Source: a virus. From it: a DNA stretch of 64,000 nucleotides. Location of the stretch: IMG/VR virus record IMGVR_UViG_3300030294_000017, positions 1 through 64,000 of that record; one strand, written 5' to 3'. Each line of letters starts with the position of its first letter. Positions within the stretch are counted from its first letter, which is position 1. The notes beneath the pieces are model-generated. The model was given only the letters and a program-made list of their open reading frames with translations. It searched no databases and was not told the DNA's origin. The position numbers were made by a program, and so were the translations under genes. Positions 1-64,000 of this stretch are shown one piece after another.

Positions 1-613
1 AACCATTTTTCTTTTTGGTTTCGTGTATTTTTGATATAGTACTTGGTAGATATGACATATTTCCTACACCATATCTTTCCAAACATGTTTTCTCATATTT
101 TCCTTTGAATTCGTCAGTTTGTTGATACCATTCTACACCGTAAATTTTAAGATTTGTTTGCTTTGATTTTTCTACAAAATCTTCTATAAGCATATGATTT
201 TCGACACCATATTTTTTCAAGCATGTTTCTTTATATTTTTCTTTATATTCATCAGTTTTGGAATAATTTTCGACACCATATTTTTCTAAACAAGTCAATT
301 CTGCTTTTATATAATTTTTCTTACAATTGTCTGACCATTTTTCAGATGATTGAAATTTTTTAGCACATATTTTTGAGCAGCAAACCTGATAACAGTATTT
401 GTGTCTGTCAAAATTCGATTGCTTTCCACAAATTTCACAATATTGTATATTAAAATTACTATTAATTATATGCCACATTCTTTGTTTTGGAGTTATGTGT
501 TTGCAACTATCATCTAGAAATGAAGTTAATTCACATATTTTCCTAAATTCACATATTTTAATACTTGATTTGTATGTGTTGTTATTATACCAATTTATTA
601 AATCATTGTACAT
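1..613 (-). CDS. Homing-endonuclease-like protein with Zn cluster and KYGVEN repeats (3' partial)
   Basis: The frame is open from an ATG at 613 (MYNDLINW) to the window edge, at least 204 residues, so the C-terminus is missing. The middle holds a Cys cluster (CEICGKQ, then CYQVCCSKIC) resembling a zinc finger. After it come tandem units of about 25-30 residues built on C-L-E/K-K-Y-G-V-E-N followed by a charged K/E-rich helix (KTDEYKEKYKE, TDEFKGKYEK). Zn cluster plus KYGVEN repeats is typical of phage and giant-virus homing-endonuclease-like genes, several of which end in a VSR/EDxHD-type nuclease domain. That catalytic part would lie beyond base 1, so the nuclease assignment is inferred. It is transcribed divergently from the gp4-like gene, with 64 nt between. 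Confidence 0.7.
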   Translation of the reverse strand, partial: MYNDLINWYNNNTYKSSIKICEFRKICELTSFLDDSCKHITPKQRMWHIINSNFNIQYCEICGKQSNFDRHKYCYQVCCSKICAKKFQSSEKWSDNCKKNYIKAELTCLEKYGVENYSKTDEYKEKYKETCLKKYGVENHMLIEDFVEKSKQTNLKIYGVEWYQQTDEFKGKYEKTCLERYGVGNMSYLPSTISKIHETKKKNG

Positions 614-677
614 GTTTTTTAATTTTATTTATTTTAATCTATACGTAATACCAATTTACTAAATAAAGTAAAAGGAC

Positions 678-1175
678 ATGGGGAAATTAGAAATATTAAA
701 TCCTATTCATGCTAATAGTAGATTTCATCAAGGATATCATCACTTGGAAAATCCTGATAAATTAATAGGATATTATAATATGAAATTAGGAATAATTTAT
801 AGGAGTGGATTGGAGTTAAAATTCATTCAAGTTTTAGATTCATCATCAAAATGTAAAAGATGGTCATACGAAAGTGATGATCTAATTATTAGCTATCTTA
901 ACCCTGTAAAACAAAAAATATGTAGCTACTACCCTGATTTTTATGTTGAAATGGTTGGAAACTCTAATAAACTTACGAAATACATAATTGAGGTAAAATC
1001 ACGTAAAGATACTGAAAAACCTGACAGGGAGAAATATAAAAGTAAAGAAAAATATTTATATCAGTTGGCTATATCAGCTGTAACTGAGGCAAAGAGAAAA
1101 GCAGCCGTTGAATTCTGTAAAAATAAAGGTATGCGGTATGAATACATTACGGAAGACTATTTTATTAAGAAATGA
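678..1175 (+). CDS. T4 gp4-like head completion protein (PD-(D/E)XK fold)
   Basis: 165 aa, close to T4 gp4 (about 150 aa). T4 gp4 acts with gp50 and gp65 in head completion, letting filled heads join tails. Shared landmarks are YRSGLELKF near residue 41 (YRSNWEKFF in T4), a Trp-rich strand then YPDFYVE (D87; RRYFMDIW in T4), IIEVKSRKDTEKPD (E105-x-K107; FIEIKPKKETQPP in T4), and the end KRKAAVEFCKNKGMRYEYITED (KWKAAQSLAEKRGIKFRILTED in T4). D87 and E105/K107 fit a PD-(D/E)XK active site. This is the clearest sign in the window that the phage is a distant T4-type myovirus. The start follows an A-rich leader without Shine-Dalgarno sequence. Confidence 0.85.
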   Translation: MGKLEILNPIHANSRFHQGYHHLENPDKLIGYYNMKLGIIYRSGLELKFIQVLDSSSKCKRWSYESDDLIISYLNPVKQKICSYYPDFYVEMVGNSNKLTKYIIEVKSRKDTEKPDREKYKSKEKYLYQLAISAVTEAKRKAAVEFCKNKGMRYEYITEDYFIKK

Positions 1176-1182
1176 CATGACA

Positions 1183-1212
1183 AACTGACATATATGGTAA
1201 CTGACAAGTTAC
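1183..1212. repeat. AACTGACATA repeat cluster, copy A
   Basis: Two AACTGACA units about 17 nt apart (AACTGACATATATGG then TAACTGACAAGTTA) sit just after the gp4-like stop, upstream of the first conserved promoter block. The same units recur at 3980-4052 and, singly, near 32781, 32871 and 32975, all in gene-free stretches. Possible operator or iteron. Confidence 0.5.
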
Positions 1213-1266
1213 ACGACATTTTGTCATATAAGTTTGTAAAAAGATGTTAATAGCAACGCTTTATTT

Positions 1267-1334
1267 GTTAAAGATTGTTAAAGGTGTATGAATTGACATA
1301 TATGATAACAAATTTGGCACGACTTTTGTAGTAA
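1267..1334 (+). promoter_or_regulatory. Conserved promoter block, copy A, with sigma54-like core
   Basis: This 68-nt block is nearly identical to 4078-4145: two GTTAA(A/G)G units, ATGAATTGACATATAT, ATAACAAA, then the core TTGGCACGACTTTTGTA at 1314-1330. The core matches the sigma54 consensus YTGGCACGRNNNTTGCW with correct GG-to-G spacing, except for T in place of C in the -12 element. The block lies 41 nt before the ATG at 1371. Conservation in two intergenic regions supports promoter function. Whether host RpoN or a phage sigma factor reads it is open. Confidence 0.65.
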
Positions 1335-1370
1335 AAGAGGAAATAATCAATAATTTAAAAAATAGAAATT

Positions 1371-1598
1371 ATGACTGCAGCAGAATCAAAAGCCAAATCT
1401 TTAAAAGTTCAATCTTTAAAGAATTTTATAGGCGAAAATAGTGAAGAAATTGGTGTGTCAAAGGTTGATTCATCAACTATTAAGGGTGTCAAATACATTT
1501 CAATTCCTCAGGAATTAAGGGTATCAACGTCAATCTTTAAAAAAATAGGGATTGTAATACGTTATCATAACAATTTTTATTATTTATCAATAAAATAA
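1371..1598 (+). CDS. Hypothetical protein, 75 aa
   Basis: First gene after promoter block A; the leader AAAAAATAGAAATTATG is the standard start context in this phage. The protein is basic, with an Ala/Lys-rich N-terminus (MTAAESKAKSLKVQSLKNF) and a beta-rich C-terminus (KYISIPQEL, IVIRYHNNFYYLSIK). Similar MTAAE/MATARAL/MNSAEN openings occur in the genes at 4298 and 4613, behind the second promoter block. No family recognised. Confidence 0.7.
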   Translation: MTAAESKAKSLKVQSLKNFIGENSEEIGVSKVDSSTIKGVKYISIPQELRVSTSIFKKIGIVIRYHNNFYYLSIK

Positions 1599-1607
1599 TA
1601 TAAAATT

Positions 1608-1832
1608 ATGGCTAAAAACATTATAATTAATAAAGCTGTTTCAAACGATAACAAAATAGAATTCAGAGCTTTGGGATTGTATAATGAATGGTTCTCATTC
1701 AACGCTAACAAAGAAAATGGTTATTGGAATCTTATAAGAAGAATAGGAATGGATAAATTTCCTGTTGCTCAAAAAATACTCACAATAAAAGAAATTTATA
1801 AACTTGCAATACAAAATTGTAGTAAACACTAA
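1608..1832 (+). CDS. Hypothetical protein, 74 aa
   Basis: Begins 9 nt after the previous stop with AAAATTATG and is probably cotranscribed. Basic, with aromatic residues (LYNEWFSFNANKENGYWNLIRRIGMDKFP). No recognised domain. Confidence 0.65.
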   Translation: MAKNIIINKAVSNDNKIEFRALGLYNEWFSFNANKENGYWNLIRRIGMDKFPVAQKILTIKEIYKLAIQNCSKH

Positions 1833-1861
1833 TTATAAACTAATTTAAAAATATAGGAACT

Positions 1862-2158
1862 ATGGTAGAAATCACTGATTGCGTAAAGACAACTAAAAAT
1901 GATTATGAACTAATAACTAAAATTATTAGCAGAGCAATAGAACTTGTTAGGTTTGTACATTTAAATGAACCTATAAACCGTGGTTCATCACTAATGGATT
2001 TTGACAAATGTCATACTCACGGAAACCCTATTGATTTCAAACAACTTTTGGAATCAAATGATTCTGATTTTTATCATGATTTCTTTGGTATTAGAAACAA
2101 TATTAACAGAGAAAATGGTATGCTAGAAAATAATTTCTTACCAAGGTGTTCTAAATAA
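1862..2158 (+). CDS. Hypothetical protein, 98 aa
   Basis: Third gene of the operon behind promoter block A. Mixed composition with a His/Asp-rich centre (MDFDKCHTHGNPIDFKQ). No domain recognised. A 32-nt AT-rich spacer separates it from the sigma-like gene. Confidence 0.6.
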   Translation: MVEITDCVKTTKNDYELITKIISRAIELVRFVHLNEPINRGSSLMDFDKCHTHGNPIDFKQLLESNDSDFYHDFFGIRNNINRENGMLENNFLPRCSK

Positions 2159-2190
2159 AAATTTAATTTAACATAAGTATAATTTGAAAA

Positions 2191-3684
2191 ATGGGGATTA
2201 TGGAATATAAAACAGGTAATAAAATCTTAGATATTAGATTAAAAGTAGCTATTGATTTCGAAACTAAAAATTACTATAACTTGTCTGATACGTACAAAAA
2301 GAAATTCACACTTCAACAATGGATTGATACGCAGGTTTTTGGTAGATTGTTTTTAACAGGAACTAAACATAATTTCGTTTGGTCTAAATTTTGGCAAGAA
2401 TTTTATGAGCAGTGTTATTCCATCGCCTTTCAAGTAGTCAAAGACAGAGATATGGCTGACATAATTGTATGTAACCAATTTGACGCTTTCAGAAATAGGA
2501 AAAAATACGGCAATGCTGATCTTTATGATTTAAAAAAGAGTCTGAAAACCAAAATAGAAAAACTATCAAAAACATATGATGATGTTGATGCCGCAATTTT
2601 AAAGTCATCTATATTATTATTGAAAACCAAAATATCAATTTTAGAGGATAAATTAATTAATTTTCATTTTGAAGAATTAGAATACGCCAATAAATCACAA
2701 GATGAAATTTACGCATTAGAACTCCAAAAATTAACATCTTGTGATACAACCCTCCAAAATAATGAAATAAATCCAAACGGTTGGTTTAAACCTAAAGAGC
2801 CAATAGCGGGTTATGTTCTTATGGCTATAAGACATACAGCAATGATGGAATATAACAAAGTTAATTGTGGTAAAGTTATCAATATTTCTAAAATCATTTC
2901 CAATTCGTCAAACAAGACAATATCTGAAGGTGATTTTACAGACATAATAGCTGAGGTTAAAAGCGAGGTTGATGAAATCTATGAAATCTATAATACCAAT
3001 TTAACTGAATTCAGTATGAAATCAGAGGAAGATTTCAAACATGAAGAAATAGACCTAATACCAAAAAAGAAACTCAAAAGGGCAAAGGAATTATACGAGT
3101 TATCCAAAAACCCTGATATATTGATTGACTTCTTTTTCAATGATCTAACACACAACCAATTATTCAAGAAATATGGTTTTAATACATCGGGTGCTGTTAA
3201 GTCAATAGTGTCAAGGGCTAATAGGTTTGTCGTTTCCGTAATAGCCAACGAGATAGAAACAGAAAAGATAACCAACAGGGAAGCAGATAATGGTACTGTC
3301 AGATTTTATTATCCAAATACATACGGATGTCTTAAAGAAAGCTGTGAAATTAATAACAAGCAAAGACATGGTGAAAATATTCTATACTTTGAAAATGGCA
3401 ATATCAAAAAGAAAAAACATTGGGAAAACGGGAAATTGGTAGGTGATTTTATTACATATTACGAAAACAAAAAAGTAAAGCAAAAAGGACAATTTGATAA
3501 TGGTGAGAAAATAGGCAAATGGTTTAATTATGATGAATCGGGTAAAATCGAGGAAATCAAAATTTATGGCGATGATAACTGTTACTCATATATCATTTAT
3601 GATGAATTCGGGCAAGTAGAGGAAAAAGGACATATCAACGGATTTGGTAATCAAATAATAGATTTCTCAAAATCAATTTATTAA
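2191..3684 (+). CDS. Divergent sigma-factor-like protein fused to YwqK/MORN-type repeats
   Basis: 497 aa from the ATG at 2191; the ATG at 2200 sits in the more typical GGATTATG context and may be the real start. Residues about 68-105 (WQEFYEQCYSIAFQVVKDRDMAD..CNQFDAF) read like region 2.1-2.2 of ECF sigma factors. Residues 196-225 (GWFKPKEPIAGYVLMAIRHTAMMEYNK) resemble region 2.4. Residues 290-348 (KKKLKRAKELYELS ... DLTHNQLFKKYGFNTSGAVKSIVSRANRF) resemble the region 4 helix-turn-helix. A charged insertion of about 90 residues splits region 2. From about residue 368 onward come YwqK/MORN-like units (ENGNIKKKKHWENGKLVGDF, YYENKKVKQKGQFDNGEKIGKW). It could be the phage late sigma factor, like T4 gp55 in role; this is inferred. 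It overlaps the next gene as TAATG. Confidence 0.6.
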   Translation: MGIMEYKTGNKILDIRLKVAIDFETKNYYNLSDTYKKKFTLQQWIDTQVFGRLFLTGTKHNFVWSKFWQEFYEQCYSIAFQVVKDRDMADIIVCNQFDAFRNRKKYGNADLYDLKKSLKTKIEKLSKTYDDVDAAILKSSILLLKTKISILEDKLINFHFEELEYANKSQDEIYALELQKLTSCDTTLQNNEINPNGWFKPKEPIAGYVLMAIRHTAMMEYNKVNCGKVINISKIISNSSNKTISEGDFTDIIAEVKSEVDEIYEIYNTNLTEFSMKSEEDFKHEEIDLIPKKKLKRAKELYELSKNPDILIDFFFNDLTHNQLFKKYGFNTSGAVKSIVSRANRFVVSVIANEIETEKITNREADNGTVRFYYPNTYGCLKESCEINNKQRHGENILYFENGNIKKKKHWENGKLVGDFITYYENKKVKQKGQFDNGEKIGKWFNYDESGKIEEIKIYGDDNCYSYIIYDEFGQVEEKGHINGFGNQIIDFSKSIY

Positions 3685-3980
3685 TGAAAATAATATCGAC
3701 ATATAAAGTGACATACCAAAACGGTATGTCACAAATAAAAAATCTCATAGAGCATGAAGATTTTTTAAATGATATAAAACCTACTGATGTACAGATAGAT
3801 GCTTTGGAATCAAAGAAAAAATTTAAAGAAACAAATTATTTAAAGAAACAATTAAAGGAAAAATACGGGCAATTTTGGTTTACTAATAAATCACCAATGT
3901 ACTATGCAATTGAAAATAATGTATTGGAACTTTATAATGGAAAATCGATTTCAGTAATAATGGAAAAGTTAAAAATTTGA
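3684..3980 (+). CDS. Hypothetical protein, 98 aa, coupled to sigma-like gene
   Basis: Its ATG shares a base with the stop of the sigma-like gene (TAATG), implying translational coupling. Lys-rich with a helical middle (ALESKKKFKETNYLKKQLKEKYG). Position suggests a partner of the upstream protein, but nothing in the sequence proves it. Confidence 0.65.
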   Translation: MKIISTYKVTYQNGMSQIKNLIEHEDFLNDIKPTDVQIDALESKKKFKETNYLKKQLKEKYGQFWFTNKSPMYYAIENNVLELYNGKSISVIMEKLKI

Positions 3981-4052
3981 CTGACATACATGGCGAACTG
4001 ACATACATATTAACTGACAGGTGACATGACAAACATGTCACCTGTCAGTTAA
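3980..4052. repeat. AACTGACATA repeat cluster, copy B, with 19-bp hairpin
   Basis: Three ACTGACA units follow the stop at 3980. The last forms the left arm of a perfect 19-bp inverted repeat, TTAACTGACAGGTGACATG at 4010-4028 and its complement at 4034-4052, with loop ACAAA. An A-run rather than a T-run follows, so it is not a standard terminator on this strand. It lies 25 nt upstream of promoter block B and could be an operator or an mRNA-end structure. Confidence 0.6.
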
Positions 4053-4077
4053 AAAATGTTAAAATTATGCTTTTTGT

Positions 4078-4145
4078 GTTAAGGTTTGTTAAGGTTTTAT
4101 GAATTGACATATATAATAACAAATTTGGCATGATTTTTGTAATAA
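4078..4145 (+). promoter_or_regulatory. Conserved promoter block, copy B, with sigma54-like core
   Basis: Second copy of the block at 1267-1334, with the same GTTAAGG pair, ATGAATTGACATATAT and ATAACAAA. The core TTGGCATGATTTTTGTA at 4125-4141 keeps the GG and G spacing of sigma54 promoters but departs from consensus at two positions, including the -12 C. It lies 34 nt before the ATG at 4175. Confidence 0.6.
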
Positions 4146-4174
4146 TTTTGGAAATAATTTAAAAAATAGAAATT

Positions 4175-4285
4175 ATGAAAACAGAAATCCTCTCAGCAGA
4201 AAATCTTTATAAAATTATTGGCGTTTTATTTGTAATTGGATGCTTATCGTTTTATTGGTTGCGTGTAATTCAGGAAATAATTTAA
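4175..4285 (+). CDS. Small single-membrane-span protein, 36 aa
   Basis: ATG at 4175 in TAGAAATTATG context directly behind promoter block B. The product has one hydrophobic segment (YKIIGVLFVIGCLSFYWL) between short polar ends (MKTEILSAEN, RVIQEII). Predicted inner-membrane miniprotein of unknown role. Confidence 0.55.
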   Translation: MKTEILSAENLYKIIGVLFVIGCLSFYWLRVIQEII

Positions 4286-4297
4286 TAAATAGAAATT

Positions 4298-4600
4298 ATG
4301 GCAACAGCTAGAGCATTAACAGCCTCTGAATTGAATGCTAAACTAATTAGCTTTGGATTCAAACCCAATCAAGGAATTAAAATTGAAAATGATAATAATT
4401 ACAACGCAGACAGAATCATTTTTGGTGAAAATACTAAAAATGGTGATAGTAGCTTGGGTCTTTACATTTTCAAGCCTATGAAAGGTTATACAGACTGTGG
4501 AAACCTCTATTGTGTTTGTTGGTATTCTAAATGTAAAGCAGCACAGAAGCATGAAATAGTAAAATTGATAGAAAAATCGTTAAATATAAAAATAATTTAA
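4298..4600 (+). CDS. Hypothetical protein, 100 aa
   Basis: 12 nt after the membrane miniprotein, start context TAGAAATTATG. Contains a Cys pair in GNLYCVCWYSKCKAAQKHEIVKLIEKSL. The N-terminus (MATARALTASELNAKLISFGF) suggests a short helix-strand domain. No family recognised. Confidence 0.7.
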   Translation: MATARALTASELNAKLISFGFKPNQGIKIENDNNYNADRIIFGENTKNGDSSLGLYIFKPMKGYTDCGNLYCVCWYSKCKAAQKHEIVKLIEKSLNIKII

Positions 4601-4612
4601 AAAATACAAATT

Positions 4613-5032
4613 ATGAACTCAGCAGAAAATTACTTATCGTTATCAAATTTGCTTGAAATTAGGGAAATCATTCAAGAAGAATTATTAAAAAGGGGTTTTA
4701 CAGCACCTATACTAAAAATTGAAGAAACTGTTGACATAATGGGTTCTCATCACATTGAGCTTTCCACAGCTTATTTCCAAACCACACCCGTAATATTCAA
4801 AAAACTACGTATCACAAATTTTAATACCTCTGTAAGTATTGGTAAATTAAGTGATCTAGCCACAAATGCAACTCCAAACCTGCTTGACAAGGATTATGTT
4901 ATGGTATGGGTCACTACTAATTTATCTTATGAATCTTTTGGTGGTGGTTCAAATGGATTAAACTTACTTAATTTTTGGTTTAACGTTTTTGGAAAGAAAA
5001 AATTCGACGTTAAAATCAGCCACATAGATTAA
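4613..5032 (+). CDS. Hypothetical protein, 139 aa
   Basis: Same operon and leader type (AATACAAATTATG). Predicted alpha/beta, opening MNSAENYLSLSNLLEIREIIQEELLKRGF and ending in a Gly/Asn-rich stretch (SFGGGSNGLNLLNFWFNVFGKKKF). No domain recognised. Confidence 0.7.
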   Translation: MNSAENYLSLSNLLEIREIIQEELLKRGFTAPILKIEETVDIMGSHHIELSTAYFQTTPVIFKKLRITNFNTSVSIGKLSDLATNATPNLLDKDYVMVWVTTNLSYESFGGGSNGLNLLNFWFNVFGKKKFDVKISHID

Positions 5033-5088
5033 TTATAAAATATCCAATTATAAAATACAAACTAATTTAACAATAACAATTCATTATT

Positions 5089-5517
5089 ATGACAAAAGAC
5101 GAAGAAATAAAATTACTAACCAAACTATGCAACTCTGATAGTTATTTTTCACAGTATTTCGGTAAAAGTCTTGATTTGATGATTAACAATATCAATAACG
5201 ATGTGGCTATAGAAAATGGGCTTCCGTTTGAAGCTAAGGAAACATTTTTGAAACACGAAATAAAAACCTTGGAATCTTCAATTTTATCATTGGAATTAAT
5301 CCATAAAGATGAAATTGCAGAAAAAGAAAAGCAAATATTGGCAGAAAAAATGGGTTGGATGGATTTTCTGCTAGTTAAAGCGGAAGAATTAAAGGATGAT
5401 GGTCTTGAAATCATGGTAATAGAGGAAATAGGGTTGGATATGGTTTTAAAACGTAAACGCATATTGGAACTAAAATTATCTGAAACACAAATTGATTACT
5501 TAATATCAAAAATTTAA
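5089..5517 (+). CDS. Hypothetical protein, 142 aa, helical
   Basis: Acidic and largely helical, with a coiled-coil-like stretch (ETFLKHEIKTLESSILSLELIHKDEIAEKEKQILAEK). No enzymatic motif seen. The next gene starts 16 nt downstream. Confidence 0.7.
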   Translation: MTKDEEIKLLTKLCNSDSYFSQYFGKSLDLMINNINNDVAIENGLPFEAKETFLKHEIKTLESSILSLELIHKDEIAEKEKQILAEKMGWMDFLLVKAEELKDDGLEIMVIEEIGLDMVLKRKRILELKLSETQIDYLISKI

Positions 5518-5533
5518 TTTAACAATTATAATC

Positions 5534-6220
5534 ATGGCAAAAGCAAATTTAGTAAAAACAGCACAGAGTAATATTTACTCAAGGGGAAAAAGGGTTGAAT
5601 ATACATCATTAAAAGGTAAAAGAGAGGGGCAAATACTTTCTAAAATTGACCGCACACAACCATATGACGAAACTGACACAGTTTTAATCAAAAAGGGTGA
5701 ATCTTATTATTGGTGGCAGTTTTTACATGGTGGTAAAAATATAAGTAAAACACAACCAAGACAATCACAACTTACACAAAGTGAATTCATGTCATGTTAT
5801 TATTCCATGCAAGAGCAAATTGAGGACATTTCGGTTATAACTATAACTAATGCTGAGGAATTATCTGAATTTATTGAAAATATCAAATCCAATGCCGAAA
5901 CTCTCCGTGATGAAACCCAAGACAAATTGGATGGTATACCTGATTCTTTACAGTCCTCACCAACAGGTGAACTTATGCAAGAACGTATTGATGAAATGGA
6001 TGAAATAATATCACAATTTGACGATATTGATGTAGAATATGATGAAGACATTGATGATATTAATACAGATGTTGCTAATGATTTGGATATCAATACAGGT
6101 GTAGATGGTTGGGAAAAAGAACTACCCGAAGAAAATGTAAATGATAAAAAGCAAGAAAAGCTTCAAGAGTGGGTTGATGAAAGAATCGAAGAAATTAGAA
6201 ATGTTTGTTTTAGCTTTTAA
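5534..6220 (+). CDS. Hypothetical acidic phage protein, 228 aa
   Basis: Basic N-terminal third (MAKANLVKTAQSNIYSRGKRVEY, YYWWQFLHGGKNISKTQPRQSQLT) and a very acidic C-terminal half rich in D, E and I (DEIISQFDDIDVEYDEDIDDINTD). Two-part charge suggests a nucleic-acid-associated or scaffolding role, but no family is recognised. Confidence 0.7.
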   Translation: MAKANLVKTAQSNIYSRGKRVEYTSLKGKREGQILSKIDRTQPYDETDTVLIKKGESYYWWQFLHGGKNISKTQPRQSQLTQSEFMSCYYSMQEQIEDISVITITNAEELSEFIENIKSNAETLRDETQDKLDGIPDSLQSSPTGELMQERIDEMDEIISQFDDIDVEYDEDIDDINTDVANDLDINTGVDGWEKELPEENVNDKKQEKLQEWVDERIEEIRNVCFSF

Positions 6221-6232
6221 AAATATATAAAA

Positions 6233-7261
6233 ATGAAAACTCATAAAGTATTAGATTTAGTTTATACAGTTGAAGAAGGTCAAGACTGTTTCGATGGTAC
6301 AAATCAGGAATGTAATGATTTTGTTGTATTACAACCTAACAATTTCATGTATAAAATTGTTCCTATGACACAGGAAGAAATTGAATCACATCCAAACAAC
6401 AAACAGATTAAGGTTGTAGGTTCAATTGATCTTTCCAAGTTTGAAAAACCCTCAAAATCAGTTAGGGTTTTGAATTTAACAGGACTTTCCAAAGAACAAA
6501 AAGAGGAAGCAATAAAAACTTTGGATAATGCCATGAAATTAGAACTATATAGACCAAGGCGTTCAGCATTAATGTTATCAAGACCAAAACTTGAAATTAA
6601 GAAGAAAAACTTGGACTTACCCAAATTGGCTGTTATTTACTCAAAACTTAAAACTGAATTTGGTGACCCTGAACCAGATGATGTCAACAGGGCTTTTAAT
6701 CTTATTAAGGAAATTGAAAAGACTGAAAAAGGTCTTAATTTCCTTAACCATTTAGCAAGGGTATTCAATCCTTATAGCTTCAACCATATGTGTAAAGTTG
6801 TTGATGATGGCTCTGTTTGTTGTATTACTAACAAAAAAATCGTAGGTTTAATACCACTATCACAAAAATTGGTTGAGGCTACAAGTGTTGTGTTTGTGGC
6901 TAAAAAAGCACTTGGTAAACTTTCACAAAAGGAAATTGATAAAAGAAATAAAAATTTTGAGGAAATGCCTGAGGAATATAAAGCTCAAAGAATAGGCTAT
7001 TTCTCACTCAAATCCGATAAAAAGATTTCAACCGCAGGATTTATAGCATTAAAATATTATTTGTTGGAAGATACCACAAGACTATTAAAATTTGAGGTAA
7101 AACCACCATCTGTTGAAGAAATACTTGGCATTGATAAGGAAACCCCAAGCGAATATAATGAAAGACAAAGGAAAAACAAGCTTACATCACCCGATAGAAC
7201 AATTTTCGGTCTTGATGAAAGCAATCTTTCCAAATTACAGGCATTAAGAGAAAACATGTAA
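6233..7261 (+). CDS. Hypothetical protein, 342 aa
   Basis: Last gene before the terminator at 7271. Mixed alpha/beta with conserved-looking blocks (DVNRAFNLIKEIEKTEKGLNFLNHLARVFNPYSFNHMCKVVDDGSVCCITNKKI) and a charged C-terminus. No catalytic motif or named family identified. Confidence 0.7.
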   Translation: MKTHKVLDLVYTVEEGQDCFDGTNQECNDFVVLQPNNFMYKIVPMTQEEIESHPNNKQIKVVGSIDLSKFEKPSKSVRVLNLTGLSKEQKEEAIKTLDNAMKLELYRPRRSALMLSRPKLEIKKKNLDLPKLAVIYSKLKTEFGDPEPDDVNRAFNLIKEIEKTEKGLNFLNHLARVFNPYSFNHMCKVVDDGSVCCITNKKIVGLIPLSQKLVEATSVVFVAKKALGKLSQKEIDKRNKNFEEMPEEYKAQRIGYFSLKSDKKISTAGFIALKYYLLEDTTRLLKFEVKPPSVEEILGIDKETPSEYNERQRKNKLTSPDRTIFGLDESNLSKLQALRENM

Positions 7262-7270
7262 ATTTTAAAA

Positions 7271-7305
7271 ATGCCTCTCCTGATACAGGAGAGGCATTTT
7301 TCTTG
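7271..7305 (+). terminator. Intrinsic terminator
   Basis: Perfect 12-bp stem ATGCCTCTCCTG / CAGGAGAGGCAT with a 3-nt ATA loop, followed by TTTTTCTTG. It ends the operon that starts at promoter block B and precedes the SAM-fold gene. Confidence 0.9.
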
Positions 7306-7365
7306 CCTTTCACTATATTTAATGGAATTAACAGTTTTTATAAAAATAGAAAAACAAAGAGAATA

Positions 7366-8016
7366 ATGGAAAAACAAATAATAAATATGGAAGGAGTTTT
7401 TGATAACTTTAATATGAAAGTCGGTGAGGTAAAGAAGCTTGGTTTGGCTAGGTTATCAACTTTTGAATTTTCAAACAAGAAAAACCCATTATTTAACTTG
7501 AGAGCAATAAGAGATGGTGGGTTGAACTATATGAATGATGGTAAGTACATTAGACTTAATGTTGACGGTGAGCTTATGATGACAGATACAAAAATGGAAA
7601 TGGTTACAAATACCGATTTTTGTAATAATGCTAATGGTAGAGTTATGGTAGCTGGTCTTGGTATTGGTTTGATATTACAAAACATTAAAGACAAGGTTAA
7701 AAGCGGTGTAGTAACAGAGATTGTTATTATAGAAAAATATCAAGATGTAATAGACCTTGTTTCACCAATTTATGCTGATATGCCAATAACCTATATTTGT
7801 GCCGATATTTTGGAATATAAGCCATTAAAAGACGAAATTTTCGACACAATTTATTTCGATATTTGGGCAATAGCTGATTTTGAGGTAAATTTACCTCAGA
7901 TAAGTATGCTTCATAACAGGTGGAAATATAATAAAAATAAAAGCAATCCTAAATGTTGGATGAATTCTTGGATGCAAAAATGGATGCAAAAAGAAAATCG
8001 TGATTACAGAGCTTGA
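7366..8016 (+). CDS. Spermidine-synthase-like SAM-fold protein
   Basis: Start placed at MEKQIINMEGVFDNF; the frame is open upstream but overlaps the terminator. A Rossmann SAM-binding pattern is visible: GRVMVAGLGIGLILQNI (motif I), EIVIIEKYQDVIDLV (acidic residue after strand 2), ADILEYKPL and FDTIYFDIWA (strand 4), as in spermidine-synthase-fold methyltransferases. The tail has a short Trp/Met repeat (CWMNSWMQKWMQK). Substrate unknown; it may not be catalytic. Confidence 0.65.
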   Translation: MEKQIINMEGVFDNFNMKVGEVKKLGLARLSTFEFSNKKNPLFNLRAIRDGGLNYMNDGKYIRLNVDGELMMTDTKMEMVTNTDFCNNANGRVMVAGLGIGLILQNIKDKVKSGVVTEIVIIEKYQDVIDLVSPIYADMPITYICADILEYKPLKDEIFDTIYFDIWAIADFEVNLPQISMLHNRWKYNKNKSNPKCWMNSWMQKWMQKENRDYRA

Positions 8017-8038
8017 TCATAAATTAAGATATAAAATT

Positions 8039-8251
8039 ATGTCAGAAGTAAAAATAAAATTAGTTGACAATAATATTGCTGTGGAATTCATCTTACAAAG
8101 GTTGTATTTCAGTGAATTTCAAATTATTGATGGACTAAATCAGCACCCTAATGGAATCAATTTTTATAAATGGTTGCTTAATAATGATTTGATTTTAAAG
8201 GAAGAATATGACAGAATTACTGATAAAATACAATCTGAATATGATGAATAA
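8039..8251 (+). CDS. Hypothetical protein, 70 aa
   Basis: Start set at the ATG in AAAATTATGTCAGAAG; an upstream in-frame ATG at 8000 overlaps the previous gene and is less likely. Acidic and helical (FILQRLYFSEFQIIDGLNQHPNGINFYKWLLNNDLI). No domain recognised. Confidence 0.6.
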   Translation: MSEVKIKLVDNNIAVEFILQRLYFSEFQIIDGLNQHPNGINFYKWLLNNDLILKEEYDRITDKIQSEYDE

Positions 8252-8274
8252 TTAATATTAATGCAAAATAAACT

Positions 8275-8739
8275 ATGAAAGAAATGAGTGATAATACTTT
8301 CGGTAGAGATTTTTATATTTCAGTTAATGAAAGTAAAAATCTTGTAATTATTTGTAAAAATCCTGAAACTCATTTAATAAGTTGGGATGATCTCTGTGAT
8401 ATGAAGAAACGTTATCTTTATAAAGTTGGTCAAAGGATACTAACACCATTTGGGATTCAGACAATCAAGGATATCAAATATGATAATGGCACTATTCATG
8501 GTTATGAATGGCTGATTATGGTTGAGGAAAATGGAAATCAATACAAGCCGTGTGAACTTATGGGTATAGTAAAGAAAACTATTACTTTACAAGATTTTAA
8601 ATCTTTCATGCCCACAGATAAAGAACAAATAGAACATTTCACCTGTCATTATAACAATTTAAATTGTCCATACATTAATATAGATGGACACTATACTAAA
8701 CAATGTAATCGTTGTGAACATTATAAACCTCAATATTAA
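8275..8739 (+). CDS. Hypothetical protein, 154 aa, C-terminal Cys/His cluster
   Basis: The C-terminus has CHYNNLNCPY then CNRCEHYKPQY, a possible zinc site. The upstream part is beta-rich (RILTPFGIQTIKDIKYDNGTIHGYEWLIMVEENGNQYKPCEL), like a small barrel. Function unknown. Confidence 0.65.
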   Translation: MKEMSDNTFGRDFYISVNESKNLVIICKNPETHLISWDDLCDMKKRYLYKVGQRILTPFGIQTIKDIKYDNGTIHGYEWLIMVEENGNQYKPCELMGIVKKTITLQDFKSFMPTDKEQIEHFTCHYNNLNCPYINIDGHYTKQCNRCEHYKPQY

Positions 8740-8782
8740 AAAGTGCTGATAATAATTTAAAAATGATCTAAAAATAGAAATT

Positions 8783-9118
8783 ATGAAAAAATCATCAATT
8801 TACACTATCGAAGTTTATAGTTCTATAAATGAAAAATTTCATAGTGTTTCCAATACTTTTGAAAACTCTTTAAAGGCATTGGAACTAATAATTTGTAACT
8901 TACAATTACAAAACAAATTAGGGCATTATCAGGCTTTCATTCAAGAGGTAAAATTTGATGCAAACGGAATATTAGTACTAAAAATCAATAAGGATAAGTA
9001 CAGTATGAATGTTTTAACAGATTTTGTTTTAACAGATAATATTAATCAATTTAATATAATTGCAAAGGATTTGATAACCAAAATGAATCTTCGTAAAAAA
9101 TTTAATGTTGCAATTTAA
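8783..9118 (+). CDS. Hypothetical protein, 111 aa
   Basis: Start in TAGAAATTATG context. N-terminal beta strands (SSIYTIEVYSSINEKFHSVSNTF) followed by a helix; no named family. Confidence 0.65.
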   Translation: MKKSSIYTIEVYSSINEKFHSVSNTFENSLKALELIICNLQLQNKLGHYQAFIQEVKFDANGILVLKINKDKYSMNVLTDFVLTDNINQFNIIAKDLITKMNLRKKFNVAI

Positions 9119-9129
9119 AAATAAGTATT

Positions 9130-11004
9130 ATGGACTCTGTACAGAAAAATGATTCAAAGGAAATCTTAAAGAGTGAGGAATACAGCAAACTGATATTAAC
9201 CAAAGATAATATCAAAATAGGTGACTTATTTATAGATAGTGGAGGAGATACATTAGTAACTATAAGCAATATATTTGAAAAAGATGGTTCTACAAATGTC
9301 GAAATATATACGGTTGATATTGATACTCTTGAACCAATACATCATTGGACAACAAAAAATATAGCAACGTTTATAAAAGAATACTCGCACAGATATATTC
9401 CTGATTTCGAGGAATACAAGAGAAAAGCTCAAGAATACTTATATAACGGAAAACCTTTTGAAATCAAGAAAGAGCAAACGGAAAATGAATACGGACTTGT
9501 ACACAAAACAAGTAAAGTAGTTCTTGAAACCATGTATAACGGTATTGAAATTCAACAACGCCAACTTGAAATTTTAAGAAATATGTCATTGCTTCTAATA
9601 AATCATCAAAAATCATCTTTAGACAAAATAAAACGAAAGATGGAGACACAAATAGCCATATTTGCAAAAGAAATGCAAAAGATCATGAAGGTTATAGGAA
9701 TGATTGAACTTTATATGGGAATTGAGGAAGAACTTTATCAATTGACTAGTGGTGAACCTGCGGGTAAGGATGAACCATTGGCACTTAGACAACTTGTTAT
9801 ATTTGCGGATGAAGAAGTTGGCAATTGTGATGATGGTGGTATAGATTATAATCAACTTGATAAATTTGATGAATGGCTCATTGAAAATAATAGATACAAG
9901 GACATACTTCCTGAGGTAAGGGGTATTGTAGCATTAAAGCCAAGGCGAAAAGATAAAGAATACACCACAAATGCAATGGAAAATGCAATGATTAATGTTT
10001 GGAATCATCAAACATATTTCCTAATAAGGAACGGTGATAATATATACCGAATTTGCTCTCCTAATATTGGTATAGGAGAAACAATGTTTCCAAAGAAAGC
10101 GGAACTAGAAAAATTAATGAATGATTCCTCTGAGCACGAACAGGAAATGTTTAATGACAAATATATGAAAATGTTTTTGTTTGTTCAGGGGCTGCTTGAT
10201 AGAACCGAAATATTTTTACCAATACAATCGGGTATTAAAGTTACAGATATAGAAAACGGGGGGTTGAGGCTTATATACGATGCCGAAGGTGCACTTACAG
10301 ATGGTAGATTGTCATATGCTAATTGGGTAAAAGAAATAAATTTTAATGTTGGTCGTGGAAGTAGAATTATTCTTTCACCAACATACGGCGGAAATTCTTA
10401 TAACGATAATGAAAATCATAATTATAAGAATTATAATAGAATACAAGAAGGATTTGTTCCATATTATGCTAACAAATGGAGCTGCCCTGCATTTCCACAA
10501 GATGGGTTATACACAATTGAAGAAATGAAAACAGATGTTTATGATAGCGAATTAAAAAAAAGAAAAGATATAAAAGTGCCTGTTATAAGGTATATGCCTG
10601 ATAGGCAATCATTTTGGTATTATAAGGAATCGGAAAGAAAAATAAGGGTAACATGGGCAATAAGCCTAGAGAGAAGCGTATATTTGAATTATGATAGGAT
10701 ATGCGTTGATGATATAGAATATTATCTGAATTCAAGGCTTGAAAGAAAAAATTACATAAGCATGCTTCCAATACTCAGAAATATAAAGAAGCATTTAATT
10801 GCAGAACAAATTAAAGAAAACGATTTTAAATTAATGCTTAAGGGTATGATTTTGAGGAAGCACCCTACAATGCCTGAATCAGTGATGGAGCAATCAGTAA
10901 ACGAGGCAATAGATTGGTGGAAATATAAGAACATTTGGAAACGACCAATAACACAAGATGATAAAAAAGCAGTAATAATGATTCAACAAAGATTAAAAAT
11001 ATAA
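9130..11004 (+). CDS. Large conserved-looking phage protein of unknown function, 624 aa
   Basis: Largest gene of the first 38 kb. It has an N-terminal beta-rich domain, a coiled coil at about residues 145-210 (MYNGIEIQQRQLEILRNMSLL ... IKRKMETQIAIFAKEMQKIM), then a long alpha/beta domain with WNHQTYFLIRNGDNIYRI and IPDRQSFWYYKE-type aromatic blocks. No signal peptide, transmembrane segment or nuclease/ATPase motif is visible. The layout suggests a structural or DNA-associated factor, but I cannot assign a family. Confidence 0.65.
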   Translation: MDSVQKNDSKEILKSEEYSKLILTKDNIKIGDLFIDSGGDTLVTISNIFEKDGSTNVEIYTVDIDTLEPIHHWTTKNIATFIKEYSHRYIPDFEEYKRKAQEYLYNGKPFEIKKEQTENEYGLVHKTSKVVLETMYNGIEIQQRQLEILRNMSLLLINHQKSSLDKIKRKMETQIAIFAKEMQKIMKVIGMIELYMGIEEELYQLTSGEPAGKDEPLALRQLVIFADEEVGNCDDGGIDYNQLDKFDEWLIENNRYKDILPEVRGIVALKPRRKDKEYTTNAMENAMINVWNHQTYFLIRNGDNIYRICSPNIGIGETMFPKKAELEKLMNDSSEHEQEMFNDKYMKMFLFVQGLLDRTEIFLPIQSGIKVTDIENGGLRLIYDAEGALTDGRLSYANWVKEINFNVGRGSRIILSPTYGGNSYNDNENHNYKNYNRIQEGFVPYYANKWSCPAFPQDGLYTIEEMKTDVYDSELKKRKDIKVPVIRYMPDRQSFWYYKESERKIRVTWAISLERSVYLNYDRICVDDIEYYLNSRLERKNYISMLPILRNIKKHLIAEQIKENDFKLMLKGMILRKHPTMPESVMEQSVNEAIDWWKYKNIWKRPITQDDKKAVIMIQQRLKI

Positions 11005-11008
11005 TATT

Positions 11009-11707
11009 ATGGCAAAAAGGGAATTTAAAGTATTCGATGAATCTTTATTAAGTAATAGAGATTTTCATCTTACAAATCTTAATAAGTCTGATGGTAAAAA
11101 CTATTCTTTATATACACTGCTAGCAGACTATTTGGCAATGTATGGTATCTATTTTCGTGGTGGTACAACAATTTGTGATTCATACAAAAATCATACCAAC
11201 ATTAAAGTTAATGGCTGTACTCTTGATAAGGATATTCCTGTTGAAAATATAGGTATAATAAAACAAATGTACGGGTATGATTTAGCACTTGTTAATATAT
11301 GTTTAGATAATAACGATAGCAGAGAATTTGCTTTTTGGTTTAATATAGATGATGAAAGTTGTGAATTGGAAAAACTTATTTTTGGCTCTGTTAAATGGAG
11401 CAAAAAATATAAAAATTTCGAGGAAATGATGAAAGATGTAAGGCAATACGATATAATTGATGGAATAATACATGGTGTCCCAAAAATAGAACCATTTTAT
11501 ATAACTTTCGGTCAACATCATAGCCATACTCATGGCTCAATAATATTGGATAAGGATTGTGTTGGTGTAATAAAAGCAGAATCCTATGAGAGAATGAGAG
11601 AAATAGCTTTTGAATTATTCAACGGTGAATTTGCTACAACATACACAAAGGAGCAGATATTACCATTAATGCATTTCTTTCCAAGAGGAACAATTGAATT
11701 AAACTAA
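11009..11707 (+). CDS. Phage protein with GQxHxHxxG motif, 232 aa
   Basis: The C-terminal 70 residues contain FYITFGQHHSHTHGSIILDKDCVGVIKAESYERMREIAFELF ... FFPRG, a small module I recognise from many phage hypotheticals (consensus FGqgHxhxxG, then DxxHEEAR-like helix). Function unknown. The N-terminal part is specific to this protein. Starts 4 nt after the previous stop. Confidence 0.65.
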   Translation: MAKREFKVFDESLLSNRDFHLTNLNKSDGKNYSLYTLLADYLAMYGIYFRGGTTICDSYKNHTNIKVNGCTLDKDIPVENIGIIKQMYGYDLALVNICLDNNDSREFAFWFNIDDESCELEKLIFGSVKWSKKYKNFEEMMKDVRQYDIIDGIIHGVPKIEPFYITFGQHHSHTHGSIILDKDCVGVIKAESYERMREIAFELFNGEFATTYTKEQILPLMHFFPRGTIELN

Positions 11708-11713
11708 TATTGT

Positions 11714-12109
11714 ATGGATAATAATGAAGAAATTTTAGAAGGTAATAAATTGATATGCGTATTTGCATGTAATAAGAACCCTGATGGCTCTATTGATAGC
11801 AATACTGTAGGTGGATATCCTATTGGAACTATGCATTTTAATATGTTTAGATGTCCGATAAATACTATATATCCGTTTGATCATGAGTATTCTTATGCTA
11901 ATTTTGGTAGATGGAATTATGATTTTAGTTGGTTAATGCCTGTTGTAGAAAAAATTGAATCAATGGGATATGTGTTTCACATAATTGGATGCTATTGTAA
12001 AATAACTACTTGTGGTTACATATGCTGTGAATACAAAGAAAATTCTAAAATGGAGGCAATTTATAAATCATGCGTTAACATTATTAAGCAGATTAATGCC
12101 ATAACTTAA
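11714..12109 (+). CDS. Conserved phage hypothetical, 131 aa
   Basis: The core WNYDFSWLMPVVEKIESMGY, followed by SKMEAIYKSCVNIIKQIN, resembles a widespread small phage protein (SWDWLMPVVEKIE ... SKIEAVYxAVVEFIKWYN). Cys-rich centre (GCYCKITTCGYICCEYK). No biochemical role is known to me. Confidence 0.65.
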   Translation: MDNNEEILEGNKLICVFACNKNPDGSIDSNTVGGYPIGTMHFNMFRCPINTIYPFDHEYSYANFGRWNYDFSWLMPVVEKIESMGYVFHIIGCYCKITTCGYICCEYKENSKMEAIYKSCVNIIKQINAIT

Positions 12110-12122
12110 AATGTAAAATTAT

Positions 12123-12302
12123 ATGCAAGTTTTTGAAGAAACAAATAACAAGACAGATAAAGTGTTTATCATGCTTGAGGCTATAGAGGCAGCAATGATG
12201 ATTGATGCCATAGAGAAATTTTCCAAGGAAAATCCAAGGAAAACAAAACTTAAAAAATTTTCATCAGATGTGTTGAAATCAATTCCATATAAAAAATACT
12301 AA
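12123..12302 (+). CDS. Small basic protein, 59 aa
   Basis: ATG at 12123 after AAAATTAT. The product is helical with an acidic centre (FIMLEAIEAAMMIDAIEKFSKEN) and basic tail (PRKTKLKKFSSDVLKSIPYKKY). It fills the space before the radical SAM gene, whose ATG begins 4 nt after its stop. Confidence 0.55.
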   Translation: MQVFEETNNKTDKVFIMLEAIEAAMMIDAIEKFSKENPRKTKLKKFSSDVLKSIPYKKY

Positions 12303-12305
12303 AAC

Positions 12306-13202
12306 ATGAATACAAAACTGAAATTAAGGAAGATGGTATTCTCAAAGGATGATGATACTATAAAATATGTTTTTTTAAGAAATAGCACCTCTGCCACATT
12401 AGAATTTTCTTATATAAACAAAAAAGATGGCAAAAATATTATTTGTGTTCCGTGTCAGACAATGTGTAACATTGGATGTAAATTTTGTCATACCAAAGAA
12501 TATATAGGAATAATCAATGTTACACCAATTTCGGCAGATGAATTGGTTGAGGGTATTGAATATATTTATAATGATTTGAAGTTGGATAAAAACCCAAAGA
12601 CGCTTTTAGTTAGCTTTATGGGGTGTGGTGAGCCTATATTAAACGTTAAGAATGTTATTCAGTCCATGTCACGAATAAGGGATAATTATCCTAAATTATA
12701 TGTTCGTTTTGCTATTGCTACATCTTTACCAAATTATGCATCAATGGAATTTTTTAGACTATCAAAGCTTATAAAATCTTATGAACTTGATGTAAAATTA
12801 CACTTATCTTTGCATTATACAAATAACGAACTTAGGAAAGAATGGATGCCGAAATCAATGAATATAGAATCTACATTGGCTGCAGGTGAATTTTATAGAG
12901 TATATACCTCTAACAAAGTTGAAATACATTATGCTTTAATTGATGGCATAAATGACTCAGTAGAAGATGCTGTAATATTGTGTAATCTGCTTAAAGGTAA
13001 GGACTTTAATGTTAAATTTTTGTTCTATAACGAAAAAACATCTTTGGGAATGCATCCATCAGAGATAGCAAAATTTGAAATGTTCCAAGAATACCTTAAC
13101 CAAATTGGTATAAGTTCTGAATATTATAAACCGCCAGGACTTGACGTTGGTGCTTCTTGTGGTCAATTCTTGATGGATGAATATTTACAACCCGAAATAT
13201 AA
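12306..13202 (+). CDS. RlmN-like radical SAM enzyme
   Basis: 298 aa. The radical SAM cluster motif is CNIGCKFC (C54, C58, C61). RlmN-family features follow: SFMGCGEPILNVKNVIQSM (VVLMGMGEPLLN in E. coli RlmN), LHLSLHYTNNELRKEWMPKSMNIESTLAA ([30 protein letters not shown]), ALIDGINDSVEDA, and the C-terminal GLDVGASCGQF (C285). C47 in IICVPCQ and C285 match the two mechanistic cysteines of RlmN (E. coli C118 and C355). RlmN methylates C2 of adenine in 23S rRNA A2503 and some tRNAs. The N-terminal RlmN domain is absent (bacterial enzymes are about 380 aa), so the target may differ. It is followed directly by a structured RNA. Confidence 0.85.
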   Translation: MNTKLKLRKMVFSKDDDTIKYVFLRNSTSATLEFSYINKKDGKNIICVPCQTMCNIGCKFCHTKEYIGIINVTPISADELVEGIEYIYNDLKLDKNPKTLLVSFMGCGEPILNVKNVIQSMSRIRDNYPKLYVRFAIATSLPNYASMEFFRLSKLIKSYELDVKLHLSLHYTNNELRKEWMPKSMNIESTLAAGEFYRVYTSNKVEIHYALIDGINDSVEDAVILCNLLKGKDFNVKFLFYNEKTSLGMHPSEIAKFEMFQEYLNQIGISSEYYKPPGLDVGASCGQFLMDEYLQPEI

Positions 13203-13210
13203 AATAAAAC

Positions 13211-13334
13211 AAATTAATAGGTATTGTTGTAAAAGATGCTGTACATTCGGTAGCACTTAGATTCAGCGGGTTTGGTTCGATTCCAAAAAGCATTGATTAA
13301 AAGACGTTTTGATCACGACAATACTTATTAATTT
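13211..13334. ncRNA. Structured RNA closed by a 19-bp stem, cloverleaf-like
   Basis: AAATTAATAGGTATTGTTG (13211-13229) pairs along its whole length, with two G-U pairs, to CGACAATACTTATTAATTT (13316-13334). Inside are three hairpins: TGC..TAC/GTAGCA around ATTCG, a 5-bp stem with 7-nt loop (TTTGG TTCGATT CCAAA), and GATtAAAA GACG TTTTGATC. Layout is one closing stem plus three arms, like a tRNA cloverleaf, and the TTCGATT loop looks like a T-loop, but lengths do not fit a tRNA. It could be a free ncRNA or the 5' leader of dut, 34 nt downstream. Confidence 0.6.
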
Positions 13335-13368
13335 AAGTTAAAAATGTTAAATTAATTATAAAATTATT

Positions 13369-13803
13369 ATGAATATTAAAATTGTCAACAAATCTACAAA
13401 CTCATTACCTAGATACGCCACTATTTTATCTGCGGGCATGGACTTACGTGCAAATTTAGAAAGCCCTATATTACTCAAGCCTCTTGACAGAAAACTTATA
13501 CCAACAGGTTTATTTATTGAATTACCTGAGGGATATGAGGCTCAAATACGACCAAGAAGCGGCTTGGCAATCAAACATGGAATTACGGTACTTAACAGTC
13601 CTGGAACTATTGATGCCGATTATCGTGGTGAGGTTTGTGTAATTTTGGTTAATTTATCAAATCAAGACTTTGTAGTTGAACATGGAGAACGTATATGTCA
13701 AATGGTTGTAACCATATATAAACAAGCCGAATGGGAAGAGGTAGAAATATTAAGTGAAACTGTCCGTGGTGATGGTGGATTTGGTCATACAGGCAAAAAA
13801 TAA
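13369..13803 (+). CDS. dut: dUTPase (trimeric type)
   Basis: 144 aa, the usual length. All five motifs of homotrimeric dUTPases are present in order: [35 protein letters not shown] and [11 protein letters not shown]. It hydrolyses dUTP to dUMP and pyrophosphate, keeping uracil out of phage DNA and feeding dUMP to the ThyX encoded at 42.1-43.0 kb. Overlapping frames extend downstream, but the next gene starts 1 nt after this stop. Confidence 0.95.
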
Positions 13804-13804
13804 T

Positions 13805-14272
13805 ATGGATTTACCTATTAAACCTTTTGCAAATAATTTATGGTTGTGGAAATGTGAATTGCCTGAAAATGAAATTGATTTTTCAGAAATTGCAAAGGAA
13901 GTTCATGAATGGAAAAAAGCTGAATCTGATAGACTGAAATATGAATCATGGCTGAAACAGGAAGAAGAATTTAAAGTTTCTGAATGGTCACCCGAATTTG
14001 AATCTTTAATGCGTTCACACTTGATTATGGGTGCTTATAGATATGGAAAATTAGCACATACTAAAGAACAACAAGCCGAAAAAAAATATTATGATTACAT
14101 AGGTGAGATTATTAAACGTGCTAAATTGTATTTGGAAACAGGCAACAAAGCCTATCTTGTAGATATAGCTAATTCATCCATGATTGAATTTGTACAAGAA
14201 GGAAATCATCCAAACCCACGATTTATTTTAGAGGATGATATAGTACATTTTGATTTAACTTTAGAAAAATAA
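13805..14272 (+). CDS. Hypothetical protein, 155 aa
   Basis: Start at MDLPIKPFANNLWLWKCELPENEIDF, one base after the dut stop; an upstream ATG lies inside dut. Charged and helical in the middle (KEVHEWKKAESDRLKYESWLKQEEEF). The block MGAYRYGKLAHTKEQQAEKKYYDYIGEIIKRAKLYLETGNKAYLVDIANSSMIEF resembles conserved phage hypotheticals of the type YDRvgSiikRlklYrETGNlEyLVDvANlcmvEF. Function unknown. Confidence 0.7.
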   Translation: MDLPIKPFANNLWLWKCELPENEIDFSEIAKEVHEWKKAESDRLKYESWLKQEEEFKVSEWSPEFESLMRSHLIMGAYRYGKLAHTKEQQAEKKYYDYIGEIIKRAKLYLETGNKAYLVDIANSSMIEFVQEGNHPNPRFILEDDIVHFDLTLEK

Positions 14273-14352
14273 TTTGATAATATTATGTTAACAAAGATAT
14301 AAAATATAAAATCCGATAAAGTTCGGTACTAGTATTAACTAAATCTATTAAA

Positions 14353-14805
14353 ATGAAGTTAACTTACAAGGTAATTTCCATAATTTTTGTATTACTAATA
14401 TTACAATTAATTTTATTCAATAATACCCCTAAAAAAATAATCACAAAGCCTGTTATAACCAAATCATTAAAGCTAATAAATTGGGAAAAATTGATTTGGT
14501 CTATAATTTTTATTGAGTCCAACAATGATGATGATGCTAAAAATGTAGGAAATTGTATTGGATGCCTTCAAATTACCCCAATATATGTTAAAGAGGTAAA
14601 TAAAATTCTAAAATCAAAGCACTCAAATCAAGTTTATACAGTTTCAGATAGATATGATAGAGAAAAATCAATTGAGATGTTTGAAATATTCCAAAATCAT
14701 AAAAATCCAAATCGTGACTTTCATATGGCTATAAAATTACACAATCCAACAGCAAGTAAATCATATGAAAATAAAATAATGGAACTATACAGAAAGTTGA
14801 ATTGA
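14353..14805 (+). CDS. Membrane-anchored lytic transglycosylase-like protein
   Basis: 150 aa. An N-terminal signal anchor (YKVISIIFVLLILQLILF) is followed by an SLT/lysozyme-fold region: LIWSIIFIESNNDDDAKNVGNCIGCLQITPIYVKEVN, where the Glu in IES is the predicted catalytic acid and GCLQITP matches the GxxQixP block. Then comes AIKLHNPTASKSYENKIMELY. It would cut peptidoglycan from the periplasmic side, as an endolysin with a signal-anchor or as a superinfection or entry factor. The adjacent lipoprotein and secreted-protein genes suggest an envelope cassette. Confidence 0.7.
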   Translation: MKLTYKVISIIFVLLILQLILFNNTPKKIITKPVITKSLKLINWEKLIWSIIFIESNNDDDAKNVGNCIGCLQITPIYVKEVNKILKSKHSNQVYTVSDRYDREKSIEMFEIFQNHKNPNRDFHMAIKLHNPTASKSYENKIMELYRKLN

Positions 14806-14861
14806 CACTATTATAACTTATTAAACATAAAATAGAAAACAAACAATTAAAAACAATCATT

Positions 14862-15245
14862 ATGAGAAATTTCTTAATTTTACTAGTTTTAGCTTTTTCC
14901 ATGGCTCTGACATCATGCCAAAACTATTCAAGTGGCGAACGTGTAGGGGTAATTACTAAATTATCAGAAAAGGGTGCTGTTTACAAATCGTTTGAAATTG
15001 AAATTAAAATTTCACCCAATATTGCCCAAAGTAATCAGGTAATTGGAAATTATGAAACATTTCATGCATCAATTGATAACAGTAATACAATTAAATGTGA
15101 AACACCTATTGATTCCATTGAATCTTATATTTCCAAAGGTACACCAATTATTATACAATATCAACAGGTTAAATATTTAAATCTGTTTAAGAATAGGGGA
15201 GAAACCAATTACTTTATAAAAAGTGTTAAACCCACAAGTAAATAA
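14862..15245 (+). CDS. Lipoprotein, 127 aa
   Basis: Signal peptide MRNFLILLVLAFSMALTSC with lipobox LTSC. The mature part QNYSSGERVGVITKLSEKGAVYKSFEIEIKI resembles small lipoproteins common in Bacteroidetes (C-x-N-Y-S-x-G-E-R-x-G-x-I-T-K-x-S), often mis-annotated as 6-phosphogluconate dehydrogenase. Ends in NYFIKSVKP. Probably acquired from a host; placement beside the transglycosylase suggests a lysis (outer spanin-like) or superinfection-exclusion role, which is speculative. Confidence 0.75.
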   Translation: MRNFLILLVLAFSMALTSCQNYSSGERVGVITKLSEKGAVYKSFEIEIKISPNIAQSNQVIGNYETFHASIDNSNTIKCETPIDSIESYISKGTPIIIQYQQVKYLNLFKNRGETNYFIKSVKPTSK

Positions 15246-15309
15246 GTAAACACCGTTAAGTTTAACGTGTGAAAATCAAACTATTGTTTAATTAAAAAGA
15301 AAAAAAAAC

Positions 15310-15669
15310 ATGAAAAAGCTCTTTGGTATTCTACTGATGCTTGTTTTTAGTTTTGCTCTTTCAGCCGCCATTGCTGCACCGAAAGGTTCTCCGCCAACTG
15401 AAAAGCAAATTGTAACGGTCCAATCTACTGTGGTAGTTGACCAAGTTGTAAATTTTACAATCACCACACAGGTAAATGTTGTCCTAAATTATTGTGTTGA
15501 AAAGCAATTAATTAAAAACATTGATACACAGAACGCAATAAACCATGGTTATGTCTACACTTGTACAAATAAAGATTATGGAAGTGGAAATATAAATTGG
15601 ATAATTGAAAAGTACGATAAAATTAGTTTACCGCCTATACTACCTTTTATGTCTGCCATAATTACCTAA
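15310..15669 (+). CDS. Secreted protein, 119 aa
   Basis: Clear Sec signal peptide (MKKLFGILLMLVFSFALSAAIAA, predicted cut after the Ala run). The mature part is rich in V, T and Q (VTVQSTVVVDQVVNFTITTQVNVVLNYC), probably beta-structured, ending in a hydrophobic tail (LPPILPFMSAIIT). Third envelope-targeted gene in a row. Function unknown. Confidence 0.7.
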   Translation: MKKLFGILLMLVFSFALSAAIAAPKGSPPTEKQIVTVQSTVVVDQVVNFTITTQVNVVLNYCVEKQLIKNIDTQNAINHGYVYTCTNKDYGSGNINWIIEKYDKISLPPILPFMSAIIT

Positions 15670-15876
15670 GACCCGCCAAACACTCTGAAACATTAAGCGG
15701 CTGCTCTTTTTTGAGCATATGGGATTATGGTAGTATAACAGCCACAGAAGCTGTGAGTGGTTAGCAGAATCAAGATAAGATATCCGGATTTAAAATACAC
15801 TACCTCTTTGTGAACAATAAAAAGTAACTCAGAGGTTCTTTAAGGTGGTAGGCAATACATGTAACTTGCCATTTTT
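15670..15876 (+). other. Gene-free leader of the RNA island, weak hairpins
   Basis: No plausible CDS. Short foldable elements are present: GCTC TTTTTT GAGC, CACAG AAG CTGTG, ACCTCT...AGAGGT and GGCAA...TTGCC just before the tRNA. Less AT-rich than the flanking genes. I could not fold a second tRNA here; it may be leader transcript of the tRNA-tmRNA unit. Confidence 0.4.
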
Positions 15877-15950
15877 GCTCCCTTAGCTCAGTTGGTCAGA
15901 GCAAAACACTCATAATGTTGAGGTCATAGGTTCAAGTCCTGTAGGGAGCA
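15877..15950 (+). tRNA. tRNA with CAU anticodon (Met elongator or Ile2)
   Basis: 74 nt. Acceptor GCTCCCT/AGGGAGC, D-arm GCTC...GAGC with GGTC loop, anticodon loop CTCATAA (CAU), T-arm ATAGG TTCAAGT CCTGT, discriminator A. The 27-43 pair is an A-G mismatch, other pairs are intact. The G1-C72 pair argues against initiator tRNA. Met elongator and lysidine-modified Ile(CAU) cannot be told apart here. CCA is not encoded. Confidence 0.88.
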
Positions 15951-15962
15951 CAGACTGTTTAT

Positions 15963-16030
15963 TAGATACGACTATAGAGAGAATATTGCATCTCTCTAAT
16001 CTATGAACGAAAGGATGGTTAGTCCCATCC
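15963..16030 (+). other. Unassigned hairpins between tRNA and tmRNA
   Basis: Two stem-loops: TAGAGAGA (15975-15982) / TCTCTCTA (15991-15998) with 8-nt loop, extended by AGAT/ATCT across a bulge, and GGATGG / CCATCC with loop around TTAGTC (16013-16030). Could be processing signals of a common precursor or a separate small RNA. Confidence 0.4.
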
Positions 16031-16078
16031 TGAGAGATACAGGATAAAGAGTTATTCTGATATAAAAAGTGAAAAATC

Positions 16079-16432
16079 GGGGGTGCTTGGTTTTGATTGC
16101 GGTTTAGGGTGGTATAAGTTCAATGGAGATTATCAGTTCTCCTTTTAAAAAGGTAAACCAAATAACAGGCAAAAATACAATCAAATCATTGGGTAACAAG
16201 GTTATTGCAATGATATCTCCAAGAGTAGTAGCATTTGCTGCTTAAGGAAGCCTAATTTAGTTTTTTAAAGTTTGCCGATGTCATAAATCGGATGGTGGAC
16301 TGCACTGTTTCCAAACAGTACCCAAATTCTTATAAGATGCTGAAAGGTGGTAAGATTAACCTCATGCACTAAGTTGTAAAAAGACTTGTATTAACCAATC
16401 GTAAGACGAGTGTTCGACTCACTCCACCTCCA
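16079..16432 (+). ncRNA. ssrA: Phage-encoded tmRNA (ssrA)
   Basis: 354 nt, near the bacterial norm (363 in E. coli). The 5' acceptor strand GGGGGTG (16079-16085) pairs with CACCTCC (16425-16431, one G-U), and the tRNA-like end has a T-arm GAGTG TTCGACT CACTC and discriminator A. The 5' end GGGGGTGCTTGGTTTTGATTGC parallels tmRNA GGGGCTGATTCTGGATTCGAC. Downstream, CTAAGTTGTA matches the helix-2 region of E. coli tmRNA. The tag frame 16168-16245 resumes at GGC and encodes 25 residues, beginning GKNTIKSLG and ending RVVAFAA-stop. The hydrophobic AA end is typical of degradation tags; the length exceeds the 8-10 residues common in bacteria. Pseudoknot-like hairpins (ACTGTTT/AAACAGT) flank it. Together with SmpB it would rescue stalled ribosomes. 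Confidence 0.9.
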
Positions 16433-16441
16433 CTTTAAGTA

Positions 16442-16482
16442 AATTGGCTGTAATCTTTGAGATTACAGCCAATTTTGTATTT
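16442..16482 (+). terminator. Intrinsic terminator of the tmRNA unit
   Basis: Perfect 14-bp stem AATTGGCTGTAATC / GATTACAGCCAATT with loop TTTGA, then TTGTATTTT. Starts 10 nt after the tmRNA 3' end. Confidence 0.9.
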
Positions 16483-16550
16483 TGCAACTATATTTTGGAT
16501 TGACACAATTATAAGATATCGAATATAAATAATTAAAATCTATCTAGCTT

Positions 16551-17276
16551 ATGTTTAAAAATATATTCCAATTGTATAAACTGTTGACTGAAAATGAGGT
16601 CTTCATAGCTAATTATACGTTCCCTAATGAAAATACCATAATAGATAGACTTTCAAATAAATACACCAAGTCAGAAACCTTTGTTTTTTCAGATTTTGTA
16701 AGAATCGAGGATATGAAGTATAAAGCTAATGAAATCACAGTGTCGTTATTACTTAAATATAATGTTTTGATAATACTTGAGGATGGTGGTGTGATAATAG
16801 AACCTGTTAATGATATATTGACTATAATTGAAAGTGGAAAACATATTGTATCAAATATCAATCTGCTTTCTAAAGAGAATGTTAGAAAACTTATAAATAA
16901 TACATTCTTTAAATCAAAACAAAATCAAAACCTTGCCGATGTAGAATATTTTGTGAACATAAAAGATATTTGCCTTGATTGTGTAAAACTCAGCAACATA
17001 AATCATTCAGAAATATTTATAATATGGAAAAAATTAATAGACGAGAAGATAAAGCTTGTTAAGCAGCTTGGAATAACTACATCGTTTGATGTATACAATC
17101 CATATGAAAATAAAACATATAAAATGTCATTTAATCCTAATACTTATAATGCTTTCCTTAATGTAGATCAAATATTAGGCAATATAAACAAGATAGATTA
17201 TTGGCTAGCTAGAATAAATTATACATCATTTTTGGGCGATAAGCATCAATTTTTGAAGCATACATTAGTAAATTAA
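16551..17276 (+). CDS. Hypothetical protein, 241 aa
   Basis: First CDS after the tmRNA terminator. The N-terminal LLTENEVFIANYTFPNE resembles LHILTENEVFIAKTTIVQH in the paralogous-family protein at 23020, perhaps a shared short element. The C-terminus has a Tyr/Asn-rich block (YNPYENKTYKMSFNPNTYNAFLN). No known domain. Confidence 0.65.
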   Translation: MFKNIFQLYKLLTENEVFIANYTFPNENTIIDRLSNKYTKSETFVFSDFVRIEDMKYKANEITVSLLLKYNVLIILEDGGVIIEPVNDILTIIESGKHIVSNINLLSKENVRKLINNTFFKSKQNQNLADVEYFVNIKDICLDCVKLSNINHSEIFIIWKKLIDEKIKLVKQLGITTSFDVYNPYENKTYKMSFNPNTYNAFLNVDQILGNINKIDYWLARINYTSFLGDKHQFLKHTLVN

Positions 17277-17281
17277 CCTAT

Positions 17282-17500
17282 ATGGATACTCACCAATGTT
17301 GTATGTGTGGAAGACCCGCTAGTATTATTTTAAAAAGAAATAAAAAATGGTATTGTGAGCTATGCATTGAGAAAGCTAGAAACAGAAATAATAAACCAAT
17401 TATAAAAAAGAAAGAACAGAGCCGTAATGATCAATGTAATTGTGGTTCGGGGAAAAAATACAAATATTGTTGCTTATTAATTAAAAATAAAATCATTTAA
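17282..17500 (+). CDS. SEC-C zinc-motif protein, 72 aa
   Basis: The C-terminus NDQCNCGSGKKYKYCC is the SEC-C motif (CxCxSGxxxxxCC), the zinc site also found at the end of SecA and in many small proteins. The N-terminus carries CCMCG ... WYCELC, a second possible zinc site. Likely a small metal-binding adaptor; partner unknown. Confidence 0.85.
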   Translation: MDTHQCCMCGRPASIILKRNKKWYCELCIEKARNRNNKPIIKKKEQSRNDQCNCGSGKKYKYCCLLIKNKII

Positions 17501-17509
17501 AATAAAATC

Positions 17510-18217
17510 ATGGATAAAGTTACTGAAAACATTCCAAAGAAAGGTGAAATTGTTAGCAACCCCGCTAAATGGACATCTAGAGAGAAGAAACATTGCAAGA
17601 TCAGTTGGACTGAAAAGCTAAATGTAGGAACTAAAGCGGAGAAGGAAATACAACATTCATTAATACCAAAAGAATGGTGTAAACTAGTTACAAAAGGATT
17701 GCCTATTTTTAAAAATGGTTTGGGGATTATTGTTGTTCACGCTGAATATGCCTTTAAGGAATACATGTCGGGTGGGTCATTCGAGGAATCAATCGAAAAG
17801 GTAAAAATTTATGCTGATAATGTAAGGAAATCTTACATGGAGCAAGTAAGGAAATTCAGGCTTGAAACATTTATTAAGATTTGTGAGCAACACTACAATA
17901 ACAATAACCTTGAAATAACTGTTGAAGAACTCAAGCTTTACCAATTTACCGATTTGGAAATAGATGTATTCACAAAGCATTTATCTGAAAATGGGGTTAT
18001 TGATATTTCAGAGATAGACGGTAAAAAGATGTATATGCTTAAACAGCTTGATGCAATTGATAATGAACTTGATGGAAGTCAACCCGAAATGATGGATGAT
18101 AAAATTATAGATGAAGTGTCACAGCCTATCATAGTTGATAATGAGTCAAATGGAAGTCAACCCGAAATGATGGATGATAAAATGATGGATGAAGTGTCGC
18201 AGTCTGTAGTAATTTAA
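17510..18217 (+). CDS. Hypothetical protein with duplicated C-terminal segment, 235 aa
   Basis: The N-terminal two thirds are basic and helical (SFEESIEKVKIYADNVRKSYMEQVRKFRLETFIKICEQHY). The acidic C-terminus consists of two tandem copies of a 26-residue unit (GSQPEMMDDKIIDEVSQP), encoded by a 78-nt direct repeat. The 9-nt gap to the SEC-C gene suggests cotranscription. Function unknown. Confidence 0.65.
   Translation: MDKVTENIPKKGEIVSNPAKWTSREKKHCKISWTEKLNVGTKAEKEIQHSLIPKEWCKLVTKGLPIFKNGLGIIVVHAEYAFKEYMSGGSFEESIEKVKIYADNVRKSYMEQVRKFRLETFIKICEQHYNNNNLEITVEELKLYQFTDLEIDVFTKHLSENGVIDISEIDGKKMYMLKQLDAIDNELDGSQPEMMDDKIIDEVSQPIIVDNESNGSQPEMMDDKMMDEVSQSVVI
18072..18202 (+). repeat. 78-nt in-frame tandem duplication
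   Basis: ATGGAAGTCAACCCGAAATG... at 18072 recurs at 18150 with only a few substitutions over at least 53 nt, giving two GSQPEMMDDK units. High DNA identity indicates recent duplication. Confidence 0.85.
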
Positions 18218-18231
18218 TAATGATTTATATA

Positions 18232-18273
18232 GGTGCTTGTGCTATTTTTTGCTTGGTTTATAACACAAGCACC
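18232..18273 (+). other. Intergenic hairpin
   Basis: Perfect 10-bp stem GGTGCTTGTG / CACAAGCACC around a 22-nt loop containing a T-run. No T-tract follows on the plus strand, so a terminator role is doubtful; possibly mRNA processing or stability. Confidence 0.5.
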
Positions 18274-18302
18274 AAAATAAATAAATAAAATTAATTACCA
18301 TT

Positions 18303-18674
18303 ATGGAACTAACAAGATTTCAACCGACCAACCAAGTTTCTGACATACCTGATATGTTGAATGCTGCATTTCAAATCTTAGAGGATACGTTAAATCCTAT
18401 TCTTCAAATTATAAATACTACCACCAAAACAATAAATTTATCAGGTCTACAAGGTACTTTACCTAATAAATCAATAATAGCTGACAATATAATACTCACA
18501 GGAACTAGTGGTAATGTATTGGTGGTTTCACCTGATGGTGTAACCATCAAATCATCTATTGACAAAGATGGTGATTTCACACCTGCAAATATACAAACTG
18601 TTTCAGGTACTACGGATACAGAGAAATTAACATCTTTGATATTAGCACTTAAAACATTGGGATTAATACAATAA
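18303..18674 (+). CDS. Possible virion or fibre-associated protein, 123 aa
   Basis: Short N-terminal helix (DIPDMLNAAFQILEDTLNPILQII) followed by low-charge beta-like repeats (TINLSGLQGTLPNKSIIADNIILTGTSGNVLVVSPDGVTIKSS), a layout common in trimeric phage fibre or decoration proteins. No named family; structural role inferred from composition. Confidence 0.55.
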   Translation: MELTRFQPTNQVSDIPDMLNAAFQILEDTLNPILQIINTTTKTINLSGLQGTLPNKSIIADNIILTGTSGNVLVVSPDGVTIKSSIDKDGDFTPANIQTVSGTTDTEKLTSLILALKTLGLIQ

Positions 18675-18704
18675 TCAATAAAATTTATATCGACATCTAA
18701 CCTA

Positions 18705-19268
18705 ATGGATGCCGATAATGTATTGAAAAGTATGAAAAAACTGCAGATATTCAAACCTGATTTAGAAGGATTCCTACTCAACCATGTGGAACTCAATCCA
18801 TCTAAATCTCAAATAGAATCGGGAGAATATGACAAAGCTGCAATTATTATTCAGGGGATGAATATAACCATTGAAAATCCAAAAGGTTCTACACGTTCGG
18901 GTGTTGATGATAATGGTAAAAAATGGTCAACGGAAATGAAAAATCATTATGGGTACTTTGATAATACACATGACAGAATAGGAGAAGATATTGATGTATT
19001 TATAGGTGATAACACCAATAGTACTATGGTATATGTTGTAGATCAGATAGACCCTTTAACAGGTAAATTTGATGAAAGTAAAGTAATGCTTGGATATAAC
19101 AGCCATCAAGATGCTAAAGAATCATATTTGAATAATTATGATAAAGATTGGAAAGGTTTTCAAAATATAACACCCGTACATATAGATAAATTCAAAGAAT
19201 GGTTGTATGATGGCGGAAGGCAACTTATACCATTTCATAAATATCTCGATACCCCAAAACCAATATAA
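18705..19268 (+). CDS. Inorganic-pyrophosphatase-domain protein
   Basis: 187 aa. Residues about 57-170 carry the phage and mobile-element pyrophosphatase-domain signature: IENPKGSTRSGVDDNGKKWSTEM, YGYF, DRIGEDIDVFIGD, VYVVDQIDPLTGKFDESKVMLGY, DAKESYLNNYDKDWKGF. This matches the InPase module known from polyvalent proteins, here stand-alone. It would hydrolyse PPi or a related phosphoanhydride and pull nucleotide polymerisation forward. Neighbours give no specific partner. Confidence 0.8.
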   Translation: MDADNVLKSMKKLQIFKPDLEGFLLNHVELNPSKSQIESGEYDKAAIIIQGMNITIENPKGSTRSGVDDNGKKWSTEMKNHYGYFDNTHDRIGEDIDVFIGDNTNSTMVYVVDQIDPLTGKFDESKVMLGYNSHQDAKESYLNNYDKDWKGFQNITPVHIDKFKEWLYDGGRQLIPFHKYLDTPKPI

Positions 19269-19305
19269 ATAAGATTAACGTTGTTGTGCTTCTATATAAA
19301 GATGT

Positions 19306-20070
19306 ATGGTAACATTAAATTTGGTTCACGGCTGTGATATAGATTCCTGTGATCTATACAAAACAGGGTTCTGCTATGTAAAAACCAAATTCTCCAATAA
19401 AAATTTCCTAAAAAACGACTTTCTAAAGCCTAAATATTATCCCGAATATTGGGATAAATTACCAAAAAGACCCGATATTTATATATGTTCAATTATGGGT
19501 GATATGTTAAGTAGTACTATAACTGACCTAAATCTTATAGACATACTTGAACATATAGAAAGAAGACCACACGATGTATTTTTCTTGCAATCAAAGAACC
19601 CAATAAGGTATTTTAAGTTTTTGAAAGAATGTTGGATAAAGGAAATACCCAAGAACATTTATTTTGGAACTTCTGTTGAAAATAATAATTATAACTGCAG
19701 AATAAAAGATTTATCCAAACTTAAATTTTTAAATAAATCAATTCATCTTTGGTTAGAAATCGAACCTATCATGGGTGATTGTTCCAAACTTGATCTTTCA
19801 CTTATGGAATATATAACAGTTTCAACTATAGGGTTTGATCAAACTTATAGATCAACTATTGATAACCATATATTGAGCATAGGTGAGCTATATAAAGATG
19901 AATGGATAGAATCATTATATGAAAACCAAACGGTAAATAAAAATATACTTAGATTTTATAGCAATGTACTTGAACTGACACATTCATATAAAATATTGAA
20001 ACATCCAAATTTTGATGTATATAAAATTTTGTATAAATTGGATAATAAACAAGTTAATTCTTTATTTTAA
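19306..20070 (+). CDS. DUF5131 (Gp37/Gp68)-like protein, radical-SAM related
   Basis: 254 aa. The order of blocks follows DUF5131: a Cys-bearing start (HGCDIDSCDLYKTGFCYVK), PDIYICSIMGDMLSSTI (usually NSMSDLFH), DVFFLQSKNPIRYFKF (usually TKRPER), KNIYFGTSVENNN and IHLWLEIEPIMGD (usually FLSIEPLLG). Cys spacing in the first block departs from the usual C-x-C arrangement, so cluster binding is uncertain. DUF5131 proteins are widespread in phages; their substrate is not established. Confidence 0.75.
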   Translation: MVTLNLVHGCDIDSCDLYKTGFCYVKTKFSNKNFLKNDFLKPKYYPEYWDKLPKRPDIYICSIMGDMLSSTITDLNLIDILEHIERRPHDVFFLQSKNPIRYFKFLKECWIKEIPKNIYFGTSVENNNYNCRIKDLSKLKFLNKSIHLWLEIEPIMGDCSKLDLSLMEYITVSTIGFDQTYRSTIDNHILSIGELYKDEWIESLYENQTVNKNILRFYSNVLELTHSYKILKHPNFDVYKILYKLDNKQVNSLF

Positions 20071-20450
20071 TGGGTAAAAAGAATGAAAGTCCTGTTATTG
20101 TCGGCAGGATAGCTTACGAACGTTATAGAGTTATAGAAACTGAAAATGGTATTATAAGGCAAGGTATGGGCTTAAGCGGTAAAATTGAGGCAATAATAGT
20201 ACATATCACAGGTGGTATACATGTCAGATTTTCTACAGATGTTGCAGCTAATACTGTTCCAATAGAATGGGTTACCACAGATGAAAAAATGTCCAAAATT
20301 GATATAACTATGCTTGAAAGTATTAAAATACTTTCAAGGCAAACAAAACATGTATTATGTAATTCAAAGATAAGAGTTAATAGAAAAATGTTCTCGGAAA
20401 AATTAGAATTCTTAGCAAAACAAAGAAAGCAATATGCAAACAGAAACTAA
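20070..20450 (+). CDS. Hypothetical protein, 126 aa
   Basis: Overlaps the previous stop (TAATG) and the following gene by 17 nt. Beta-rich centre (GRIAYERYRVIETENGIIRQGMGLSGKIEAIIVHITGGIHVRFS) and basic helical tail. No domain recognised. Confidence 0.65.
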   Translation: MGKKNESPVIVGRIAYERYRVIETENGIIRQGMGLSGKIEAIIVHITGGIHVRFSTDVAANTVPIEWVTTDEKMSKIDITMLESIKILSRQTKHVLCNSKIRVNRKMFSEKLEFLAKQRKQYANRN

Positions 20451-20964
20451 AGTAGCACATTTAAGAAATATTTTAACCCCAATAAAAAACTATTTCTCAA
20501 TGTTGAAAGCCGATAAAAATAATCAGGTAATTAGTACTTTGCTGCTTGATAAAGAAGCTGACAATTGTATTAAAGTTCTACCTGAGATATTGGAACTTAT
20601 GGATAAATTACCACCCCATTATCTTGGATTTTTTGAATATCCACAATACTGTAATACATGTGATTATTTCAGTAAAGATGTCAAGAAATGTAAAAAATGT
20701 GCTTCATCGGGTTTAGAAAAAAGAACTAATCACAGCGATAACTATTGGAACGGTGTTATTGTTGATGCAAGAATTGTTAGTGATACCACATTTGCAACAA
20801 GATTACATGGTTTTCTATCAGATGTGGAAACCAATGATTGTATATCATGTGAAGAGCTTGAATATCTGAAAACGATTTCTGAAAAACTATTGAAATTCCA
20901 ACAAATGACAGCATCTGATGAAAAGGAAATTGAATACCTCAATACAACAAAAAAAGGCTTATAA
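20434..20964 (+). CDS. Hypothetical protein with Cys-rich site, 176 aa
   Basis: The central CNTCDYFSKDVKKCKKCASSGL looks like a four-Cys zinc site, followed by NHSDNYWNG. Flanked by helices. No family recognised. Confidence 0.65.
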   Translation: MQTETKVAHLRNILTPIKNYFSMLKADKNNQVISTLLLDKEADNCIKVLPEILELMDKLPPHYLGFFEYPQYCNTCDYFSKDVKKCKKCASSGLEKRTNHSDNYWNGVIVDARIVSDTTFATRLHGFLSDVETNDCISCEELEYLKTISEKLLKFQQMTASDEKEIEYLNTTKKGL

Positions 20965-21080
20965 TGTATTATGACTTTATGGGATATAAGGTTTTGCCTG
21001 TAATTTGGTTTTTTGAATATACAAATTGTTATATGATTATATACCTCATATTTCCTGAAAGAGTTCAGGTAATGATTTGA
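20964..21080 (+). CDS. Possible small hydrophobic protein, 38 aa
   Basis: ATG at 20964 shares a base with the preceding stop (TAATG). Product has a hydrophobic run (VLPVIWFFEYTNCYMIIYLIF). The coupled start is the main support; otherwise it is only the leader of the structured RNA. Confidence 0.4.
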   Translation: MYYDFMGYKVLPVIWFFEYTNCYMIIYLIFPERVQVMI

Positions 21081-21130
21081 AACCGTTTAATATTAACTAA
21101 TATAAAATAATGTTACGATTATAGATAAAT

Positions 21131-21396
21131 GATGGTGATTATTATTCGGCTTGGTGTTGTCGTTGTGGTAAATCCACAGACTTGACTATTAAATTAGGGC
21201 TGTCCCCTAATTCCGTTTCCAACCCGAAATCACCAAATCCGTTCCCGATATTCGGAGTCCATACAGGCATTTGGTAGAAATGCCATCAATACCTGACTTT
21301 GGACATCACAAGCAATCTGACCTACAACTCAGAGCATGCAACTATTGGGAACACTGATTCCGTGAAGATATAAGCCATCTTCACGGAATCTTCGTT
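21131..21396 (+). ncRNA. Multi-domain structured RNA of unknown class
   Basis: No CDS fits, and base composition is richer in G+C than neighbours. Domain 1: TGGTGATT (21133-21140) pairs with AATCACCA (21228-21235), continued by TTCGG/CCGAA and TTGG/CCAA, enclosing hairpins TGTGG TAAAT CCACA and AATTAGGG CTGTC CCCTAATT. Domain 2: GTTCCCGATA (21241-21250) pairs with TATTGGGAAC (21343-21352), enclosing GTCCA/TGGAC around GGCATTT GGTAG AAATGCC, and TCTGA/TCAGA. A strong terminator at 21356 ends it. The nested, mutually compatible stems strongly suggest a functional RNA of about 220 nt. I do not recognise the class. Confidence 0.7.
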
Positions 21397-21400
21397 TTAA
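21356..21400 (+). terminator. Intrinsic terminator after structured RNA
   Basis: Perfect 13-bp stem GATTCCGTGAAGA / TCTTCACGGAATC with a 9-nt loop, followed by TTCGTTTT. Confidence 0.85.
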
Positions 21401-21417
21401 ATAATTAAACAAATCAT

Positions 21418-21957
21418 ATGCAACCATTACAAATGATACAAGATTATAAATGCAGAATAAATTTGACAGACTATGATTTTGCCTGTCTTATGGTGGATGT
21501 TTATCCTATACTTTTAATTACAAAATTACAAAATAAAATAGATTTGGATGATTTGGATGATAAAGGTATAGAAACAAATCAACACATAACAGTAGTATAC
21601 GGAATTGATACTTATGTTGGACTTTCTAGGATGTTGACTATGATACCTAAAAATATTGGCACTTTAAAATTAGGAAAGATAAGTGTTTTCGAAAATGAAA
21701 AATATGATGTATTAAAAGTGTCAATTATACCATCTAATGAATTGTTGAAATTAAGATCAGATATAGTCAATAAATTACATGTTACATTAACATACCCAAA
21801 TTTTGAACCTCATATAACGCTAGCATATCTTAAAAAAGGAACTGCGGCAAAATATTTACTTAAATTTGGAAATATAGATTTAAGTAATGAGGTTGTTGTA
21901 TTTGATAAATATAATTATTCAGGCGGTAATTTAAATGAAACATTTATAAAGTTATAA
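21418..21957 (+). CDS. 2H phosphoesterase (Acb1/LigT type)
   Basis: 179 aa with the two H-x-T/S-x motifs of the 2H superfamily: HITVVYG (H56, T58) and PHITLAYLKKG (H132, T134), about 75 residues apart, with the intervening YDVLKVSI strand. The superfamily includes 2',3'-cyclic phosphodiesterases, RNA ligase-like LigT and phage Acb1 (T4 57B), which degrades the cyclic oligonucleotides of CBASS defence. The PHITLAYLKKG form is the one I associate with phage members, so an anti-CBASS role is plausible but unproven. Coupled to the next gene by TAATG. Confidence 0.8.
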   Translation: MQPLQMIQDYKCRINLTDYDFACLMVDVYPILLITKLQNKIDLDDLDDKGIETNQHITVVYGIDTYVGLSRMLTMIPKNIGTLKLGKISVFENEKYDVLKVSIIPSNELLKLRSDIVNKLHVTLTYPNFEPHITLAYLKKGTAAKYLLKFGNIDLSNEVVVFDKYNYSGGNLNETFIKL

Positions 21958-22679
21958 TGAAATTAATAGCCGAAACGTTGACCGATGAAATGATGATAAC
22001 ACCATATTCAACTATGGTATCTAGAAATCAAAAATGGTTTTACGATAATTACTTGACTGATCAGTCTAGTAAAAATTTACCCGAAAAGAAAGATAAAATA
22101 TTTTTAATTCCTGGTAAAATTTATACATTCGGATATAATCCAATAACCCCTGAGGAAAAATTACTTGCTCAATGCCCCGCTTTTTCATTCAGACCCATAA
22201 ATTTCATAATAGGTCAAAAATTTACAAAATCAGGTGATTTCAACCCTTACGGAATTAATCTTACATTCGTACCACCAAGGATAAGGATACAAATACTAGA
22301 CCAAATCATACGTGTGTTTGGCTCAGAGATAATAAATCCATCAATTAATCAAATGAAAGCTGGGAATCAACCAACTAGAACTTTACCCGTTAATTGGGAA
22401 ATGATGCAAAAAATGCTTGAAAATAGTGGATTTGAATATTGTATACGTTCATATAAATATTCGGCATTTACATCACCACCTCAAATTATTAGCTATGAAG
22501 ATTGGCATAGATTATGTACTTTTACAATTCCTTTTATAAAGACAGCCAACCTTCTCGGTATAAGGAGTGTATATATGTCATATTACGATAATCTTACGGG
22601 TGTAAAAAAAGCACCAAAAGATTTAAAAATAGCTGAACGCACTATAAAAGATATTAAATCTTATAAACACCTGTTCTAA
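21957..22679 (+). CDS. T4-like conserved phage protein, probable virion assembly factor
   Basis: 240 aa. The pattern FGYNPITPEEKLLAQCPAFSFRPINFI ... FNPYGINLTFVPPRIRIQILDQIIRVF recalls a family found in T4-like myoviruses (YYDxxPLVxPI ... GFLGLNLHYLPPxxRxxLLD), ending with CIRSYKYSAFT and ISYEDWHRLCTF. I do not know its exact T4 name. Coupled at both ends (TAATG). Confidence 0.55.
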   Translation: MKLIAETLTDEMMITPYSTMVSRNQKWFYDNYLTDQSSKNLPEKKDKIFLIPGKIYTFGYNPITPEEKLLAQCPAFSFRPINFIIGQKFTKSGDFNPYGINLTFVPPRIRIQILDQIIRVFGSEIINPSINQMKAGNQPTRTLPVNWEMMQKMLENSGFEYCIRSYKYSAFTSPPQIISYEDWHRLCTFTIPFIKTANLLGIRSVYMSYYDNLTGVKKAPKDLKIAERTIKDIKSYKHLF

Positions 22680-22933
22680 TGAATGAACATACCGATAAAA
22701 TTAGAAAATTCTTTGTTGATTGTCCATCAGATATAAATATAAAGTCTGACGATTTTATCATATGTATAGGTCAGAAGCAAAGTAATTCAGTTTATCATGT
22801 AATTGAATCAAATAAAAGATTTGTAAGAAGCAAATTTAGATTTACAGTTAAGGTTTTTAAGTCTGAACTTATTGTGTGTTTAAAAAGATCAGAAAATCAA
22901 AATATAATACCAATGAGTTGGAATAAAAGATAA
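22679..22933 (+). CDS. Hypothetical protein, 84 aa
   Basis: Coupled to the upstream gene by TAATG. Beta-rich (FIICIGQKQSNSVYHVIESNKRFVRSKFRFTVKVF). No domain recognised. Confidence 0.6.
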   Translation: MNEHTDKIRKFFVDCPSDINIKSDDFIICIGQKQSNSVYHVIESNKRFVRSKFRFTVKVFKSELIVCLKRSENQNIIPMSWNKR

Positions 22934-23019
22934 ATATGAAAATATTAATGTATTTGCTTATATAAGGGAGAAAATTATACAATACTTGTAATAATTAACA
23001 TTCTTAAAAACAAAACATT

Positions 23020-23721
23020 ATGCCGTTTAAAAGAGCAAAAGTGGTTATGCTTCCTACTAATCAAAAAGCACAAATTGGAAATTTAGTAAAGTCAAAGTGT
23101 AATGAGCTACATATACTCACCGAAAACGAGGTATTTATAGCTAAAACAACAATAGTTCAACATATTTACGTATTATCAGGTAAAAAAAATACTGAGGTAG
23201 GTGGAGAAATTAAAGTTGGTGATTATGCAATAGGTCTTGATCAAATTGTATATAAGCTGAAAGAGGGTGAATTTCCTTTAAGAGCCGATAGAAAGATTAT
23301 TGCATCAACTGATTTAAGTTTGGGATTGGAAGAAGCAATTAAAATAGCTAATGATTCTGATTGTATGAGTGGCTCTTCAGGTTGGGTTGAAATAAAGAAC
23401 AAAAATTTGTTTCCACAATCATCGAAATCGTTTATTGATATTTATATTAAAGAATACAACAATGGTAGACAAATTACCGATGTTTTGGTTGAATATGAAC
23501 AGGATACTCAATCTTGGATAAATGCATTTAATAAATCAGCAAAAGATTTTGAACGGTTAAAAATTAATCCAAAAGATAGAACTATAACAATAAGGAAGAT
23601 TAAAAACAACTATACTTTTGAGGAAGTTGAAATACTAATAAATAAGCACAGAGATGATAACCTTTCTGCGGGCGGAACTAACAAAATATTAACTGTAAAT
23701 TGGATTTATGAAAACCTATAA
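23020..23721 (+). CDS. PxPSxxFI-family protein, paralogue 1 (233 aa)
   Basis: Member of a family with four copies in this window (also 43275, 44962, 45671). Shared order: N-terminal strand (AKVVMLPT), GDYAIGLDQIVYKL, KIIASTDLSL, then FPQSSKSFIDIYIKEYNNGRQITDVLVEYE, and a C-terminal INPKDRTITIRKIKNNYTFEEVEILI block. Such proteins occur in Bacteroidetes phages; function unknown. This copy is on the plus strand, the other three on the minus strand. Confidence 0.7.
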   Translation: MPFKRAKVVMLPTNQKAQIGNLVKSKCNELHILTENEVFIAKTTIVQHIYVLSGKKNTEVGGEIKVGDYAIGLDQIVYKLKEGEFPLRADRKIIASTDLSLGLEEAIKIANDSDCMSGSSGWVEIKNKNLFPQSSKSFIDIYIKEYNNGRQITDVLVEYEQDTQSWINAFNKSAKDFERLKINPKDRTITIRKIKNNYTFEEVEILINKHRDDNLSAGGTNKILTVNWIYENL

Positions 23722-23733
23722 GTTGCTAACATT

Positions 23734-24330
23734 ATGAAAATAAAAGGTAAAATAGTTAAAATCTCGGAAAATATTCATTTTGCTGTAAAAGGTTATATAA
23801 GTGAAAATGAATACTTCATTGTAATGGAGAATAATGAGTGGTGCATCCATAAATGTCAACATATAATTAATGAATCATCTGTTATGTCTTTCACTAAAGA
23901 TATAGAGAAAAACTGTCAAATTATTTATAAAGTATTTCAACTAGATGATTGTCTTAGAGTAAGGATTTCATCGGATACTAAAATATGTACAAAATTAAGA
24001 CCTCCATATATTTACAACGATCAAGTGTTTTTGCTCAAAAAGGAGTCCACTGATTATATTTTAAACATTAAAACACGTTTATTTGATACCGTATTTATAG
24101 AATTTAAAGAATATTGTATTCATAATTCTAAAAATAATTTTTTTGATGGGCAAGTAGACCTAACAAGCTGTGGTAATAGAGATACTTGGTATAGTGATGG
24201 TATTTGTACATTTTGTGGTAGACCTATAATACAAGATACTTTTGTAGGTGGTAGACATTCAATATATTTAGAGCCAATGTATGACGATAAAAATATAATT
24301 GCATTTACTGAATTTACTATAACATTATGA
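23734..24330 (+). CDS. Hypothetical protein, 198 aa, C-terminal CxxC
   Basis: N-terminal beta-rich region (KIKGKIVKISENIHFAVKGYISENEYFIVMENNEW). The C-terminal part has SDGICTFCGRPIIQDTFVGGRH, a possible zinc knuckle. Overlaps the next gene by 4 nt (ATGA). Confidence 0.65.
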   Translation: MKIKGKIVKISENIHFAVKGYISENEYFIVMENNEWCIHKCQHIINESSVMSFTKDIEKNCQIIYKVFQLDDCLRVRISSDTKICTKLRPPYIYNDQVFLLKKESTDYILNIKTRLFDTVFIEFKEYCIHNSKNNFFDGQVDLTSCGNRDTWYSDGICTFCGRPIIQDTFVGGRHSIYLEPMYDDKNIIAFTEFTITL

Positions 24331-24683
24331 AACAATTAGCCATTGATCACTCTCAAACAAAGGACATAATTATAACAATACCATCAATCACAAAATGGGA
24401 AGAATACCAAAAGGAACTTGATTTGGTGAAAGATGGTAAGTATGTAATGAATTTCAAAGTTACCTCATATCCAAAGCAAACAGAGGTTGGTAAGAAATGT
24501 TATCTGTGTTATAAGGGAAACATAATAGGATATATGTTTATTACAGCACTAAGTGATAAACCATTTAATTGTGAAACTACGGGTACTGCTTGGGTTGGTA
24601 AATTTATTCAAAGAAGTGGTGAATTTCATAAGATAGCACCTATTCCTATGAAAGGGTTTAGAGGCTTTAGATATTTTCAATAA
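24327..24683 (+). CDS. Hypothetical protein, 118 aa
   Basis: ATGA-coupled start. Block FNFKVTSYPKQTEVGKKCYLCYKGNIIGYMFITALSDKPFNCETTGTAWVGKFIQRSGEFHKI suggests a small beta-barrel of the PUA/ASCH kind, with no diagnostic residue to confirm. The next gene starts immediately after the stop. Confidence 0.6.
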   Translation: MKQLAIDHSQTKDIIITIPSITKWEEYQKELDLVKDGKYVMNFKVTSYPKQTEVGKKCYLCYKGNIIGYMFITALSDKPFNCETTGTAWVGKFIQRSGEFHKIAPIPMKGFRGFRYFQ

Positions 24684-24866
24684 ATGAAAAAGATAATACT
24701 TGAATTAACTCAAAGGGAATTTGATTCAATGATTTCAATGATAGAGGATAATGCTATAATGGTTGGTACTGCTGATAAAGAATTTGTTGTACCAACTAAA
24801 AATAATATAAAAATATTCAACAAAGCACTTAGTAGAAATAATATAAATTATAAAATAATATCATGA
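24684..24866 (+). CDS. Hypothetical protein, 60 aa
   Basis: Starts at the base after the previous stop and overlaps the next gene by 4 nt. Short helix-strand protein (LELTQREFDSMISMIEDNAIMVGTADKEF). Function unknown. Confidence 0.6.
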   Translation: MKKIILELTQREFDSMISMIEDNAIMVGTADKEFVVPTKNNIKIFNKALSRNNINYKIIS

Positions 24867-25432
24867 GTGAAACATTATTTGTGGATGGTTTTGATAATGC
24901 TATACTTGGTTTGAATGCTGAAACAAACCGTGTTGTATATTCCAAAAAGAAAATGATTAACATGTTAGCCAAGCAGTATTCGGAAGACCCTGATAACAAA
25001 GATGACCCTGAATATGACCCTGAACTTGAGGCTATAATGTTTTTAGAATACAATACATTTACAGCATATATGGGGGTAGGAACACCACTTTATAACGATG
25101 ATGATGTGGATGAAGAGGAAATAGATGATTGTATGGCTATTACAATACATAATTATACTCCAATGACTAAAGATGAAATTGTTGATTGCATAAGCATTGG
25201 GGATAATAGCCAAATTAAAGCATTTGAATTAGAGGACAAAACCGATAATTTATGTAATTATTGTAATTGTAATTATCCTGACTGTGAATCAAGAATACGA
25301 TTCGGGGTTGGTGATGGTGATGATAATATAATAGGCTGTGATGTGTTTCAAGGTGATATTTCAGACACCTTCATTGAAGAGAAGCAATATATTAAGGAAG
25401 AATTTAACTTAATTTACGAGGATAATGTCTAA
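24863..25432 (+). CDS. Conserved phage hypothetical, 189 aa
   Basis: The N-terminal half (VDGFDNAILGLNAETNRVVYSKKKMINMLAKQY ... PELEAIMFLEYNTFTAYMGVGTPLY) matches a recurrent phage module of the form GxDxAxxG ... VYxxxKxIxxL ... A..y.eyNv..AYvG..TPi. The C-terminal half adds an acidic stretch and a Cys cluster (CNYCNCNYPDC), possibly metal-binding. Role unknown. Confidence 0.7.
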   Translation: MSETLFVDGFDNAILGLNAETNRVVYSKKKMINMLAKQYSEDPDNKDDPEYDPELEAIMFLEYNTFTAYMGVGTPLYNDDDVDEEEIDDCMAITIHNYTPMTKDEIVDCISIGDNSQIKAFELEDKTDNLCNYCNCNYPDCESRIRFGVGDGDDNIIGCDVFQGDISDTFIEEKQYIKEEFNLIYEDNV

Positions 25433-25622
25433 AATAGAAAATATAATACAGACAGTTGATGCAGACTATCAATGTCCTAGATGTATTATAGGAAGACTAA
25501 GACCAACAGGTAAAAAATTTATTGGACTATATTACCAACACAAATGTAATACACCAAAATGTGGTTATATTGAAACTCTTGATAAAATTTATCCTTATTC
25601 CGAAACACGTAAAATAAAATAA
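25425..25622 (+). CDS. Zinc-ribbon protein, 65 aa
   Basis: Two Cys pairs spaced like a zinc ribbon: YQCPRCIIGRLRP and HKCNTPKCGYIE. Overlaps the previous gene by 8 nt. Confidence 0.7.
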   Translation: MSKIENIIQTVDADYQCPRCIIGRLRPTGKKFIGLYYQHKCNTPKCGYIETLDKIYPYSETRKIK

Positions 25623-25654
25623 AATCACACTTGTGTTACTTAAAATTAAAAATT

Positions 25655-25840
25655 ATGTGATATATAAATGAAGATGAATCAACGGTTACTTATACTTTTG
25701 AGGAGCTAAAAAAGGTAGTTGATAACGAGTCCGAAAATTTCCCTGATAGTCCAAGTTTTGAAGCATGTACACTTTCATCAATTAAAGAGGGAGAAACAGT
25801 TGAGTTGGATTTTAACAATCAATCTTTTAAAATATTATAA
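25655..25840 (+). pseudogene. Small gene with in-frame TGA as second codon
   Basis: The standard start context AAAAATTATG at 25655 is followed at once by TGA (25658-25660), then an open frame YINEDESTVTYTFEELKKVV ... ELDFNNQSFKIL to TAA at 25838. The frame looks coding and fills the gap between neighbours. TGG to TGA is one base away, giving MWYINEDES. Options are a point-mutated gene, a non-ATG start downstream, a sequencing error or TGA readthrough. TGA is used as a normal stop elsewhere in the window, so recoding of the whole genome is unlikely. Confidence 0.6.
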
Positions 25841-25843
25841 GGC

Positions 25844-26167
25844 ATGGAAATATTTCATAAAAAATTTAGACAAGAACCTGATTATAAATATGGAAAATTT
25901 GATGATAATCATGATGATAATCCCATTAAAATATCTCGTAAATTTTATATCCCATGCAAAAGCTACAATCTTACATATGCTTTTGTATTTACCGAAGAAG
26001 AGGTATTAAATGGAATTCATGGAAATATCGATATTGAACAGGAACTTATGGTTATTTGGCAAAGATGTCCAATATTCGAATATAAAATAATAAAGAAGAA
26101 ATTTTGTAAAAAAAGCATGGGGATAATTTACTTAGTTAAGGTAACCAAATGTGAAGCCGATTGTTAA
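25844..26167 (+). CDS. Hypothetical protein, 107 aa
   Basis: Starts 3 nt after the broken gene. Asp/Asn-rich N-terminus (DYKYGKFDDNHDDNPIKI) and basic Cys-containing C-terminus (KKKFCKKSMGIIYLVKVTKCEADC). No domain recognised. Confidence 0.6.
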   Translation: MEIFHKKFRQEPDYKYGKFDDNHDDNPIKISRKFYIPCKSYNLTYAFVFTEEEVLNGIHGNIDIEQELMVIWQRCPIFEYKIIKKKFCKKSMGIIYLVKVTKCEADC

Positions 26168-26178
26168 TATTAAAATAT

Positions 26179-26379
26179 ATGTCATTAAGCACATTTCCAA
26201 CAAAAGTCCAAGGGAAAATATTTGAATTTTTAAATCAATTTGAATTTTCTATTAATGAGTTAAATGATATCAAAACAATATCTGTTAAAATTTTTGATAA
26301 ATTTTATTTTCGTTATACATTGGATGAATGTACAGATTTAGCAAAAGACTATACACAAAATAAATTAAAAGTATTATGA
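26179..26379 (+). CDS. Hypothetical protein, 66 aa
   Basis: Start placed at the ATG MSLSTFPTKVQGKIFEF; an in-frame TTG lies upstream. Helical (FEFLNQFEFSINELNDIKTISVKIFDKFYF). Overlaps the next gene by 4 nt (ATGA). Confidence 0.6.
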   Translation: MSLSTFPTKVQGKIFEFLNQFEFSINELNDIKTISVKIFDKFYFRYTLDECTDLAKDYTQNKLKVL

Positions 26380-26828
26380 GAAAAAGCGGATATTATTGGG
26401 CTTATGCCTTAAGTTTGGATAACATACCAATTAATGATTGGGTTGTGGTTTTATACAACAAGGGTGTTGATAAATATAAGTATTATAACAATAATTGGTA
26501 TAAAGAATATTGTTTCAGGGAAGTCGATGCTGAAATGATTGTGCACTTGACAGCTAATGACAGGAAAAAACAGCAGTTGATGTTTATAGATGCTGCCTGT
26601 GAATTAAATCAGGAAATGTATAAAAAACATGGAGAAATCTGTGATCAGTTTTATTATATGACAAATGGATATACAGACATTTTCGGATTTGGAGATAAGA
26701 CACTTTGGGATTCTGAAAACGATGAACGTGTATGGATTGAGGAAAACGACGATTATGAGAATTTTAAATCTTTCATAACTAACATATTTAATGTTTGGAT
26801 TAAATCGTTAAACAAATTAAAATTATGA
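26376..26828 (+). CDS. Hypothetical protein, 150 aa
   Basis: ATGA-coupled to neighbours on both sides. Aromatic-rich N-terminus (SGYYWAYALSLDNIPINDWVVVLYNKGVDKYKYYNNNWYKEY). The C-terminus is acidic (DSENDERVWIEENDDYENF). No domain recognised. Confidence 0.65.
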   Translation: MRKSGYYWAYALSLDNIPINDWVVVLYNKGVDKYKYYNNNWYKEYCFREVDAEMIVHLTANDRKKQQLMFIDAACELNQEMYKKHGEICDQFYYMTNGYTDIFGFGDKTLWDSENDERVWIEENDDYENFKSFITNIFNVWIKSLNKLKL

Positions 26829-27181
26829 CAATAACAAGTCTTTTTGGTTTGGAATCAGATGACCCAAAACTAAAACTATTCCATGATACACGTGGAAACC
26901 CGAAAAAAGTTATATGTACAAAAGACAATCCAAGAAGCAGGTCTATTGAGCATCATATATTTAAAAAAGGTGATATAGTTGTTGTTAATGGAACTGTTGG
27001 GGAAGGAGATAATTTTATGGTTTCTATTCCTGAGGTGTGTGGTTTTTATGATTATACTCATTTTGAATTGGTGGATGATGAAGAAATAAAATTATGTGAA
27101 AGCCACAGTACTTGTTGTTATCCGTTGGATTCAGGGGAAATATGTTTGCCATCTAAAGGATGTTTTACAAAAGGTATATAA
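26825..27181 (+). CDS. Hypothetical protein, 118 aa
   Basis: Beta-rich N-terminal part with HIFKKGDIVVVNGTVGEGDNFMVSIPEVCGFYDYTHFEL, like a small SH3-type barrel. Cys-rich tail (STCCYPLDSGEICLPSKGCF). Role unknown. Confidence 0.6.
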   Translation: MTITSLFGLESDDPKLKLFHDTRGNPKKVICTKDNPRSRSIEHHIFKKGDIVVVNGTVGEGDNFMVSIPEVCGFYDYTHFELVDDEEIKLCESHSTCCYPLDSGEICLPSKGCFTKGI

Positions 27182-27202
27182 TAATTTTAAAATATATAAA
27201 CA

Positions 27203-27631
27203 ATGGAAGCCATAGTACAATTAAGAAAATCAGAATATGACACTCTTGTTGAATCTGCAAGCTTGAGTATTAAAAATATAGAAAGGAAAGCTCAAGAACT
27301 CTATGAAGAAAATGGAACTTTTGCAATAAAGATTGAACTTGATGTTCAAGAGAACTATCATAGTGATATAACCTTTAAAGCAAGTAGCTATGTAAAGGAT
27401 TGGGATAATAAATTTCCTATATCAGACGATGACAAACGAAAGATAGTTAAATTCGTGAATTATAAAGCCAAAGACTTACTTGTCAGAAAATTCGGTAAGC
27501 AAATAGCCAATGTCAATTTTTATAATGATGAAATTAAAAAGCTTAATATTGCTAGGAATTCATCGATGATTTTTACTATTACGGGTTGGCTTGCCGCTTT
27601 GACTTTGGTTTTAATATCAATATTGAAGTAA
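27203..27631 (+). CDS. Tail-anchored membrane protein, 142 aa
   Basis: A charged cytosolic part with a helical N-terminus (EYDTLVESASLSIKNIERKAQELYEENG), ending in one C-terminal hydrophobic segment (SSMIFTITGWLAALTLVLISIL) plus a terminal Lys. Last gene before a strong terminator. Function unknown. Confidence 0.65.
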   Translation: MEAIVQLRKSEYDTLVESASLSIKNIERKAQELYEENGTFAIKIELDVQENYHSDITFKASSYVKDWDNKFPISDDDKRKIVKFVNYKAKDLLVRKFGKQIANVNFYNDEIKKLNIARNSSMIFTITGWLAALTLVLISILK

Positions 27632-27646
27632 ATACGCTAATTAAGC

Positions 27647-27685
27647 AAAGAGGACTGAATACATACATTCAGTCCTCTTTATATG
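27647..27685 (+). terminator. Intrinsic terminator
   Basis: Perfect 14-bp stem AAAGAGGACTGAAT / ATTCAGTCCTCTTT with loop ACATAC, the right arm itself ending in T residues. Confidence 0.88.
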
Positions 27686-27783
27686 TCACCCAAGGTCACA
27701 CGATATATTTTCCTTCAATTTTCGTACTTATAATCCTATTAAAACCTTTTTAAGTTTTCAATTATAAAAAGGAAAATCTTTAT

Positions 27784-28008
27784 ATGGATGCAATTATAAC
27801 TATTACTTTAGATCAATTAAAATCTTTATTAGATCAACAAATAGAGATTACTATTGAAAAATGTATGTCCCAAACAAGTTATTACAATGATGAAAGCACA
27901 GACAGCTGTTCTAAATCTTTGCCTATAAATAAGGAAAGATTTTATAAAAATGGTCGTAATTCAAAATATCCAAATGATTTCATAGTTCTATCGAAATATC
28001 TTAAGTGA
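27784..28008 (+). CDS. Hypothetical protein, 74 aa
   Basis: First gene after the terminator at 27647. N-terminal helix (DAIITITLDQLKSLLDQQIEITIEKCM) and a C-terminus (KERFYKNGRNSKYPNDFIVLSKYL). No domain recognised. Confidence 0.6.
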   Translation: MDAIITITLDQLKSLLDQQIEITIEKCMSQTSYYNDESTDSCSKSLPINKERFYKNGRNSKYPNDFIVLSKYLK

Positions 28009-28059
28009 TAATATAAATTGATTAAAAATATAAATTATTAAACCTCTAATACAATTGAT

Positions 28060-28344
28060 ATGAATAATCCATTTTACTATTTACATGTTTGGTTCAGCAG
28101 ACATCTGCTAGGTTTTTGCCCTGAGTGTAATTCATCATCACCTAAAATGTATGGTTGTCCTGTATGTCATCATGATAGAACAGCACCTTTTGACAAAAAG
28201 AAATCACATTCATATTGGTTACGTTGGCGGGTACTGCATGGATATACTCATGTTCATTATACTAAAGAGGAAAGAGCGTTTATAATGTCAATATTGTTGG
28301 ATACCCCTGTTGAACAGCACTATTATAATTTTAATCAATTGTAA
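28060..28344 (+). CDS. Zinc-ribbon protein, 94 aa
   Basis: Rubredoxin-like Cys pairs CPECNSSSPKMYGCPVC at about residues 20-36, then a Trp/His-rich basic helix (HSYWLRWRVLHGYTHVHY). Possibly nucleic-acid or protein binding. Confidence 0.7.
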   Translation: MNNPFYYLHVWFSRHLLGFCPECNSSSPKMYGCPVCHHDRTAPFDKKKSHSYWLRWRVLHGYTHVHYTKEERAFIMSILLDTPVEQHYYNFNQL

Positions 28345-28350
28345 ATATTT

Positions 28351-28464
28351 ATGTTTTACTTAGCACATTTAAGAGTTACAAAATATTATGAAGACTTAAG
28401 TACACCTTATTATAAATCATATGAGATTGATAACTATATAAGCATAAATGCAATAATTTCCTAA
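28351..28464 (+). CDS. Small protein, 37 aa
   Basis: ATG at 28351, 6 nt after the previous stop. Tyr-rich product (MFYLAHLRVTKYYEDLST). Plausible because it fills the gap in a tightly packed cluster. Confidence 0.45.
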   Translation: MFYLAHLRVTKYYEDLSTPYYKSYEIDNYISINAIIS

Positions 28465-28483
28465 TATAATAAACTTTACCGAT

Positions 28484-29359
28484 ATGATTGATACCGATAA
28501 TAAAATAGAAAATTTAAGGAGTTTATTTAAACATTTATTTGAATTTTGTGATAATGAGTGGGTTTCTGTAAAAGATCATCCTTTAACACCAATCTATAAT
28601 ATGTTTGGATTGGATAAATCATGGAGTGAGGCTATAATGTTTGTTTTGAGTAATTGTAATGAGTTCGCAATATCTAATGATGGTGGAAATATAAGATATA
28701 GGTCTAAAACCTCTGTAACTCCAAATTATACAAAATTAATTGGTGATGTGGTTAAGTATTTCGAACCTGTTGCTATTGATACAAAGCTTGTTAAATACGA
28801 AGTTCGTAAATATTATAATAAAACCGACACCGTGAATAATAAATTAAATAGTTCACCACCAATGATATTCCTTAACGAAAATGATAAGCAACAAGTTTTT
28901 AGAGTAAAACGCAAATATGTACATAAGGTAAAGCCACTTGATTTAGATTCTATACATATATCAAGCAACACACAACCTAAGGTATTCCTTGATTTAAATG
29001 AAAAATTCATACAACCTATTAAAGAAAAACGTAAATATGTACATAAGGTAAATACCTCTGAATTTAAAGACAATATTCCACCTATGCATGGTAATGATAC
29101 TGCATCCCCTAATGGAGAATCTAATACAAATATACCATATAAAACACATTTTAATGTGGATGATATTTGCTATACTGTTTATGATAATAAAATTATTGAA
29201 ATGGAAATTGTTGGTGTCAATAAAAAGGGTAAAGATTATTTGCATAATCTTTATAACGATGAATACAAAATCGATGTGTTTGATATGTTGGTAACTGATT
29301 TACATGATTCCCCTGAATCTTTATGTGCAAAATTGTTACAAAATTATAAAAACAAATGA
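28484..29359 (+). CDS. Hypothetical protein with internal 40-residue repeat, 291 aa
   Basis: The N-terminal 110 residues are helical with a possible wHTH (WSEAIMFVLSNCNEFAISNDGGNIRYRSK). The middle has two copies of a repeat ending in K-R-K-Y-V-H-K-V. The C-terminal VDDICYTVYDNKIIEMEIVGVNKKGKDYLHNLYNDEYKIDVFDM looks like a small barrel as in other phage proteins. Overlaps the next gene by 4 nt. Function unknown. Confidence 0.65.
   Translation: MIDTDNKIENLRSLFKHLFEFCDNEWVSVKDHPLTPIYNMFGLDKSWSEAIMFVLSNCNEFAISNDGGNIRYRSKTSVTPNYTKLIGDVVKYFEPVAIDTKLVKYEVRKYYNKTDTVNNKLNSSPPMIFLNENDKQQVFRVKRKYVHKVKPLDLDSIHISSNTQPKVFLDLNEKFIQPIKEKRKYVHKVNTSEFKDNIPPMHGNDTASPNGESNTNIPYKTHFNVDDICYTVYDNKIIEMEIVGVNKKGKDYLHNLYNDEYKIDVFDMLVTDLHDSPESLCAKLLQNYKNK
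28861..29060 (+). repeat. 120-nt period direct repeat inside a CDS
   Basis: AAATATGTACATAAGGTAAA occurs at 28913 and again at 29033, exactly 120 nt apart, with weaker similarity extending upstream (ATTCCTT, GTATTCCTT). It encodes the repeated KRKYVHKV unit. Confidence 0.75.
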
Positions 29360-29829
29360 AGAAAATATATCAAACAATTTTTAAGAAGGGAAATGGTAAT
29401 TGCTTACAAGCGGCTGCAGCAAGTTTGCTAGAAATTGATTTAGAGCTAGTACCACATTTCATATCTCATGGTGCTGAATGGTACGAGGTTCTTTTTAAGT
29501 TTATAATGGATTCAGGTTATGAATTTAAAGGAACTATATATAATCCAAGACAAATAGGCTGCTATGGCGGTGATTCAATGCCTACAATAGTAGATAATAA
29601 AGGTGTTAGCGGATTGTTCATAGGTATTGTTTACTCCCCAAGTTCTTTTACGGCTGATGATTTAGCTAAATCATCAGCCTGTACTCATGCTGTGATTATA
29701 GATAAAGAATTCAGGATAGTTCATGACCCAAATCCTAATAATATAGACATATTTGATTATCCATTATTTGATCAATTGGATTATCACGGAATATTAGAAT
29801 TTTACTTAATAGAAAAATCCGAAAAATGA
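29356..29829 (+). CDS. C39-like papain-fold protein
   Basis: 157 aa. GNGNCLQAAAASLLEIDLELVPHF (C16) matches the catalytic-Cys helix of C39-like phage proteins (GDCxxAcxASLLxlpxexVPHF). THAVII (H111) and IVHDPNPN (D124) supply His and Asp. Such proteins are common in phages as predicted cysteine peptidases or deamidases; substrate unknown. Overlaps neighbours by 4 nt at both ends. Confidence 0.7.
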   Translation: MKKIYQTIFKKGNGNCLQAAAASLLEIDLELVPHFISHGAEWYEVLFKFIMDSGYEFKGTIYNPRQIGCYGGDSMPTIVDNKGVSGLFIGIVYSPSSFTADDLAKSSACTHAVIIDKEFRIVHDPNPNNIDIFDYPLFDQLDYHGILEFYLIEKSEK

Positions 29830-30008
29830 AAGAATTATTAAAAAAACAAATTAAGCAAGGTGTATTAATGGCAATTGTATGTTGGATTGGTGTACTTATT
29901 ATGGTGGTTACTGATCATGTTGATGGTTGTGTAATGCTTGCTACAGGTGGTATAATATTTCCTTTATGTACGCTTGCATTATACATCAAACTCAAGCGTA
30001 ATTATTAA
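29826..30008 (+). CDS. Two-span membrane miniprotein, 60 aa
   Basis: Two hydrophobic segments (GVLMAIVCWIGVLIMVVT and GCVMLATGGIIFPLCTLALYI) separated by DHVD, with a Lys-rich N-terminus. A holin-like topology, but there is no lysis gene next to it. ATGA-coupled start. Confidence 0.65.
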   Translation: MKELLKKQIKQGVLMAIVCWIGVLIMVVTDHVDGCVMLATGGIIFPLCTLALYIKLKRNY

Positions 30009-30014
30009 TGAATT

Positions 30015-30266
30015 ATGCAGTTTGGTATAACAACAGGTCATAAATACAAAACTAAAGGTGGTTGGACTGCTTTCATAATGACTTTCATAGATGAAAATCC
30101 AATAGGATATCTAATTGATTGCTTAGGTCATAAAGAACCATTTACATGTGCATGGAACGTGGATACAGGTAAATGTATAAAACATGGGGATTTTACCGCC
30201 AAGGAAATAGTTACCCCATATGACATAATAGGTGAATGTACAGATGGCAAAGGTAGATGTAATTAA
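30015..30266 (+). CDS. Hypothetical protein, 83 aa
   Basis: Beta-rich (HKYKTKGGWTAFIMTFIDENPIGYLIDCLGHKEPFTCAWNVDTGKCI), resembling small phage proteins with a barrel fold. Overlaps the next gene by 23 nt. Confidence 0.6.
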   Translation: MQFGITTGHKYKTKGGWTAFIMTFIDENPIGYLIDCLGHKEPFTCAWNVDTGKCIKHGDFTAKEIVTPYDIIGECTDGKGRCN

Positions 30267-30456
30267 AGGTATCAAGGATGTGTATAAGCCTTTAGAGGAT
30301 GAAATTTCTAGACGTGAGCTGATTTATAGTCAAAGGTCTAATAAATGGCAAAACTCAGATAAGGGAGATGATTATTGGAGTAACATTTATTATCTTAAAG
30401 ATATATTACAAGACTTGAGAACTTTTATGGGTAATTTAATAATAATGGATAAATGA
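30244..30456 (+). CDS. Hypothetical protein, 70 aa
   Basis: Start placed at the ATG of MAKVDVIKGIKDVYKPLEDEISRREL; a GTG at 30232 is also in frame. Helical and charged, with KWQNSDKGDDYWSNIYYLKDILQDL. No domain recognised. Confidence 0.55.
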   Translation: MAKVDVIKGIKDVYKPLEDEISRRELIYSQRSNKWQNSDKGDDYWSNIYYLKDILQDLRTFMGNLIIMDK

Positions 30457-30459
30457 CTT

Positions 30460-30879
30460 ATGGATACAGTAATACCTAAACCTATACACGCTAAACCAAG
30501 TTTGTTTGCTGTTTACTTTGAACCTTTAAAGGAGATAGCTATAAGATATGGTTATAATTTAGTTATTCATGGTTCATTGAATCGGGATATGGACTTGATT
30601 GCAATACCTTGGCAAGAGGAAATAGATTCCCATTTGCTAATGATTGGGGAAATGGCTAAATTTATGGGTGGTGAAATAGCTTTATTCAATGAGTCAAGGC
30701 ATACAGATGGCACAATTGTTGGTGATGTATTCACCCATAAGCCTCATGGTCGTATATGTTATGTAATCAATATTTTTAGAGGTGGGTACTTAAGCGGTGG
30801 TGGGTTTGCTGATATGACATATTTTAAAGACCCCCAATATTACCTCGACATTTCAGTAATACCCCCAATCAATATTTAA
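30460..30879 (+). CDS. Nucleotidyltransferase-like protein
   Basis: 139 aa. YGYNLVIHGSLNRDMDLIAIPW (G38-S39, D43, D45) fits the GS-x9-D-x-D core of the nucleotidyltransferase superfamily, and KPHGRICYVINI plus the ending YLDISVIPP match a phage family (GYxLxvHGSLxrDlDLIAvPW ... PHGR ... YiDlSVxP). Substrate unknown. Confidence 0.72.
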   Translation: MDTVIPKPIHAKPSLFAVYFEPLKEIAIRYGYNLVIHGSLNRDMDLIAIPWQEEIDSHLLMIGEMAKFMGGEIALFNESRHTDGTIVGDVFTHKPHGRICYVINIFRGGYLSGGGFADMTYFKDPQYYLDISVIPPINI

Positions 30880-30892
30880 ATTCATAAATGTT

Positions 30893-31084
30893 ATGGCAGA
30901 CGGAGAAAATAAAGATATAACTAATGTTAGTACCGATGATTTTGTAGAGCTTTTGAAAATGGTCAGTGCAATATCAAGTACAGCAACTAAAACAGATATA
31001 TTAAAGAGCATGTCTGATATAAATGCAAATGAATCAAGGCAAAAAAGAATATCAGAATTACTCAAGAAATATAATGTGGGGTGA
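30893..31084 (+). CDS. Hypothetical protein, 63 aa
   Basis: Short acidic-to-basic helical protein (FVELLKMVSAISSTATKTDILKSMSDINANESRQKRISELLKKYNVG). No domain recognised. Confidence 0.6.
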   Translation: MADGENKDITNVSTDDFVELLKMVSAISSTATKTDILKSMSDINANESRQKRISELLKKYNVG

Positions 31085-31132
31085 ATTTCAACAGTTCGTT
31101 TCAGAGCACATTAATAAAAATCATTAATTATA

Positions 31133-31324
31133 ATGACAAGTAGATTATCAATTATTCCATTTATAAATTCCAAAGGTGAGGATAGATTTAAAGTAGTAGG
31201 ACTCAATGGTAATACATTCATTGATGCATTTGGTCATGGTTATCATACAAACGACAGTGCATATAATGGAATACTTATGTTTGTAAAATCTAAGAATTAT
31301 AAGAAATCATGTCACAAAAAGTAG
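31133..31324 (+). CDS. Hypothetical protein, 63 aa
   Basis: Beta-type N-terminus (SRLSIIPFINSKGEDRFKVVGLNGNTFIDAFGHGYHTND) and basic end. Overlaps the following small gene by 16 nt. Confidence 0.5.
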   Translation: MTSRLSIIPFINSKGEDRFKVVGLNGNTFIDAFGHGYHTNDSAYNGILMFVKSKNYKKSCHKK

Positions 31325-31485
31325 ATGAATGGTATCCAAACGGCATAACTTGCTTACAGGTTTATAGTGAGCATGGTGAAACATTTTTTGGTACTATAGA
31401 TGGTGTTGATATAGCTTGGGGTAGAGATGCCAAAAGTTGTAAGATAGCTTTACAGGAATATTATGATGATGTTTATAATGCTTAA
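31309..31485 (+). CDS. Small protein, 58 aa
   Basis: ATG at 31309 inside the end of the previous gene; product MSQKVDEWYPNGITCLQVY ... YYDDVYNA is acidic with Gly/Trp turns. Coding character and packing support it. Confidence 0.5.
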   Translation: MSQKVDEWYPNGITCLQVYSEHGETFFGTIDGVDIAWGRDAKSCKIALQEYYDDVYNA

Positions 31486-31501
31486 AAATAGGGGCTTAAC
31501 T

Positions 31502-31654
31502 ATGAATTTTGAAAGTAAAAGATTTACTACATGGGCTGATGAAACCTCATGGATAAAGGTGGATGTTGATAATAGATTATCTTATATAGCTGGTGAATTT
31601 AATACTGAAACTTTGAAAAGATACCAAACTATTAAACTTTCTCACACTAAGTAA
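31502..31654 (+). CDS. Small protein, 50 aa
   Basis: Start set at MNFESKRFTTWADETSW; an in-frame upstream ATG at 31463 lies inside the previous gene. No domain recognised. Confidence 0.45.
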   Translation: MNFESKRFTTWADETSWIKVDVDNRLSYIAGEFNTETLKRYQTIKLSHTK

Positions 31655-31658
31655 AATT

Positions 31659-31856
31659 ATGAATGATAGAAGATTATATAGGCAATATGCACAATTTAAG
31701 GGTAATAAAGCTAAGGAATTTGTTAGAATAGAATCACAAATGTACGATATAGATACACTTGTGACTAGGGATTATAATGGTAAAGAAGAACGAACTATTA
31801 TAAACTATAAGGAATTTGCCAATTGGATTATAAGGAGCTTACCTAATAACTTTTAA
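31659..31856 (+). CDS. Hypothetical protein, 65 aa
   Basis: Start AAAATTATG four bases after the previous stop. Basic, RRLYRQYAQFKGNKAKEFVRIES N-terminal helix. No domain recognised. Confidence 0.5.
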   Translation: MNDRRLYRQYAQFKGNKAKEFVRIESQMYDIDTLVTRDYNGKEERTIINYKEFANWIIRSLPNNF

Positions 31857-31857
31857 T

Positions 31858-31968
31858 ATGAAATGTATAACTTTTGATAAGAAAGCACAAGATTCATTAC
31901 CTCAGAACATTAAAGACAAAATGAAAGCTGATAGAGATAAGGCTAGACTTAAAAGGGATAATGTATGA
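31858..31968 (+). CDS. Small basic protein, 36 aa
   Basis: ATG at 31858, directly after the previous stop, and ATGA overlap with the next gene. Highly charged helix (IKDKMKADRDKARLKRDNV). Confidence 0.45.
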   Translation: MKCITFDKKAQDSLPQNIKDKMKADRDKARLKRDNV

Positions 31969-32174
31969 AATGGAATAGAATTGGCGATGGTGTATTACCT
32001 GATGAAAAGCATGATAATAAAGAAATACTTATAAAGATTGATCATAATTGTGGTTATATGGTTGTAAGATGGAATAACACAATTAAGAGATTTATACCTC
32101 TAACATTTTATAACCAAGAAATAGCTATAAATCTAATCACAGGTGCATCTGATTGGTGCGAAATAAATGCTTAA
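31965..32174 (+). CDS. Hypothetical protein, 69 aa, DUF551-like
   Basis: MKWNRIGDGVLPDEKHDNKEILIKIDHNCGYMVVRWN ... WCEINA resembles the short DUF551 pattern (WixvxxxLPxxxxxVLixx ... VxxW). Weak similarity only. Confidence 0.5.
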   Translation: MKWNRIGDGVLPDEKHDNKEILIKIDHNCGYMVVRWNNTIKRFIPLTFYNQEIAINLITGASDWCEINA

Positions 32175-32185
32175 TATAAAAACTA

Positions 32186-32546
32186 ATGAATCATAATGGC
32201 TTATATGTTGCCAAATCTGATAGACACGGATTTGGCTGTTTTTCAAGTAAGAAAAATTAAAGTAGGTTCTAAAATAGTATGTAACGTTATAATAATTTCC
32301 AAATCTTACAACAATAATCAATATTTATTCCCTTGGAATTCCTCACTTAATCAGGTAAGTATAGCATTATCAGAACTTTCATATTGTAATTCGTCATTTA
32401 TAAGTCCTAATTTAAAAATACTCTCCATAGATAGGGATAAATTAACAATGACTTTTAAATGTATAAAAAATATTGAATGTAAGTTCATCCCCACATTCAA
32501 TATATTAAACGGTTTCAATGGTTTAATAAATCAAAAAAAATACTAA
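32186..32546 (+). pseudogene. SET-domain-like gene with a +1 frameshift
   Basis: From the ATG at 32186 the frame reads ...GLYVAKSDRHGFGCFSSKKN then stops at 32258. The next frame continues KIKVGSKIVCNVIIISKSYNNNQYLFPWNSSLNQVSI ... LSYCNSS.. to 32546. The intact paralogue at 35728 aligns through the junction (ESNIHGFGCFSNESHDKGHLITCNVIVIPK). One missing A in the run AAGAAAAATT explains the break. SET proteins methylate lysines; the GEExxxDY end with the catalytic Tyr is not seen here. Confidence 0.6.
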
Positions 32547-32549
32547 GTT

Positions 32550-32780
32550 ATGCTTGAATCTAAAACAAAGACAATAACTAAATTTATATTGATTATAAGT
32601 GGGGTAGAAGTACCTTTTACCACTAAGGAATTATGCATCAGAGTAGGGATAATGGCATATAAAATAAACTCACAAGTAAAAATGATAGAAAGAATAACTA
32701 TGTGGAATCTATCGGCTAAAGGTTCATCAATAATTATGGCAGATGATTTTGACAGGACAATACTTTTATATACTATTTGA
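32550..32780 (+). CDS. Hypothetical protein, 76 aa
   Basis: Starts 3 nt after the SET-like remnant. Helix/strand protein with a possible HTH-type block (VPFTTKELCIRVGIMAYKINSQVKMIERI). No firm family. Followed by a 500-nt gene-free stretch. Confidence 0.55.
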   Translation: MLESKTKTITKFILIISGVEVPFTTKELCIRVGIMAYKINSQVKMIERITMWNLSAKGSSIIMADDFDRTILLYTI

Positions 32781-33288
32781 ACTGACATATATCATAATTA
32801 AGTTAAAAGATGTTAAAGATATTCAGACTTGGTATTGTTATCTCTGTATTAATAATTTTCAACTGACATAATAGTATATAATATATATCCCCCATATTGT
32901 CCATATATTTGACCTCTCTTACTATCTCTTTGAAACTTTTTGCCATATTCCTTGAACTCATTTCCTATCTCACTTACTGACATAACTTTAAAACTTTGAA
33001 TTCAAGGGAAAGCCTCTGAGATATGTCTGATATTTCTCGGCAAATTTGGAATATTTCTGAATATCTCTTGGATACCTTTGGTGGTTTTCAAATATAAATG
33101 ATAAACTGATAATTTGCCGAGAAATGGTAAACACTAACCTAGTAACGAAAGTGAATGGAATGGTCTTAATGAATTGACATAGGCTGCAGGATGTACCTAA
33201 TAAGTCGGAGGATATGGTTACTGTGGAGGCAAAAGCCCCTTGTAGGCTCAAGTCCTACAATTATCACATTTAAAAAATATTTGAGTAT
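32781..33288. other. Gene-free structured stretch before the methyltransferase
   Basis: No convincing CDS. It contains AACTGACATA units near 32781, 32871 and 32975. A perfect 15-bp inverted repeat, ATTTCTCGGCAAATT at 33032-33046 and its complement at 33111-33125, has a 64-nt interior. A T-arm-like hairpin TTGTAGG CTCAAGT CCTACAA lies at 33240-33260. Could hold one or two small RNAs and a promoter for the methyltransferase operon. Confidence 0.5.
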
Positions 33289-33993
33289 ATGGATAAAATG
33301 ATTTTAGGTGATTGTATAACCGAAATGAAATTAATTAAAGACCACAGCGTAAATCTCGTACTTACTGACCCACCTTATGTTATATCTCGGAAAAATAACT
33401 TTAAAACCATGGGTAGGTCGGGAATAGATTTTGGAGATTGGGATAAGGATTTTGATATGTTTTCATACATCGATGAAATACCTAGAATACTATCCAAGAA
33501 TGGTTCTGTGATTATTTTTAATGATTGGAAAAACATCGGAGAGATTGCGAAATATTGCGAAAGTGTCGGATTAGTTATCAAAGACATGTTGAGATGGAAG
33601 AAAACTAATCCAATGCCTAGAAACAGAAATCGAAGATATATAACAGATTATGAGGTTGCTATTTGGTGTACCAATAAAAAGGCTAAATGGGTTTTCAATA
33701 GTCAAAGTGAAAAATATCAAATACCTGAATTCAAAGGTGGACTTACCAAGAAAAGTGAAAAAGTAGGTCATATGACACAAAAACCCATTTGGCTAATCAA
33801 AGATATACTTTCAATTCACTCAGACGAGGGAGATGTAATTCTAGATATGTTTGCAGGTAGTGGTACAACAGGTGTAGCATGTTTGGAAATGGGAAGACAT
33901 TTCATAATGATTGAAAAAGATGAATCAATGTTTACACTAATGAAACAGAGGATTGAGGAAAAACAGTTAGAAAAATCACTTAAAGTCTACTAA
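33289..33993 (+). CDS. DNA methyltransferase, beta class (DPPY)
   Basis: 234 aa. Catalytic motif LTDPPYVISRKNNF (DPPY at 27-30) precedes the SAM-binding motif VILDMFAGSGTTGVACLEMGR near the C-terminus, the order of beta-class N6-adenine or N4-cytosine methyltransferases. No target-recognition insertion of usual size or restriction partner is nearby, so this is probably an orphan self-protection enzyme. Confidence 0.88.
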   Translation: MDKMILGDCITEMKLIKDHSVNLVLTDPPYVISRKNNFKTMGRSGIDFGDWDKDFDMFSYIDEIPRILSKNGSVIIFNDWKNIGEIAKYCESVGLVIKDMLRWKKTNPMPRNRNRRYITDYEVAIWCTNKKAKWVFNSQSEKYQIPEFKGGLTKKSEKVGHMTQKPIWLIKDILSIHSDEGDVILDMFAGSGTTGVACLEMGRHFIMIEKDESMFTLMKQRIEEKQLEKSLKVY

Positions 33994-33994
33994 T

Positions 33995-34276
33995 ATGATA
34001 ACAGTAATCAGGAAAGATTATGAATCCATGAAAAGGAATTACGAAGCCTTTAAAAGTGCTGAAAAAATATTTAATAAACGTAAATCAAAGTTAAGTGAAT
34101 CATTTCAACTTATATTACGTGATTGTGCTATCAGTAAAGACTATAAAAAGTTTAATATGGTATCCAAAGATTATATCGAAATACTTGGAGAATCCTACTC
34201 CATTTCCATAAATTCGATAGCAATTTTATATGGCATTGAATCCATGGTAAATTTATATATTACCAAAACACATTAA
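33995..34276 (+). CDS. Hypothetical protein, 93 aa
   Basis: Starts 1 nt after the methyltransferase stop. Basic helical N-terminus (KDYESMKRNYEAFKSAEKIFNKRKSKLSESFQL). No domain recognised. Confidence 0.6.
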   Translation: MITVIRKDYESMKRNYEAFKSAEKIFNKRKSKLSESFQLILRDCAISKDYKKFNMVSKDYIEILGESYSISINSIAILYGIESMVNLYITKTH

Positions 34277-34281
34277 TATAT

Positions 34282-34473
34282 ATGAATGCACATTACAGAA
34301 ATTACCAAATATTAGTTAATAATAAAACAATGCCTTTCTTTTTATCAGTAGAGGCGATAAGCACATATCATATTTCTGAAACAAAATCAAATTATATTTC
34401 TGAGCAAATAAAGTTAGGCGTAATTAAAGAGGATGATAATGTTGAATTTATATTTAAATACTGTAATTCTTAA
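34282..34473 (+). CDS. Hypothetical protein, 63 aa
   Basis: Begins 5 nt after the previous stop. Product has the block YQILVNNKTMPFFLSVEAISTYHISETKSNYISEQIKLGVIKEDDNVEF. No domain recognised. Confidence 0.55.
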   Translation: MNAHYRNYQILVNNKTMPFFLSVEAISTYHISETKSNYISEQIKLGVIKEDDNVEFIFKYCNS

Positions 34474-34488
34474 ATTTTTATAATAGAA

Positions 34489-34761
34489 ATAAGCAAAGAC
34501 AACATTAATGAGGTTTATCAACCTCTATCAACCATTTTAAGAAATTGGGCTGTGGTTGAAAGTAGAATGAGAACGTTTGAAAACAATGCTAATTTATTAA
34601 CTTTCCAACGTATATTCAAAGGAGATGCTGAAACATTATATATAAATTTCAGGCAAAGATGTAGTGGTAGATTCTTGGAACTCAAAACATTCTTAACCCA
34701 AGAACAGATAGATTTACTTATATTAAACATTTATGTGAATGAGGACATGTATTACAAATAA
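34489..34761 (+). CDS. Hypothetical protein lacking an ATG start
   Basis: Coding-like sequence begins ISKDNINEVYQPLSTILRNWAVVESRMRTF, right after TAATAGAA where other genes have TAGAAATTATG. Here the leader runs TAGAAATAAGC, so the first codon would be ATA (34489). The only standard alternatives are GTG at 34552 or ATG at 34567, which drop 20 or more coding-like residues. The downstream part is helical (LKTFLTQEQIDLLILNIYVNED). Possibly a gene that lost its start by a small deletion. Confidence 0.5.
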   Translation: MSKDNINEVYQPLSTILRNWAVVESRMRTFENNANLLTFQRIFKGDAETLYINFRQRCSGRFLELKTFLTQEQIDLLILNIYVNEDMYYK

Positions 34762-34775
34762 AAAATATCAAAAAT

Positions 34776-35060
34776 ATGTATAAAACATCTTATAGCTCAC
34801 AGCTGAATAATTGGAAAATAACTCTTAAATTGGATATACATGAACAAAATATAGTCAATGATACCATAGAGCTTAAAGTTAGTATAATTGGCTGTGATTT
34901 CGAGGATAAATTAGCTATTTTGAACCTTAAAACAAGGGAACTGATATGCGAAGAAGTATTCTCAATGAAACCTTATATAGATAATAAACCTTTCAAGCAA
35001 ACACGTAAATTTATAGTACCTATGGAAACTGTTAAACATATTAAATCATATTTATACTAA
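34776..35060 (+). CDS. Hypothetical protein, 94 aa
   Basis: Beta-rich (WKITLKLDIHEQNIVNDTIELKVSIIGCDFEDKLAIL) with a basic C-terminus. Start 14 nt after the previous gene. No domain recognised. Confidence 0.6.
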   Translation: MYKTSYSSQLNNWKITLKLDIHEQNIVNDTIELKVSIIGCDFEDKLAILNLKTRELICEEVFSMKPYIDNKPFKQTRKFIVPMETVKHIKSYLY

Positions 35061-35062
35061 TT

Positions 35063-35434
35063 ATGAATATAACAGAACTAATTGCATTAAAGGTATCCAA
35101 GCTATCTGATATCTCGGAAATAGACAAGCTTATTGAAATTGAGGAAAACAGAGAATACGATGAATATATTGGTAAATTCTATCAAATATCATCAACATCT
35201 ATCACAAGAGTTGATAAGATTGATTATGTGGATGATTATAATATAAATTTCACAGGTTTACATGTGATGGGTGGAGCAGAATATACAGATGAATTTAGAA
35301 TACATATTTCAGATAGCAATCATTTAAGTAGAAATGGCTCAAATCACGAAATCACTAAAGAACAGTTTATAAGTATAATGGAAAAATGGAAATTGGAACA
35401 CACGAAATATATAATGGCTAAGTTGGACAAATAA
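35063..35434 (+). CDS. Hypothetical protein, 123 aa
   Basis: Starts 2 nt after the previous stop. Helical N-terminus (LIALKVSKLSDISEIDKLIEIEEN), then a beta region (GKFYQISSTSITRVDKIDYVDDYNINFTGLHVMGG). No domain recognised. Confidence 0.6.
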   Translation: MNITELIALKVSKLSDISEIDKLIEIEENREYDEYIGKFYQISSTSITRVDKIDYVDDYNINFTGLHVMGGAEYTDEFRIHISDSNHLSRNGSNHEITKEQFISIMEKWKLEHTKYIMAKLDK

Positions 35435-35436
35435 AT

Positions 35437-35709
35437 ATGGCTGAAAAATATATTATCAAATGTACAAACAATTTTTACGTTGTAAAATACATATCATATA
35501 CAAAAATTTACAAAGGCGTTATTAAATCTTGGAAATATGCCGATGAATTTAGTCCTGAGCTTGCACATAAATTTAATTTCAAACAGGCTGCGGAAAATAT
35601 AACCAAACAATTGAACCTTATAAAGCTTGGCGTTTGTACTTATCAGGTTGTACCATATCTTAAACCTCGATATTATACAAAGAAACAAATTGATAATCTT
35701 TGCTACTGA
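35437..35709 (+). CDS. Hypothetical protein, 90 aa
   Basis: Basic, Tyr-rich (KYIIKCTNNFYVVKYISYTKIYKGVIKSWKYADEF ... CTYQVVPYLKPRYY). Starts 2 nt after the preceding stop. No domain recognised. Confidence 0.6.
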   Translation: MAEKYIIKCTNNFYVVKYISYTKIYKGVIKSWKYADEFSPELAHKFNFKQAAENITKQLNLIKLGVCTYQVVPYLKPRYYTKKQIDNLCY

Positions 35710-35727
35710 TATATAAAAATATTTAAA

Positions 35728-35985
35728 ATGTTATATATAAAAGAATCTAATATACATGGATTTGGATGCTTTTCTAATGAATCTCATGATAAAGGTCACT
35801 TGATTACATGTAATGTTATTGTTATTCCTAAAGATAGCAATAATCATCAGTATACGTTTCCTTGGAATTCAGCACTTAATCAAGTCAGTATAGTATTATC
35901 AGAACTTACATATTGTAATGCCTCAAATGACCCAAATCTTGAAATATTATATATTGACAAAGATAAGTTAACAACAACATTTTAA
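35728..35985 (+). CDS. Truncated SET-domain-like protein, 85 aa
   Basis: IHGFGCFSNESHDKGHLITCNVIVIPK matches the SET N-terminal block (GxGvFAxxdIkkGelI). FPWNSALNQVSIVLSELTYCNASNDPN corresponds to the region leading to the NHSxxPN motif. The frame stops soon after (IDKDKLTTTF), before the final GEExxxDY segment found in active SET enzymes. The paralogue at 32186 runs about 24 residues further. Likely inactive or non-catalytic. Confidence 0.6.
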   Translation: MLYIKESNIHGFGCFSNESHDKGHLITCNVIVIPKDSNNHQYTFPWNSALNQVSIVLSELTYCNASNDPNLEILYIDKDKLTTTF

Positions 35986-36000
35986 TAAAATGTAGAAACT

Positions 36001-36354
36001 ATGGCAACTCAAAGCAACACATTTGTAAGGAAATTTGGTAAAATGGCTATTGTTATAACCGTTACCGATTGGAATGACTTCAAGGAATTGGAAAAATATT
36101 CTGAGAATGAAGACCCTGATTTTTTAATTTCTTCAATGACCCAAAATAGCATATATAGTAATGGTCAACCATCCATGCAACATAACCTGTTCACAGCAGA
36201 GGATATAACTGAGCAAACTAAAGGTCAAGGGTTGTCTGCCATACTTACAGGAGATTTGGTTGGTGGTTCAAAATACGATGGTGGATTTTGGTCGTATAAA
36301 AAATGTGGATTAACATACTCAGAAGAAGTTTCCCAACCAAAAATTACCGAATAA
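36001..36354 (+). CDS. Hypothetical protein, 117 aa
   Basis: N-terminal beta/alpha (FVRKFGKMAIVITVTDWNDFKELEKY), then a Gly-rich polar region (QGLSAILTGDLVGGSKYDGGFW). No domain recognised. Confidence 0.6.
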   Translation: MATQSNTFVRKFGKMAIVITVTDWNDFKELEKYSENEDPDFLISSMTQNSIYSNGQPSMQHNLFTAEDITEQTKGQGLSAILTGDLVGGSKYDGGFWSYKKCGLTYSEEVSQPKITE

Positions 36355-36401
36355 TACCCCACCTTTGAAACCTCTTTGTATATTAAATAATTAAAAACAA
36401 A

Positions 36402-36752
36402 ATGTATAACGCACCTGAGGACTTGGAAACCAATAGAATATATGAATCGGCTAAGCTGTCTAATGAATCTCAGAAAGTTGTGGAATTTCTGAGTACAGCT
36501 AATATGGATGAAATATTTGAATTCTATATTAGCTGTATGAACATAGACCATGTTGATTTTGTAATCAAGGGTCATTATGGGCTTGGTCAAATTTCTACCA
36601 TTTTAGATCACGTCAAAATTAGTAATGATTATTATTTTGGTGTCAACAACGATGGTATGCTTTTTGAATGTATGTTCAAAGTGAAAGGTGAGGAATTTGA
36701 ACTATATAAAATAACAAACGAGGGTTATAGATCAATAGAGGGTTTATTTTAA
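36402..36752 (+). CDS. Hypothetical protein, 116 aa
   Basis: Acidic N-terminus and a mixed fold (STANMDEIFEFYISCMNIDHVDFVIKGHYGLGQISTIL). Start 1 nt upstream spacing to the tagged gene at 36754. No domain recognised. Confidence 0.6.
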   Translation: MYNAPEDLETNRIYESAKLSNESQKVVEFLSTANMDEIFEFYISCMNIDHVDFVIKGHYGLGQISTILDHVKISNDYYFGVNNDGMLFECMFKVKGEEFELYKITNEGYRSIEGLF

Positions 36753-36753
36753 T

Positions 36754-37029
36754 ATGAAAAAGCTTAAGATATTTGAATCGGGTGAATACAATACAATGTT
36801 GTTATTCCTAAAATCTGATAATTATAAACAATTAACATCATTAAAGAGAAATATTGTTTATAGTTATATTATGATTGAATCAGGTAAAATGACATTAGCC
36901 GATGTAGCCAAGAAATTAGATATTTCACTAAATTTGGCACGTGGTTGGGTTGAACATGGTATTGGATTATACTCTGAAAATAAAATAAATCCTGATATAA
37001 TGTTCAAACCTCAAAACGCATTTATGTAA
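36754..37029 (+). CDS. HTH-like protein with MKKLKIFE propeptide-like N-terminus, 91 aa
   Basis: The body (LTSLKRNIVYSYIMIESGKMTLADVAKKLDISLNLARGWVEHGIGLY) resembles a helix-turn-helix. It is paralogous to the next gene (LTTLERNTVYCYIMTETKQMTTEQLVGKF). Relative to that paralogue it carries the extra N-terminal sequence MKKLKIFESGEY, shared with genes at 37255, 38371 and 58770. IFE followed by a small residue fits the (L/I)-x-E cut site of T4 gp21 prohead protease. A head-packaged DNA-binding protein is a reasonable hypothesis. Confidence 0.65.
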   Translation: MKKLKIFESGEYNTMLLFLKSDNYKQLTSLKRNIVYSYIMIESGKMTLADVAKKLDISLNLARGWVEHGIGLYSENKINPDIMFKPQNAFM

Positions 37030-37277
37030 TGGAAAATTCACAATTATTGTCATTTTTCGATACCAATGAATTCAGTAAGTTAACCACCTTGGAAAGGAAT
37101 ACAGTTTATTGTTACATAATGACTGAAACCAAGCAAATGACAACAGAACAATTAGTTGGTAAATTTAATCAGAGTCCAAAATTAATAGAAAGTTGGACAT
37201 ATTATGGCAAAGGTCTTTACACAGATTATAAAAATAATAAAATAAATATACAATATGAAAAAGTCAAAAGTTTTTGA
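37029..37277 (+). CDS. HTH-like protein, untagged paralogue, 82 aa
   Basis: Shares a base with the previous stop (TAATG) and overlaps the next gene by 23 nt. Same body as the gene at 36754 but without the MKKLKIFE peptide, so the pair suggests duplication with loss or gain of the tag. Confidence 0.6.
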   Translation: MENSQLLSFFDTNEFSKLTTLERNTVYCYIMTETKQMTTEQLVGKFNQSPKLIESWTYYGKGLYTDYKNNKINIQYEKVKSF

Positions 37278-37611
37278 AAGCAAAATAAATGAATCAGTTA
37301 TTGGAGATAATTGGCGTATATCAAGTGGTACAAATGCTGCTTTATCAAGTTTTGGATTCAATTTATCCGATAACATGAGAGAGGCAAAATTTCCTCAGTT
37401 GGAAAATACAGGTTCAAAGGATATGGCATCAGCTGTAGAAATAGTAATTACAGGTGCTGAGGATAATGGAAAATCTGTTGCCAAAGCACTTAATGATTCA
37501 GGTCTTGGATATAACAATTGGAAAGTTAAATCTGATGATGGAAAAAAGATTGAAATTACAAGTACTGATTCATCTGATAATACTTACTCAATAATACTTA
37601 CCAAGAGATAA
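37255..37611 (+). CDS. Protein with MKKSKVFE propeptide-like N-terminus, 118 aa
   Basis: Begins MKKSKVFESKINESVIGDNW, close to the shared MKKLKIFE peptide. The body has alternating strands and helices (ASAVEIVITGAEDNGKSVAKALNDSGLGYNNWKVKSDDGKKIEITSTDSSDNTYSIILTK), possibly a compact ferredoxin-like fold. Role unknown. Confidence 0.62.
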   Translation: MKKSKVFESKINESVIGDNWRISSGTNAALSSFGFNLSDNMREAKFPQLENTGSKDMASAVEIVITGAEDNGKSVAKALNDSGLGYNNWKVKSDDGKKIEITSTDSSDNTYSIILTKR

Positions 37612-37629
37612 CCAATTAATTTTAAAGTT

Positions 37630-37725
37630 ATGCCAACAAAACAAACAGAAAGTATAGGGTGTCTTTACACCTTGTTAAAAATAGGGTTGTGTATAGTAAT
37701 AATTGTATATTTAATAATACTTTAA
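37630..37725 (+). CDS. Membrane miniprotein, 31 aa
   Basis: ATG at 37630 after TTTAAAGTT. Product has a polar N-terminus (MPTKQTESIGC) and one hydrophobic segment (LYTLLKIGLCIVIIVYLIIL) to the end. Four bases separate it from the next gene, which is also envelope-directed. Confidence 0.5.
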   Translation: MPTKQTESIGCLYTLLKIGLCIVIIVYLIIL

Positions 37726-37729
37726 AATT

Positions 37730-38119
37730 ATGAGAACAAAATTTACACTTATTTTATCTTTGATGTTATTAACATGTATAACTGTGTTCAGTCAAAATAA
37801 AGAGCCTAAAAATGTTTTGACTATATTATATCAAGCAAGTGATTCAGCTAAGCATCAGACTAACAGAGAATTAAAGGCTAACCGTTATACCAAAATGTTT
37901 TATCAGGCTGATTCAGCGTTTAATTTAGTTGTATCTAAAGAAAAACAGATTGAACATTTTAAAAGTCAACTTAAGGTAGAGGACATTTATATTTATCATT
38001 TGGTTTATAATTCATGTAACATGTATCAGGATAGACTGCTATATTTACTTATAAATGACATGATTACAACAAGGGAATATTTATTCTTAATTCAAGCAAG
38101 TGAGGAACTGTCATTATGA
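37730..38119 (+). CDS. Secreted protein, 129 aa
   Basis: Signal peptide MRTKFTLILSLMLLTCITVFSQ. The mature part is helical and charged (LYQASDSAKHQTNRELKANRYTKMFYQADSAFNLVVSKEKQIEHFKSQLK), as in periplasmic spanin-like proteins. Together with the membrane miniprotein it may form an envelope pair; this is speculative. Overlaps the next gene by 4 nt. Confidence 0.62.
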   Translation: MRTKFTLILSLMLLTCITVFSQNKEPKNVLTILYQASDSAKHQTNRELKANRYTKMFYQADSAFNLVVSKEKQIEHFKSQLKVEDIYIYHLVYNSCNMYQDRLLYLLINDMITTREYLFLIQASEELSL

Positions 38120-38358
38120 AAAAATCTAACACACTGAATAAACCTGTTAATGAAAGTGTAAACATTTTCAAGGATTTCATAGATGGGATAAAATCGGATT
38201 TCAAGAATATAGGTACTGAATTTAAATCTGATTTAATAGCTATGTTTGATGAAACAAAGGAAACAGGTAAGCAAATTCAAAAGGATGCACAGGAAATCAT
38301 AGATGATGCATGCCTTAAATTGGAGGAACTTAAAAAAGGTTATCAGGATAAATTATAA
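38116..38358 (+). CDS. Small helical protein, MKKS N-terminus, 80 aa
   Basis: ATGA-coupled. Opens MKKSNTLNKPVNESVNIFKDF, a weaker version of the shared N-terminal peptide. The rest is an amphipathic helix (IGTEFKSDLIAMFDETKETGKQIQKDAQEIIDDACLKLEELKKGY), consistent with a small internal or packaged protein. Confidence 0.58.
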   Translation: MKKSNTLNKPVNESVNIFKDFIDGIKSDFKNIGTEFKSDLIAMFDETKETGKQIQKDAQEIIDDACLKLEELKKGYQDKL

Positions 38359-38370
38359 ATAATTAAAAAT

Positions 38371-38610
38371 ATGAAAAAGTTAAAAATTTTTGAGGCTAAT
38401 ATACCATCAGGTACAGATAAAAATATCAATATCTTTGAGGATATGACTATGGAACAGGTTGAATCTGAACTTAAGGGTGAAGAACTTAAAACATTTAACT
38501 CATTGGTAAGATTAGGTGATAGCATTGATCTAGCATATAAAACAGTTATTACCGACAGAGAAAATGAGGCTAAAAGGAACTCACAAGATAAACTACCATA
38601 TGAGGGTTAA
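38371..38610 (+). CDS. Protein with MKKLKIFE propeptide-like N-terminus, 79 aa
   Basis: Begins MKKLKIFEANIPSG and has a second similar motif NINIFEDM at about residue 21. The remainder is acidic and helical (MEQVESELKGEELKTFNSLVRLGDSIDLAYKTVITDREN). Last plus-strand gene before the convergent terminator. Confidence 0.62.
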   Translation: MKKLKIFEANIPSGTDKNINIFEDMTMEQVESELKGEELKTFNSLVRLGDSIDLAYKTVITDRENEAKRNSQDKLPYEG

Positions 38611-38707
38611 AATAAATAACGTGCATAATAGTTTAGTTTATAAATATTAAGAATTGGAAATGTCAGTAAAGTAGTAACCATTGCGATAATGTAAAAACTA
38701 CAACATG

Positions 38708-38745
38708 AAAGAAGCCACCAAGTTAATCCTTGATGGTTTCTTTGT
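38708..38745 (+). terminator. Intrinsic terminator at the convergent boundary
   Basis: Stem GAAGCCACCAAG / CTTGATGGTTTC (two G-U pairs) with loop TTAATC, flanked by AAA and TTTGTATT, so it could also act on the minus strand. It lies between the plus-strand cluster and the minus-strand tail gene. The rest of 38611-38856 shows no gene. Confidence 0.8.
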
Positions 38746-38856
38746 ATTAAAATGATTCTTTGTTATGCTGATACCACAAAAATGGTCAAAGTGCAAGGAA
38801 AGTATATCGTCTGTAGCCGTGAATATATTCTTAACTTTTTCATGTGCTTTACCGTA

Positions 38857-41598
38857 TTAATAGTCTATTTTATATTTATGAACAGTTATATAATTTGAGA
38901 AAAGTTCTGTCTTGTTATCACCTTTATTATTATACAATGTAACCTGTAAGGAATATTTTCCCGATTTGAAAAATGTATAACAGAAAAATAAATAATTATC
39001 AAGCTCAACAATAACTGTTCCATTTTCATCTAGTAATTTCCAATTTGCATTTGATTTACCAACAAATTGTGACCTCTTCAAGTTGAAAAATATGGTATCC
39101 GAAACGTGAATGGCTACATTATCAGTGAATATTTTAGTCATTCCCTTAGCAAATGGTAACAAATCTTTATCAGGGTTGAAATTTTGACCATATGTTTGGA
39201 ATGTCTGAGAGATTATATCATTGAATTGTATGTTATCAAAGAACATAAACTTATGATTTGCATAAGCCATGAAATCATCATCAACAAATTTTATCTTTCT
39301 AAAATCCTTTAATGTTTTAGGTGCATAAGTATCAAAAAGTGCTATGTATTCAGGTGTTTGATTTATAATTTCACTTGTATTAACAAAGGCGGTCAATGAG
39401 ATGGATTTTGGTGAAACATTAATTATTGAATGTTTGGTTAATACAGCCATTTCATTATTAAACTTATACAGTTTCATTTGTATGTTAAAAAGTCCACTAT
39501 TTGGTAAAGTAAGTGTAGTTTCTAGTAAATCATCAAGTTTACCAATCTTGGAATCAACTAATAAACCTGTTTTAACAGAAACGGCTGACCATTCTATTTG
39601 ATAATACTTGAATTTATCTACATTATTGAAAAATATTGAATATGTGGCGTTTTCTGTTTTTAATTGCTCAAATGTAACGTCAACATCCTGAATCTGTACA
39701 CCAAAGGTTAAATTTTTAACATTTATAACAGCACCTACTTTGCTAATAGGTGTATCAAATGTAAAACCTGATAAATCGGAAAGTAGAACGTTTATTATGT
39801 TATTATCCTCTACCCCATTTATTGAAAAGCGAATATTATCCTGTGAGATGGATTCAGAAATTAAGTTCCAATCATCATACCAAAAATTTATGTCATATTT
39901 GTTAAAGTAAGTTATCTCACCAATAATGTCTATAATAGATGAAATACCACCGATTTCACGGTCTTTAATCCAATTCTTAAGACCAAACAATTTTATTATA
40001 ATTTCCTCGTTTGAAAACATGAAACTATCCACTGTTTCGGGCAAACCATCTTGTGTATATTCACCATTAGTATGATTTATTGGATAGTACAACCCGAAAA
40101 ATGAGGTCTTTTTAAGTTGGCTATTATAACGTATAGTTTCGTCAAGTCTTCCCTGTTCATATAGTTTAATATCTTCTGCTATATATTTTCCCGTCTTTAT
40201 ATCAACCCAATATTCCTTAAGTGTTAAATCGGGGTAATCAAATAGGTTAAGTATGTTTATAAGACCTTTATAAGCTGAAAAGTAAGGCTTGATATTGTGC
40301 ATTTCAAGAATAAATTCCTTTTTCTTTTCATTAAGTAATATATGATTAGTAAGTTCCTCTTTGATGTCACTGTTACGGAATATATATTCCTCATTTGCTG
40401 TGATATATTCCCCGAAATCAGCAAGCTTTGCCGTTAACCTTTCATCCTCACCAACTACCTCTATATATACTGAGATTTCAGCTATTATCCTCCCAATTAA
40501 AGCACTATAGACAAGCAATTTGTCTATAACTGTTTTTTCTGTAGATGATTTAACGGCAAAATCTACTCTAAATGGCTTACGTATGTTTCCGCTACCTTCA
40601 ACTGTTGTAATAATATAAACATTGTTTTCATCCCCATTATAAGCTGTTACAGCACCATTAGTACCTATAAAGTCTGAGCCAATTTGCGTACCATCACTAT
40701 AATGTTCAACAGCCAAATTTTCTTGCAACCAGACTTGATTTCCATGCTTTACACAATGATATACATCACCATCAATAATTACACTTTCTACAAATACACC
40801 ATCCTCTTTAATCAATCTACAAGACATACCATCATGTTTACCTGTTGGCGTACTAAATGAAAAGGAATTACCATTACTAATTACAGCTCCATATGCACCC
40901 ATATCAGTAAATGATAAGCCACACACTCTACCCATTGCATTTGATGCTGTCTGTGAACCCGAAACCACCTGAACACCTGATGGATAGAGATTCATCCCTG
41001 ATGAATTATTCAGGGATGAATTATAACCTGCAGAACCAACATACGTACTAGGTAATATGTTCCAACCCTCTTTAGATGCTAAAGCTTTTGCCACTTTATT
41101 ATTACTAAAACTTGTTGTAATACTACCATCATAATTATATCCATTTTCTGCTAGGAATGTTACCAAAGTTTCCCAATCTGATCTTGATGGAACACGCCAT
41201 CCTGTAGGTGCAAGCTTTCTAGTGTTTGTTATAGCATACCAATTGTACAACCTACCATTTGTTATTTTTTTAATAGATTGTGGTGGTAGAATTTCCACAT
41301 TAAAAACTTTCTTATCTATAAATTCTACCTTGGGGAATTCATCATGTGGGTTTCCAACTGTAAAAATTTGATAATCCATGGAATTCATCAAACTAACGGT
41401 TAAATCACCGAATGATTTAGGCTGTATAAATTCACCACCTGTTTCCTCAAGTATGAATAAGGTTTCATTCTCAATCAAATCGGTTGAAACCTCAGGTAGA
41501 TACATTATACCTTGTAATATATCATATTCCTTATTATAGGAAAGTTCTAATTTATTACCATTTTTATTAAATATCGATAAAGCATTTAAATCACCCAT
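38857..41598 (-). CDS. Tail fibre/baseplate protein with FISUMP domain, 913 aa
   Basis: Start placed at MGDLNALSIF (ATG at 41598); the frame extends upstream only with a TTG. Residues about 100-300 match the FISUMP domain (Fibrobacter succinogenes major paralogous domain): GRLYNWYAITNTRKLAPTGWRVPSRSDWETLVTFL, ALASKEGW, GYNSSLNNSSGMNLYPSGVQ, GMSCRLIKED. FISUMP has a C-type-lectin-like fold often seen in adhesins. The long middle region is fibre-like, and the C-terminus has a PKD/Ig-like end (FFKSGKYSLQVTLYNNKGDNKTELFSNYITV). Probably a receptor-binding or tail component recognising the host surface. Confidence 0.75.
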   Translation of the reverse strand: MGDLNALSIFNKNGNKLELSYNKEYDILQGIMYLPEVSTDLIENETLFILEETGGEFIQPKSFGDLTVSLMNSMDYQIFTVGNPHDEFPKVEFIDKKVFNVEILPPQSIKKITNGRLYNWYAITNTRKLAPTGWRVPSRSDWETLVTFLAENGYNYDGSITTSFSNNKVAKALASKEGWNILPSTYVGSAGYNSSLNNSSGMNLYPSGVQVVSGSQTASNAMGRVCGLSFTDMGAYGAVISNGNSFSFSTPTGKHDGMSCRLIKEDGVFVESVIIDGDVYHCVKHGNQVWLQENLAVEHYSDGTQIGSDFIGTNGAVTAYNGDENNVYIITTVEGSGNIRKPFRVDFAVKSSTEKTVIDKLLVYSALIGRIIAEISVYIEVVGEDERLTAKLADFGEYITANEEYIFRNSDIKEELTNHILLNEKKKEFILEMHNIKPYFSAYKGLINILNLFDYPDLTLKEYWVDIKTGKYIAEDIKLYEQGRLDETIRYNSQLKKTSFFGLYYPINHTNGEYTQDGLPETVDSFMFSNEEIIIKLFGLKNWIKDREIGGISSIIDIIGEITYFNKYDINFWYDDWNLISESISQDNIRFSINGVEDNNIINVLLSDLSGFTFDTPISKVGAVINVKNLTFGVQIQDVDVTFEQLKTENATYSIFFNNVDKFKYYQIEWSAVSVKTGLLVDSKIGKLDDLLETTLTLPNSGLFNIQMKLYKFNNEMAVLTKHSIINVSPKSISLTAFVNTSEIINQTPEYIALFDTYAPKTLKDFRKIKFVDDDFMAYANHKFMFFDNIQFNDIISQTFQTYGQNFNPDKDLLPFAKGMTKIFTDNVAIHVSDTIFFNLKRSQFVGKSNANWKLLDENGTVIVELDNYLFFCYTFFKSGKYSLQVTLYNNKGDNKTELFSNYITVHKYKIDY

Positions 41599-41625
41599 TT
41601 TCAAATTTTTATTATTTACAAAATA

Positions 41626-41665
41626 CAAAAAAACCTGACAATTGTAAATAATACTGTCAGGCTTT
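41626..41665 (-). terminator. Intrinsic terminator, minus strand
   Basis: On the minus strand AAGCCTGACA pairs with TGTCAGGTTT (one G-U) around an AT-rich loop and is followed by TTTTTTTG. It ends the kinase-like/thyX transcript and overlaps the leader of the tail gene. Confidence 0.8.
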
Positions 41666-41701
41666 GTTTAAAATCTGTGTTGTTTAAAATTATTTATACT
41701 T

Positions 41702-42055
41702 TCATGGATAATCCAAACACACAACTCTACCTTTGTATATTCCAAAATTTGTCGATTTTAAATCAAAGTCCTGTACATTTTTAAAATATTCAACTTCATT
41801 ATCAGTCAATTCTCTACCAAGAGGTTTGCAATATTTTTGAACCTGAATTAGTCCAAAAATTGAGCAAAATAATGATGGTGCAACTTTATTATACAGTCTA
41901 CCATTATCATAATTCTTGAACACTTTACAAAAATTTCTTTCAGACCAATTGGCATGGCAGCCATTTAGAAAATTTAGATGGCTATATGTGAAATTGGGGA
42001 ATTTGATAACAAATTCCCCAATTTTTAATACTAATCTAGTAGCACCCCTTTCCAT
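41702..42055 (-). CDS. Protein-kinase-like small phage protein, 117 aa
   Basis: TRLVLKIGEFVIKFPNF resembles the glycine-loop/Lys strand, GLIQVQKYCKPL the hinge, and the end DFDLKSTNFGIYKGRVVCLDYP the catalytic D-x-K-x-x-N and metal-binding D-x-G-like LDY of the kinase fold. At 117 aa it is far shorter than a kinase domain, so it is a minimal or inactive kinase-fold protein, a type common in phages. Lies just downstream of thyX. Confidence 0.65.
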   Translation of the reverse strand: MERGATRLVLKIGEFVIKFPNFTYSHLNFLNGCHANWSERNFCKVFKNYDNGRLYNKVAPSLFCSIFGLIQVQKYCKPLGRELTDNEVEYFKNVQDFDLKSTNFGIYKGRVVCLDYP

Positions 42056-42066
42056 TTATTACTTAT

Positions 42067-42963
42067 TTAATCTAATGTTATATTATTAAAGCTATTTGTG
42101 TAACATTGGAATCTACCAAGCAAAGGTATAGCAAGTTCTCTAGCCTGTGGATGGGCTGCGGGTGCACATCTTAATTTAAAGAAGTGCCTCCAATCTGTCA
42201 TGAAACCTGTCATAATAAGTTCAGTTTTCAGAGAGTTTGGAAGTACGGCACGTGCCTGTTGTGGTTTCCATCCTGCAGCAATCTGAAAATTATATCCGTG
42301 TTCGGAATTTGACATATCATAAACGAAACTACAAAGTCCTCTTTTTTCTAAAGGCATGGATTCATCATGACCAAGTTCATAAACATCTTTATTGTTTATA
42401 TTTGCCATATCGACCAAACCCTGTACAATTTCTTCTTTACCTTGTAACCAAACAGGATAAATAAAAGTTATACAATTACCAAATTTTTCTTTGATGTAAT
42501 TACAAAAACGTGTAGACTCCTGAGTAAACGAGAATACCCGATGCCTTACAAATTCATGTGAAACACCCCTATCACAAATAAATCTTACTGTATATCTCTT
42601 TTCATGAAATTTTGTAGGTTTACTCATGTATTTCTTCATGGTATTAACTTTATTATTGTCAGTTATTACCCTGTAATTAGTTGTAATATATTTCCAATTT
42701 TTCACCTTGGAATATTTGTTAAGGAAGAAAAATAAAATAATAAGTAATGAGTACCATTTAACCGTGAGATAAATAGTACCGTGCTCTAGTACAGAACCAT
42801 GATTAACACCCTTAAGCATTTCAAGAAACTTGATATGGGAATCATCGGTAATTTTATCCTCTGATTTCCAAGCAACTCTACCACAGGTTTCTATGTGCTT
42901 TAGCATTCCAATTTCACCCGACTGTTGACCAATAATTTCAAAAGATGGCTTAATTAATTTCAT
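42067..42963 (-). CDS. thyX: Flavin-dependent thymidylate synthase ThyX
   Basis: 298 aa. The ThyX motif RHRxxSxxxxSxR is present as RHRVFSFTQESTR (140-152). Also seen are SVLEHGTIYLTVKW, SEHGYNFQIAAGWKPQQARAVLPNSLKTELIMTGFMTDWRHFFKLR and HPQARELAIPLL. It makes dTMP from dUMP with FAD, NADPH and methylene-tetrahydrofolate, downstream of the dUTPase. ATG in a T-rich minus-strand leader. Confidence 0.95.
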   Translation of the reverse strand: MKLIKPSFEIIGQQSGEIGMLKHIETCGRVAWKSEDKITDDSHIKFLEMLKGVNHGSVLEHGTIYLTVKWYSLLIILFFFLNKYSKVKNWKYITTNYRVITDNNKVNTMKKYMSKPTKFHEKRYTVRFICDRGVSHEFVRHRVFSFTQESTRFCNYIKEKFGNCITFIYPVWLQGKEEIVQGLVDMANINNKDVYELGHDESMPLEKRGLCSFVYDMSNSEHGYNFQIAAGWKPQQARAVLPNSLKTELIMTGFMTDWRHFFKLRCAPAAHPQARELAIPLLGRFQCYTNSFNNITLD

Positions 42964-43014
42964 TTTGTTTAAATTGTTTCAATTGTTAATAATTTAGTTA
43001 ATAAAGTCTGTTTT

Positions 43015-43124
43015 TAAACACGTGTATTGGATACCTAATACTTGCACAATACCCTATCATATTAAATCACTATACTGATTATTCGTGGTACTTGCAGTTG
43101 CCCAATCCATTCTACACGTGTTTA
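43015..43124 (-). other. Inverted repeat between lipoprotein gene and thyX
   Basis: TAAACACGTGTA (43015-43026) and its exact complement (43113-43124), with TTGG/CCAA continuing the pairing after an internal loop. The interior has two TACTTGCA direct repeats. It lies in the thyX 5' leader on the minus strand. No T-run follows, so leader regulation or mRNA processing is more likely than termination. Confidence 0.5.
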
Positions 43125-43129
43125 ATTTA

Positions 43130-43246
43130 CTACATGTGTTTGTAATGCGGGGTATTTATTTTCTGCTGAACCCGATACAATCCGTTGTCTGAACACGAGG
43201 AAAAAGAGATGCAAATAATAAAAAGTAAAAAGACTAATTTTTTCAT
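43130..43246 (-). CDS. Tiny lipoprotein, 38 aa
   Basis: Minus-strand ATG at 43246; product MKKLVFLLFIICISFSSCSD... has a typical signal peptide with lipobox FSSC and a mature part of about 20 residues. Small lipoproteins of this size include outer-membrane spanins and entry-exclusion lysis proteins. No partner identified next to it. Confidence 0.6.
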   Translation of the reverse strand: MKKLVFLLFIICISFSSCSDNGLYRVQQKINTPHYKHM

Positions 43247-43274
43247 AATAGAATAATTTTTAATGTTTATAATT

Positions 43275-44183
43275 TTATAATGTAGGAACACTTTCCATGG
43301 CAATAATAAGCCCCATTTCTAAAGCGTAATCATGTGTACCGATTATTGGCGTATTCTTATAATTCATAGAATTAACATAGATCAAATCACTGTGAATTCT
43401 AAATTGGTAAGTTCTGTTAGACCATGAATGAATAATAGGTTGAACATGTATATCATGTTCATCCCTTAACCATGCCTGAATATCTTGCAAATATCTACCA
43501 TTATTGCTACATTCACAACCTTTAGAAATAGCCATTTTGATTATATCAATATTTGGCTTATATGTTTGCTCTTGCGTGTCCAATTGTATCTTTACAATAA
43601 TATACCCGTTGGCATCAAGTTTTAGGTAAAACTCAGGAATTAAATTACCTGCTTCATTTTCATTATTTGATAATTCAAAAGTACATTCAACTAAAGCATT
43701 TACATAATTTGATGAATCTATGTTAGCAACACCTATGATATTACATGACTTTATAAATCGTCTTATAAATTGTTCAGATGGTCTTGGTAATAGGCTCTTG
43801 GTAGAAATAGTATCCCAATCCAATAGTTCGTTGGTAGATGCAATAATTTTCTTCCAATCAGCCAATCTATAACCATTAGCATACTTTATACCTTTAGAAT
43901 CAGTAGTATAATATTTCAAGTGTTCTTTCAAGTATTTCGTGTTTGGATTGAGTGCCCAACAATCAGTACCCTCTTCAATTAATTCATCAACAATGAAGTA
44001 AAGATGATGTGGTTTAGCTTTTGTGTTTAGTAAATCTTTTGATAAAGATTCAGCAATTCTCAATTTTCCGTTCTCAATTACTATATCACCCCTCTGTAAA
44101 GATGTAGAACTAGCTAATATTATATTAGACTTAACGTAATATTTACCATCCATTGCAATAACTTGACTTTTATCTATCTTCAT
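43275..44183 (-). CDS. PxPSxxFI-family protein, paralogue 2 (302 aa)
   Basis: Longest of the four paralogues. Shared landmarks: KSQVIAMDGKYYVKSNIILAS, GYRLADWKKIIASTNELL, then LPRPSEQFIRRFIKSCN and NALVECTFEL, and a C-terminal region different from the others (MAISKGCECSNNGRYLQDIQAWLRDEHDIHVQP, ending in HDYALEMGLIIAMESV). The specialised C-terminus suggests functional divergence. Confidence 0.68.
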   Translation of the reverse strand: MKIDKSQVIAMDGKYYVKSNIILASSTSLQRGDIVIENGKLRIAESLSKDLLNTKAKPHHLYFIVDELIEEGTDCWALNPNTKYLKEHLKYYTTDSKGIKYANGYRLADWKKIIASTNELLDWDTISTKSLLPRPSEQFIRRFIKSCNIIGVANIDSSNYVNALVECTFELSNNENEAGNLIPEFYLKLDANGYIIVKIQLDTQEQTYKPNIDIIKMAISKGCECSNNGRYLQDIQAWLRDEHDIHVQPIIHSWSNRTYQFRIHSDLIYVNSMNYKNTPIIGTHDYALEMGLIIAMESVPTL

Positions 44184-44191
44184 AATTTTAA

Positions 44192-44725
44192 TTATTTGTA
44201 AGGATTTTCGGGAAGTGAATTAACATCAATAAAAGGTTCTGATTCATACATTAAATTAAAATGCCAACTTATTAATTTTTGAAATAGCTGTAACTGATAC
44301 GGAACGTATTTGGTTTCATTCTGTGGAATAGAAACAGTAGAAAATGACTGCTCACTTTCACAATAAAGAAATCTATATTCCTTTTTGCCGCTTTTTGAGT
44401 ACAAAAAACACTTTATACCATTAATATCTTCCTCAATTCCACAATTCCAATTTAATTTAGAATATGCTAACCTTGCAAGTTCAACTATTGGTATAAACGT
44501 TTCACCGTTATGCGTAATTGATTTATACAAATCAGAAATATGGTGCAAAATTGGGGTGCAATTTTCCCACGACATATATACACCGTGTGAATAGATACCA
44601 CCACAATAAATTGAACTGTTAATATCGGTTTGTACACCTGTTAACAAATGAACCGTATTTCTAAAAGTATCAATGAATTTCAGATCAGATAACAAATTTA
44701 CCCCCAAGAATTGTTTTTTGTCCAT
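44192..44725 (-). CDS. Hypothetical protein, 177 aa
   Basis: Part of the minus-strand cluster, 8 nt from its neighbour. Block VELARLAYSKLNWNCGIEEDINGIKCFLYSKSGKKEYRFLYCESEQSF suggests an alpha/beta domain. Not recognised. Confidence 0.62.
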   Translation of the reverse strand: MDKKQFLGVNLLSDLKFIDTFRNTVHLLTGVQTDINSSIYCGGIYSHGVYMSWENCTPILHHISDLYKSITHNGETFIPIVELARLAYSKLNWNCGIEEDINGIKCFLYSKSGKKEYRFLYCESEQSFSTVSIPQNETKYVPYQLQLFQKLISWHFNLMYESEPFIDVNSLPENPYK

Positions 44726-44733
44726 AGTTTTAA

Positions 44734-44952
44734 TTATATTAGTTCAGATTTATCAATTAAGTTCATAGTATCATTTTTGTATTTATCTTCAAGCTTTTTA
44801 TCAATAGATTCTTTATATTTAATTAGCTCTTTCATAACTGCAGGTTCTAATGCTACTATATTATTCGTGTGGTCACCAACAGCCAACCAAATTTGAAACC
44901 CATCAAATGAGGCATAAACCCCATCACCTAAGTATACATTATCTTCTTCCAT
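44734..44952 (-). CDS. Hypothetical protein, 72 aa
   Basis: EEDNVYLGDGVYASFDGFQIWLAVGDHTNNIVALEPAVMKELIKYKESI resembles small phage proteins with the pattern YLGDGvYa.fdg..i.L.t.dg....I.LepeV...L..Y. Function unknown. Confidence 0.7.
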   Translation of the reverse strand: MEEDNVYLGDGVYASFDGFQIWLAVGDHTNNIVALEPAVMKELIKYKESIDKKLEDKYKNDTMNLIDKSELI

Positions 44953-44961
44953 AATTTAATA

Positions 44962-45666
44962 TTACCTTAATCCAGATTCATATCTATTAATTTGCCTTAT
45001 AACTTTGTCTTTATCCATTCCTGAATACCACATGACAAAATCTATTAGTTCAGATTTAGTATAATGATCTTTCTGTACTATTATATTAATTATATTGCTA
45101 GGATTTACCTTGTTGCTAGGATTTACCTTAATAACCTCTATACCATTAGTTTCATGTAATGAATCTTTATAACTTGGATATTGAGTTTCACATTCTACCA
45201 AAACGTCAGTGATTGTAGCACCTGTACCATACGATTCAATATATTGTTTAATAAATAGCCCTGATGGTTGAGGTAATGCTGATTGAGGTAATGCTGATTT
45301 CTCGCCATTATTCCATATATTAACAGTAGTAACGGTTAATATATCATCGGTTGTGGCAATTATTTTAAATTGATACTTATCATTGAATTTATAAGCAAAC
45401 TTATTTTTTTGAAATATTATATTAAATTCGGAATCATAGCACCAATCACCTTCTTTTATTTTACATTTAATATAAATGTAAAGATGTTTGAAAGATTGTA
45501 TAGGACATATAGAATTAGGTCTTGAAAGCTTCAATTTGCTATCATAATTAACCCATAGTTCACCACCTTTTAAAGTTGGTTCATGATTACTATCTAGCAT
45601 TATAACCTTTGCCAAAGTAAAATGTCTGCCCGCAACATTAATTATTTGTGTTTTGTCTATATCCAT
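44962..45666 (-). CDS. PxPSxxFI-family protein, paralogue 3 (234 aa)
   Basis: AGRHFTLAKVIMLDSN, FKIIATTDDILT, LPQPSGLFIKQYIESYGTGATITDVLVECE and a C-terminal INIIVQKDHYTKSELIDFV match the family. Two in-frame tandem duplications (SALPQ-SALPQ and KVNPSN-KVNPSN) make the gene slightly longer than its relatives. Confidence 0.7.
   Translation of the reverse strand: MDIDKTQIINVAGRHFTLAKVIMLDSNHEPTLKGGELWVNYDSKLKLSRPNSICPIQSFKHLYIYIKCKIKEGDWCYDSEFNIIFQKNKFAYKFNDKYQFKIIATTDDILTVTTVNIWNNGEKSALPQSALPQPSGLFIKQYIESYGTGATITDVLVECETQYPSYKDSLHETNGIEVIKVNPSNKVNPSNIINIIVQKDHYTKSELIDFVMWYSGMDKDKVIRQINRYESGLR
45095..45130 (-). repeat. 18-nt tandem duplication in paralogue 3
   Basis: TTGCTAGGATTTACCTTG is followed directly by a near-identical copy, encoding KVNPSN twice. 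Confidence 0.85.
45268..45297 (-). repeat. 15-nt tandem duplication in paralogue 3
   Basis: TTGAGGTAATGCTGA occurs twice in direct succession, encoding the doubled SALPQ unit just before the PxPS motif. Confidence 0.85.
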
Positions 45667-45670
45667 AGTT

Positions 45671-46348
45671 TTATTTGTCTATCTGATAAAGTATGTTTTC
45701 AACCCATCCATTAGGAAGCTTATCATACAATCCATCCATACGTAACGTATCATGCTTGGCTTTTTCAAATAATTCATATAATTCATTTTTATTCCAATTG
45801 TTTTTTAACGTATGAATAACATGGAAGCCACCTGAAACTTGCTTCAATTTATATGGTATATCGTTATAAGTTACTTTTATATCATCATCCCAAGTTGGAA
45901 GCAAAACCTCCTCTTTACCTCCACCTGTAAGTTCTGTAAGTACATCAATATTTAATGGTTCTATTTCTGAGAAGATTAATTTTTTGATAAATTCAAGCGA
46001 TGGCTTAATTGTAATAATCTTTCTATCATTTTGTTGGAATGTTAGAAAAGCAGTACGATTTGAAACTTTATATCCTATATTACCTATGAAATCTACAGCT
46101 TCAACAACCCAATTGTTGTGTAGCAGCACTTTATCACCACCACATATTTTTTCATTGGATGTAATATAAACGCTGTGCGGTGCATCTTTCGTACTTCTTG
46201 CATTCATAAATCCTATGACAAATTTTTTATTTTCTGAATTACGGTAAATTTGTAATCTATCTTTGTTGTCCTCGGTTGTAGGTAATACGGATGCCTTGGT
46301 TATCAAGTATGGTTTACCATCAATAAATTTGATATTATCTTTTTCCAT
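45671..46348 (-). CDS. PxPSxxFI-family protein, paralogue 4 (225 aa)
   Basis: DGKPYLITKASVLPTT, DKVLLHNNWVVEAVDF, RKIITIKPSLEFIKKLIFSEIEPLNIDVLTEL, then a C-terminal GFHVIHTLKNNWNKNELYELFEKAKHD block. More diverged in the PxPS region than copies 1 and 3. Four bases separate it from paralogue 3. Confidence 0.68.
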   Translation of the reverse strand: MEKDNIKFIDGKPYLITKASVLPTTEDNKDRLQIYRNSENKKFVIGFMNARSTKDAPHSVYITSNEKICGGDKVLLHNNWVVEAVDFIGNIGYKVSNRTAFLTFQQNDRKIITIKPSLEFIKKLIFSEIEPLNIDVLTELTGGGKEEVLLPTWDDDIKVTYNDIPYKLKQVSGGFHVIHTLKNNWNKNELYELFEKAKHDTLRMDGLYDKLPNGWVENILYQIDK

Positions 46349-46365
46349 AATTTATAAGTTTTAAA

Positions 46366-46743
46366 TTAGTACAAGTCCTCGCTAGTCAGACCTATTGAAT
46401 TTTCAGGGCATCCTTTGTTTGGACCGATAATTTGGTTTGCTTCAAATGCTATTTTATAAGCCTCTTTACGGTCAACAAATCTATCAGTGCTTGTAAGGAA
46501 TCCTTGTACCTCTGTTTTACGAGTTTTTATAGCCTCACCTTTATATTTGTTGTCTTCAAAAAATCCCATAAACTGAGCAAATGTTGCAATGCAGTTATGA
46601 TGCCTTCTCCCACAAATCACAAAACCTACCTCAATATTTTTGGGCATATGATTATGTTTATTACCATCATAATAATAATTTGCAGCACAAATAATAAATT
46701 CAGGTATTGGATTGGGTTTGATAAGTTCAAAAATCGTATCCAT
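46366..46743 (-). CDS. Conserved phage hypothetical, 125 aa
   Basis: The sequence IICAANYYYDGNKHNHMPKNIEVGFVICGRRHHNCIATF ... VQGFLTSTDRFVDRKEAYKIAFEANQI ... SIGLTSEDLY matches a recurrent phage and bacterial protein (AAixyxdGxxHxhqPxNIxxGfVicGRRHHNcI ... QGFlTsxnRFVdRkEAxxiAxxAgQi ... LxSEDLy). The strict GRRHH motif suggests a catalytic or metal-binding role; none is established as far as I know. Confidence 0.78.
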   Translation of the reverse strand: MDTIFELIKPNPIPEFIICAANYYYDGNKHNHMPKNIEVGFVICGRRHHNCIATFAQFMGFFEDNKYKGEAIKTRKTEVQGFLTSTDRFVDRKEAYKIAFEANQIIGPNKGCPENSIGLTSEDLY

Positions 46744-46773
46744 AATATTTTATTTTCTAATATTATGATTAAC

Positions 46774-47247
46774 TTAAAATTTAGCACTTAAATGTATGAT
46801 ATATGCTGTGTAACTTTCACATGAAAATGTAGTACCGTTCCAACTCTTACATTTTATTTGTACATCTGTAAAACCTTGTGATTCAATTTCTTTACATAAT
46901 GTTTCAAAGTAATCCTTTCCTTTCTTATTCATTATTATATCATACAATTCACTAAGATATACTCCCGTCACATTGTAACAATCGGATGTCATGTCGTATT
47001 CTTCAATTGACTCATTTCTTCCTCTACTATTTAATATGACATAAAAATTAGTTTCGCCATTCAAAGCTGCTTCTTCAGCTTTTTCAAGCCAATTATTTTT
47101 AAAATAATCATATGTTTTTTGGATTATTAAATCAATTCTCTGCTGTTCTAATCTTTCTTTGCTTAAAGTAGTCAATTTTTGTTTATTATCCAATTCAGCT
47201 GCTATTAATTCAGCGGTTTCCCTTAATCTTTCTGCTAATTTTTTCAT
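46774..47247 (-). CDS. Hypothetical protein, 157 aa, N-terminal coiled coil
   Basis: The first 45 residues form a long helix (KKLAERLRETAELIAAELDNKQKLTTLSKERLEQQRIDLI). The rest is alpha/beta (NFYVILNSRGRNESIEEYDMT ... GFTDVQIKCKSWNGTTFSCESYTAYIIHL). No domain recognised. Confidence 0.62.
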   Translation of the reverse strand: MKKLAERLRETAELIAAELDNKQKLTTLSKERLEQQRIDLIIQKTYDYFKNNWLEKAEEAALNGETNFYVILNSRGRNESIEEYDMTSDCYNVTGVYLSELYDIIMNKKGKDYFETLCKEIESQGFTDVQIKCKSWNGTTFSCESYTAYIIHLSAKF

Positions 47248-47280
47248 AATATTCTATTTTTTAATATTGTGTATTGTATT

Positions 47281-47706
47281 TTATAATGCTGATCTTGAAA
47301 TGTTATCAATAAGATTTTCAAAATCATTTATTTTCAAAAGTTCCAATTCAATATTACCAATTTCATGTTTCTGACAATAAGCAATTATAATGTCCTTATC
47401 TATTTTTTTGTATTTGTCAACAAGCTTTTTGTCTAGTTTATTGTTGTCGATACCTGCATTTGGATAAACCCATAACCAAGATGGTTTTCTACCACCACAC
47501 TCTTTCATCATAAGTTCATGCCAATAATCCATTACACTTTCTTTGTGAACATGTATAGATGATAACTTACATGCTTCAACAGGATATTTACAAGACATTT
47601 GCCTTGATACCATAAAGAAATTAGACCTCTTATCAACGTCTGTAACATTTTTGTAATAATCCTTGTTGAATAAGTTATCTGTAAAATCCTTTAAATTTTG
47701 AGCCAT
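47281..47706 (-). CDS. Replication-cluster hypothetical, 141 aa
   Basis: VDKRSNFFMVSRQMSCKYPVEACKLSSIHVHKESVMDYWHELM resembles a small protein found beside replication genes in other large phages. It is 2 nt downstream of the RNase H-like gene on the same strand, so a replication role is possible. Name not known. Confidence 0.6.
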   Translation of the reverse strand: MAQNLKDFTDNLFNKDYYKNVTDVDKRSNFFMVSRQMSCKYPVEACKLSSIHVHKESVMDYWHELMMKECGGRKPSWLWVYPNAGIDNNKLDKKLVDKYKKIDKDIIIAYCQKHEIGNIELELLKINDFENLIDNISRSAL

Positions 47707-47708
47707 AA

Positions 47709-48734
47709 TTATTGTAATATTGTAGATTTTTCTTTATTGAGTTCTGAAATACATTCTTTTTCCATTATATCATAGAGATTATTAGGATATTCACTGTAAT
47801 GCAAACGAATATATTTCTTGTTAATTCTTAGATTTTTGACAAGCTCTAATATTTTCTCTTGTGTAACTTCTTGTTTTACGCTTTCAAGTATATTCTTGGC
47901 TAATTCTCCTAAAATTTGTTTATCACCAAAAATTGTTTCAATATCACCACCTAATAAAAATGCCTCAGAATATTTATCATCATATAAGTCTTGTGCACGT
48001 TTTTCGGTATAGTTAACAGTTTGGCTTCCTTTTGGATATCTAAAAGGACTTGGAATACAATCTGATGTATCACCTGATACAATTTTTATAAACAGTATTT
48101 CCTCAGCTACTATTTTTTCATGTCTTTCAAGAATAATATTCTTATTCATAGATGACGGTGAATTATTGAAAAATGATTCCATGGATGATTCATTAGCAAT
48201 CTTAAAATCATGTGAAATAAAATGAAATGCGGAATCCGCTTTTTGATAATTATACATTGCTATAAAAGCATCATTGTTGTACTTTACAAGCTGTTTTAAA
48301 TCTTTATCTGCTGATATAATCATAACGGATTCACCTGACTGATAAAGTAGGTTGCTTAAACAATAAACAAGATCATCAGCCTCCATATTTGAAACGGCTA
48401 TATTACTTATATTCGCCATATTTAATTTATGCCGTAGTTCCAGCACCATTTCCTTGTAGCCTTCGGGGTTGTAACGTGGCGGTGTTGTGTATCTTTTTGA
48501 CTTATATAAGTCACCATAAGGCAAACCATATCTGAAACTTTTGGTAAAAACATCATCTATACAAAATATCAATCTACTTACTGATTGATATCGTCTTAAG
48601 ATAGAATTAAGAGTAATATAAGCTTTATCGATTATTTCCTCTCTTTCACTTCTTTGCGTAAGGTATGTTACATCAGAGCCGTACATGTTACAGAATCCTT
48701 TCAAAAGAATCGATATATCTACAAGGTTATTCAT
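47709..48734 (-). CDS. rnh: 5'-3' exonuclease, T4 RNase H / FEN type
   Basis: 341 aa. PIN/FEN motifs: VDISILLKGFCNMY (first Asp strand), LIFCIDDVFTKSFR, MEADDLVYCLSNLL, VMIISADKDLKQLV and KIVSGDTSDCIPSPF, the last being the helix-hairpin-helix-associated GDxSDxIP block. It would remove RNA primers and 5' flaps on the lagging strand, working with the clamp system whose loader lies at 62.3 kb. Divergent from the 1144-aa virion gene, with 88 nt between. Confidence 0.88.
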   Translation of the reverse strand: MNNLVDISILLKGFCNMYGSDVTYLTQRSEREEIIDKAYITLNSILRRYQSVSRLIFCIDDVFTKSFRYGLPYGDLYKSKRYTTPPRYNPEGYKEMVLELRHKLNMANISNIAVSNMEADDLVYCLSNLLYQSGESVMIISADKDLKQLVKYNNDAFIAMYNYQKADSAFHFISHDFKIANESSMESFFNNSPSSMNKNIILERHEKIVAEEILFIKIVSGDTSDCIPSPFRYPKGSQTVNYTEKRAQDLYDDKYSEAFLLGGDIETIFGDKQILGELAKNILESVKQEVTQEKILELVKNLRINKKYIRLHYSEYPNNLYDIMEKECISELNKEKSTILQ

Positions 48735-48822
48735 TTTTTAATATTTTTAAGTAAATCATTATTATACATTATTATAATTAGGCTAGATTTAAATAATCAA
48801 AATATAATATAATAAAATAGTT

Positions 48823-51800
48823 ATGGCTAAAAATCTCACTAAAGGCGGTATGGATAAGTACCTTCAAGAACTGATAAGACGTGATGCAAATGGACTAAAT
48901 CTCATTAAAGTTTATGCTGAAATGCTATTTACATCAAATGAGAAGGTTATATTGACATATACAAACGAGGATTCAACGGAAAGCATATATGAGATACCAT
49001 CCATGGCATACCTTTTATCGGCTGTTGCTAGAGTAGAAAAAAACTTCGATAATTTATCGGGTATAGGTATTTTAGAATCATCCATAATTTTACCTGATGG
49101 TACAAGAAGGATAATACTTGCACAAAATACACCTAAAGAACCCAAGACAGTCGTAATAAATGCAGCAACCGTAATAAATGCTTTTGATGTTGAACAATAT
49201 GATGTTTACCAAAATTTGGTAACACCTAAAGCATTTATACCCATAAGTCTTAAGCCATATTTTGATAAAAATGTAAAGTCGGCTGTAGTAAGAAAGATTG
49301 TTATAACTGAAACCAATGAAACCAAACTAACGTATTTCAGCAATTATATTAAAAACAATATTTATAAGTATAATGATTTAAAGTCCGTACTTGATGGACA
49401 AGCCATTTATTATAAAGAGGTAGACTACAATGTTGATGTAACACCTAAAATGCTTAAATATTCGGGCAACTTTGATGTTGTGTCTTATAGGAAATCAATA
49501 ATATCTGACAATCAGGCACTTGTTGTTGGTACTATGTTGTACAAAATTGATTCAACATCATACGTAGAAAACAACACAGGTATAAAACAATCTTTGAAAA
49601 TAGGTGATCAGGTTGTTGTAAATGATAGTAGCGGAAATAAATCCACAATATATAAAATAGCATTTATAGATTATGATACATTTGAAATATCTGTACAAAG
49701 AATTGAGGGTCTTGATGCTGTTAAAATAGGTGTCGGTACATTATCAATTCTTGGATTGTATGATGAAGATATAAAGGCAAAAATTCCTATTGATATAAAT
49801 GAAATGTTTGCACCATTTATAAAAATTGTAACCAATGAATCATTAGTTTCGTCAAATTGGGGTGAATCAAAGTTCATAGTAACAAATACGTTAATCAAAG
49901 ATAAAGTTTCTTTTTCAGATTATTTTAACGCCAACATTTCTGATATCAGAAACGGAATCAAATACCTAGCTGCCGTAAATCATACTAGTTTAGATGATTA
50001 TATTGCACCAAATACCCCATCATTATTAGTTTCTAATTTTACTGTTGGTGTAATAAACAAACATAAACAGGAACAATTGGAATCTCAGATCAAAGAAAAA
50101 TATGCTGAGAAAGAAAAAATTAAAACTGAAATTGCATCTGTTGATGTTTCCATTACCAATTTAAAAGGTAAATTGTTTGTTGAAACTTATGATATTTCAA
50201 GATCAAAAATTGAAAGCCAAATTGATGATGCTTATACAAAACGTAAAAATTTAACGGCAAATTATCAGTCCATTGTTAGTGATTTGCTTGCTACAATAAA
50301 CACAAACGGAACTTTTTCACCAAAGTATGCCATAAGAGGATTTTTTGATATACCAAGTGATGTTTATACTGATGAAGTCAATAAAATAGGTGCTCAAGGT
50401 ATTATAAAATTTGAATGTGAATACAGATACCTGACAGTTAACAAAACATCTACCAATGCCCAACCAACATCTTATATTGATAAAAACGGCAATAAGGTTA
50501 GTGCAACCTCAACAGATTGGAATAAACTGTTAGATTTACCTCAGAGATTTAAAGTCTTCAATAAAGATACGGGTAAATCTGAATGGAAAAATGTGGTTGA
50601 ATCAAATGCCGATGAAATGTCCATAAATGAGGTAATGATTCCTATAACAGAAAATGAAACTGTTGAAATCAGAGTACGGTCTATTTCAGAGGTGGGATAT
50701 CCAATATATGCAATAGTATCAGATTGGGCTGAATCCGTAATTGTTGAGTTTCCATCCGATTTGGTAAAAAACAATCAATCAATAATACAAGAATTATCAT
50801 CTGACAATTTTTTATCTACATTATTTCAAGAATTACAATCTATCGGGCTGTATGAACATTTAAAGGATTCATCAAGTTCTGCAGACCAAAAATTCAATCA
50901 TGCTGCCGAAAATATTTCAATGAATTACTTCACACCTGAAAATAAAAAAATGTCAGTTGAACAGGTAGTTGCATCCATGAAAGAGGATATTTCAAGCATT
51001 AAGGCAAACTATTTAACTCAGATAGGTGATATTGATATTTATATTGAAGATTCTAATGGTAATTTAATTACAACCATAGAAAACGAGTCATCTGTACAAA
51101 TACAAGCACCTTATTACAGAGATCAGGTTGAACAATTGACAGACAGAAAAGGAAAGATAATAAATGACACTTATTATCTTGTTATAAGGAATAAAACCAA
51201 TTACGATTCAAATATATTGAGCTTCGTTCCTGGATATTACAATAAATTTCTACCAACAGTCGATTATAATGGGTACATAAGAAATGCCTCTGAATATAAC
51301 CAATACAGAAAATATTTCTTATCACCTATCGGCTATAGCTACTATAAAGAAACTGATAATGACTACATTGCTTTCAAAAATTCAAACCCTAATTTAGAGC
51401 TTCCCGAATATGCAAGTATGCAAGCATATGGTCAATTACTCTATCAGAGGTATATGGATTTTTCATTATCCGAACCACTTTACACAGCCGATGAATACAA
51501 TTTCTTGAAATTATCAGGTGGTGCGGGTGCTGAGGATTTTATATGGAATGGTTCATGGGATGTTGACGCTTTGTTCAGCCCTAATGGTGGCGGTAACAAT
51601 ACATCTTTCGCTGTACACAAATTACATCCCGCTTTGGGTGGCAATGCTGATATACAAGTACAGCCAACTAATTACAAAAATTTAAGAACAGCCATTGATA
51701 GCAACGGTGATAACATCTATAGTAATCAAACATTAGGTGATTTTATTCCTAGATATCTCAAATACAATGGTAATTTCATTTATCCAATGTTCTATCAAAC

Positions 51801-52257
51801 AATATTGGCATCAAAAAAATTTGGTGAAACCAACTATTATAAACAAAAACAATTTAGTCAAAAATCTGATTTTTCCGATAATGCGGCTTTGACACAAATA
51901 GTTGAACTTCCACAAAAAAACGGGTTTGCTGAATGGGATAAGTATTTAATTGGCTCTGATACTTGTGGTGCATATCTTAAAATATTCCCACAACTAAACC
52001 GTTCATTATATGTTGGCTCTCAGATGTATAATAAAGGACTAACATTGAATAATTCATTGATCAAAATACCTATATTGTTTCAAACACGTATGACTGATTT
52101 TTTCGGTGCGGGTAACGATGGTTCAGGTAACATTGGTGGCATTGGAAGCATAGGAAATGTTACTTATTCTAAAAAGATAGGTATAGACATTGCTCAAAGA
52201 AGTGTTGAGGATTTATTTTCATTTGATATAACATTTACTAAAAGTTATCAGAAATAA
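48823..52257 (+). CDS. Large virion structural protein, 1144 aa
   Basis: Longest gene in the window. Beta-rich N-terminal half, a coiled coil at about residues 410-500 (QLESQIKEKYAEKEKIKTEI ... SKIESQIDDAYTKRKNLTAN), then a fibronectin-type-III-like piece (ETVEIRVRSISEVGYPIYAIVSDWAESVIVEFP), a second helix, and a Tyr/Asn-rich C-terminal part. No signal peptide. The features point to a baseplate-wedge or tail-fibre-network protein. Start AAAATAGTTATG. TAATG overlap with the RuvC-like gene. Confidence 0.72.
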   Translation: MAKNLTKGGMDKYLQELIRRDANGLNLIKVYAEMLFTSNEKVILTYTNEDSTESIYEIPSMAYLLSAVARVEKNFDNLSGIGILESSIILPDGTRRIILAQNTPKEPKTVVINAATVINAFDVEQYDVYQNLVTPKAFIPISLKPYFDKNVKSAVVRKIVITETNETKLTYFSNYIKNNIYKYNDLKSVLDGQAIYYKEVDYNVDVTPKMLKYSGNFDVVSYRKSIISDNQALVVGTMLYKIDSTSYVENNTGIKQSLKIGDQVVVNDSSGNKSTIYKIAFIDYDTFEISVQRIEGLDAVKIGVGTLSILGLYDEDIKAKIPIDINEMFAPFIKIVTNESLVSSNWGESKFIVTNTLIKDKVSFSDYFNANISDIRNGIKYLAAVNHTSLDDYIAPNTPSLLVSNFTVGVINKHKQEQLESQIKEKYAEKEKIKTEIASVDVSITNLKGKLFVETYDISRSKIESQIDDAYTKRKNLTANYQSIVSDLLATINTNGTFSPKYAIRGFFDIPSDVYTDEVNKIGAQGIIKFECEYRYLTVNKTSTNAQPTSYIDKNGNKVSATSTDWNKLLDLPQRFKVFNKDTGKSEWKNVVESNADEMSINEVMIPITENETVEIRVRSISEVGYPIYAIVSDWAESVIVEFPSDLVKNNQSIIQELSSDNFLSTLFQELQSIGLYEHLKDSSSSADQKFNHAAENISMNYFTPENKKMSVEQVVASMKEDISSIKANYLTQIGDIDIYIEDSNGNLITTIENESSVQIQAPYYRDQVEQLTDRKGKIINDTYYLVIRNKTNYDSNILSFVPGYYNKFLPTVDYNGYIRNASEYNQYRKYFLSPIGYSYYKETDNDYIAFKNSNPNLELPEYASMQAYGQLLYQRYMDFSLSEPLYTADEYNFLKLSGGAGAEDFIWNGSWDVDALFSPNGGGNNTSFAVHKLHPALGGNADIQVQPTNYKNLRTAIDSNGDNIYSNQTLGDFIPRYLKYNGNFIYPMFYQTILASKKFGETNYYKQKQFSQKSDFSDNAALTQIVELPQKNGFAEWDKYLIGSDTCGAYLKIFPQLNRSLYVGSQMYNKGLTLNNSLIKIPILFQTRMTDFFGAGNDGSGNIGGIGSIGNVTYSKKIGIDIAQRSVEDLFSFDITFTKSYQK

Positions 52258-52964
52258 TGGTTGAAACAGAAATAGTAAGTGTAGATTATTCACTTAATTC
52301 AACGGGTGTCACAATATATAATTGTGACACCAAATCACATAAATTTTTATCATTTGTAAATATATATAAGGATAAAAAAACTGAAAGTATAGCTGAAAGT
52401 ATAACGAATTATGTAATCGTTCAAAAATATCACAGACCACCAATCAAAGCGGTAAAATCACGAGTAAATGGATTGTCGGGTTGGGAAAAAGACCATATAA
52501 ATAATTGTATATCATATAACAGGCAATTATCTGATTTTATATGCATGCATGTTTCCAATGAAAACAGGAATATATTAGTTTTTGAGAATTATTCATATGG
52601 TTCTGCTTCTGATACTTTCATACAAATTATTGAAAACACAATGGAATTAAAGTCAAACCTTTTAAAAACCACATTTTTTGAAATGGATGATCTGTTTTTG
52701 GTAACAGCACCACAAGTTAAAAAATTTGCGGGTGGTGGTAATTTTGACAAGTACCAATTACTTATATCTTTTATTGCGTTGAAAGATGAAAATTTGACGG
52801 CTTGTGGCTTTCATAAACTTATGACTAATGACTGTGATAAGTTTGCATCGTTAAAAAATAAAAAGGGTAAGAGCGTTAATGAGGTTGCCAAGCCAATAGA
52901 TGATATAATTGACTCATTTTGGATAAACAAGTATTTCCAATTTTTCTTTAATGATTTTATTTAA
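52257..52964 (+). CDS. RuvC-like Holliday junction resolvase
   Basis: 235 aa with an RNase H-fold acidic set in RuvC order: VDYSLNSTGV (D10), LVFENYSYG (E110), the basic APQVKKFAGGGNFDKYQL segment and KPIDDIIDSFW (D215/D216, D219). It would resolve branched replication and recombination intermediates before packaging, the job done by endonuclease VII in T4. Its 3' end overlaps the convergent gene by 8 nt and forms one arm of a 20-bp inverted repeat. Confidence 0.82.
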   Translation: MVETEIVSVDYSLNSTGVTIYNCDTKSHKFLSFVNIYKDKKTESIAESITNYVIVQKYHRPPIKAVKSRVNGLSGWEKDHINNCISYNRQLSDFICMHVSNENRNILVFENYSYGSASDTFIQIIENTMELKSNLLKTTFFEMDDLFLVTAPQVKKFAGGGNFDKYQLLISFIALKDENLTACGFHKLMTNDCDKFASLKNKKGKSVNEVAKPIDDIIDSFWINKYFQFFFNDFI

Positions 52965-52982
52965 TCATTAAAGAAAAATTGG
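52937..52982. terminator. Bidirectional terminator formed by two coding ends
   Basis: Perfect 20-bp inverted repeat CCAATTTTTCTTTAATGATT (52937-52956) / complement (52963-52982), 6-nt loop. The left arm encodes the RuvC-like C-terminus (FQFFFNDF), the right arm the C-terminus of the convergent gene (ANFSLMIK). T-rich on both strands. Confidence 0.75.
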
Positions 52983-53304
52983 CTTCTGAATTTATGGAGA
53001 AATCTATTAAACAAACATCCCTCTCAGTTCCTTTTGCAAATTTTACATTGATTTGAGTATCAAAATTATCATATAAAGATGTGTATTGACTCAATTTATC
53101 AAGTATCAATTTTTGTATAGCTGATTCATCAAGATTTATATCATACACTAATTCTTCTAAATTTACTGTCATAGTCGGACACCCCAACACCTCAGTTTTA
53201 TCTGTATTGAGTACCATTAATATCTCTTGGATATAAACGTATAGAAGGTCTGTTAAATCATCATCAGTAGAATTTAATATGTCTAAGTCTATAACAGTTA
53301 TCAT
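52957..53304 (-). CDS. Hypothetical protein, possible baseplate component, 115 aa
   Basis: Single minus-strand gene inside a plus-strand structural block. VNLEELVYDINLDESAIQKLILDKLSQYTSLYDNFDTQINVKFAKGTERDVCLIDFSI shows alternating helix and strands with a length like T4 gp25-type baseplate proteins, but lacks a diagnostic motif. Confidence 0.58.
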   Translation of the reverse strand: MITVIDLDILNSTDDDLTDLLYVYIQEILMVLNTDKTEVLGCPTMTVNLEELVYDINLDESAIQKLILDKLSQYTSLYDNFDTQINVKFAKGTERDVCLIDFSINSEANFSLMIK

Positions 53305-53325
53305 AAATTTTTAATTATTTAAAAT

Positions 53326-53895
53326 ATGAAAGATATAATTGATGCACTGCAATCCATTAGCACATCATTATTTGAACAGTTTTTACCTTTTTTTGAAATT
53401 GAAAATGGTAGAATAATGATGTACAGCCAAAAATTCCACATATCATTCATTATTGATAAAAGTGAAAATACTAATTATATACCTTATCATTTAACATGCT
53501 ATGATGAAAATAGTAAAATGGTTATATTATCTGTTAATAATAAAGAATTAAACGATTTAGAACTATTAAAACCTAAATTAATTAATTTTTTGAATTCTGC
53601 GGAAGAATTACAAAATAATATGAGTTCTAAATATGTTACACAATATATAGAAAGAGTAAAATATCTTTCTGATAATACTGAGTTTAAAAATATAGATAAA
53701 TATCAGGAATTTTTATTCAGCTGTGGTACTGATGATGGTATGCTATTTTCAATAAAAGGCACTGATATTTACATAAAAATTAAGGAATCCAAGGTTGACA
53801 TGTGTGTAATTAACAAATCACAAATATCTTACCTTAAACGTCAAAGAATATTAAAAATGTTATCGACATTAGTAAATACTTATATTTTTGGATAA
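53326..53895 (+). CDS. Hypothetical protein, 189 aa
   Basis: Mixed alpha/beta with IIDALQSISTSLFEQFLPFFEIENGRIMMYSQKFHISFIIDKS and FSIKGTDIYIKIKESKVDMCVI. Its start is 21 nt from the divergent start of the minus-strand gene. No domain recognised. Confidence 0.6.
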   Translation: MKDIIDALQSISTSLFEQFLPFFEIENGRIMMYSQKFHISFIIDKSENTNYIPYHLTCYDENSKMVILSVNNKELNDLELLKPKLINFLNSAEELQNNMSSKYVTQYIERVKYLSDNTEFKNIDKYQEFLFSCGTDDGMLFSIKGTDIYIKIKESKVDMCVINKSQISYLKRQRILKMLSTLVNTYIFG

Positions 53896-53899
53896 TAAA

Positions 53900-54322
53900 A
53901 TGGAAAATAAATTAAAGAAAGTTCTTGAGCTATGTGAATTCGTGGAACTTACAAAGAAAAATGTGCTAGTTTGGCAACCTGAAATAAATCATCACATAAT
54001 TGGTGAAACATTGGCGGGTAATGTCGGTGTGGTTGTATCAATTTCAGCATTGGCATATAAATTTAATAAATCAGACATTGTTTTTTATGGTGATATGTCG
54101 GGTGTGTTCGTTAAATTCAATAAGGAAAAATTCGTTTTGTTGGGAGAAAATGAAATACTTGGTAAAATATCAATTAAAGATGGTATGGTATGTAAACCAA
54201 TACCATATGTTGAAGATTTTGAAATTGGCAAAACAGACGATTGGCAAAAATATTTCGATGAATTGGCTATAACAAACGGTGCTCTTTTAACAGGCAATGA
54301 CTTAAACTTACAAATAGATTAA
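53900..54322 (+). CDS. Hypothetical protein, 140 aa
   Basis: ATG at 53900 (MENKLKKVLELCEFVELTKKNVLVWQPEI); a TTG at 53888 also lies in frame. Beta-rich middle (GNVGVVVSISALAYKFNKSDIVFYGDMSGVFVKF). No domain recognised. Confidence 0.6.
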   Translation: MENKLKKVLELCEFVELTKKNVLVWQPEINHHIIGETLAGNVGVVVSISALAYKFNKSDIVFYGDMSGVFVKFNKEKFVLLGENEILGKISIKDGMVCKPIPYVEDFEIGKTDDWQKYFDELAITNGALLTGNDLNLQID

Positions 54323-54326
54323 CATT

Positions 54327-54614
54327 ATGGAAACTGATGTATTAAAAATCACACCAAGGATATTAAAAAAGACTCATAAAAACTTAATGATTATTGAGGC
54401 TAGTTTTATATATTGTAAAAGACATGGTTTAGATGAAGAAAATTTTATTGAGGACACTTTTATGACTGATGATTTTAGTAAATCCGAAGAAATAGAATTT
54501 GACAAAATTTGTAACGACTTAAGAGGTTTTAGAGGATGTCTTGGAAACTATGAACTTAGGGAAATATCTGTGGAAGAATATGAATTGTGTGTTGATAAAT
54601 TTGGTGCAGAATGA
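54327..54614 (+). CDS. Hypothetical protein, 95 aa
   Basis: Acidic and helical (LMIIEASFIYCKRHGLDEENFIEDTFMTDDFSKSEEIEFDKICNDLRGF). Overlaps the ABC-GNAT gene by 4 nt (ATGA), so the two are probably made together and could act together. Confidence 0.62.
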   Translation: METDVLKITPRILKKTHKNLMIIEASFIYCKRHGLDEENFIEDTFMTDDFSKSEEIEFDKICNDLRGFRGCLGNYELREISVEEYELCVDKFGAE

Positions 54615-55780
54615 GTAAGATAAATCTTGAGCATGAAATAATCAATGACGAATATACAGAATATGTTTATTCAACGTTTGATATACAAGACTCTGATAAA
54701 ACATCAACCGAAATCATTTTTGATTTATCAGAAATGAATGAGTCTGATTGGAACATTGGAATAATACTTGGAAGCAGCGGTTCGGGTAAATCATCGATAT
54801 TAAGATCAATTGGTAACATACCTGATGTAAAGTTTGATACTAACAAGGCACTTATAAGTAACTTTAATTTCTTAGACCCAAAAGAAGCTACATTTGCTTT
54901 AACATCTGTTGGGCTTTCATCAGTTCCCACATGGCTAAGACCTTTTCATTTACTTTCAAATGGTGAACAATACAGAGCAAAATTAGCCTATCTAATTGCA
55001 TCATCAAAAGATGGTGAGATAATACTCATTGACGAATATACATCGGTTGTTGATAGATATGTTGCAAAGTCCATGTCATTCGCAATACAAAAATATGTAA
55101 GGAAATTAAACAAAAAGATAATAATTGCATCGGTACACTATGATGTGTTAGAATGGTTATTACCTGATTGGTCTGTTAATCTTCAAAATGGAGGCATGTC
55201 CAAAAGACATGACTGCCGAAGGCAAGGAAGACCTAAAATTGACTTGCAAGTCTATAGAACAGAGCCTAATACTTGGGAAATCTTTAAAAAACATCATTAT
55301 CTAACCTCGGAATCTAACAAGGGCTTCGGATATCTTGTATTTGTATGGGATGACATTCCTGTTGGAATATGTGTTTATAAAACTTTCCCAACGGGTAACT
55401 TTCCCAACGGGTATGCACTCAGCAGAACTGTTGTACTTCCTGATTTTCAGGGTATGGGTATAGGCAAATCAATTTCTGAATTTACAGCGGGAATAATAGT
55501 TCATAATGGTGGGAGATTATTTACAAAAACTATAAACCCCGCACTTGGCGAACACCGCAATAAATCACCGCTTTGGAGAGGTACTAGTAAGAATGGCAAA
55601 TACAGAAGCGATATAGATTATGGTAACAGTATTTATAAAAGAAGAATGATGAAAAAAGTACTTTCTAGAACCTCTTATTGCCATGAGTACATAGGCAAAC
55701 CAATTAGTGGACACGATGAATTACTATTACCTATAAAAATTATGAGAATACAAAAGAAACAAAAATTATCAATATTTTAA
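54611..55780 (+). CDS. ABC-ATPase fused to GNAT acyltransferase (Mom-like candidate)
   Basis: 389 aa, two domains. Residues 1-200: ABC ATPase with Walker A GSSGSGKSS (K60), signature LSNGEQYRAKLAYLIA (116-130), Walker B IILIDEYTSVVDR (137-149) and H-loop ASVHYD (H176); no membrane segment. Residues 209-360: GNAT fold, RPKIDLQVYRTEPNTWEIFKKHHYL, VGICVYKTFP, acyl-CoA loop VLPDFQGMGIGKSISEF, then INPALGEHRNKSPLWRG. The end block resembles SHPALixHRxRSPLWR in a bacterial and phage ABC-GNAT family related to phage Mu Mom, which modifies adenines to resist restriction. A DNA-modification role is therefore inferred; tRNA or protein acylation cannot be excluded. Confidence 0.8.
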   Translation: MSKINLEHEIINDEYTEYVYSTFDIQDSDKTSTEIIFDLSEMNESDWNIGIILGSSGSGKSSILRSIGNIPDVKFDTNKALISNFNFLDPKEATFALTSVGLSSVPTWLRPFHLLSNGEQYRAKLAYLIASSKDGEIILIDEYTSVVDRYVAKSMSFAIQKYVRKLNKKIIIASVHYDVLEWLLPDWSVNLQNGGMSKRHDCRRQGRPKIDLQVYRTEPNTWEIFKKHHYLTSESNKGFGYLVFVWDDIPVGICVYKTFPTGNFPNGYALSRTVVLPDFQGMGIGKSISEFTAGIIVHNGGRLFTKTINPALGEHRNKSPLWRGTSKNGKYRSDIDYGNSIYKRRMMKKVLSRTSYCHEYIGKPISGHDELLLPIKIMRIQKKQKLSIF

Positions 55781-55784
55781 TATT

Positions 55785-56219
55785 ATGGTAAAATGTATAG
55801 TTTGCGGAAAAGAAATAGAGGAATCTCATTATAGGGATGAAGTTCCCGTAATGTGTGGTGATAAGTGTTTTCATATTAATTTTTGGAATGAGAAAGTTAA
55901 AAGCTACGGAAATGGTACAAACGGGTACTCAAAAAAAATAGCCATTGTTAATGGTAGCCATTATACTTTTTATCCTGATAGTAGTGAAACGTTTTTTCAA
56001 GGTCATGGCGGAAGACAGTTTAAAATCATATTTAACGATGGTCGTATTGTTCAGACAAAAAACCTTTGGCATCAGGGTGATATACCATTAAATTTTAGAA
56101 ATTTATTACCCGATAATGCAATATTTGTTGAATCAGATGAAGCCATTGAAAACAGAAGAAAACATAAAGAATTAATGTCAAAATTAAGGACTATACGAGT
56201 AGAATCTAAGGATATTTGA
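55785..56219 (+). CDS. Zinc-finger phage protein, 144 aa
   Basis: N-terminal zinc pairs CIVCGKEI ... VMCGDKCFHINFWNEKV, then a beta domain SKKIAIVNGSHYTFYPDSSETFFQGHGGRQFKIIFNDGRIVQTKNLWHQGDIP. This two-part layout recurs in phage hypotheticals. It follows the ABC-GNAT gene by 4 nt and might be a partner. Confidence 0.68.
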   Translation: MVKCIVCGKEIEESHYRDEVPVMCGDKCFHINFWNEKVKSYGNGTNGYSKKIAIVNGSHYTFYPDSSETFFQGHGGRQFKIIFNDGRIVQTKNLWHQGDIPLNFRNLLPDNAIFVESDEAIENRRKHKELMSKLRTIRVESKDI

Positions 56220-56282
56220 CACGTAAGACAATATCATAATATAAAAATTATATAAAAAATTAATAATTAAACAAAATTAACA

Positions 56283-56564
56283 ATGAAAAATGGAAAGTTA
56301 ATTGTGCGTACAATAGGCACTACAGTTAAGGTGGCAATAATCGTTGGTGTTGTTTTGGTTTGTTGTTTTGGTATCATTTCATCCAATGCATATACAATAC
56401 CAAAGAATGAAACCCCAAAAATTGTAAAAACCCCAAGTAATATGCGTAATTTAAAATTACTCAGAAAATGGGAGGTAAAAGGAATCCATTGCTACGTATT
56501 TGTTATGGGTAAAGATACATTGATAGCATACTCTGAATCTGATATACACAGACAACAACAGTAA
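56283..56564 (+). CDS. Single-span membrane protein, 93 aa
   Basis: Hydrophobic segment TVKVAIIVGVVLVCCFGIISSNAY near residues 14-38 (signal anchor), then a polar C-terminal domain (LKLLRKWEVKGIHCYVFVMGKDTLIAY) that may face the periplasm. Followed by a terminator. Function unknown. Confidence 0.62.
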   Translation: MKNGKLIVRTIGTTVKVAIIVGVVLVCCFGIISSNAYTIPKNETPKIVKTPSNMRNLKLLRKWEVKGIHCYVFVMGKDTLIAYSESDIHRQQQ

Positions 56565-56576
56565 AGTAATTAATTT

Positions 56577-56612
56577 AATGACTGTCATTGCTTATAATGA
56601 CAGTCATTTCTG
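56577..56612 (+). terminator. Intrinsic terminator
   Basis: Perfect 13-bp stem AATGACTGTCATT / AATGACAGTCATT with loop GCTTAT, then TTCTGTATTT. Confidence 0.85.
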
Positions 56613-56652
56613 TATTTATACATCGAGTTAAATAATTAAAAATATAATTTAT

Positions 56653-58746
56653 ATGATTACTCCACTTCTCTCACTTTTTAAAAAGGGTGTATTTATTACA
56701 ATGCCGTCAGCATCGGAAGACCTCAATGCATCATTTATGCCTCAAAGCAATACTAACAAGTTTTTGTTTTCACATTATGCATTATTAAACTTACCCAAAA
56801 TACAACCAACATTAGGTGGTAATACCCAAAATTCTATGAACTTTCTAAACATAGAGGGTCATTATGTGAATGGTTTAAATACTCAATTAACAGAACCAAA
56901 TGCACAGAATAAGCTTGATTTTTCTGAAAGCTTTCAGAACTATGTCATGAATTTTGAGGCTAATCTTACAAGTCAAAGTATCTATAACAGGGCTAATTTA
57001 AGGACAGTATCTGAGCGTATCTTCTTTAAATGGTTAAAAGAGATTGGTGCTTTAAGATTTCAAAATGCTGATAACACAAAGAAAGTATCTTCTCTTGCCG
57101 ACAGTAGATTTTTAGAGGAAAACACATCCGCTAACACTTACAAAAGAGTTGTGGAATATATAGGACATGTAGAAATGCAAGGTTCTAACACTAAACAAAA
57201 TGAAAATCAGTTCAACGAGGTCTATATAAATATTCCATCTCAAAATGGTAATACACCTACCGTGCTTTTCAAGTCTATATCCGATGAAAATTATAATGAG
57301 GATACTGTAATACAGGTTACTACAAGCCCCGAATATATAAAAGGTAGAACTATTGATGATAATCCTACATCTGCAGGTTTGTCGGTTGATGCTGTTTATG
57401 ATATAGACATTAATGAGGGTGGGCTGACGTATGTTGTTAACGGTACATCAAAACCAACATCTTGGTATGGTTCAAAGGCGTTTGCTGTAAATTCTTATAT
57501 TACAGACCCTGTATTTAACGATGCTACAACTGATACTATATCAAGAGGTGGTGGAAGCACGGCTGTGATATTCAAACGTTCAAGGCTTGATGGCATTTCA
57601 ATAGATTTTGATATTGAAAATTATCAAGAGGTTGTAAATTATAATAATGATAACATAGATCAAATTTCAACATTTACACAGTTTAATAATACACCAAGTG
57701 CGGCAAATTTTGATTTTAATACCTTATTGCTTTATTATGACGTATATGATGCAAATGATGAAACTATAAGGTCAACAAATTTATTCGGTGTATTGTTTCT
57801 TGACGATATTGTACCTGTAGTTGATGTAATATCTCAGATAACATCACTTGAAAAAATAAAACAATCTAATTTCTTAGGAAACACAGGTAATGGTTATGGT
57901 CTTAAACTTAATTTTAAATTTGATGTTTCGACCAATACTGTTGATAAAAAGATAGAGGTATCAGTAAACGATTACAATACTTTGTCAATGTCAATGTTCT
58001 TGGATGCCATAAATAACATTCAACTATTATCAAGAAATTATGAGGAACTGTTATCATACACAAAAACATTAATTGCTCAAAATGAAGAATATCAAAGGTT
58101 GCTAGCTGATTCCAATTTATTAACAACCATTTCAGCAATACTAAAAAAACAAAATGAATTATTGGTTGATAATGTTGATGAATCTACAATATTGGGCTTA
58201 CTTGGTAAACAACAAGCTCAGATCACTCAAATACTTCAAGGCAAAACAGATGTTGATGTTAATGTATTATTTTCTGTAAATGGAATGCAGGGTATTACGG
58301 CTGTAGTAACTGACCAAAATATAACATTAACCAACAATACCCAACAATATAATAATATTATCAAGAAAAATTTTGATTTTTCAACGGGCAATGAACTAAG
58401 TGGTAATAACATAATTGTATTACAACCTCTATCAACATTAATTTATCATGAGAATGATTTTATTGAAAAAACGGCTCAAGCAAATTTGGTAATCAAAGTA
58501 AATGATTTATCAACAAAATGGAAAAACGGGCAAACCATGCGTATTGTTTTTAATCATCCTGTTGATATACAAAACAGAGCGATATATATTTACACCGATT
58601 CCGATGGTTCTGTTTCGGGTTCAAATAAAGCTTATTCTAAACTTATTGGAACTATTGATAATTTGGGTGACCAAAAATATCCAATATTCGATATAACCTG
58701 TGTTAACGAAACTACTTATGATTTCGTTATGACTAGAATACAATAA
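56653..58746 (+). CDS. Virion structural protein, 697 aa
   Basis: Start MITPLLSLFKKGVFITMPSASEDLNASF; an internal ATG (MPSASEDLN) is a second candidate. Segments FVNSYITDPVFND, DFNTLLLYYDVYDANDETIRSTNLFGVLFLDDI and a helical stretch (AINNIQLLSRNYEELLSYTKTLIAQNEEYQRLLADSNLLTTISAILKKQNELL) suggest an extended tail, baseplate or fibre protein. Preceded by a terminator, so probably its own transcript. No named family. Confidence 0.68.
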   Translation: MITPLLSLFKKGVFITMPSASEDLNASFMPQSNTNKFLFSHYALLNLPKIQPTLGGNTQNSMNFLNIEGHYVNGLNTQLTEPNAQNKLDFSESFQNYVMNFEANLTSQSIYNRANLRTVSERIFFKWLKEIGALRFQNADNTKKVSSLADSRFLEENTSANTYKRVVEYIGHVEMQGSNTKQNENQFNEVYINIPSQNGNTPTVLFKSISDENYNEDTVIQVTTSPEYIKGRTIDDNPTSAGLSVDAVYDIDINEGGLTYVVNGTSKPTSWYGSKAFAVNSYITDPVFNDATTDTISRGGGSTAVIFKRSRLDGISIDFDIENYQEVVNYNNDNIDQISTFTQFNNTPSAANFDFNTLLLYYDVYDANDETIRSTNLFGVLFLDDIVPVVDVISQITSLEKIKQSNFLGNTGNGYGLKLNFKFDVSTNTVDKKIEVSVNDYNTLSMSMFLDAINNIQLLSRNYEELLSYTKTLIAQNEEYQRLLADSNLLTTISAILKKQNELLVDNVDESTILGLLGKQQAQITQILQGKTDVDVNVLFSVNGMQGITAVVTDQNITLTNNTQQYNNIIKKNFDFSTGNELSGNNIIVLQPLSTLIYHENDFIEKTAQANLVIKVNDLSTKWKNGQTMRIVFNHPVDIQNRAIYIYTDSDGSVSGSNKAYSKLIGTIDNLGDQKYPIFDITCVNETTYDFVMTRIQ

Positions 58747-58769
58747 ATTATATAAAAATATAAAATAAT

Positions 58770-59267
58770 ATGAAGAAATTAAAAATTTTTGAAGGTTATA
58801 ACATAAATAGTGATGATACAATTTTAGAATCACATGGTGATTATTGGGTTGACCCTAATAATGGTAATAAATGGAGTAAATCCAAATATGAAAAAGGAGA
58901 AGCAACATATATCAGTACGAAGTTAAAGAACTGTACCAATTGTATAGATACGGCAGGTAGTACAAATTGCAAAGACTGTGTGAATTGTATACAATGTTCT
59001 GATTGTGCTAATTGTATAGATTGTGATTTTTGTAAAAATTGTACTGATTGTACTGATTGTCAACACTGTAATGATTGTAAAAATTGTATTAAATCTGACC
59101 ATTCCAAAAATTGTACTAATTGTGAAAAACTTGGTCAATATTCTTTAGCTGACAGAGGTTGTACCAATTGTACCAATTGTACCAATTGTTATTCGTGTAA
59201 AGATTGTAAAGATTGTAAAGATTGTGGTAATCAATCGGGTGTTAGCGGTGTTAGCGATGTTAATTAA
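58770..59267 (+). CDS. Cys-rich CxxC-repeat protein with MKKLKIFE propeptide-like N-terminus, 165 aa
   Basis: Begins MKKLKIFEGYNINSDDTILESHGDYWVDPNNGNKWSK. From about residue 51 it becomes a ladder of C-x2-C/C-x-x-C units (NCKDCVNCIQCSDCANCIDC, then NCTNCTNCYSCKDCKDCKDC), with over 35 cysteines. The DNA shows runs of TGTACCAAT and TGTAAAGAT units. Such a ladder could form a metal-loaded or disulphide-linked helix. The shared N-terminal peptide suggests it may be packaged in the head. It stands directly behind a virion gene. Confidence 0.7.
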   Translation: MKKLKIFEGYNINSDDTILESHGDYWVDPNNGNKWSKSKYEKGEATYISTKLKNCTNCIDTAGSTNCKDCVNCIQCSDCANCIDCDFCKNCTDCTDCQHCNDCKNCIKSDHSKNCTNCEKLGQYSLADRGCTNCTNCTNCYSCKDCKDCKDCGNQSGVSGVSDVN

Positions 59268-59425
59268 TAATATTCAATATATCATCAGAATTAAAATTTT
59301 CTAATCCAAAAGGTGATACAAGTTTGATATTAATTGTAAAAGGACTTAATGATATATCATACTTTTGTGACAAAAAAGATAGACCAAAATATAGTAAATT
59401 CATACAAGATTTAGAGGAATTTTAA
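59265..59425 (+). pseudogene. Gene fragment without a start codon
   Basis: An open, coding-like frame (ISSELKFSNPKGDTSLILIVKGLNDISYFCDKKDRPKYSKFIQDLEEF) runs from the end of the Cys-rich gene to TAA at 59425 with no ATG, GTG or properly placed TTG at its head. It may be the 3' remnant of a lost gene, or a part cut off from the Cys-rich gene by a frameshift. Confidence 0.45.
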
Positions 59426-59440
59426 TATCACTCATTGAAA

Positions 59441-59488
59441 ATTACATTAATGCCTGTATATAAAAATGTATACAGGCATTAATGTAAT
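59441..59488 (+). terminator. 20-bp inverted repeat, probable terminator
   Basis: ATTACATTAATGCCTGTATA (59441-59460) and its exact complement (59469-59488), loop TAAAAATG. The longest perfect hairpin in the window along with 52937. No clean T-run follows, so it may also be a processing site. Confidence 0.7.
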
Positions 59489-59503
59489 AAAAAATAAAAT
59501 ATA

Positions 59504-59854
59504 ATGTTTCAACAATTAAGAGCAAAATTAAATTTACCACAGCAAGAATATATAACCTTGTGTGGTTCTACTAAATTTAAGACAGTTTTTGAAGAAGTTA
59601 ATAAAAAACTATCATTAGAAGGTAATGTCGTTTACTCTTTAGCTATGTTTTCAAAGTCTGACAATATAATATTGACTAATGAAGAAATAGAAACATTACA
59701 TAGCGTACATCAATGTAAAATACTTAAGTCTGATAGCATTTTTGTTATTGATGTTGATGAATATATTGGTGATAATACTGCCAAAGAAATAAAATTTGCT
59801 GAGGATTTCGGTATGATTATACATTATTTTTCTAATTATTTTGACATAATATAA
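59504..59854 (+). CDS. Nucleoside 2-deoxyribosyltransferase-like protein
   Basis: 116 aa. YITLCGSTKFKTVFEEVNKKLSLEGNVVYSLAMFSKSD ... LHSVHQCKILKSDSIFVIDVDEYIGDNTAKEIKFAEDFGMIIHYF follows the family pattern (GSTrFkxxFxxaxxxLtxxGxiVxSv ... lhxxKIdxaDxvfVinxxGYiGxSTxxEIxyAxxxGkxixY). The family cleaves or transfers N-glycosidic bonds in nucleos(t)ides. Here it could recycle host nucleotides or prepare modified ones. It stands next to a Dam-like methylase. Confidence 0.8.
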   Translation: MFQQLRAKLNLPQQEYITLCGSTKFKTVFEEVNKKLSLEGNVVYSLAMFSKSDNIILTNEEIETLHSVHQCKILKSDSIFVIDVDEYIGDNTAKEIKFAEDFGMIIHYFSNYFDII

Positions 59855-59866
59855 GCCAATCAATCA

Positions 59867-60805
59867 ATGTTATCATACAAAGGTAGTAAGCAGCAAAATG
59901 CTGATTTTATTGTTTCTGAATTCAAGCACAGATTTCCAAATTCAGAAGTATTCATAGATTTATTTGGTGGTTCAGGCTCTGTGAGCTATTATGCCTCTAA
60001 ATACTTTGATAAAGTTTTGTATAACGACATACAAAAAGATGTACAGCTTACTGTTGAAAGTATATTCAATGGAACATTTTATACATCATTAGCAATAACT
60101 GAATTTATATCAAGAGAGCAGTTTTTTAAATCTAAAGATGCTCATGAAACTGTTAGAGATGGATTAATAAGGTCTGTATTTTCATACTGTGGTGATTTAC
60201 TAACTTATGGATACCACACAGACAAGGAAAAATTAACTGAATGTTTTCATAATATAGTTGTAAATGAAACTATTGATGAAAAGGATTTAGATTATATTTT
60301 TACGTTTGATGGCTTTGAAAAATGGATGCCCGAAAAATTTGATATTCTGAAAGATTTAACTAATTTAAAAACCTTGGAATTAAAAAGGTCTTATATCAAA
60401 AGGTTTAATAAATTTAGGCTTGTGCATATAGAGAAATACAATGGCGTTAAAAATGTGGAACTGAATGATGATTTAAAAAAGATTCAGTATTCTAATAAAG
60501 ATTATCGTAATATTAAACTAGTTAAAGATTCAGTAATTTACTGTGATATACCATATAAATCCAAGAAATCTCATTATAATGGTATAGGTTTTAATTATGA
60601 TGAATTCTTTCAATGGATGAAAGACAACAGCGATTATAATATATTCTACTCTGAATATGGAGAAAATATATCGCCTGACTTTCCCGCTGCCTTTGAATTT
60701 TCTAAGAACCATTCAATAGCTAGAGAATATAGAGAATTAAAAAGAGAGGTTTTCTGCTGTACAGAAGAAACATTTAGTAGAATTAATAATCTATCAATTT
60801 ATTAA
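59867..60805 (+). CDS. Dam-like DNA adenine methyltransferase
   Basis: 312 aa. N-terminal YKGSKQQ and FIDLFGGSGSVSYYASKYF (SAM motif I), YNDIQKDV, then the catalytic motif near the C-terminal third as VIYCDIPYKSKKSHYNG (DIPY, a variant of DPPY), and FFQWMKDNSDYNIFYSEY. Alpha-class D12-family order. It methylates adenine N6 at an unknown site. It is the second orphan methylase of the window. The Pro-to-Ile change in the catalytic motif merits a test of activity. Confidence 0.83.
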   Translation: MLSYKGSKQQNADFIVSEFKHRFPNSEVFIDLFGGSGSVSYYASKYFDKVLYNDIQKDVQLTVESIFNGTFYTSLAITEFISREQFFKSKDAHETVRDGLIRSVFSYCGDLLTYGYHTDKEKLTECFHNIVVNETIDEKDLDYIFTFDGFEKWMPEKFDILKDLTNLKTLELKRSYIKRFNKFRLVHIEKYNGVKNVELNDDLKKIQYSNKDYRNIKLVKDSVIYCDIPYKSKKSHYNGIGFNYDEFFQWMKDNSDYNIFYSEYGENISPDFPAAFEFSKNHSIAREYRELKREVFCCTEETFSRINNLSIY

Positions 60806-60837
60806 ACAATTATACAAATCTTTAAAATTAAAATTAA

Positions 60838-61263
60838 ATGTCAAAATTTTTAATCGACCCATCAGAAAAAGCGGCTATGTTCCAAGTTATAGCGGGGAAT
60901 ACCAAAATGTGTGGTAAACAGGTACAGCTATCACTTGAAAAATTTGAAGCGGAAAGTACAGATGAAAATCAACAAAACCTTGAAATTGCTCAGGAACAGC
61001 TTAAAGATCATCAATCTATTTATGCTTGTGTTCAAACAGTTTTAACAATGCTAAATCCTACAAGCCTTGAAACAACAGCCAAAACAATCGATGAACACAT
61101 TAAAAGACTTCGTGAGGAAATTGAAATTAATAAGGACTTGGACTTTCACACAAAACTTGAATACAACGTGCTTGCTTGGGAAAAAGTAAGAGTATTGCTG
61201 CAGGTTATTTCTATTGATATTCCTGATGATTTTATGGTACAATGGAAACAAATTAAGGTATAA
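60838..61263 (+). CDS. Hypothetical helical protein, 141 aa
   Basis: Mostly helical (AAMFQVIAGNTKMCGKQVQLSLEKFEAESTDENQQNLEIAQEQLKDHQSIYACVQTVL). The 3' end overlaps the convergent minus-strand gene by 11 nt. No domain recognised. Confidence 0.62.
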   Translation: MSKFLIDPSEKAAMFQVIAGNTKMCGKQVQLSLEKFEAESTDENQQNLEIAQEQLKDHQSIYACVQTVLTMLNPTSLETTAKTIDEHIKRLREEIEINKDLDFHTKLEYNVLAWEKVRVLLQVISIDIPDDFMVQWKQIKV

Positions 61264-61915
61264 TACTTATTTCATTTCCTACAATCTTAACACCCTTTAC
61301 TACACCATCGGCAATATACTTCTTTAACGAGGATTTTGCCGATGTTTTGTTTTTATAGTGATGATCAATACTATCAATAAGATAATCGAATTCGCATGAT
61401 TTCCCTTCACAGGTATTGAGGAATTTTATTATATGTTCACAGGTTTGTTTGAACTGAGTATAACAAGCCCCACCCGATTCTCCACCTTGAGAAAATGTTT
61501 TTTGACCCTCTAATAATTTTAATTTTTTCTTTGGATTTTTTTCTATGATTTCGTGGAAATACAATTCTGTTTTAAACTCATTATACGAATTACTGATTAT
61601 AAGAATTCCTATATTTAGTGCTCTACATATTGATATTATGAAATCTTTTTTAATCTTCATTACAGATTTCTTGGGGATAGCTATAAAGGTGTAATGAGAA
61701 AATTCTGTGTTGGTATGTGCTTGATATATAACTTTTAAATTTAGGCTTAACTTAAGTTCAACAGATATTATCAACTGTTCCTTTGAGCGAACCACCACAT
61801 CTATTTTACGAGAGCCATAACTCTTTACCTCGTAAAAAATTTCACAATCGGGAAATAGTGATTGAAAATAATTCGATATTGGTTTTGATAAATCTGTTTC
61901 CTTAAGTTTTGCCAC
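61253..61915 (-). CDS. PD-(D/E)XK-like nuclease with C-terminal winged helix
   Basis: 220 aa. IFYEVKSYGSRKIDVVVRSKEQLIISVELKLSLNLKVIYQA shows E, the D of IDVV, and E-L-K, fitting the PD-(D/E)XK core. The C-terminal third (HIIKFLNTCEGKSCEFDYLIDSIDHHYKNKTSAKSSLKKYIADGVVKGVKIVGNEISI) reads as a winged helix. It is the last gene of the clamp-loader operon (3 nt gap), so a role in replication, repair or host-DNA cleavage is plausible. Confidence 0.68.
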   Translation of the reverse strand: MAKLKETDLSKPISNYFQSLFPDCEIFYEVKSYGSRKIDVVVRSKEQLIISVELKLSLNLKVIYQAHTNTEFSHYTFIAIPKKSVMKIKKDFIISICRALNIGILIISNSYNEFKTELYFHEIIEKNPKKKLKLLEGQKTFSQGGESGGACYTQFKQTCEHIIKFLNTCEGKSCEFDYLIDSIDHHYKNKTSAKSSLKKYIADGVVKGVKIVGNEISIIP

Positions 61916-61918
61916 AAT

Positions 61919-62263
61919 TTACGCCATAAAATTAATAGTAAGATTAACTAACTTACCATCGATTTGCTTTTCCCATTCTATGGTGTCAACCTGATTTAAG
62001 TCAATGCCCATATTGTTTGGAATAACCTCTATCGGAAGTGGACAATATTCCTTGTTAGAAATAATATGTTTCATTTCCTTTACAGTTTTAACATTGGATA
62101 CTTTTGATGTCCTTCTATATCCTCGTTGTTTTACCTCGTTGTCAAAACAACGTTCAAAAAGTAATTGCATATTTAATGCGAATGCATCTGACATACCATA
62201 ACTAGTGGTTATTTCTTTAGCAACTTCCTTGAATGAGATTGGTTCTACAGTGTTCTTAGCCAT
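61919..62263 (-). CDS. Small replication-operon protein, 114 aa
   Basis: Lies directly downstream of the gp44-like gene, where T4 has gp62, but is shorter (114 vs 187 aa) and I see no clear gp62 similarity. Helical first half (KEVAKEITTSYGMSDAFALNMQLLFERCFDNEVKQRGYRRTSKVSNVKTVKEMKHII) and strand-rich end. Could be a co-chaperone of the loader or unrelated. Confidence 0.55.
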   Translation of the reverse strand: MAKNTVEPISFKEVAKEITTSYGMSDAFALNMQLLFERCFDNEVKQRGYRRTSKVSNVKTVKEMKHIISNKEYCPLPIEVIPNNMGIDLNQVDTIEWEKQIDGKLVNLTINFMA

Positions 62264-62271
62264 TTTTGTGT

Positions 62272-63258
62272 TTAATTATTTATAAGTTTAATAAGTGAGA
62301 AAATTAATGCTTTAAGGCAGATTCCACCATCCACAGCCATTTTCTGCTTGAATGAGTAATCGGCTGTTAATATAATGATGTCAGGAATGAATTTCATATA
62401 TTTGGCTTTATCCTTTTCAAGAATGTAACCAACAAATTTTTCATCTATTGATGCAATAATTTCATCGGCAATAACGGCATATTGTTGTGTTATAATCTTA
62501 TGAATTGCCTCAGGTGTGGATGATTTAGAATTAAGTATCAGTTCATAAACGTCAACAAACCTCATTTCAAAATTTTGTAATGTTTGAGCTGAAAGCGATT
62601 TAATACCTGATTTATCAAGTGATTGTAAGTAAACCAATGTTTGACGGAAATCAGGGAAGAACTTATCAGCTATCCGTATAATATCTGAATTTTCATGCTC
62701 AATGCCTAATTTTGTTACTATACCTTTCATTCTAGATAAGTAGCCCCTTTTACATATTTCCTCCTCTGATGAATCCAAGTAATTAAAATTAATGCTGTTA
62801 CACCGTGATTTAATAGGGTCAGGAACTTTATTAAAAAAATTGGTTGTAAACACAAACGACACGTTTTCTTGGTACATATCAATGAATCCTTTTAATCCTT
62901 CCCAAAATGTATCAGAAACCACCTGACCAACTTCATCAAGTATAACAATCTTCCTGTTGAATTTAATATCATCGCTATCAATAATTTGGTGAACATTTAC
63001 AAATTCATCAATTACATCACGAAGATAGTCAATACGTGCCGACATGGCAGCATTTACATATAAGTGTCTGTAGCTTTTTGAAATTTTCTTGGCTAATGAC
63101 GATTTACCACAACCCTGAGTGCCATAAAAAAGGTAATTACCCGATAATTCTTTTTCATCATTATTTTCATCAATGAAAAGGTCTTTAATACGTTGTGGTA
63201 TAACGAAATTATTAATTCCTTTTGGTTCAAATCTGTTTATAAACAATTGTTCTGCCAT
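62272..63258 (-). CDS. Sliding-clamp loader ATPase, T4 gp44 type
   Basis: 328 aa from MAEQLFINRFEPKGINNFVIP (ATG at 63258 in AAACATTATG context; a longer frame upstream is unlikely). Walker A YGTQGCGKSS, Walker B KIVILDEVGQV, sensor 1 FVFTTN, and the SRC motif PIKSRCNSINF, typical of RFC/gp44 subunits. The body FWEGLKGFIDMYQENVSFVFTTNFFNKVPDPIKSRC closely follows T4 gp44. It would open and load the phage sliding clamp (gp45 equivalent, not in this window). First gene of a three-gene operon. Confidence 0.88.
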   Translation of the reverse strand: MAEQLFINRFEPKGINNFVIPQRIKDLFIDENNDEKELSGNYLFYGTQGCGKSSLAKKISKSYRHLYVNAAMSARIDYLRDVIDEFVNVHQIIDSDDIKFNRKIVILDEVGQVVSDTFWEGLKGFIDMYQENVSFVFTTNFFNKVPDPIKSRCNSINFNYLDSSEEEICKRGYLSRMKGIVTKLGIEHENSDIIRIADKFFPDFRQTLVYLQSLDKSGIKSLSAQTLQNFEMRFVDVYELILNSKSSTPEAIHKIITQQYAVIADEIIASIDEKFVGYILEKDKAKYMKFIPDIIILTADYSFKQKMAVDGGICLKALIFSLIKLINN

Positions 63259-63277
63259 AATGTTTTTAATTTTATAT

Positions 63278-63682
63278 TTAAAATGGTGCTGTGATTTCAA
63301 TTTTATAATTTACTGTTTCAACTGTAAATTCTTTTTTATTAAATTCATTTATTCTTACAAATTTGATATACTTCCGTATGTTATCTGAATTTGTTAATAA
63401 TTGTATATTGCCAATATTGTATCCTTCTGTTTCTATAATGCGGTCAACATGATAGCTATTCTTTTTGATTCCTTTCTTACTTATATAATTTGTCTTAACA
63501 CAGAATTGCTCAAATTGTTCAAATGTCAATGAAAATTCTTTATTCCTTTCTTTTGCGTGATATTTTAACGAATAATATGCTAGATGTATAGGCTGAGAAA
63601 TTTTTGACCTCTTGTATCTACATTGATAACAGATTTTTCTTCTCGGTACAGTTTTTTTATTACCACATTCTATACAACTCAT
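63278..63682 (-). CDS. HNH-like endonuclease, 134 aa
   Basis: N-terminal zinc pairs (CIECGNKKTVPRRKICYQCR) followed by SYHVDRIIETEGYNIGNIQLLTNSDNIRKY. The latter fits a phage HNH type (SlDRidndkGYtxxNvqxltxxxN). Free-standing HNH genes next to replication genes are often homing endonucleases. Its stop lies 19 nt before the clamp-loader start. Confidence 0.65.
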   Translation of the reverse strand: MSCIECGNKKTVPRRKICYQCRYKRSKISQPIHLAYYSLKYHAKERNKEFSLTFEQFEQFCVKTNYISKKGIKKNSYHVDRIIETEGYNIGNIQLLTNSDNIRKYIKFVRINEFNKKEFTVETVNYKIEITAPF

Positions 63683-63694
63683 ACAAATTTATAT

Positions 63695-64000
63695 TTAAAA
63701 TAGGCTTAATTTTCCACTATGAGATATTATAAATTGCTTTATATAGTCACCATGACATGCCTTTGGCTTACAATAACAAACAAGATTTACATCCTCACCT
63801 GAATCATATATATTGATTAATTTATTAACCTCACTTGCGAAAATTAAATCTGATTCATATTTGTTATTAAAATATAATTTATAAGATTCTATTGCCTCGG
63901 TTCTTGATGAAACTACAAATTCGGCTTTTGTGTCCTCTTTTTGAGAATATGGATTTCCGAATGCAGAGCCTCTACCTATATAAATAAGATTAGGTAAATT
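63695..64000 (-). CDS. DUF4326-like protein (5' partial)
   Basis: The frame runs from the window edge to TAA (minus) at 63695. LIYIGRGSAFGNPYSQK, SRTEAIESYKLYF, LVCYCKPKACHGDYIKQFI match DUF4326 (viGRgs.fGNPf ... reeAiekY..yl ... L.CyC.P..CHgdvi). Function unknown; often found near DNA-metabolism genes in phages. Confidence 0.8.
   Translation of the reverse strand, partial: NLPNLIYIGRGSAFGNPYSQKEDTKAEFVVSSRTEAIESYKLYFNNKYESDLIFASEVNKLINIYDSGEDVNLVCYCKPKACHGDYIKQFIISHSGKLSLF

Follow-up and report, generated by a model that had tools for sequence, protein, structure and literature searches.

A predicted two-domain structured RNA upstream of a 2H phosphoesterase operon in a T4-like phage

Structured phage RNAs and the phage studied here

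Bacteriophage T4 encodes species C and D, small stable non-coding RNAs within its tRNA cluster, and the structured RNAs GOLLD and ROOL are families of the Rfam collection. The RNA predicted here can be likened to species C and D as a small RNA of a T4-like phage, by description only. In the cited parts of two reports (PMC12286853, PMC7567579), GOLLD and ROOL are so-called ornate RNAs and share with the one predicted here that they are structured RNAs of phages; however, both are much larger than this RNA, which matches no Rfam family, and they frequently lie near tRNAs (PMC7567579), whereas this RNA lies ~5 kb from the phage's tRNA and tmRNA. An abundant non-coding RNA of Vibrio phage ICP1 is likewise a non-coding transcript of an ORF-less phage stretch, but it measures ~800 nt and was seen by RNA-seq (PMC7567579, in the part cited), while the predicted transcript here is ~270 nt and is known from sequence alone. 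A further comparison is cabRNA, a structured RNA of a staphylococcal phage that is sensed by bacterial cGAS; here, the neighbouring gene encodes an Acb1-like 2H enzyme. As described in the cited part of PMC10686824, cabRNA derives from terminase genes and triggers defence. No such RNA is described in the titles and abstract openings of the matches listed in the open-access literature. Orphan though it is, the predicted RNA falls within a known kind, the phage non-coding RNAs; it is neither a demonstrated new class nor a demonstrated sponge, two of the readings offered by the first-pass annotation.

The DNA analysed (the window, 64,000 nt) belongs to a virus record of 90,251 bases. Its gp23-like capsid protein, for which the nearest named phage is Flavobacterium phage MaF61 (35.5%), together with a gp2-like DNA end protector, identifies a T4-like phage, and its host very probably belongs to the Bacteroidota. 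Searches with gp2, the 2H protein and the MCP led to one sister species (loci L128 and L129; gp2 78%, 2H 56-57% and capsid 86% identical) and to far relatives (L147-L149 and MaF61). When four records were queried for the gp2 of these relatives, it was found in three; the fourth, L145, has a capsid identical to that of the window's record. No 2H gene was found in either L149's record or MaF61. Another record, L237, was found through a second RNA element (see below) and is the sister species again, with matching coordinates and identities; gp2 was not found in it.

Predicted fold of the 21131-21396 region

The first-pass annotation had described nested stems arranged in two domains and followed by a terminator, and plus-strand folding reproduced this arrangement exactly, with a mean pair probability of ~0.9 for the predicted fold of the 21133-21390 region. 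The features of the locus, in window coordinates, are as follows; the stems and hairpins of the two domains are those of the MFE structure.

21071-21119, plus strand: AT-rich promoter-like stretch, similar in the sister phage, ending in the TAATGTTACGAT box (21108-21119)
21133-21235, plus strand: domain 1 as a whole (z = -3.8 alone; 0 of 300 shuffles)
21133-21140/21228-21235, plus strand: domain 1 closing stem, 8 bp
21146-21149/21224-21227 and 21151-21154/21219-21222, plus strand: domain 1 inner stems, extending the closing stem
21159-21186 and 21192-21212, plus strand: domain 1 hairpins, enclosed by the long-range stem
21241-21352, plus strand: domain 2 as a whole (z = -5.0 alone; 0 of 300 shuffles)
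21241-21250/21343-21352, plus strand: domain 2 closing stem, 10 bp
21254-21307, plus strand: domain 2 long arm with a GAAA loop
21312-21339, plus strand: domain 2 short hairpin
21356-21397, plus strand: intrinsic terminator, a perfect 14-bp stem (21356-21369/21377-21390) with a 7-nt loop and a T-rich tail
21398-21409, plus strand: gene-start box TAAATAATTAAA, behind the terminator and 20 nt before the 2H start
21418-21957, plus strand: 2H phosphoesterase gene (2'-5' RNA ligase/Acb1-like; PF13563, PF23474), outside the RNA
21957-22679, plus strand: DNA end protector gp2-like gene (phrog_429, 1.7e-13), outside the RNA

The order of the stems had been judged improbable by chance, and the folding energy does lie far below that of dinucleotide shuffles, both for 21090-21417 with the terminator (z = -7.81; 0 of 100 shuffles as good) and for 21125-21354 without it (z = -5.11; 0 of 200). 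The terminator alone reaches z = -7.9 (0 of 300 shuffles), and none of 500 shuffles of the body formed two domains longer than 80 nt within 10% of the body energy. Of 261 windows of 230 nt sampled across this phage, none had z at or below -5.1 and seven had z at or below -4, values that are rough because each window was shuffled just 25 times. Fourteen gaps longer than 200 nt separate ATG ORFs of at least 60 aa, and two of the others outscore the RNA gap (40 shuffles per window): 74131-74330 (z = -9.2) and 3981-4180 (z = -7.9), each dominated by a single long hairpin. The minus strand of the region has a lower folding energy than the plus strand but a weaker z, at -76.6 kcal/mol without the terminator (z = -3.8; 1 of 200 shuffles as good) and -100.1 kcal/mol with it (z = -6.7; 0 of 200). 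We chose the plus strand because the T-run that follows the terminator is present on that strand only. The folding of one sequence is no proof of functional structure (PMC8250186, in the part cited), and by this standard the structure of the RNA at 21133-21390 is a prediction.

The region is richer in G+C than its surroundings (43%, versus 30% for the window). Duplication of one domain into the other was considered and rejected, as the two domains are unlike (275 of 500 shuffles as good). Direct repeats are lacking in 21100-21417, with a short AT-rich array found upstream only, at 21088-21115.

Two other structured stretches were noted. The hairpin at record position 74131-74330 (L140 10131-10330) sits between convergent genes and is probably a bidirectional terminator. 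An ORF-poor gap at window 32939-33288 is moderately structured (z about -4.3), and a stretch similar to the T-arm of a tRNA was spotted by eye near its 3' end; ARAGORN found no tRNA in it.

Homologue searches and the sister phage

The Rfam scan proposed by the first-pass annotation has been carried out, and no family of Rfam 15 matches the RNA. Over the whole window only the tRNA and tmRNA reach the gathering cut-off, and at E values up to 10 five snoRNA, scaRNA and miRNA models appear in 20950-21450, all below cut-off (E = 0.92 or worse). Four of the six records searched, the window's own included, carry the RNA with 100% identity over 311 nt, and no differing relative was among them. Distant blastn searches against phages and plasmids gave nothing, or four and five records at E = 0.9 or worse; a comparison with 129 loci gave, outside identical copies, only matches of E = 1 or worse. 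The two-part stem pattern, which is too loose, retrieved at least 120 stretches of viral contigs. A 16-mer occurs in 14 stretches of viral contigs, three of which are this phage, and a 17-mer in 64 stretches of genome contigs; for the other 75 k-mer stretches the best 20 alignments span at most 43 nt. We take the pattern hits to be this phage and chance matches.

We built a covariance model (CM R1) from two identical sequences. Across eight phage records, including the sister and the far relatives, it recovered one, itself; in 25 loci it gave one chance-like match (E = 0.033), and in five genomes none, a search graded uninformative. In 395 Bacteroidota genomes, with few candidates scored per genome, it matched once, to the terminator part alone. 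A DNA search of such a draw of genomes, again with few candidates per genome, gave one 28-nt match (93%) in a peptidase-like ORF, which we take as chance; the draw covers one phylum and is centred on a Flavobacteriia genome. The RNA also matches a helicase-like ORF of the same phage over 23 nt (91%); both ORF names were assigned by eye. This longest match runs in the sense orientation of the helicase-like ORF, and from the remaining matches, which are short, we took no antisense target.

The sister phage provides a positional counterpart with different content. In place of window 19279-21397 it has ~190 nt, and its slot is a 219-nt stretch without a listed ORF of 60 aa, shorter than that of the window phage, with a 12-bp terminator of its own; in both phages the terminator lies ~20-27 nt before the 2H start codon. 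The transcript parts of the two slots are dissimilar (345 of 1,000 shuffles as good). Upstream, 60 nt align locally with L128 at a score reached by 2 of 1,000 shuffles, although a comparison trimmed differently (56/65 nt) is not significant (206 of 1,000). The 64-kb window and the 16.7-kb locus L128 each contain a single exact copy of the box TAATGTTAC(G/A)AT; when mismatches are permitted, the TAATGTTACGAT box shows no enrichment. Similar upstream DNA combined with a dissimilar transcript part suggests that the slot was apparently kept while its content was replaced. The sister stretch folds better than chance with its terminator (z = -4.4; 0 of 200 shuffles), but its body on its own gains little over shuffling (z = -1.7, equalled in 20 of 300 shuffles), so an RNA gene there rests on the terminator, position and upstream similarity, and we propose it tentatively.

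Window 19279-21397 also includes a cassette of three ORFs (19306-20964) that the sister phage does not have. The first is a DUF5131 ORF with a weak rSAM_mob_pairA match far below cut-off, and two PADLOC candidate profiles matched the cassette.

Another unannotated element (15787-15872, plus strand; L128 4084-4169) lies directly before tRNA-Met and the tmRNA and is 84% identical in the sister, where a terminator-like hairpin stands directly 3' of its counterpart. RNAalifold, applied to the two sequences, gave 17 pairs, of which four are changed on both sides and none is broken, counts that come from a structure predicted on these same two sequences. The element has no Rfam match, and an exact 19-mer of it occurs in five viral-contig stretches, all from the window phage or its sister. 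As a conserved structure, it is better supported than the 21131-21396 RNA. The phage tmRNA (16079-16433, tag GKNTIKSLGNKVIAMISPRVVAFAA), accompanied by a tRNA-Met (15877-15951), is absent from the corresponding 16.7-kb sister locus, L128. Further along, an imperfect direct repeat of ~89 nt (83%) at 18057-18223 lies near the 3' end of ORF 17510-18217.

Flanking signals, coding potential and alternative readings

We consider it slightly better than an even prospect that the element is an autonomous, rapidly replaced accessory non-coding RNA of the phage that acts in trans. Transcription would start near 21110-21125, from the putative AT-rich phage promoter, and yield an RNA of ~270 nt with two independently closed three-way-junction domains. 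The transcript would end where a strong, constitutive terminator precedes the 2H operon, which would have its own start signal, and the domains and terminator hairpin would shield the RNA from RNases. Its action would be in trans, and its likeliest role would be that of a folded scaffold or decoy to which a protein or RNA of the host binds. A slot that is kept while its content is swapped between sister phages would fit a lineage-specific accessory factor under host pressure.

A rather unlikely alternative, in our estimate, is that the upstream operon finishes in this element as its structured 3' end. The cassette mRNA (19306-20964) would then run on and end in the element, which would terminate the mRNA and shield its 3' end, with free RNA, if there is any, arising by processing of the 3' UTR. 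The neighbouring genes share one strand, ORF 20434-20964 ends 168 nt before domain 1, and no sigma-70-type promoter was found in 20900-21500, against 3.4 expected; the lack of a recognisable promoter in front of the RNA keeps this alternative in play. However, the sister, which has no cassette, still has a terminator-ended gene-free slot with similar upstream DNA. Moreover, termination needs the last hairpin only, which leaves two more domains (z = -5.1) unexplained.

The first-pass annotation had placed the element directly before the 2H phosphoesterase operon, and the 2H start at 21418 bears this out; the 2H protein matches both PF13563 (6.3e-8) and the Acb1 family PF23474 (2.6e-7) above cut-off. 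The location directly upstream, with a terminator close before the start codon in both phages, would suit a cis-regulatory leader of the 2H-gp2 operon (a riboswitch, an attenuator or a processive antiterminator element), and an Ile/Val-rich 18-codon ORF within domain 1 (21129-21185, MMVIIIRLGVVVVVNPQT) could be a leader peptide, a chance ORF or a tiny hydrophobic peptide. The terminator, the sole terminator-like site in 20900-21500 (0.1 expected), does not behave accordingly: nothing upstream pairs strongly with its 5' arm, and keeping that arm open costs 0.8 kcal/mol, or 0.0 in the sister. When both phages were folded without the terminator's 3' arm, the 5' arm stayed almost unpaired and no antiterminator was found upstream; the terminator thus appears nearly independent of the upstream fold.

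The 2H gene also has its own start box past the terminator. With at most one mismatch, TAAATAATTAAA occurs 24 times on both strands of the 90-kb record (for example at 21398, 16526 and 36384), 15 of the copies lie 15-33 nt before an ORF start, and the sister carries the box 20 nt before its 2H gene. The box can be likened to the T4 late promoter, TATAAATA, and is a candidate, in this phage group, for a late-promoter-like signal or an element marking translation starts; a promoter there would make the 2H gene a separate unit. Aptamer conservation of the kind a riboswitch predicts is missing before the orthologous sister genes, CM R1 is silent in the sister's 167-kb record, and Rfam offers no match. 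With no antiterminator found in either phage and a separate start box for 2H, a leader or riboswitch of this operon is disfavoured: we regard a leader as improbable, and rank it behind a separate RNA gene. The RNA component of a type III toxin-antitoxin system was rejected, as there are no tandem repeats and the downstream genes are the 2H enzyme and then gp2 in both phages.

The description of the region as gene-free holds insofar as no ATG ORF of at least 60 aa lies in 20965-21417, but not for a 38-aa ORF at 20964-21080, which overlaps the stop of the preceding gene and could be a genuine small gene on the 5' side of the RNA. Translation of the element itself, which had been named as evidence that would count against an RNA, is opposed by codon usage, recoding and homologue searches alike. 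The codon usage of frame 21110-21373 (z = 1.3) and of the other plus frames (0.2 and 1.1) falls short of that of five other phage ORFs (2.5-6.7), and the minus-strand ORF is weakly positive (1.6). The two internal stops of the frame are both TAG, and it would be open if TAG encoded Gln. TAG seldom serves as a stop (1 of 92 ORFs); nevertheless, with TAG read as Gln it occurs in 12 of 139 non-overlapping ATG ORFs of at least 60 aa, only two of which exceed 100 aa, so recoding of TAG by the phage is unsupported. One of these 12 ORFs overlies the tRNA/tmRNA stretch. Searches with the frame reached no Pfam family at cut-off (the CxC1 match, E = 0.018, falls short of it) and no PHROGs family; phages gave no match, plasmids gave matches at chance level only, and the 42-aa minus-strand ORF matches no family. 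A protein-coding gene at 21110-21373 was rejected on its codon usage, which is not phage-like, the little sign of recoding and the lack of homologues.

These data bear also on incidental structure, in which the inverted repeats of a degenerate gene, or of a mobile fragment of foreign origin with a higher G+C content, would fold by chance or history. The G+C content unlike that of the phage, the absence from the sister, the presence of just two stops in frame 21110-21373 and the weak DNA matches (23 and 28 nt) that fall in this frame would agree with such an origin, but the codon usage and family searches speak against a gene remnant, the two-domain fold is lower in energy than shuffles of the same composition, and the terminator is intact. 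We assign this account a low probability, similar to that of the leader.

Returning to an autonomous RNA acting in trans, a more specific proposal is improbable: a new two-module class of phage RNA, serving as a counter-defence decoy or as a scaffold for an enzyme to bind, and housed in a replaceable "RNA cargo slot" next to an Acb1-like 2H phosphoesterase, with sister phages carrying different structured RNAs behind the same promoter. If transcribed, the element would give a T4-like, probably Bacteroidota, phage a stable orphan RNA in a slot whose content varies between sisters, and would point to an exchange of RNA accessory factors among phages much like their exchange of small accessory proteins.

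Follow-up and report, generated by a model that had tools for sequence, protein, structure and literature searches.

We find that MKKLKIFE, an octapeptide with which several otherwise unrelated small proteins of this phage begin, is very probably a capsid-targeting propeptide, by which these proteins are predicted to be packaged, cleaved and injected. This interpretation, put forward in an earlier sequence-only reading, is supported at each step that sequence can test; the modularity of the peptide, the turnover of the cargo behind it, the matching tags in related phages, the recovery of the known T4 tags and the presence of cargo domains of polyvalent type all agree. Specifically, late in infection the tag would bind the prohead core via the scaffold part of a protease-scaffold fusion; on completion of the shell, the gp21-type protease domain of this fusion would cut after (I/V)FE and the octapeptide would be lost; and the freed protein, now starting with S, A, G or N, would stay in the head with the DNA and enter the next host cell.

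The window, i.e. the whole stretch of DNA analyzed here, covers bases 1 to 64,000 of a viral record that is 90,251 bases long. The upstream part of this record is overlapped by a contig of 125 kb (G009), and a contig of 46 kb (G008) has the same capsid gene. A sister phage of 167,485 bp (G001) has a capsid protein that is 86% identical, and among the isolates with the nearest capsid proteins are Flavobacterium phage MaF61, Sphingomonas phage PAU, Tenacibaculum phages, and Prevotella Lak phages. The features of the window phage and the tagged genes of its sister are listed in Table 1.

Table 1 Tagged proteins and head genes of the window phage and tagged genes of the sister phage G001. Positions are those of the window unless stated otherwise; a slash in a peptide marks the predicted cut.
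Feature	Position	Strand	Remarks
InPase-domain protein, degraded tag MKKLQIFK with P at the cut position (MKKLQIFK/P)	18732..19268	+	G001 orthologue starts MKPLKIFE/S
Tag MKKLKIFE, predicted cut before S9 (MKKLKIFE/S)	36754..36777	+	protein 91 aa
Cargo body 1, stop codon included; modelled with low confidence as helical, with a possible helix-turn-helix	36778..37029	+	
Tag-less paralogue of cargo body 1	37029..37277	+	39% identity over 72 aa, starting after the tag
Tag MKKSKVFE (MKKSKVFE/S)	37255..37278	+	protein 118 aa
Cargo body 2, no family assigned	37279..37611	+	
Weak member, MKKSNTLNKPVNE/S	38116..38358	+	G001 homologue starts MKKLKVFE/S
Tag MKKLKIFE, predicted cut before A9 (MKKLKIFE/A)	38371..38394	+	protein 79 aa
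Cargo body 3, no family assigned	38395..38610	+	
Tag MKKLKIFE, predicted cut before G9 (MKKLKIFE/G)	58770..58793	+	protein 165 aa
Cargo body 4, Cys-triplet repeat protein (phrog_15341)	58794..59267	+	tag-less homologues in Campylobacter T4-like phages
Protease-scaffold fusion, 808 residues	66013-68439 of record, just past window		phrog_207 head maturation protease, E=6.6e-24
Gp23-type capsid protein	68484-70100 of record, adjoins protease-scaffold		PF07068 Gp23, E=1.7e-11
G001 tagged genes	30807, 31037, 31276		
G001 tagged genes	68650, 71617, 88768, 96703, 138437	-	

All four of the MKKLKIFE or MKKSKVFE starts that had been claimed (36754, 37255, 38371 and 58770) are present. The gene at 38116, proposed as a weaker member, lacks the octamer and has PVNE/S; because its G001 homologue (38% identity) carries the full tag, we counted it as a real member. 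Beyond these genes, the peptide also turned up in degraded form at 18732 in the window, and in further genes upstream of the window in the overlapping contig G009 (31554, 77493, 77912, 78179, and 78431). In the window, the tagged proteins have lengths of 79-187 aa and at most one recognized domain each, and in the 37255 protein the tag is followed by a second site, KINE/S, at residues 10-14. Under a composition model, 8e-6 starts of the form MKK[LS]K[IV]FE are expected in 135 genes. Moreover, among the 227 N-termini of the window phage the observed maximum was 8 similar N-terminal partners per gene, while 200 column shuffles never gave more than 1.

The peptide behaves as a module. As had been noted, the bodies behind it are unrelated, with zero pairwise similarity except between the 36754 protein and the tag-less 37029 protein; the latter proved to be a paralogue without the peptide, the alignment opening at residue 11 of the former and residue 2 of the latter. 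The other tagged protein with known tag-less homologues is that at 58770, for which the homologues in Campylobacter T4-like phages open at about its residue 25 and lie beside the portal gene. In three copies the peptide codons read AAA AAG CTT AAG ATA TTT GAA, AAG AAA TTA AAA ATT TTT GAA, and AAA AAG TTA AAA ATT TTT GAG; these synonymous differences between copies therefore argue for selection on the peptide and not on the DNA. They also bear on the idea that the common start is a relic of duplication or of body-swapping recombination with no function today. The tagged genes do lie in small clusters (36754-38610 in the window, 77493-78748 in G009 and 30807-31521 in G001), as such a history would leave them, yet the peptide has been kept while the DNA diverged at synonymous sites, tags also stand at scattered single loci (58770; 88768 and 138437 in G001), and distantly related phages maintain different but equivalent tags (see below), making this origin highly improbable.

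If the tag is a propeptide, its end should be legible to the protease of the phage. Far from lacking a prohead protease, the phage encodes one of gp21 type shortly past the end of the window, as part of a fusion with a scaffold; its catalytic His (SLDHPE), Ser (SSRASG), and Asp (TFDIVY) align with those of T4 gp21 and of six other phage proteases, while its Pfam Peptidase_S77 match falls below the cut-off of that family. Cleavage in T4 and its relatives occurs after Glu (PMC9026906, PMC5694885), and the suggestion that the IFE end fits the T4 gp21 rule holds: the tags end in (L/I/V)-x-E before a small residue, with IFE or VFE before S/A/G/N in 16 of the 18 tags of the two sister phages. Sites of the same class occur in the putative partners of the tag. 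The N-terminal region of the adjoining capsid protein ends in SVFE/AATTANTPGKG, with VFE/AATT as the predicted maturation point, and in an alignment that is gap-rich and approximate around this point, six other phages have a hydrophobic-x-E site followed by S, A, or N at the same position (MaF61 KIYE/SV, PTm1 INE/SY, pT24 ILE/SY, PAU LME/NY, MA9V-2 LNE/SI, and T4 LTE/AE). The motif [ILV][FYN]E[SAG] is present at each tag, at 12 places in the protease-scaffold and at two in the propeptide of the capsid protein, and is rare elsewhere. In a blind ranking of the proteins of the window record by density of [ILVM]xE[SAGN], the protease-scaffold comes first; in T4, used as a positive control, gp22, gp21 and gp68 come out on top, of which gp22 and gp68 are core proteins digested by gp21 (PMC5694885). 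As in the tag, K or R stands before the [IV][FN]E-type site in 11 of 21 cases across the protease-scaffold and the capsid protein (background 0.12, p=9e-6), and an internal segment of the scaffold, KRLKVNE, resembles the tag.

We also considered whether other phages have tags of their own. A permissive count of [ILVM][FYN]E[SAGN] within the N-terminal 16 residues gave moderate enrichment in some phages only, and we therefore used a stricter similarity scan. This unbiased scan, which looks for N-termini common to different genes of one phage, recovered the three T4 proteins with the MKTYQEFIAE pair and MKTFKEFIKE. It also detected MKT[LI]xxLYE/[SA] on 20 proteins of PAU (e.g. MKTLSKLYE/S), among them the annotated scaffold gp152 and the internal capsid protein gp154, MKNIxSYxEFLNE/[SA] on 20 proteins of contig G017, MKSLSTHITE/S in contig G021, and MK[NT]FxxFINE/[SA] in MA9V-2; the bodies behind these parallel tags are all unrelated. 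When the scan was applied to internal Met residues as a control, T4 and G021 yielded 0 genes each and G017 yielded 2. The MKNIQSYDEFLNE-type tag of G017 resembles T4 MKTYQEFIAE, while the window tag has no clear resemblance to it, these peptides being very short. The MKKxKxxFE pattern itself was absent from six other large phages, some of which carry their own tags in the unbiased scan. Because the scan found no comparable tag family in MaF61, PTm1, pT24, and G014, all of which have the protease and the capsid protein, a tagged cohort is not universal. A further family, in G020 (MVHIKRINE/M), has Met at P1' and was for this reason not used as evidence. For PAU, MA9V, and MaF61, we found no virion proteome or N-terminal sequence in the literature searched, the virion analysis in the MA9V-1 paper being an SDS gel only.

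The residue after the predicted cut and the residue before the P1 Glu both fit the predicted cleavage of the tags. P1' is S/A/G/N in 8/9 tags of the window phage, 8/9 of G001, 18/20 of PAU, 18/20 of G017, and 6/6 and 6/6 in two further families, against a background of about 0.24, and conservation of the tag falls off after P1'. Several PAU tags and that of the window 37255 protein have in common a two-site layout, [FY]E/[SAN]K[LI]NE/[SA]. When the P2 residue of each tag was compared with the sites of each protease-scaffold, the true pairing of tag with own scaffold beat all other assignments among seven phages (permutation p = 1/5040; 1/720 without the sister phage), in a test that is post hoc in part, since the tags had been seen before their patterns were defined. 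These observations bear on two further explanations. That the peptide has no role in the head, and acts instead in efficient initiation of translation or as a signal for degradation at the N-terminus, would suit a Lys-rich peptide at the extreme N-terminus of short genes; yet its codons vary synonymously, its conservation covers the P1 Glu and the small P1' residue and then ends, and the K-[IV]-[FN]-E-S site recurs inside the scaffold and the capsid protein, far from start codons, and we regard such a role as very unlikely. Short N-terminal peptides can in general also sort proteins, for instance to a phage replication compartment or the membrane, but this peptide has no hydrophobic or lipoprotein feature and its match to the protease and scaffold sites would be left unexplained; of all the explanations considered, we give this one the least credence.

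The cargo that the tag is predicted to deliver changes fast. A G001 homologue exists for 119 of the 227 genes of the window phage (median identity 64%), but the same search found a clear one for only 2 of the 10 tagged proteins, with 38116 related by separate direct comparison; the difference between tagged and other genes is borderline (Fisher p=0.05). G001 itself has at least nine tagged proteins, including the tag variants MKPLKIFE/S and MKPLKLFE/N, and their bodies are mostly not those of the window phage. For the 36754 and 37255 cargo, no homologues were found in phages or IMG/VR outside the window phage itself, and the structure model of the 36754 protein is of low confidence (pLDDT 58). 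The window cargo bodies have no convincing match in Pfam, PHROGs or NCBIfam, apart from phrog_15341 (58770), which has no assigned function, and the InPase domain at 18732. The latter (PF18823) was detected in the G001 MKPLKIFE/S protein and in its window orthologue (E 1.6e-54 and 1.4e-50), the window copy having lost the P1 Glu. Furthermore, a tagged PAU protein has a PRTase domain that scores slightly below the Pfam cut-off, and LPD11 is found in a large G001 protein with many of the same sites; InPase and PRTase domains are both known from polyvalent proteins that are predicted to enter the cell with the injected DNA (PMC5512222). We found no convincing late-promoter or other upstream motif common to the tagged genes, a T4-like TATAAATA preceding 38371 only among them.

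It is conceivable, albeit unlikely, that the tagged proteins are packaged and cut as proposed and yet serve as minor core or scaffold helpers, or as DNA-condensing head proteins, and not as effectors in the next host. Consistent with this, the tagged set of PAU includes gp152, annotated as scaffolding by its authors, and most cargo has no recognizable enzyme domain. Conservation would be expected of core proteins, yet the sister phages, whose common proteins are 64% identical, do not share most of their tagged bodies, and the cargo includes enzymes, InPase and PRTase, of polyvalent types predicted to be injected. We thus favor delivery to the next host, with anti-defence or host takeover as the likeliest role of the window cargo.

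In total, about 70 tagged proteins, mostly unannotated, were found in six phages or contigs. We suggest that a lineage-specific N-terminal capsid-targeting code is probably a general trait of large gp21-protease phages beyond the T-evens, in which each tag would fit the protease and scaffold of its own lineage and would be carried by 6 to 20 or more proteins that are unrelated and change fast. If so, the injected proteome of such phages could be predicted and listed by reading the tag in the sequence. This matters because proteins injected with phage DNA act first against host defences, yet are mostly unknown outside a few models. The tag yields candidates for anti-defence and takeover proteins in phages of Bacteroidota, for which few such proteins are known, and may also serve as a peptide handle with which chosen proteins are loaded into the heads of such phages.

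Among known systems, polyvalent proteins (InPase, PRTase and LPD domains; P1 DarB) are similar in that the InPase of G001 and the window, the PRTase of PAU and the LPD11 of G001 belong to families predicted to be injected (PMC5512222); they differ in having at least two disparate domains per polypeptide, which the tagged proteins of the window do not have, whereas the proteins here, except the LPD11 protein, are mostly short and single-domain with a processing tag. In phiKZ and SPN3US, maturation of head proteins likewise depends on a gp21-related protease, which cuts after Glu at several sites per propeptide (PMC10052503, PMC5694885), but SPN3US propeptides are mostly long (111-254 aa) with no common short tag, and their sites are S/A-x-E, with S/A and not I/V/L at P3. 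The closest parallel is T4, in which the first ten residues of the internal proteins suffice for packaging, even of a foreign protein (PMC9026906), and each of the three internal proteins blocks a restriction enzyme of its own (PMC12373910). As with T4 IPI, IPII, IPIII and gp21, a short N-terminal peptide ending in hydrophobic-x-E before a small residue stands on unrelated small bodies, the phage has a gp21-type protease, the same site class occurs in scaffold and capsid protein, and the cargo turns over fast. Having these sequence-testable defining features, the system is predicted to work like the T4 capsid-targeting system. Because its peptide (MKKLKIFE versus MKTYQEFIAE), the fusion of its protease to the scaffold and the size of its cargo set (about ten tagged proteins in this phage and about 20 each in PAU and in G017, versus three in T4 by the same scan) all differ, we consider it a variant distinct from that of T4.

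The InPase-domain protein has a tag-like start, MKKLQIFK/P (the slash marks the predicted cut), versus MKPLKIFE/S in its counterpart in the sister phage. This natural substitution of the P1 residue, Glu to Lys, is predicted to block cutting. Two large proteins rich in candidate prohead-protease sites, the first of which carries a domain of the polyvalent set, probably represent a polyvalent protein that is packaged in the head and cleaved into pieces.

Features discussed in this part
Location	Strand	Feature
18732-19268		InPase-domain protein, tag-like start
L058:16346-19702		1118 aa, 11 candidate sites, LPD11 detected
L060:10912-14049		1045 aa, 8 candidate sites
38857-41628	minus	923 aa, Fib_succ_major domain (PF09603, E=8.9e-21)
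58770-59267		Body of Cys triplet repeats (xxC)n

Proteins homologous to the Cys-repeat protein are encoded by Campylobacter T4-like phages, by Flavobacterium phage FL-1 and by Vibrio phages, where the annotation reads "insect antifreeze protein". The Fib_succ_major gene comes immediately after the tagged cluster. Elsewhere in the window, at 15877-16433, a tRNA-Met encoded by the phage adjoins a predicted tmRNA gene whose tag peptide ends VVAFAA.

Because no common N-terminal tag family was detectable in Flavobacterium phage MaF61 (L068-L071) or contig G014 (L179-L185), where the protease and the capsid protein are present, the tagged cohort appears to be missing from part of the related phages. 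On the 388-kb contig G020 (L159-L178), at least 15 unrelated proteins begin MVHIKRINE/M. Like the other tags, this is a common N-terminal peptide; however, Met follows the Glu, and because of this residue the peptide may obey a different rule.

Follow-up and report, generated by a model that had tools for sequence, protein, structure and literature searches.

The DNA analysed here, referred to as the window, is a stretch of 64,000 nucleotides within a virus record of 90,251 bases, itself possibly a fragment. A single open frame in the window encodes an ABC ATPase domain followed by a GNAT acyltransferase domain (Table 1). The preliminary description of this DNA had recognised both domains in one polypeptide, with all the ABC catalytic motifs and no membrane part, and this reading is borne out by Pfam, PHROG 11143 and AlphaFold2. 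The window protein reaches 25.3 bits for ABC_tran against a Pfam cut-off of 25 and 22.5 bits for Acetyltransf_1 against 20.7, and the PHROG 11143 profile matches residues 3-364 with E 3.7e-124.

Table 1. Features of the ABC-GNAT locus, in window coordinates; conservation refers to an alignment of 90 sequences.
Feature	Position	Strand	Details
95-aa ORF, ATGA overlap with fusion gene	54327..54614	+	membership in system unsupported
ABC-GNAT fusion gene, PHROG 11143	54611..55780	+	389 aa; ORF, Pfam, PHROG, AlphaFold2
ABC ATPase domain, residues 1-200	54611..55210	+	Pfam ABC_tran; ABC-cassette fold
Walker A GSSGSGKS, residues 54-61	54770..54793	+	G54, S56, G57, G59, K60 invariant
ABC signature LSNGE, residues 115-119	54953..54967	+	S116, G118 invariant; L115, E119 at least 90%
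Walker B with catalytic Glu, ILIDE, residues 138-142	55022..55036	+	D141, E142 invariant
H-loop His176	55136..55138	+	invariant
GNAT acyltransferase domain, residues 208-362	55232..55696	+	Pfam Acetyltransf_1; GNAT fold
HHYL motif, residues 228-231	55292..55303	+	Y230 invariant; H228, H229, L231 at least 90%
Acyl-CoA binding loop QGMGIG, residues 280-285	55448..55465	+	G281 invariant; Q280, G283, G285 at least 90%
144-aa ORF with CxxC...CGDKC	55785..56219	+	zinc-ribbon or treble-clef-like; membership in system unsupported

Architecture and fold of the fusion protein

Conservation was analysed in an alignment of the window protein with 89 fused relatives, each 30-60% identical to it. The mean column identity of this alignment is 40%, and the catalytic residues of both domains are conserved nonetheless. 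The residues of the Walker A, the signature, the Walker B D-E pair, the D-loop and the H-loop are invariant or conserved in at least 90% of the sequences, and in the GNAT half F225, Y230, R272, P277 and G281 are invariant.

The structure of the whole protein, whose prediction had been proposed as a check, was modelled with AlphaFold2 at a pLDDT of 91.4 and shows two folded domains, so that the frame is not a chance ORF; the GNAT part modelled alone reached 90.2. Examined as a possible ABC transporter, the model contains the ABC and GNAT domains only, with no transmembrane domain, and the nine other genes scanned between 52.2 and 60.8 kb gave no match to a permease family. In fold searches the ABC half reached Z 14.7 for the top ABC cassettes, many of them tied, and the GNAT half scored Z 12.7 to 11.3, again tied, among the matches listed, which include RimI (5isv) and NatD (4ua3), both at Z 12.3. 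The top match among predicted viral structures was a protein of Leptospira phage LE4 (E 8e-34).

The ATGA overlap of the upstream ORF with the fusion gene is real, as is the position of the Cys-containing ORF directly after it, at a gap of 4 nt. At the thresholds applied, neither Pfam nor PHROG nor NCBIfam gave a match for the upstream ORF, and the downstream one gave weak profile matches only. Among the loci compared, which had limited and in many cases short flanks, homologues of both neighbours were found in two relatives alone (L002 and L003), whose proteins are identical to each other, and for this reason the three-gene module that had been suggested is rejected.

Relation to the published family

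Iyer et al. (2021) predicted that GNAT enzymes coupled to an ABC ATPase acylate a DNA base, with Tenacibaculum phage pT24 as an example, citing and extending a prediction of ABC-GNAT systems made by Iyer et al. in 2013 (PMC7824862). The pT24 protein is the best match of the window protein among 62 phage-collection records (54.6% identity over 385 residues) and its domain order is identical; the deposited pT24 sequence contains an in-frame TGA within the GNAT part, whereas the window gene is an intact fusion. The ParB_N partner gene described below is common in other members of this family, but absent from the record of the window. The window gene is a member of this already published predicted kind.

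A first viral scan confirmed 90 relatives. Profile scans gave at least 594 relatives in viral contigs, the best 80 of which were examined, and 441 in bacterial and archaeal genomes, where again the best 80 of the 441 were examined. To our knowledge, the function of no member of the family has been tested experimentally. COG2401 is an ABC-type ATPase fused to a predicted acetyltransferase, and it is not mentioned by name in the literature searched. The sections of PMC7641849, PMC10853773, PMC8705779, PMC11318856 and PMC10885494 that were available contain nothing on ABC-GNAT function or on a frameshift in these genes; term searches in the accessible text gave nothing on these genes in PMC10367356, devoted to Porphyromonas phages, and no result on the topic in PMC8670742.

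Comparison with Mom and with other acetyltransferases

The GNAT domain had been tied to Mom through a C-terminal ending, INPALGEHRNKSPLWR. This stretch is not the end of the protein, from which it is separated by 66 residues. When 10 Mom proteins were aligned, it did not appear in the aligned region, and a C-terminal Mom motif is therefore rejected. Within the ABC-GNAT family, P310 and W322 of this motif are conserved in at least 90% of the 90 sequences.

The comparison with Mom profiles, also proposed earlier, gave a weak relation at most. Neither the window protein nor its GNAT part matched Pfam Mom (PF25680, cut-off 27.1 bits) at E <=1, and one of 73 family members was listed, at E 0.04. 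The profile of the GNAT domain aligned with 10 diverse Moms at E 8.4e-5 and a probability of 60%, collinear over 103 columns, with HHY placed over HY and SR.VVLPD over LNRMWLHDD; against the close Mu Moms the probability was 0.1%. Single GNAT sequences compared with the Mom profile gave E 0.024 (probability 2%) for the window, 0.063 for phage Jace, 0.075 for L060, 0.55 for phage008a and 0.7 for L144, the RimI control scoring 0.69, and RimI matched the GNAT profile of the ABC-GNAT family at E 6.9e-9 in one direction and 2.4e-5 in the other. By these comparisons with Mom and RimI the window domain is a fairly canonical GNAT, its similarity to Mom being weak at most. The Mom structure 8bv8 is not among the 50 fold matches listed for the GNAT model, which excludes nothing. 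Judged from its sequence, the window protein is no Mom by Pfam and should not be filed as one.

Mom, including Mu Mom (PDB 8bv8), and ABC-GNAT are alike in being GNAT-type enzymes (PMC7824862) and in the aligned HY and R..D motifs. Unlike ABC-GNAT, the aligned Moms lack an ABC domain, and where the window GNAT has its canonical acyl-CoA loop QGMGIG they have no such loop.

The matches to cellular acetyltransferases bear on the reading that the GNAT domain acetylates a protein, such as the host RNA polymerase, a ribosomal protein or another host factor, with the ABC domain as a targeting or regulatory module. The top solved folds are indeed generic or peptide N-acetyltransferases, RimI is recognised by the family profile as given above, and a phage GNAT that acetylates RNA polymerase has been described (PMC7824862). 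The fold matches are tied and unspecific, however, and a protein substrate would leave the locus swap with Mom and the shared ParB_N partner, presented below, without a reason, so that we regard this reading as quite unlikely. The preliminary description had named a structural match to a peptide acetyltransferase as evidence against DNA modification; such matches were obtained with RimI, NatD and others, and being tied and generic they do not discriminate between functions.

An RNA substrate is also conceivable, by analogy with the RNA cytidine acetyltransferases, in which an ATPase is paired with a GNAT. The enzyme would then acylate tRNA or rRNA and shield translation or tRNAs from host defences. 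By sequence, the ABC part comes closest in the PDB to ExpZ, an ABC-F protein (E 7.6e-8), and Pfam GNAT_acetyltr_2 is touched by 9 of 73 GNAT domains at E up to 1, the best at 0.0013. The ABC matches are broad, however, covering transporters, Rad50 and UvrA besides ABC-F, and the gene context points to DNA; we consider modification of RNA very improbable.

Loci shared with Mom

Two sister Porphyromonas phages carry Mom and ABC-GNAT in the same slot. At the right end of phage015a the tail genes are followed by a Pfam Mom protein (E 5.9e-56) and then by the end of the genome, and the same slot of phage008a holds two small ORFs, one of them annotated 'acr candidate', then ABC-GNAT and a Formyl_trans_N protein, recognised by annotation and Pfam as a formyltransferase, before the right end. 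Three tail proteins of the two phages are 84-95% identical and one intervening protein 66%; the left-flank DNA is 86-88% identical over two stretches of 3109 and 2657 bp (86% over the 3109 bp), and the right end 82% over 93 bp. In this one phage pair Mom and ABC-GNAT have thus been swapped at one locus with conservation of the flanking DNA. Aeromonas phage PX29 has both Mom and ABC-GNAT, and the two are therefore not strict substitutes. The Mu-like phage Komp_PAO1_1 of Pseudomonas encodes transposase and Mu Gam-like proteins, and its pair of ABC-GNAT and formyltransferase genes is placed after the tail-fibre genes; in phage Mu, mom is placed after the tail-fibre and invertase genes. No match to Mom was found in the record of the window, in a search whose controls were likewise silent.

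A second feature common to both enzymes is a ParB_N partner gene, present in some phages of each kind. In six of six phage loci, chosen because a gene overlapping the ABC-GNAT start had been seen there, ParB_N recognises this gene with E values no worse than 3.5e-4; three of the six scores exceed the Pfam cut-off. In Microbacterium phage Bush the gene that overlaps Mom is a homologue of these ParB_N genes; its product shares 57-61% identity over 92-117 residues with the ParB_N neighbour of ABC-GNAT in phage Jace, and a BLASTP search with this product reaches the partners in Javan141, Pmp13 and Oenococcus unk162 at E 1.8e-5 or better. The ParB_N protein of LE3 is reached at E 0.15 only, and that of MismyG was not reached at E 1. 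In Arthrobacter phage Shade, ParB_N lies near Mom.

The distribution of the partner was scanned with a model built from the six phage proteins and that of Bush, within 3 kb upstream, some loci being short on that side. ParB_N was found in 64/80 bacterial or archaeal loci (the best 80 of 441), in four of seven fused phage loci and in four of six two-frame loci from Gram-positive phages; it was found in 4/106 fused viral contigs, the viral group of the window itself, in none of four loci with an in-frame stop and in none of the 44 loci of the T9 clade described below. Pfam gave no ParB_N match in the 90,251-base record. The partner is common without being universal, and is not a defining feature of the family.

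The swap shows a shared cargo slot, and such a slot could also hold unrelated accessory genes. ABC-GNAT might accordingly be cargo of unrelated function, for instance in defence against other phages, and merely the slot-mate of Mom. Phage cargo slots are varied, that of phage008a with its small ORFs being an example, and the ABC-protein models of PADLOC match weakly (mad3, E 2.1e-9). Yet the best mad3 stretch covers residues 109-174 only, i.e. the ABC motifs, and the ParB_N partner is common to Mom independently of the slot, which makes unrelated cargo a decidedly improbable explanation.

Proposed function and mechanism

The occupation of the Mom slot of a sister phage by a relative suggests that ABC-GNAT probably marks the phage DNA chemically. 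Our main reading, to which we give a probability of about 0.6, is that the window enzyme works like Mom, adding an acyl-type group to a base in the DNA of its own phage as camouflage against restriction. The Mom-like DNA modification put forward in the preliminary description thus finds support in the gene context, namely the locus swap and the shared ParB_N, while descent from Mom as argued from the motif does not stand. We infer that the group is an acyl, that phage DNA is the substrate, that a base is presented to the enzyme and that restriction is evaded.

The protein would be a soluble enzyme in which the ABC ATPase drives or gates the GNAT acyltransferase. Two ABC domains would pair on ATP, by analogy with ABC cassettes, and form an ATP-gated clamp that binds phage DNA, or scans it, and offers a base to the GNAT domain. 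Through the QGMGIG loop the latter would take an acyl group from acyl-CoA and transfer it to the base; H229, Y230 and R272 are candidates for its active site, and ATP hydrolysis would release the clamp. The acylated base would protect the phage DNA from restriction. The ParB_N partner of many relatives probably gives specificity for DNA or nucleotides, and in two transposable-type phages the presence of the formyltransferase points to a second modification step. The locus swap and the shared ParB_N make the published prediction of acylation specific and testable on named isolates; what is added here is this gene context together with a predicted recoding site in a sister clade.

Relatives with the two domains in different frames

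Both domains were found in 300 locus-strands. In-frame fusions account for 216/300 (196 distinct), and the window gene and its near relatives (L004-L026) are plain fusions. Among isolated phages, Leptospira biflexa phage LE3, Gordonia phage Jace, which grows on Rhodococcus erythropolis, and Nonlabens phage P12024S have the intact fusion, and Lactococcus phage P335 is a two-frame member. With one degraded contig (L100) removed, the GNAT domain lies in the -1 frame of the ABC gene in 50 distinct loci and in none in the +1 frame; in four loci an in-frame stop separates the parts or interrupts one of them. For most of the -1 frame relatives, the ABC reading frame terminates within the stretch of DNA that codes for the HHYL motif.

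In one clade of these relatives GGTTTTTTTTT, which includes a run of nine T (T9), is present in 33/35 representatives sharing less than 90% identity, at an identical distance from the ABC-frame stop; in L101 this stop comes 12 nt later and the distance matches after realignment. The two exceptions among the 35 have A AAT TTT (L071) and G GAT TTT (L052) in the same codon register. The 32 partly redundant loci L050-L081 were collected through protein similarity, independently of the T pattern; in them the two domains are always in different ORFs, and the T9 run is missing in L052 and L071 only. The loci L086-L124, L294-L300 and L301 were gathered with the T-run pattern, and T9 shares that include them are not unbiased. 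A scan for T8 to T12 before GTCCGACCA gave 35 hits, of which 34 by match length have T9, L301 being counted among them by match length alone, and one has T10 (L295), with no other length. The T10 sequences (L027/L028 and L295), two distinct relatives, are plain in-frame fusions and nest in the T9 clade in a quick tree (SH-aLRT 99 for the clade, lower inside), built without the window's own sequence and with several near relatives among L004-L026.

An in-frame X XXY YYZ heptamer occurs in the allowed stretch in 46/50 loci, against 17% expected from its rate elsewhere in the same ABC genes (113/10,637 codons); the two-frame loci are related, so these are not 50 independent events. A perfect heptamer is absent from four of the 50 (L052, L125, L127 and L129). 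Separate lineages have heptamers of their own, A AAG GGC in Oenococcus phage unk162 and A AAA AAG in Enterococcus phage 9184; the P335 heptamer, A AAA AAT, sits late. In the ABC frame, third-position diversity averages 0.54 upstream of the T run and falls to 0-0.11 within it. From the run to the first GNAT-frame ATG both frames are similarly constrained (ABC frame 0.188/0.274/0.282 by codon position), and after the ABC stop the GNAT frame shows a coding pattern (0.26/0.16/0.49). A stimulatory RNA downstream of T9 found no support, the consensus fold of 17 sequences having -7.45 kcal/mol and 15 pairs with 0 compensatory changes.

We predict that programmed -1 frameshifting takes place at the T9 site of these relatives. 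The heptamers U UUU UUU, A AAU UUU and A AAA AAG belong to the classes listed as most efficient in E. coli (PMC4066793). RNA polymerase slippage on T9 is an alternative route to the same fused product, as transcriptional slippage is known from Shigella mxiE (PMC5009743). The relatives resemble bacterial -1 programmed frameshifting, of which dnaX is an example, in that one gene would give a short ATPase and a long form. Unlike dnaX-type recoding, the ABC-GNAT site is predicted, and it lies in relatives and not in the window gene.

A different account holds that no frameshift fusion is made in the two-frame relatives, the GNAT part being translated from its own start by termination-reinitiation, or that the T run is a phase-variation switch. 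In its favour, the next start codon available to the GNAT part of 42/44 T9-clade loci is met 14 codons past the beginning of that domain, not far from where the ABC frame stops, and four of the 50 loci have no perfect heptamer. The GeneTack study classed ABC-transporter clusters with frame transitions as translational coupling (PMC3711429). Against this, in 45/50 loci the open GNAT frame offers no ATG, GTG or TTG up to and including the point where the domain begins, yet homology in the GNAT frame extends upstream of the first start. A switch would hardly keep the T9 length fixed, with no T8, T11 or T12 among the 35 hits; the exception L071 retains A AAT TTT in the same register, and the T10 relatives, which nest in the T9 clade, read through as plain fusions. 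We therefore hold reinitiation or a switch to be rather unlikely, and on the constancy of the run length phase variation or assembly noise in the T run was likewise judged unlikely. No published frameshifted ABC-GNAT was found in the literature searched, though the clusters of PMC3711429 might include the family under another label.

The -1 frame arrangement suggests that a covalent link between ABC and GNAT matters, and helps the inference that the ATPase is coupled to acyl transfer. One clade seemingly maintains the link through a slip site, and what counts is probably either the link itself or a fixed proportion between free ABC and ABC-GNAT. A wider and tentative extension of the main reading, which we hold to be less likely than not, makes ABC-GNAT an ATP-gated replacement of Mom; in a large clade of phages, programmed -1 frameshifting would set how much ATPase is made per acyltransferase, and in transposable-type phages a formyltransferase would extend the added group. 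In this picture free ABC protein would assemble the clamp on DNA, and the chemistry would fall to a smaller number of ABC-GNAT subunits; the slip would occur at U9 or A AAU UUU at a fixed place, and elsewhere among the phages at A AAG GGC or A AAA AAG. In the transposable-type phages the formyltransferase might, for example, N-formylate a glycyl-like adduct, and the product would be a so far undescribed DNA base.

If confirmed, the frameshift site would show that selection acts on the covalent ATPase-acyltransferase link, and would provide a non-structural example of phage recoding. It would also explain why several phage records list the two parts separately, as 'ABC iron siderophore transporter' and 'hypothetical protein'.

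The ABC/GNAT junction and neighbouring genes

In viral relatives of the ABC ATPase-GNAT acyltransferase fusion (ABC-GNAT) the motif GG-T9-GTCCGACCA, where T9 is a run of nine T, is conserved at the ABC/GNAT junction, beyond which the GNAT is read in the -1 frame, both among the contigs gathered by protein similarity (L050-L081, of which L052 and L071 lack T9) and among those gathered with the T-run pattern itself (L086-L124). This junction is predicted to be a programmed frameshift or slippage site. In L100, an IMG/VR contig of 193,180 bases, the ABC frame is in several pieces, yet the T9 motif is retained. The stop codon within the GNAT part of pT24 may represent a sequence error, a nonsense mutation or recoding.

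The DNA-modification protein Mom and ABC-GNAT are both present in a single phage, Aeromonas phage PX29. The Formyl_trans_N product encoded beside ABC-GNAT in one Porphyromonas phage and one Pseudomonas phage may carry out a second step in the modification.

Features at the window and related loci (L-numbers, loci of ABC-GNAT relatives with their own coordinates)
Feature	Location	Details
GG-T9-GTCCGACCA junction, example	L054 5559-5578	
In-frame TGA within GNAT part	L082 6760-6762	Tenacibaculum phage pT24, published example of the system
Mom	GU396103.1 53227-54078	PX29; hit H9
ABC-GNAT	L339 732-1616	PX29
Formyl_trans_N gene	L130 3846-4319	Porphyromonas phage; overlaps ABC-GNAT end
Formyl_trans_N gene	L132 3837-4454	Pseudomonas phage; overlaps ABC-GNAT end
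RuvC-like resolvase match	window 52257-52964	PHROG 159, E 2.2e-11; immediately follows 1144-aa ORF
GroES/Cpn10-matching protein	window 53888-54322	Pfam 22.0 bits, barely over the cut-off of 21.1; two genes upstream of ABC-GNAT
Cysteine-rich protein, 165 aa	window 58770-59267	CxxC units repeated many times
D12-class adenine-specific DNA methyltransferase	window 59867-60805	PF02086, E 3.6e-13; ~4 kb downstream of ABC-GNAT
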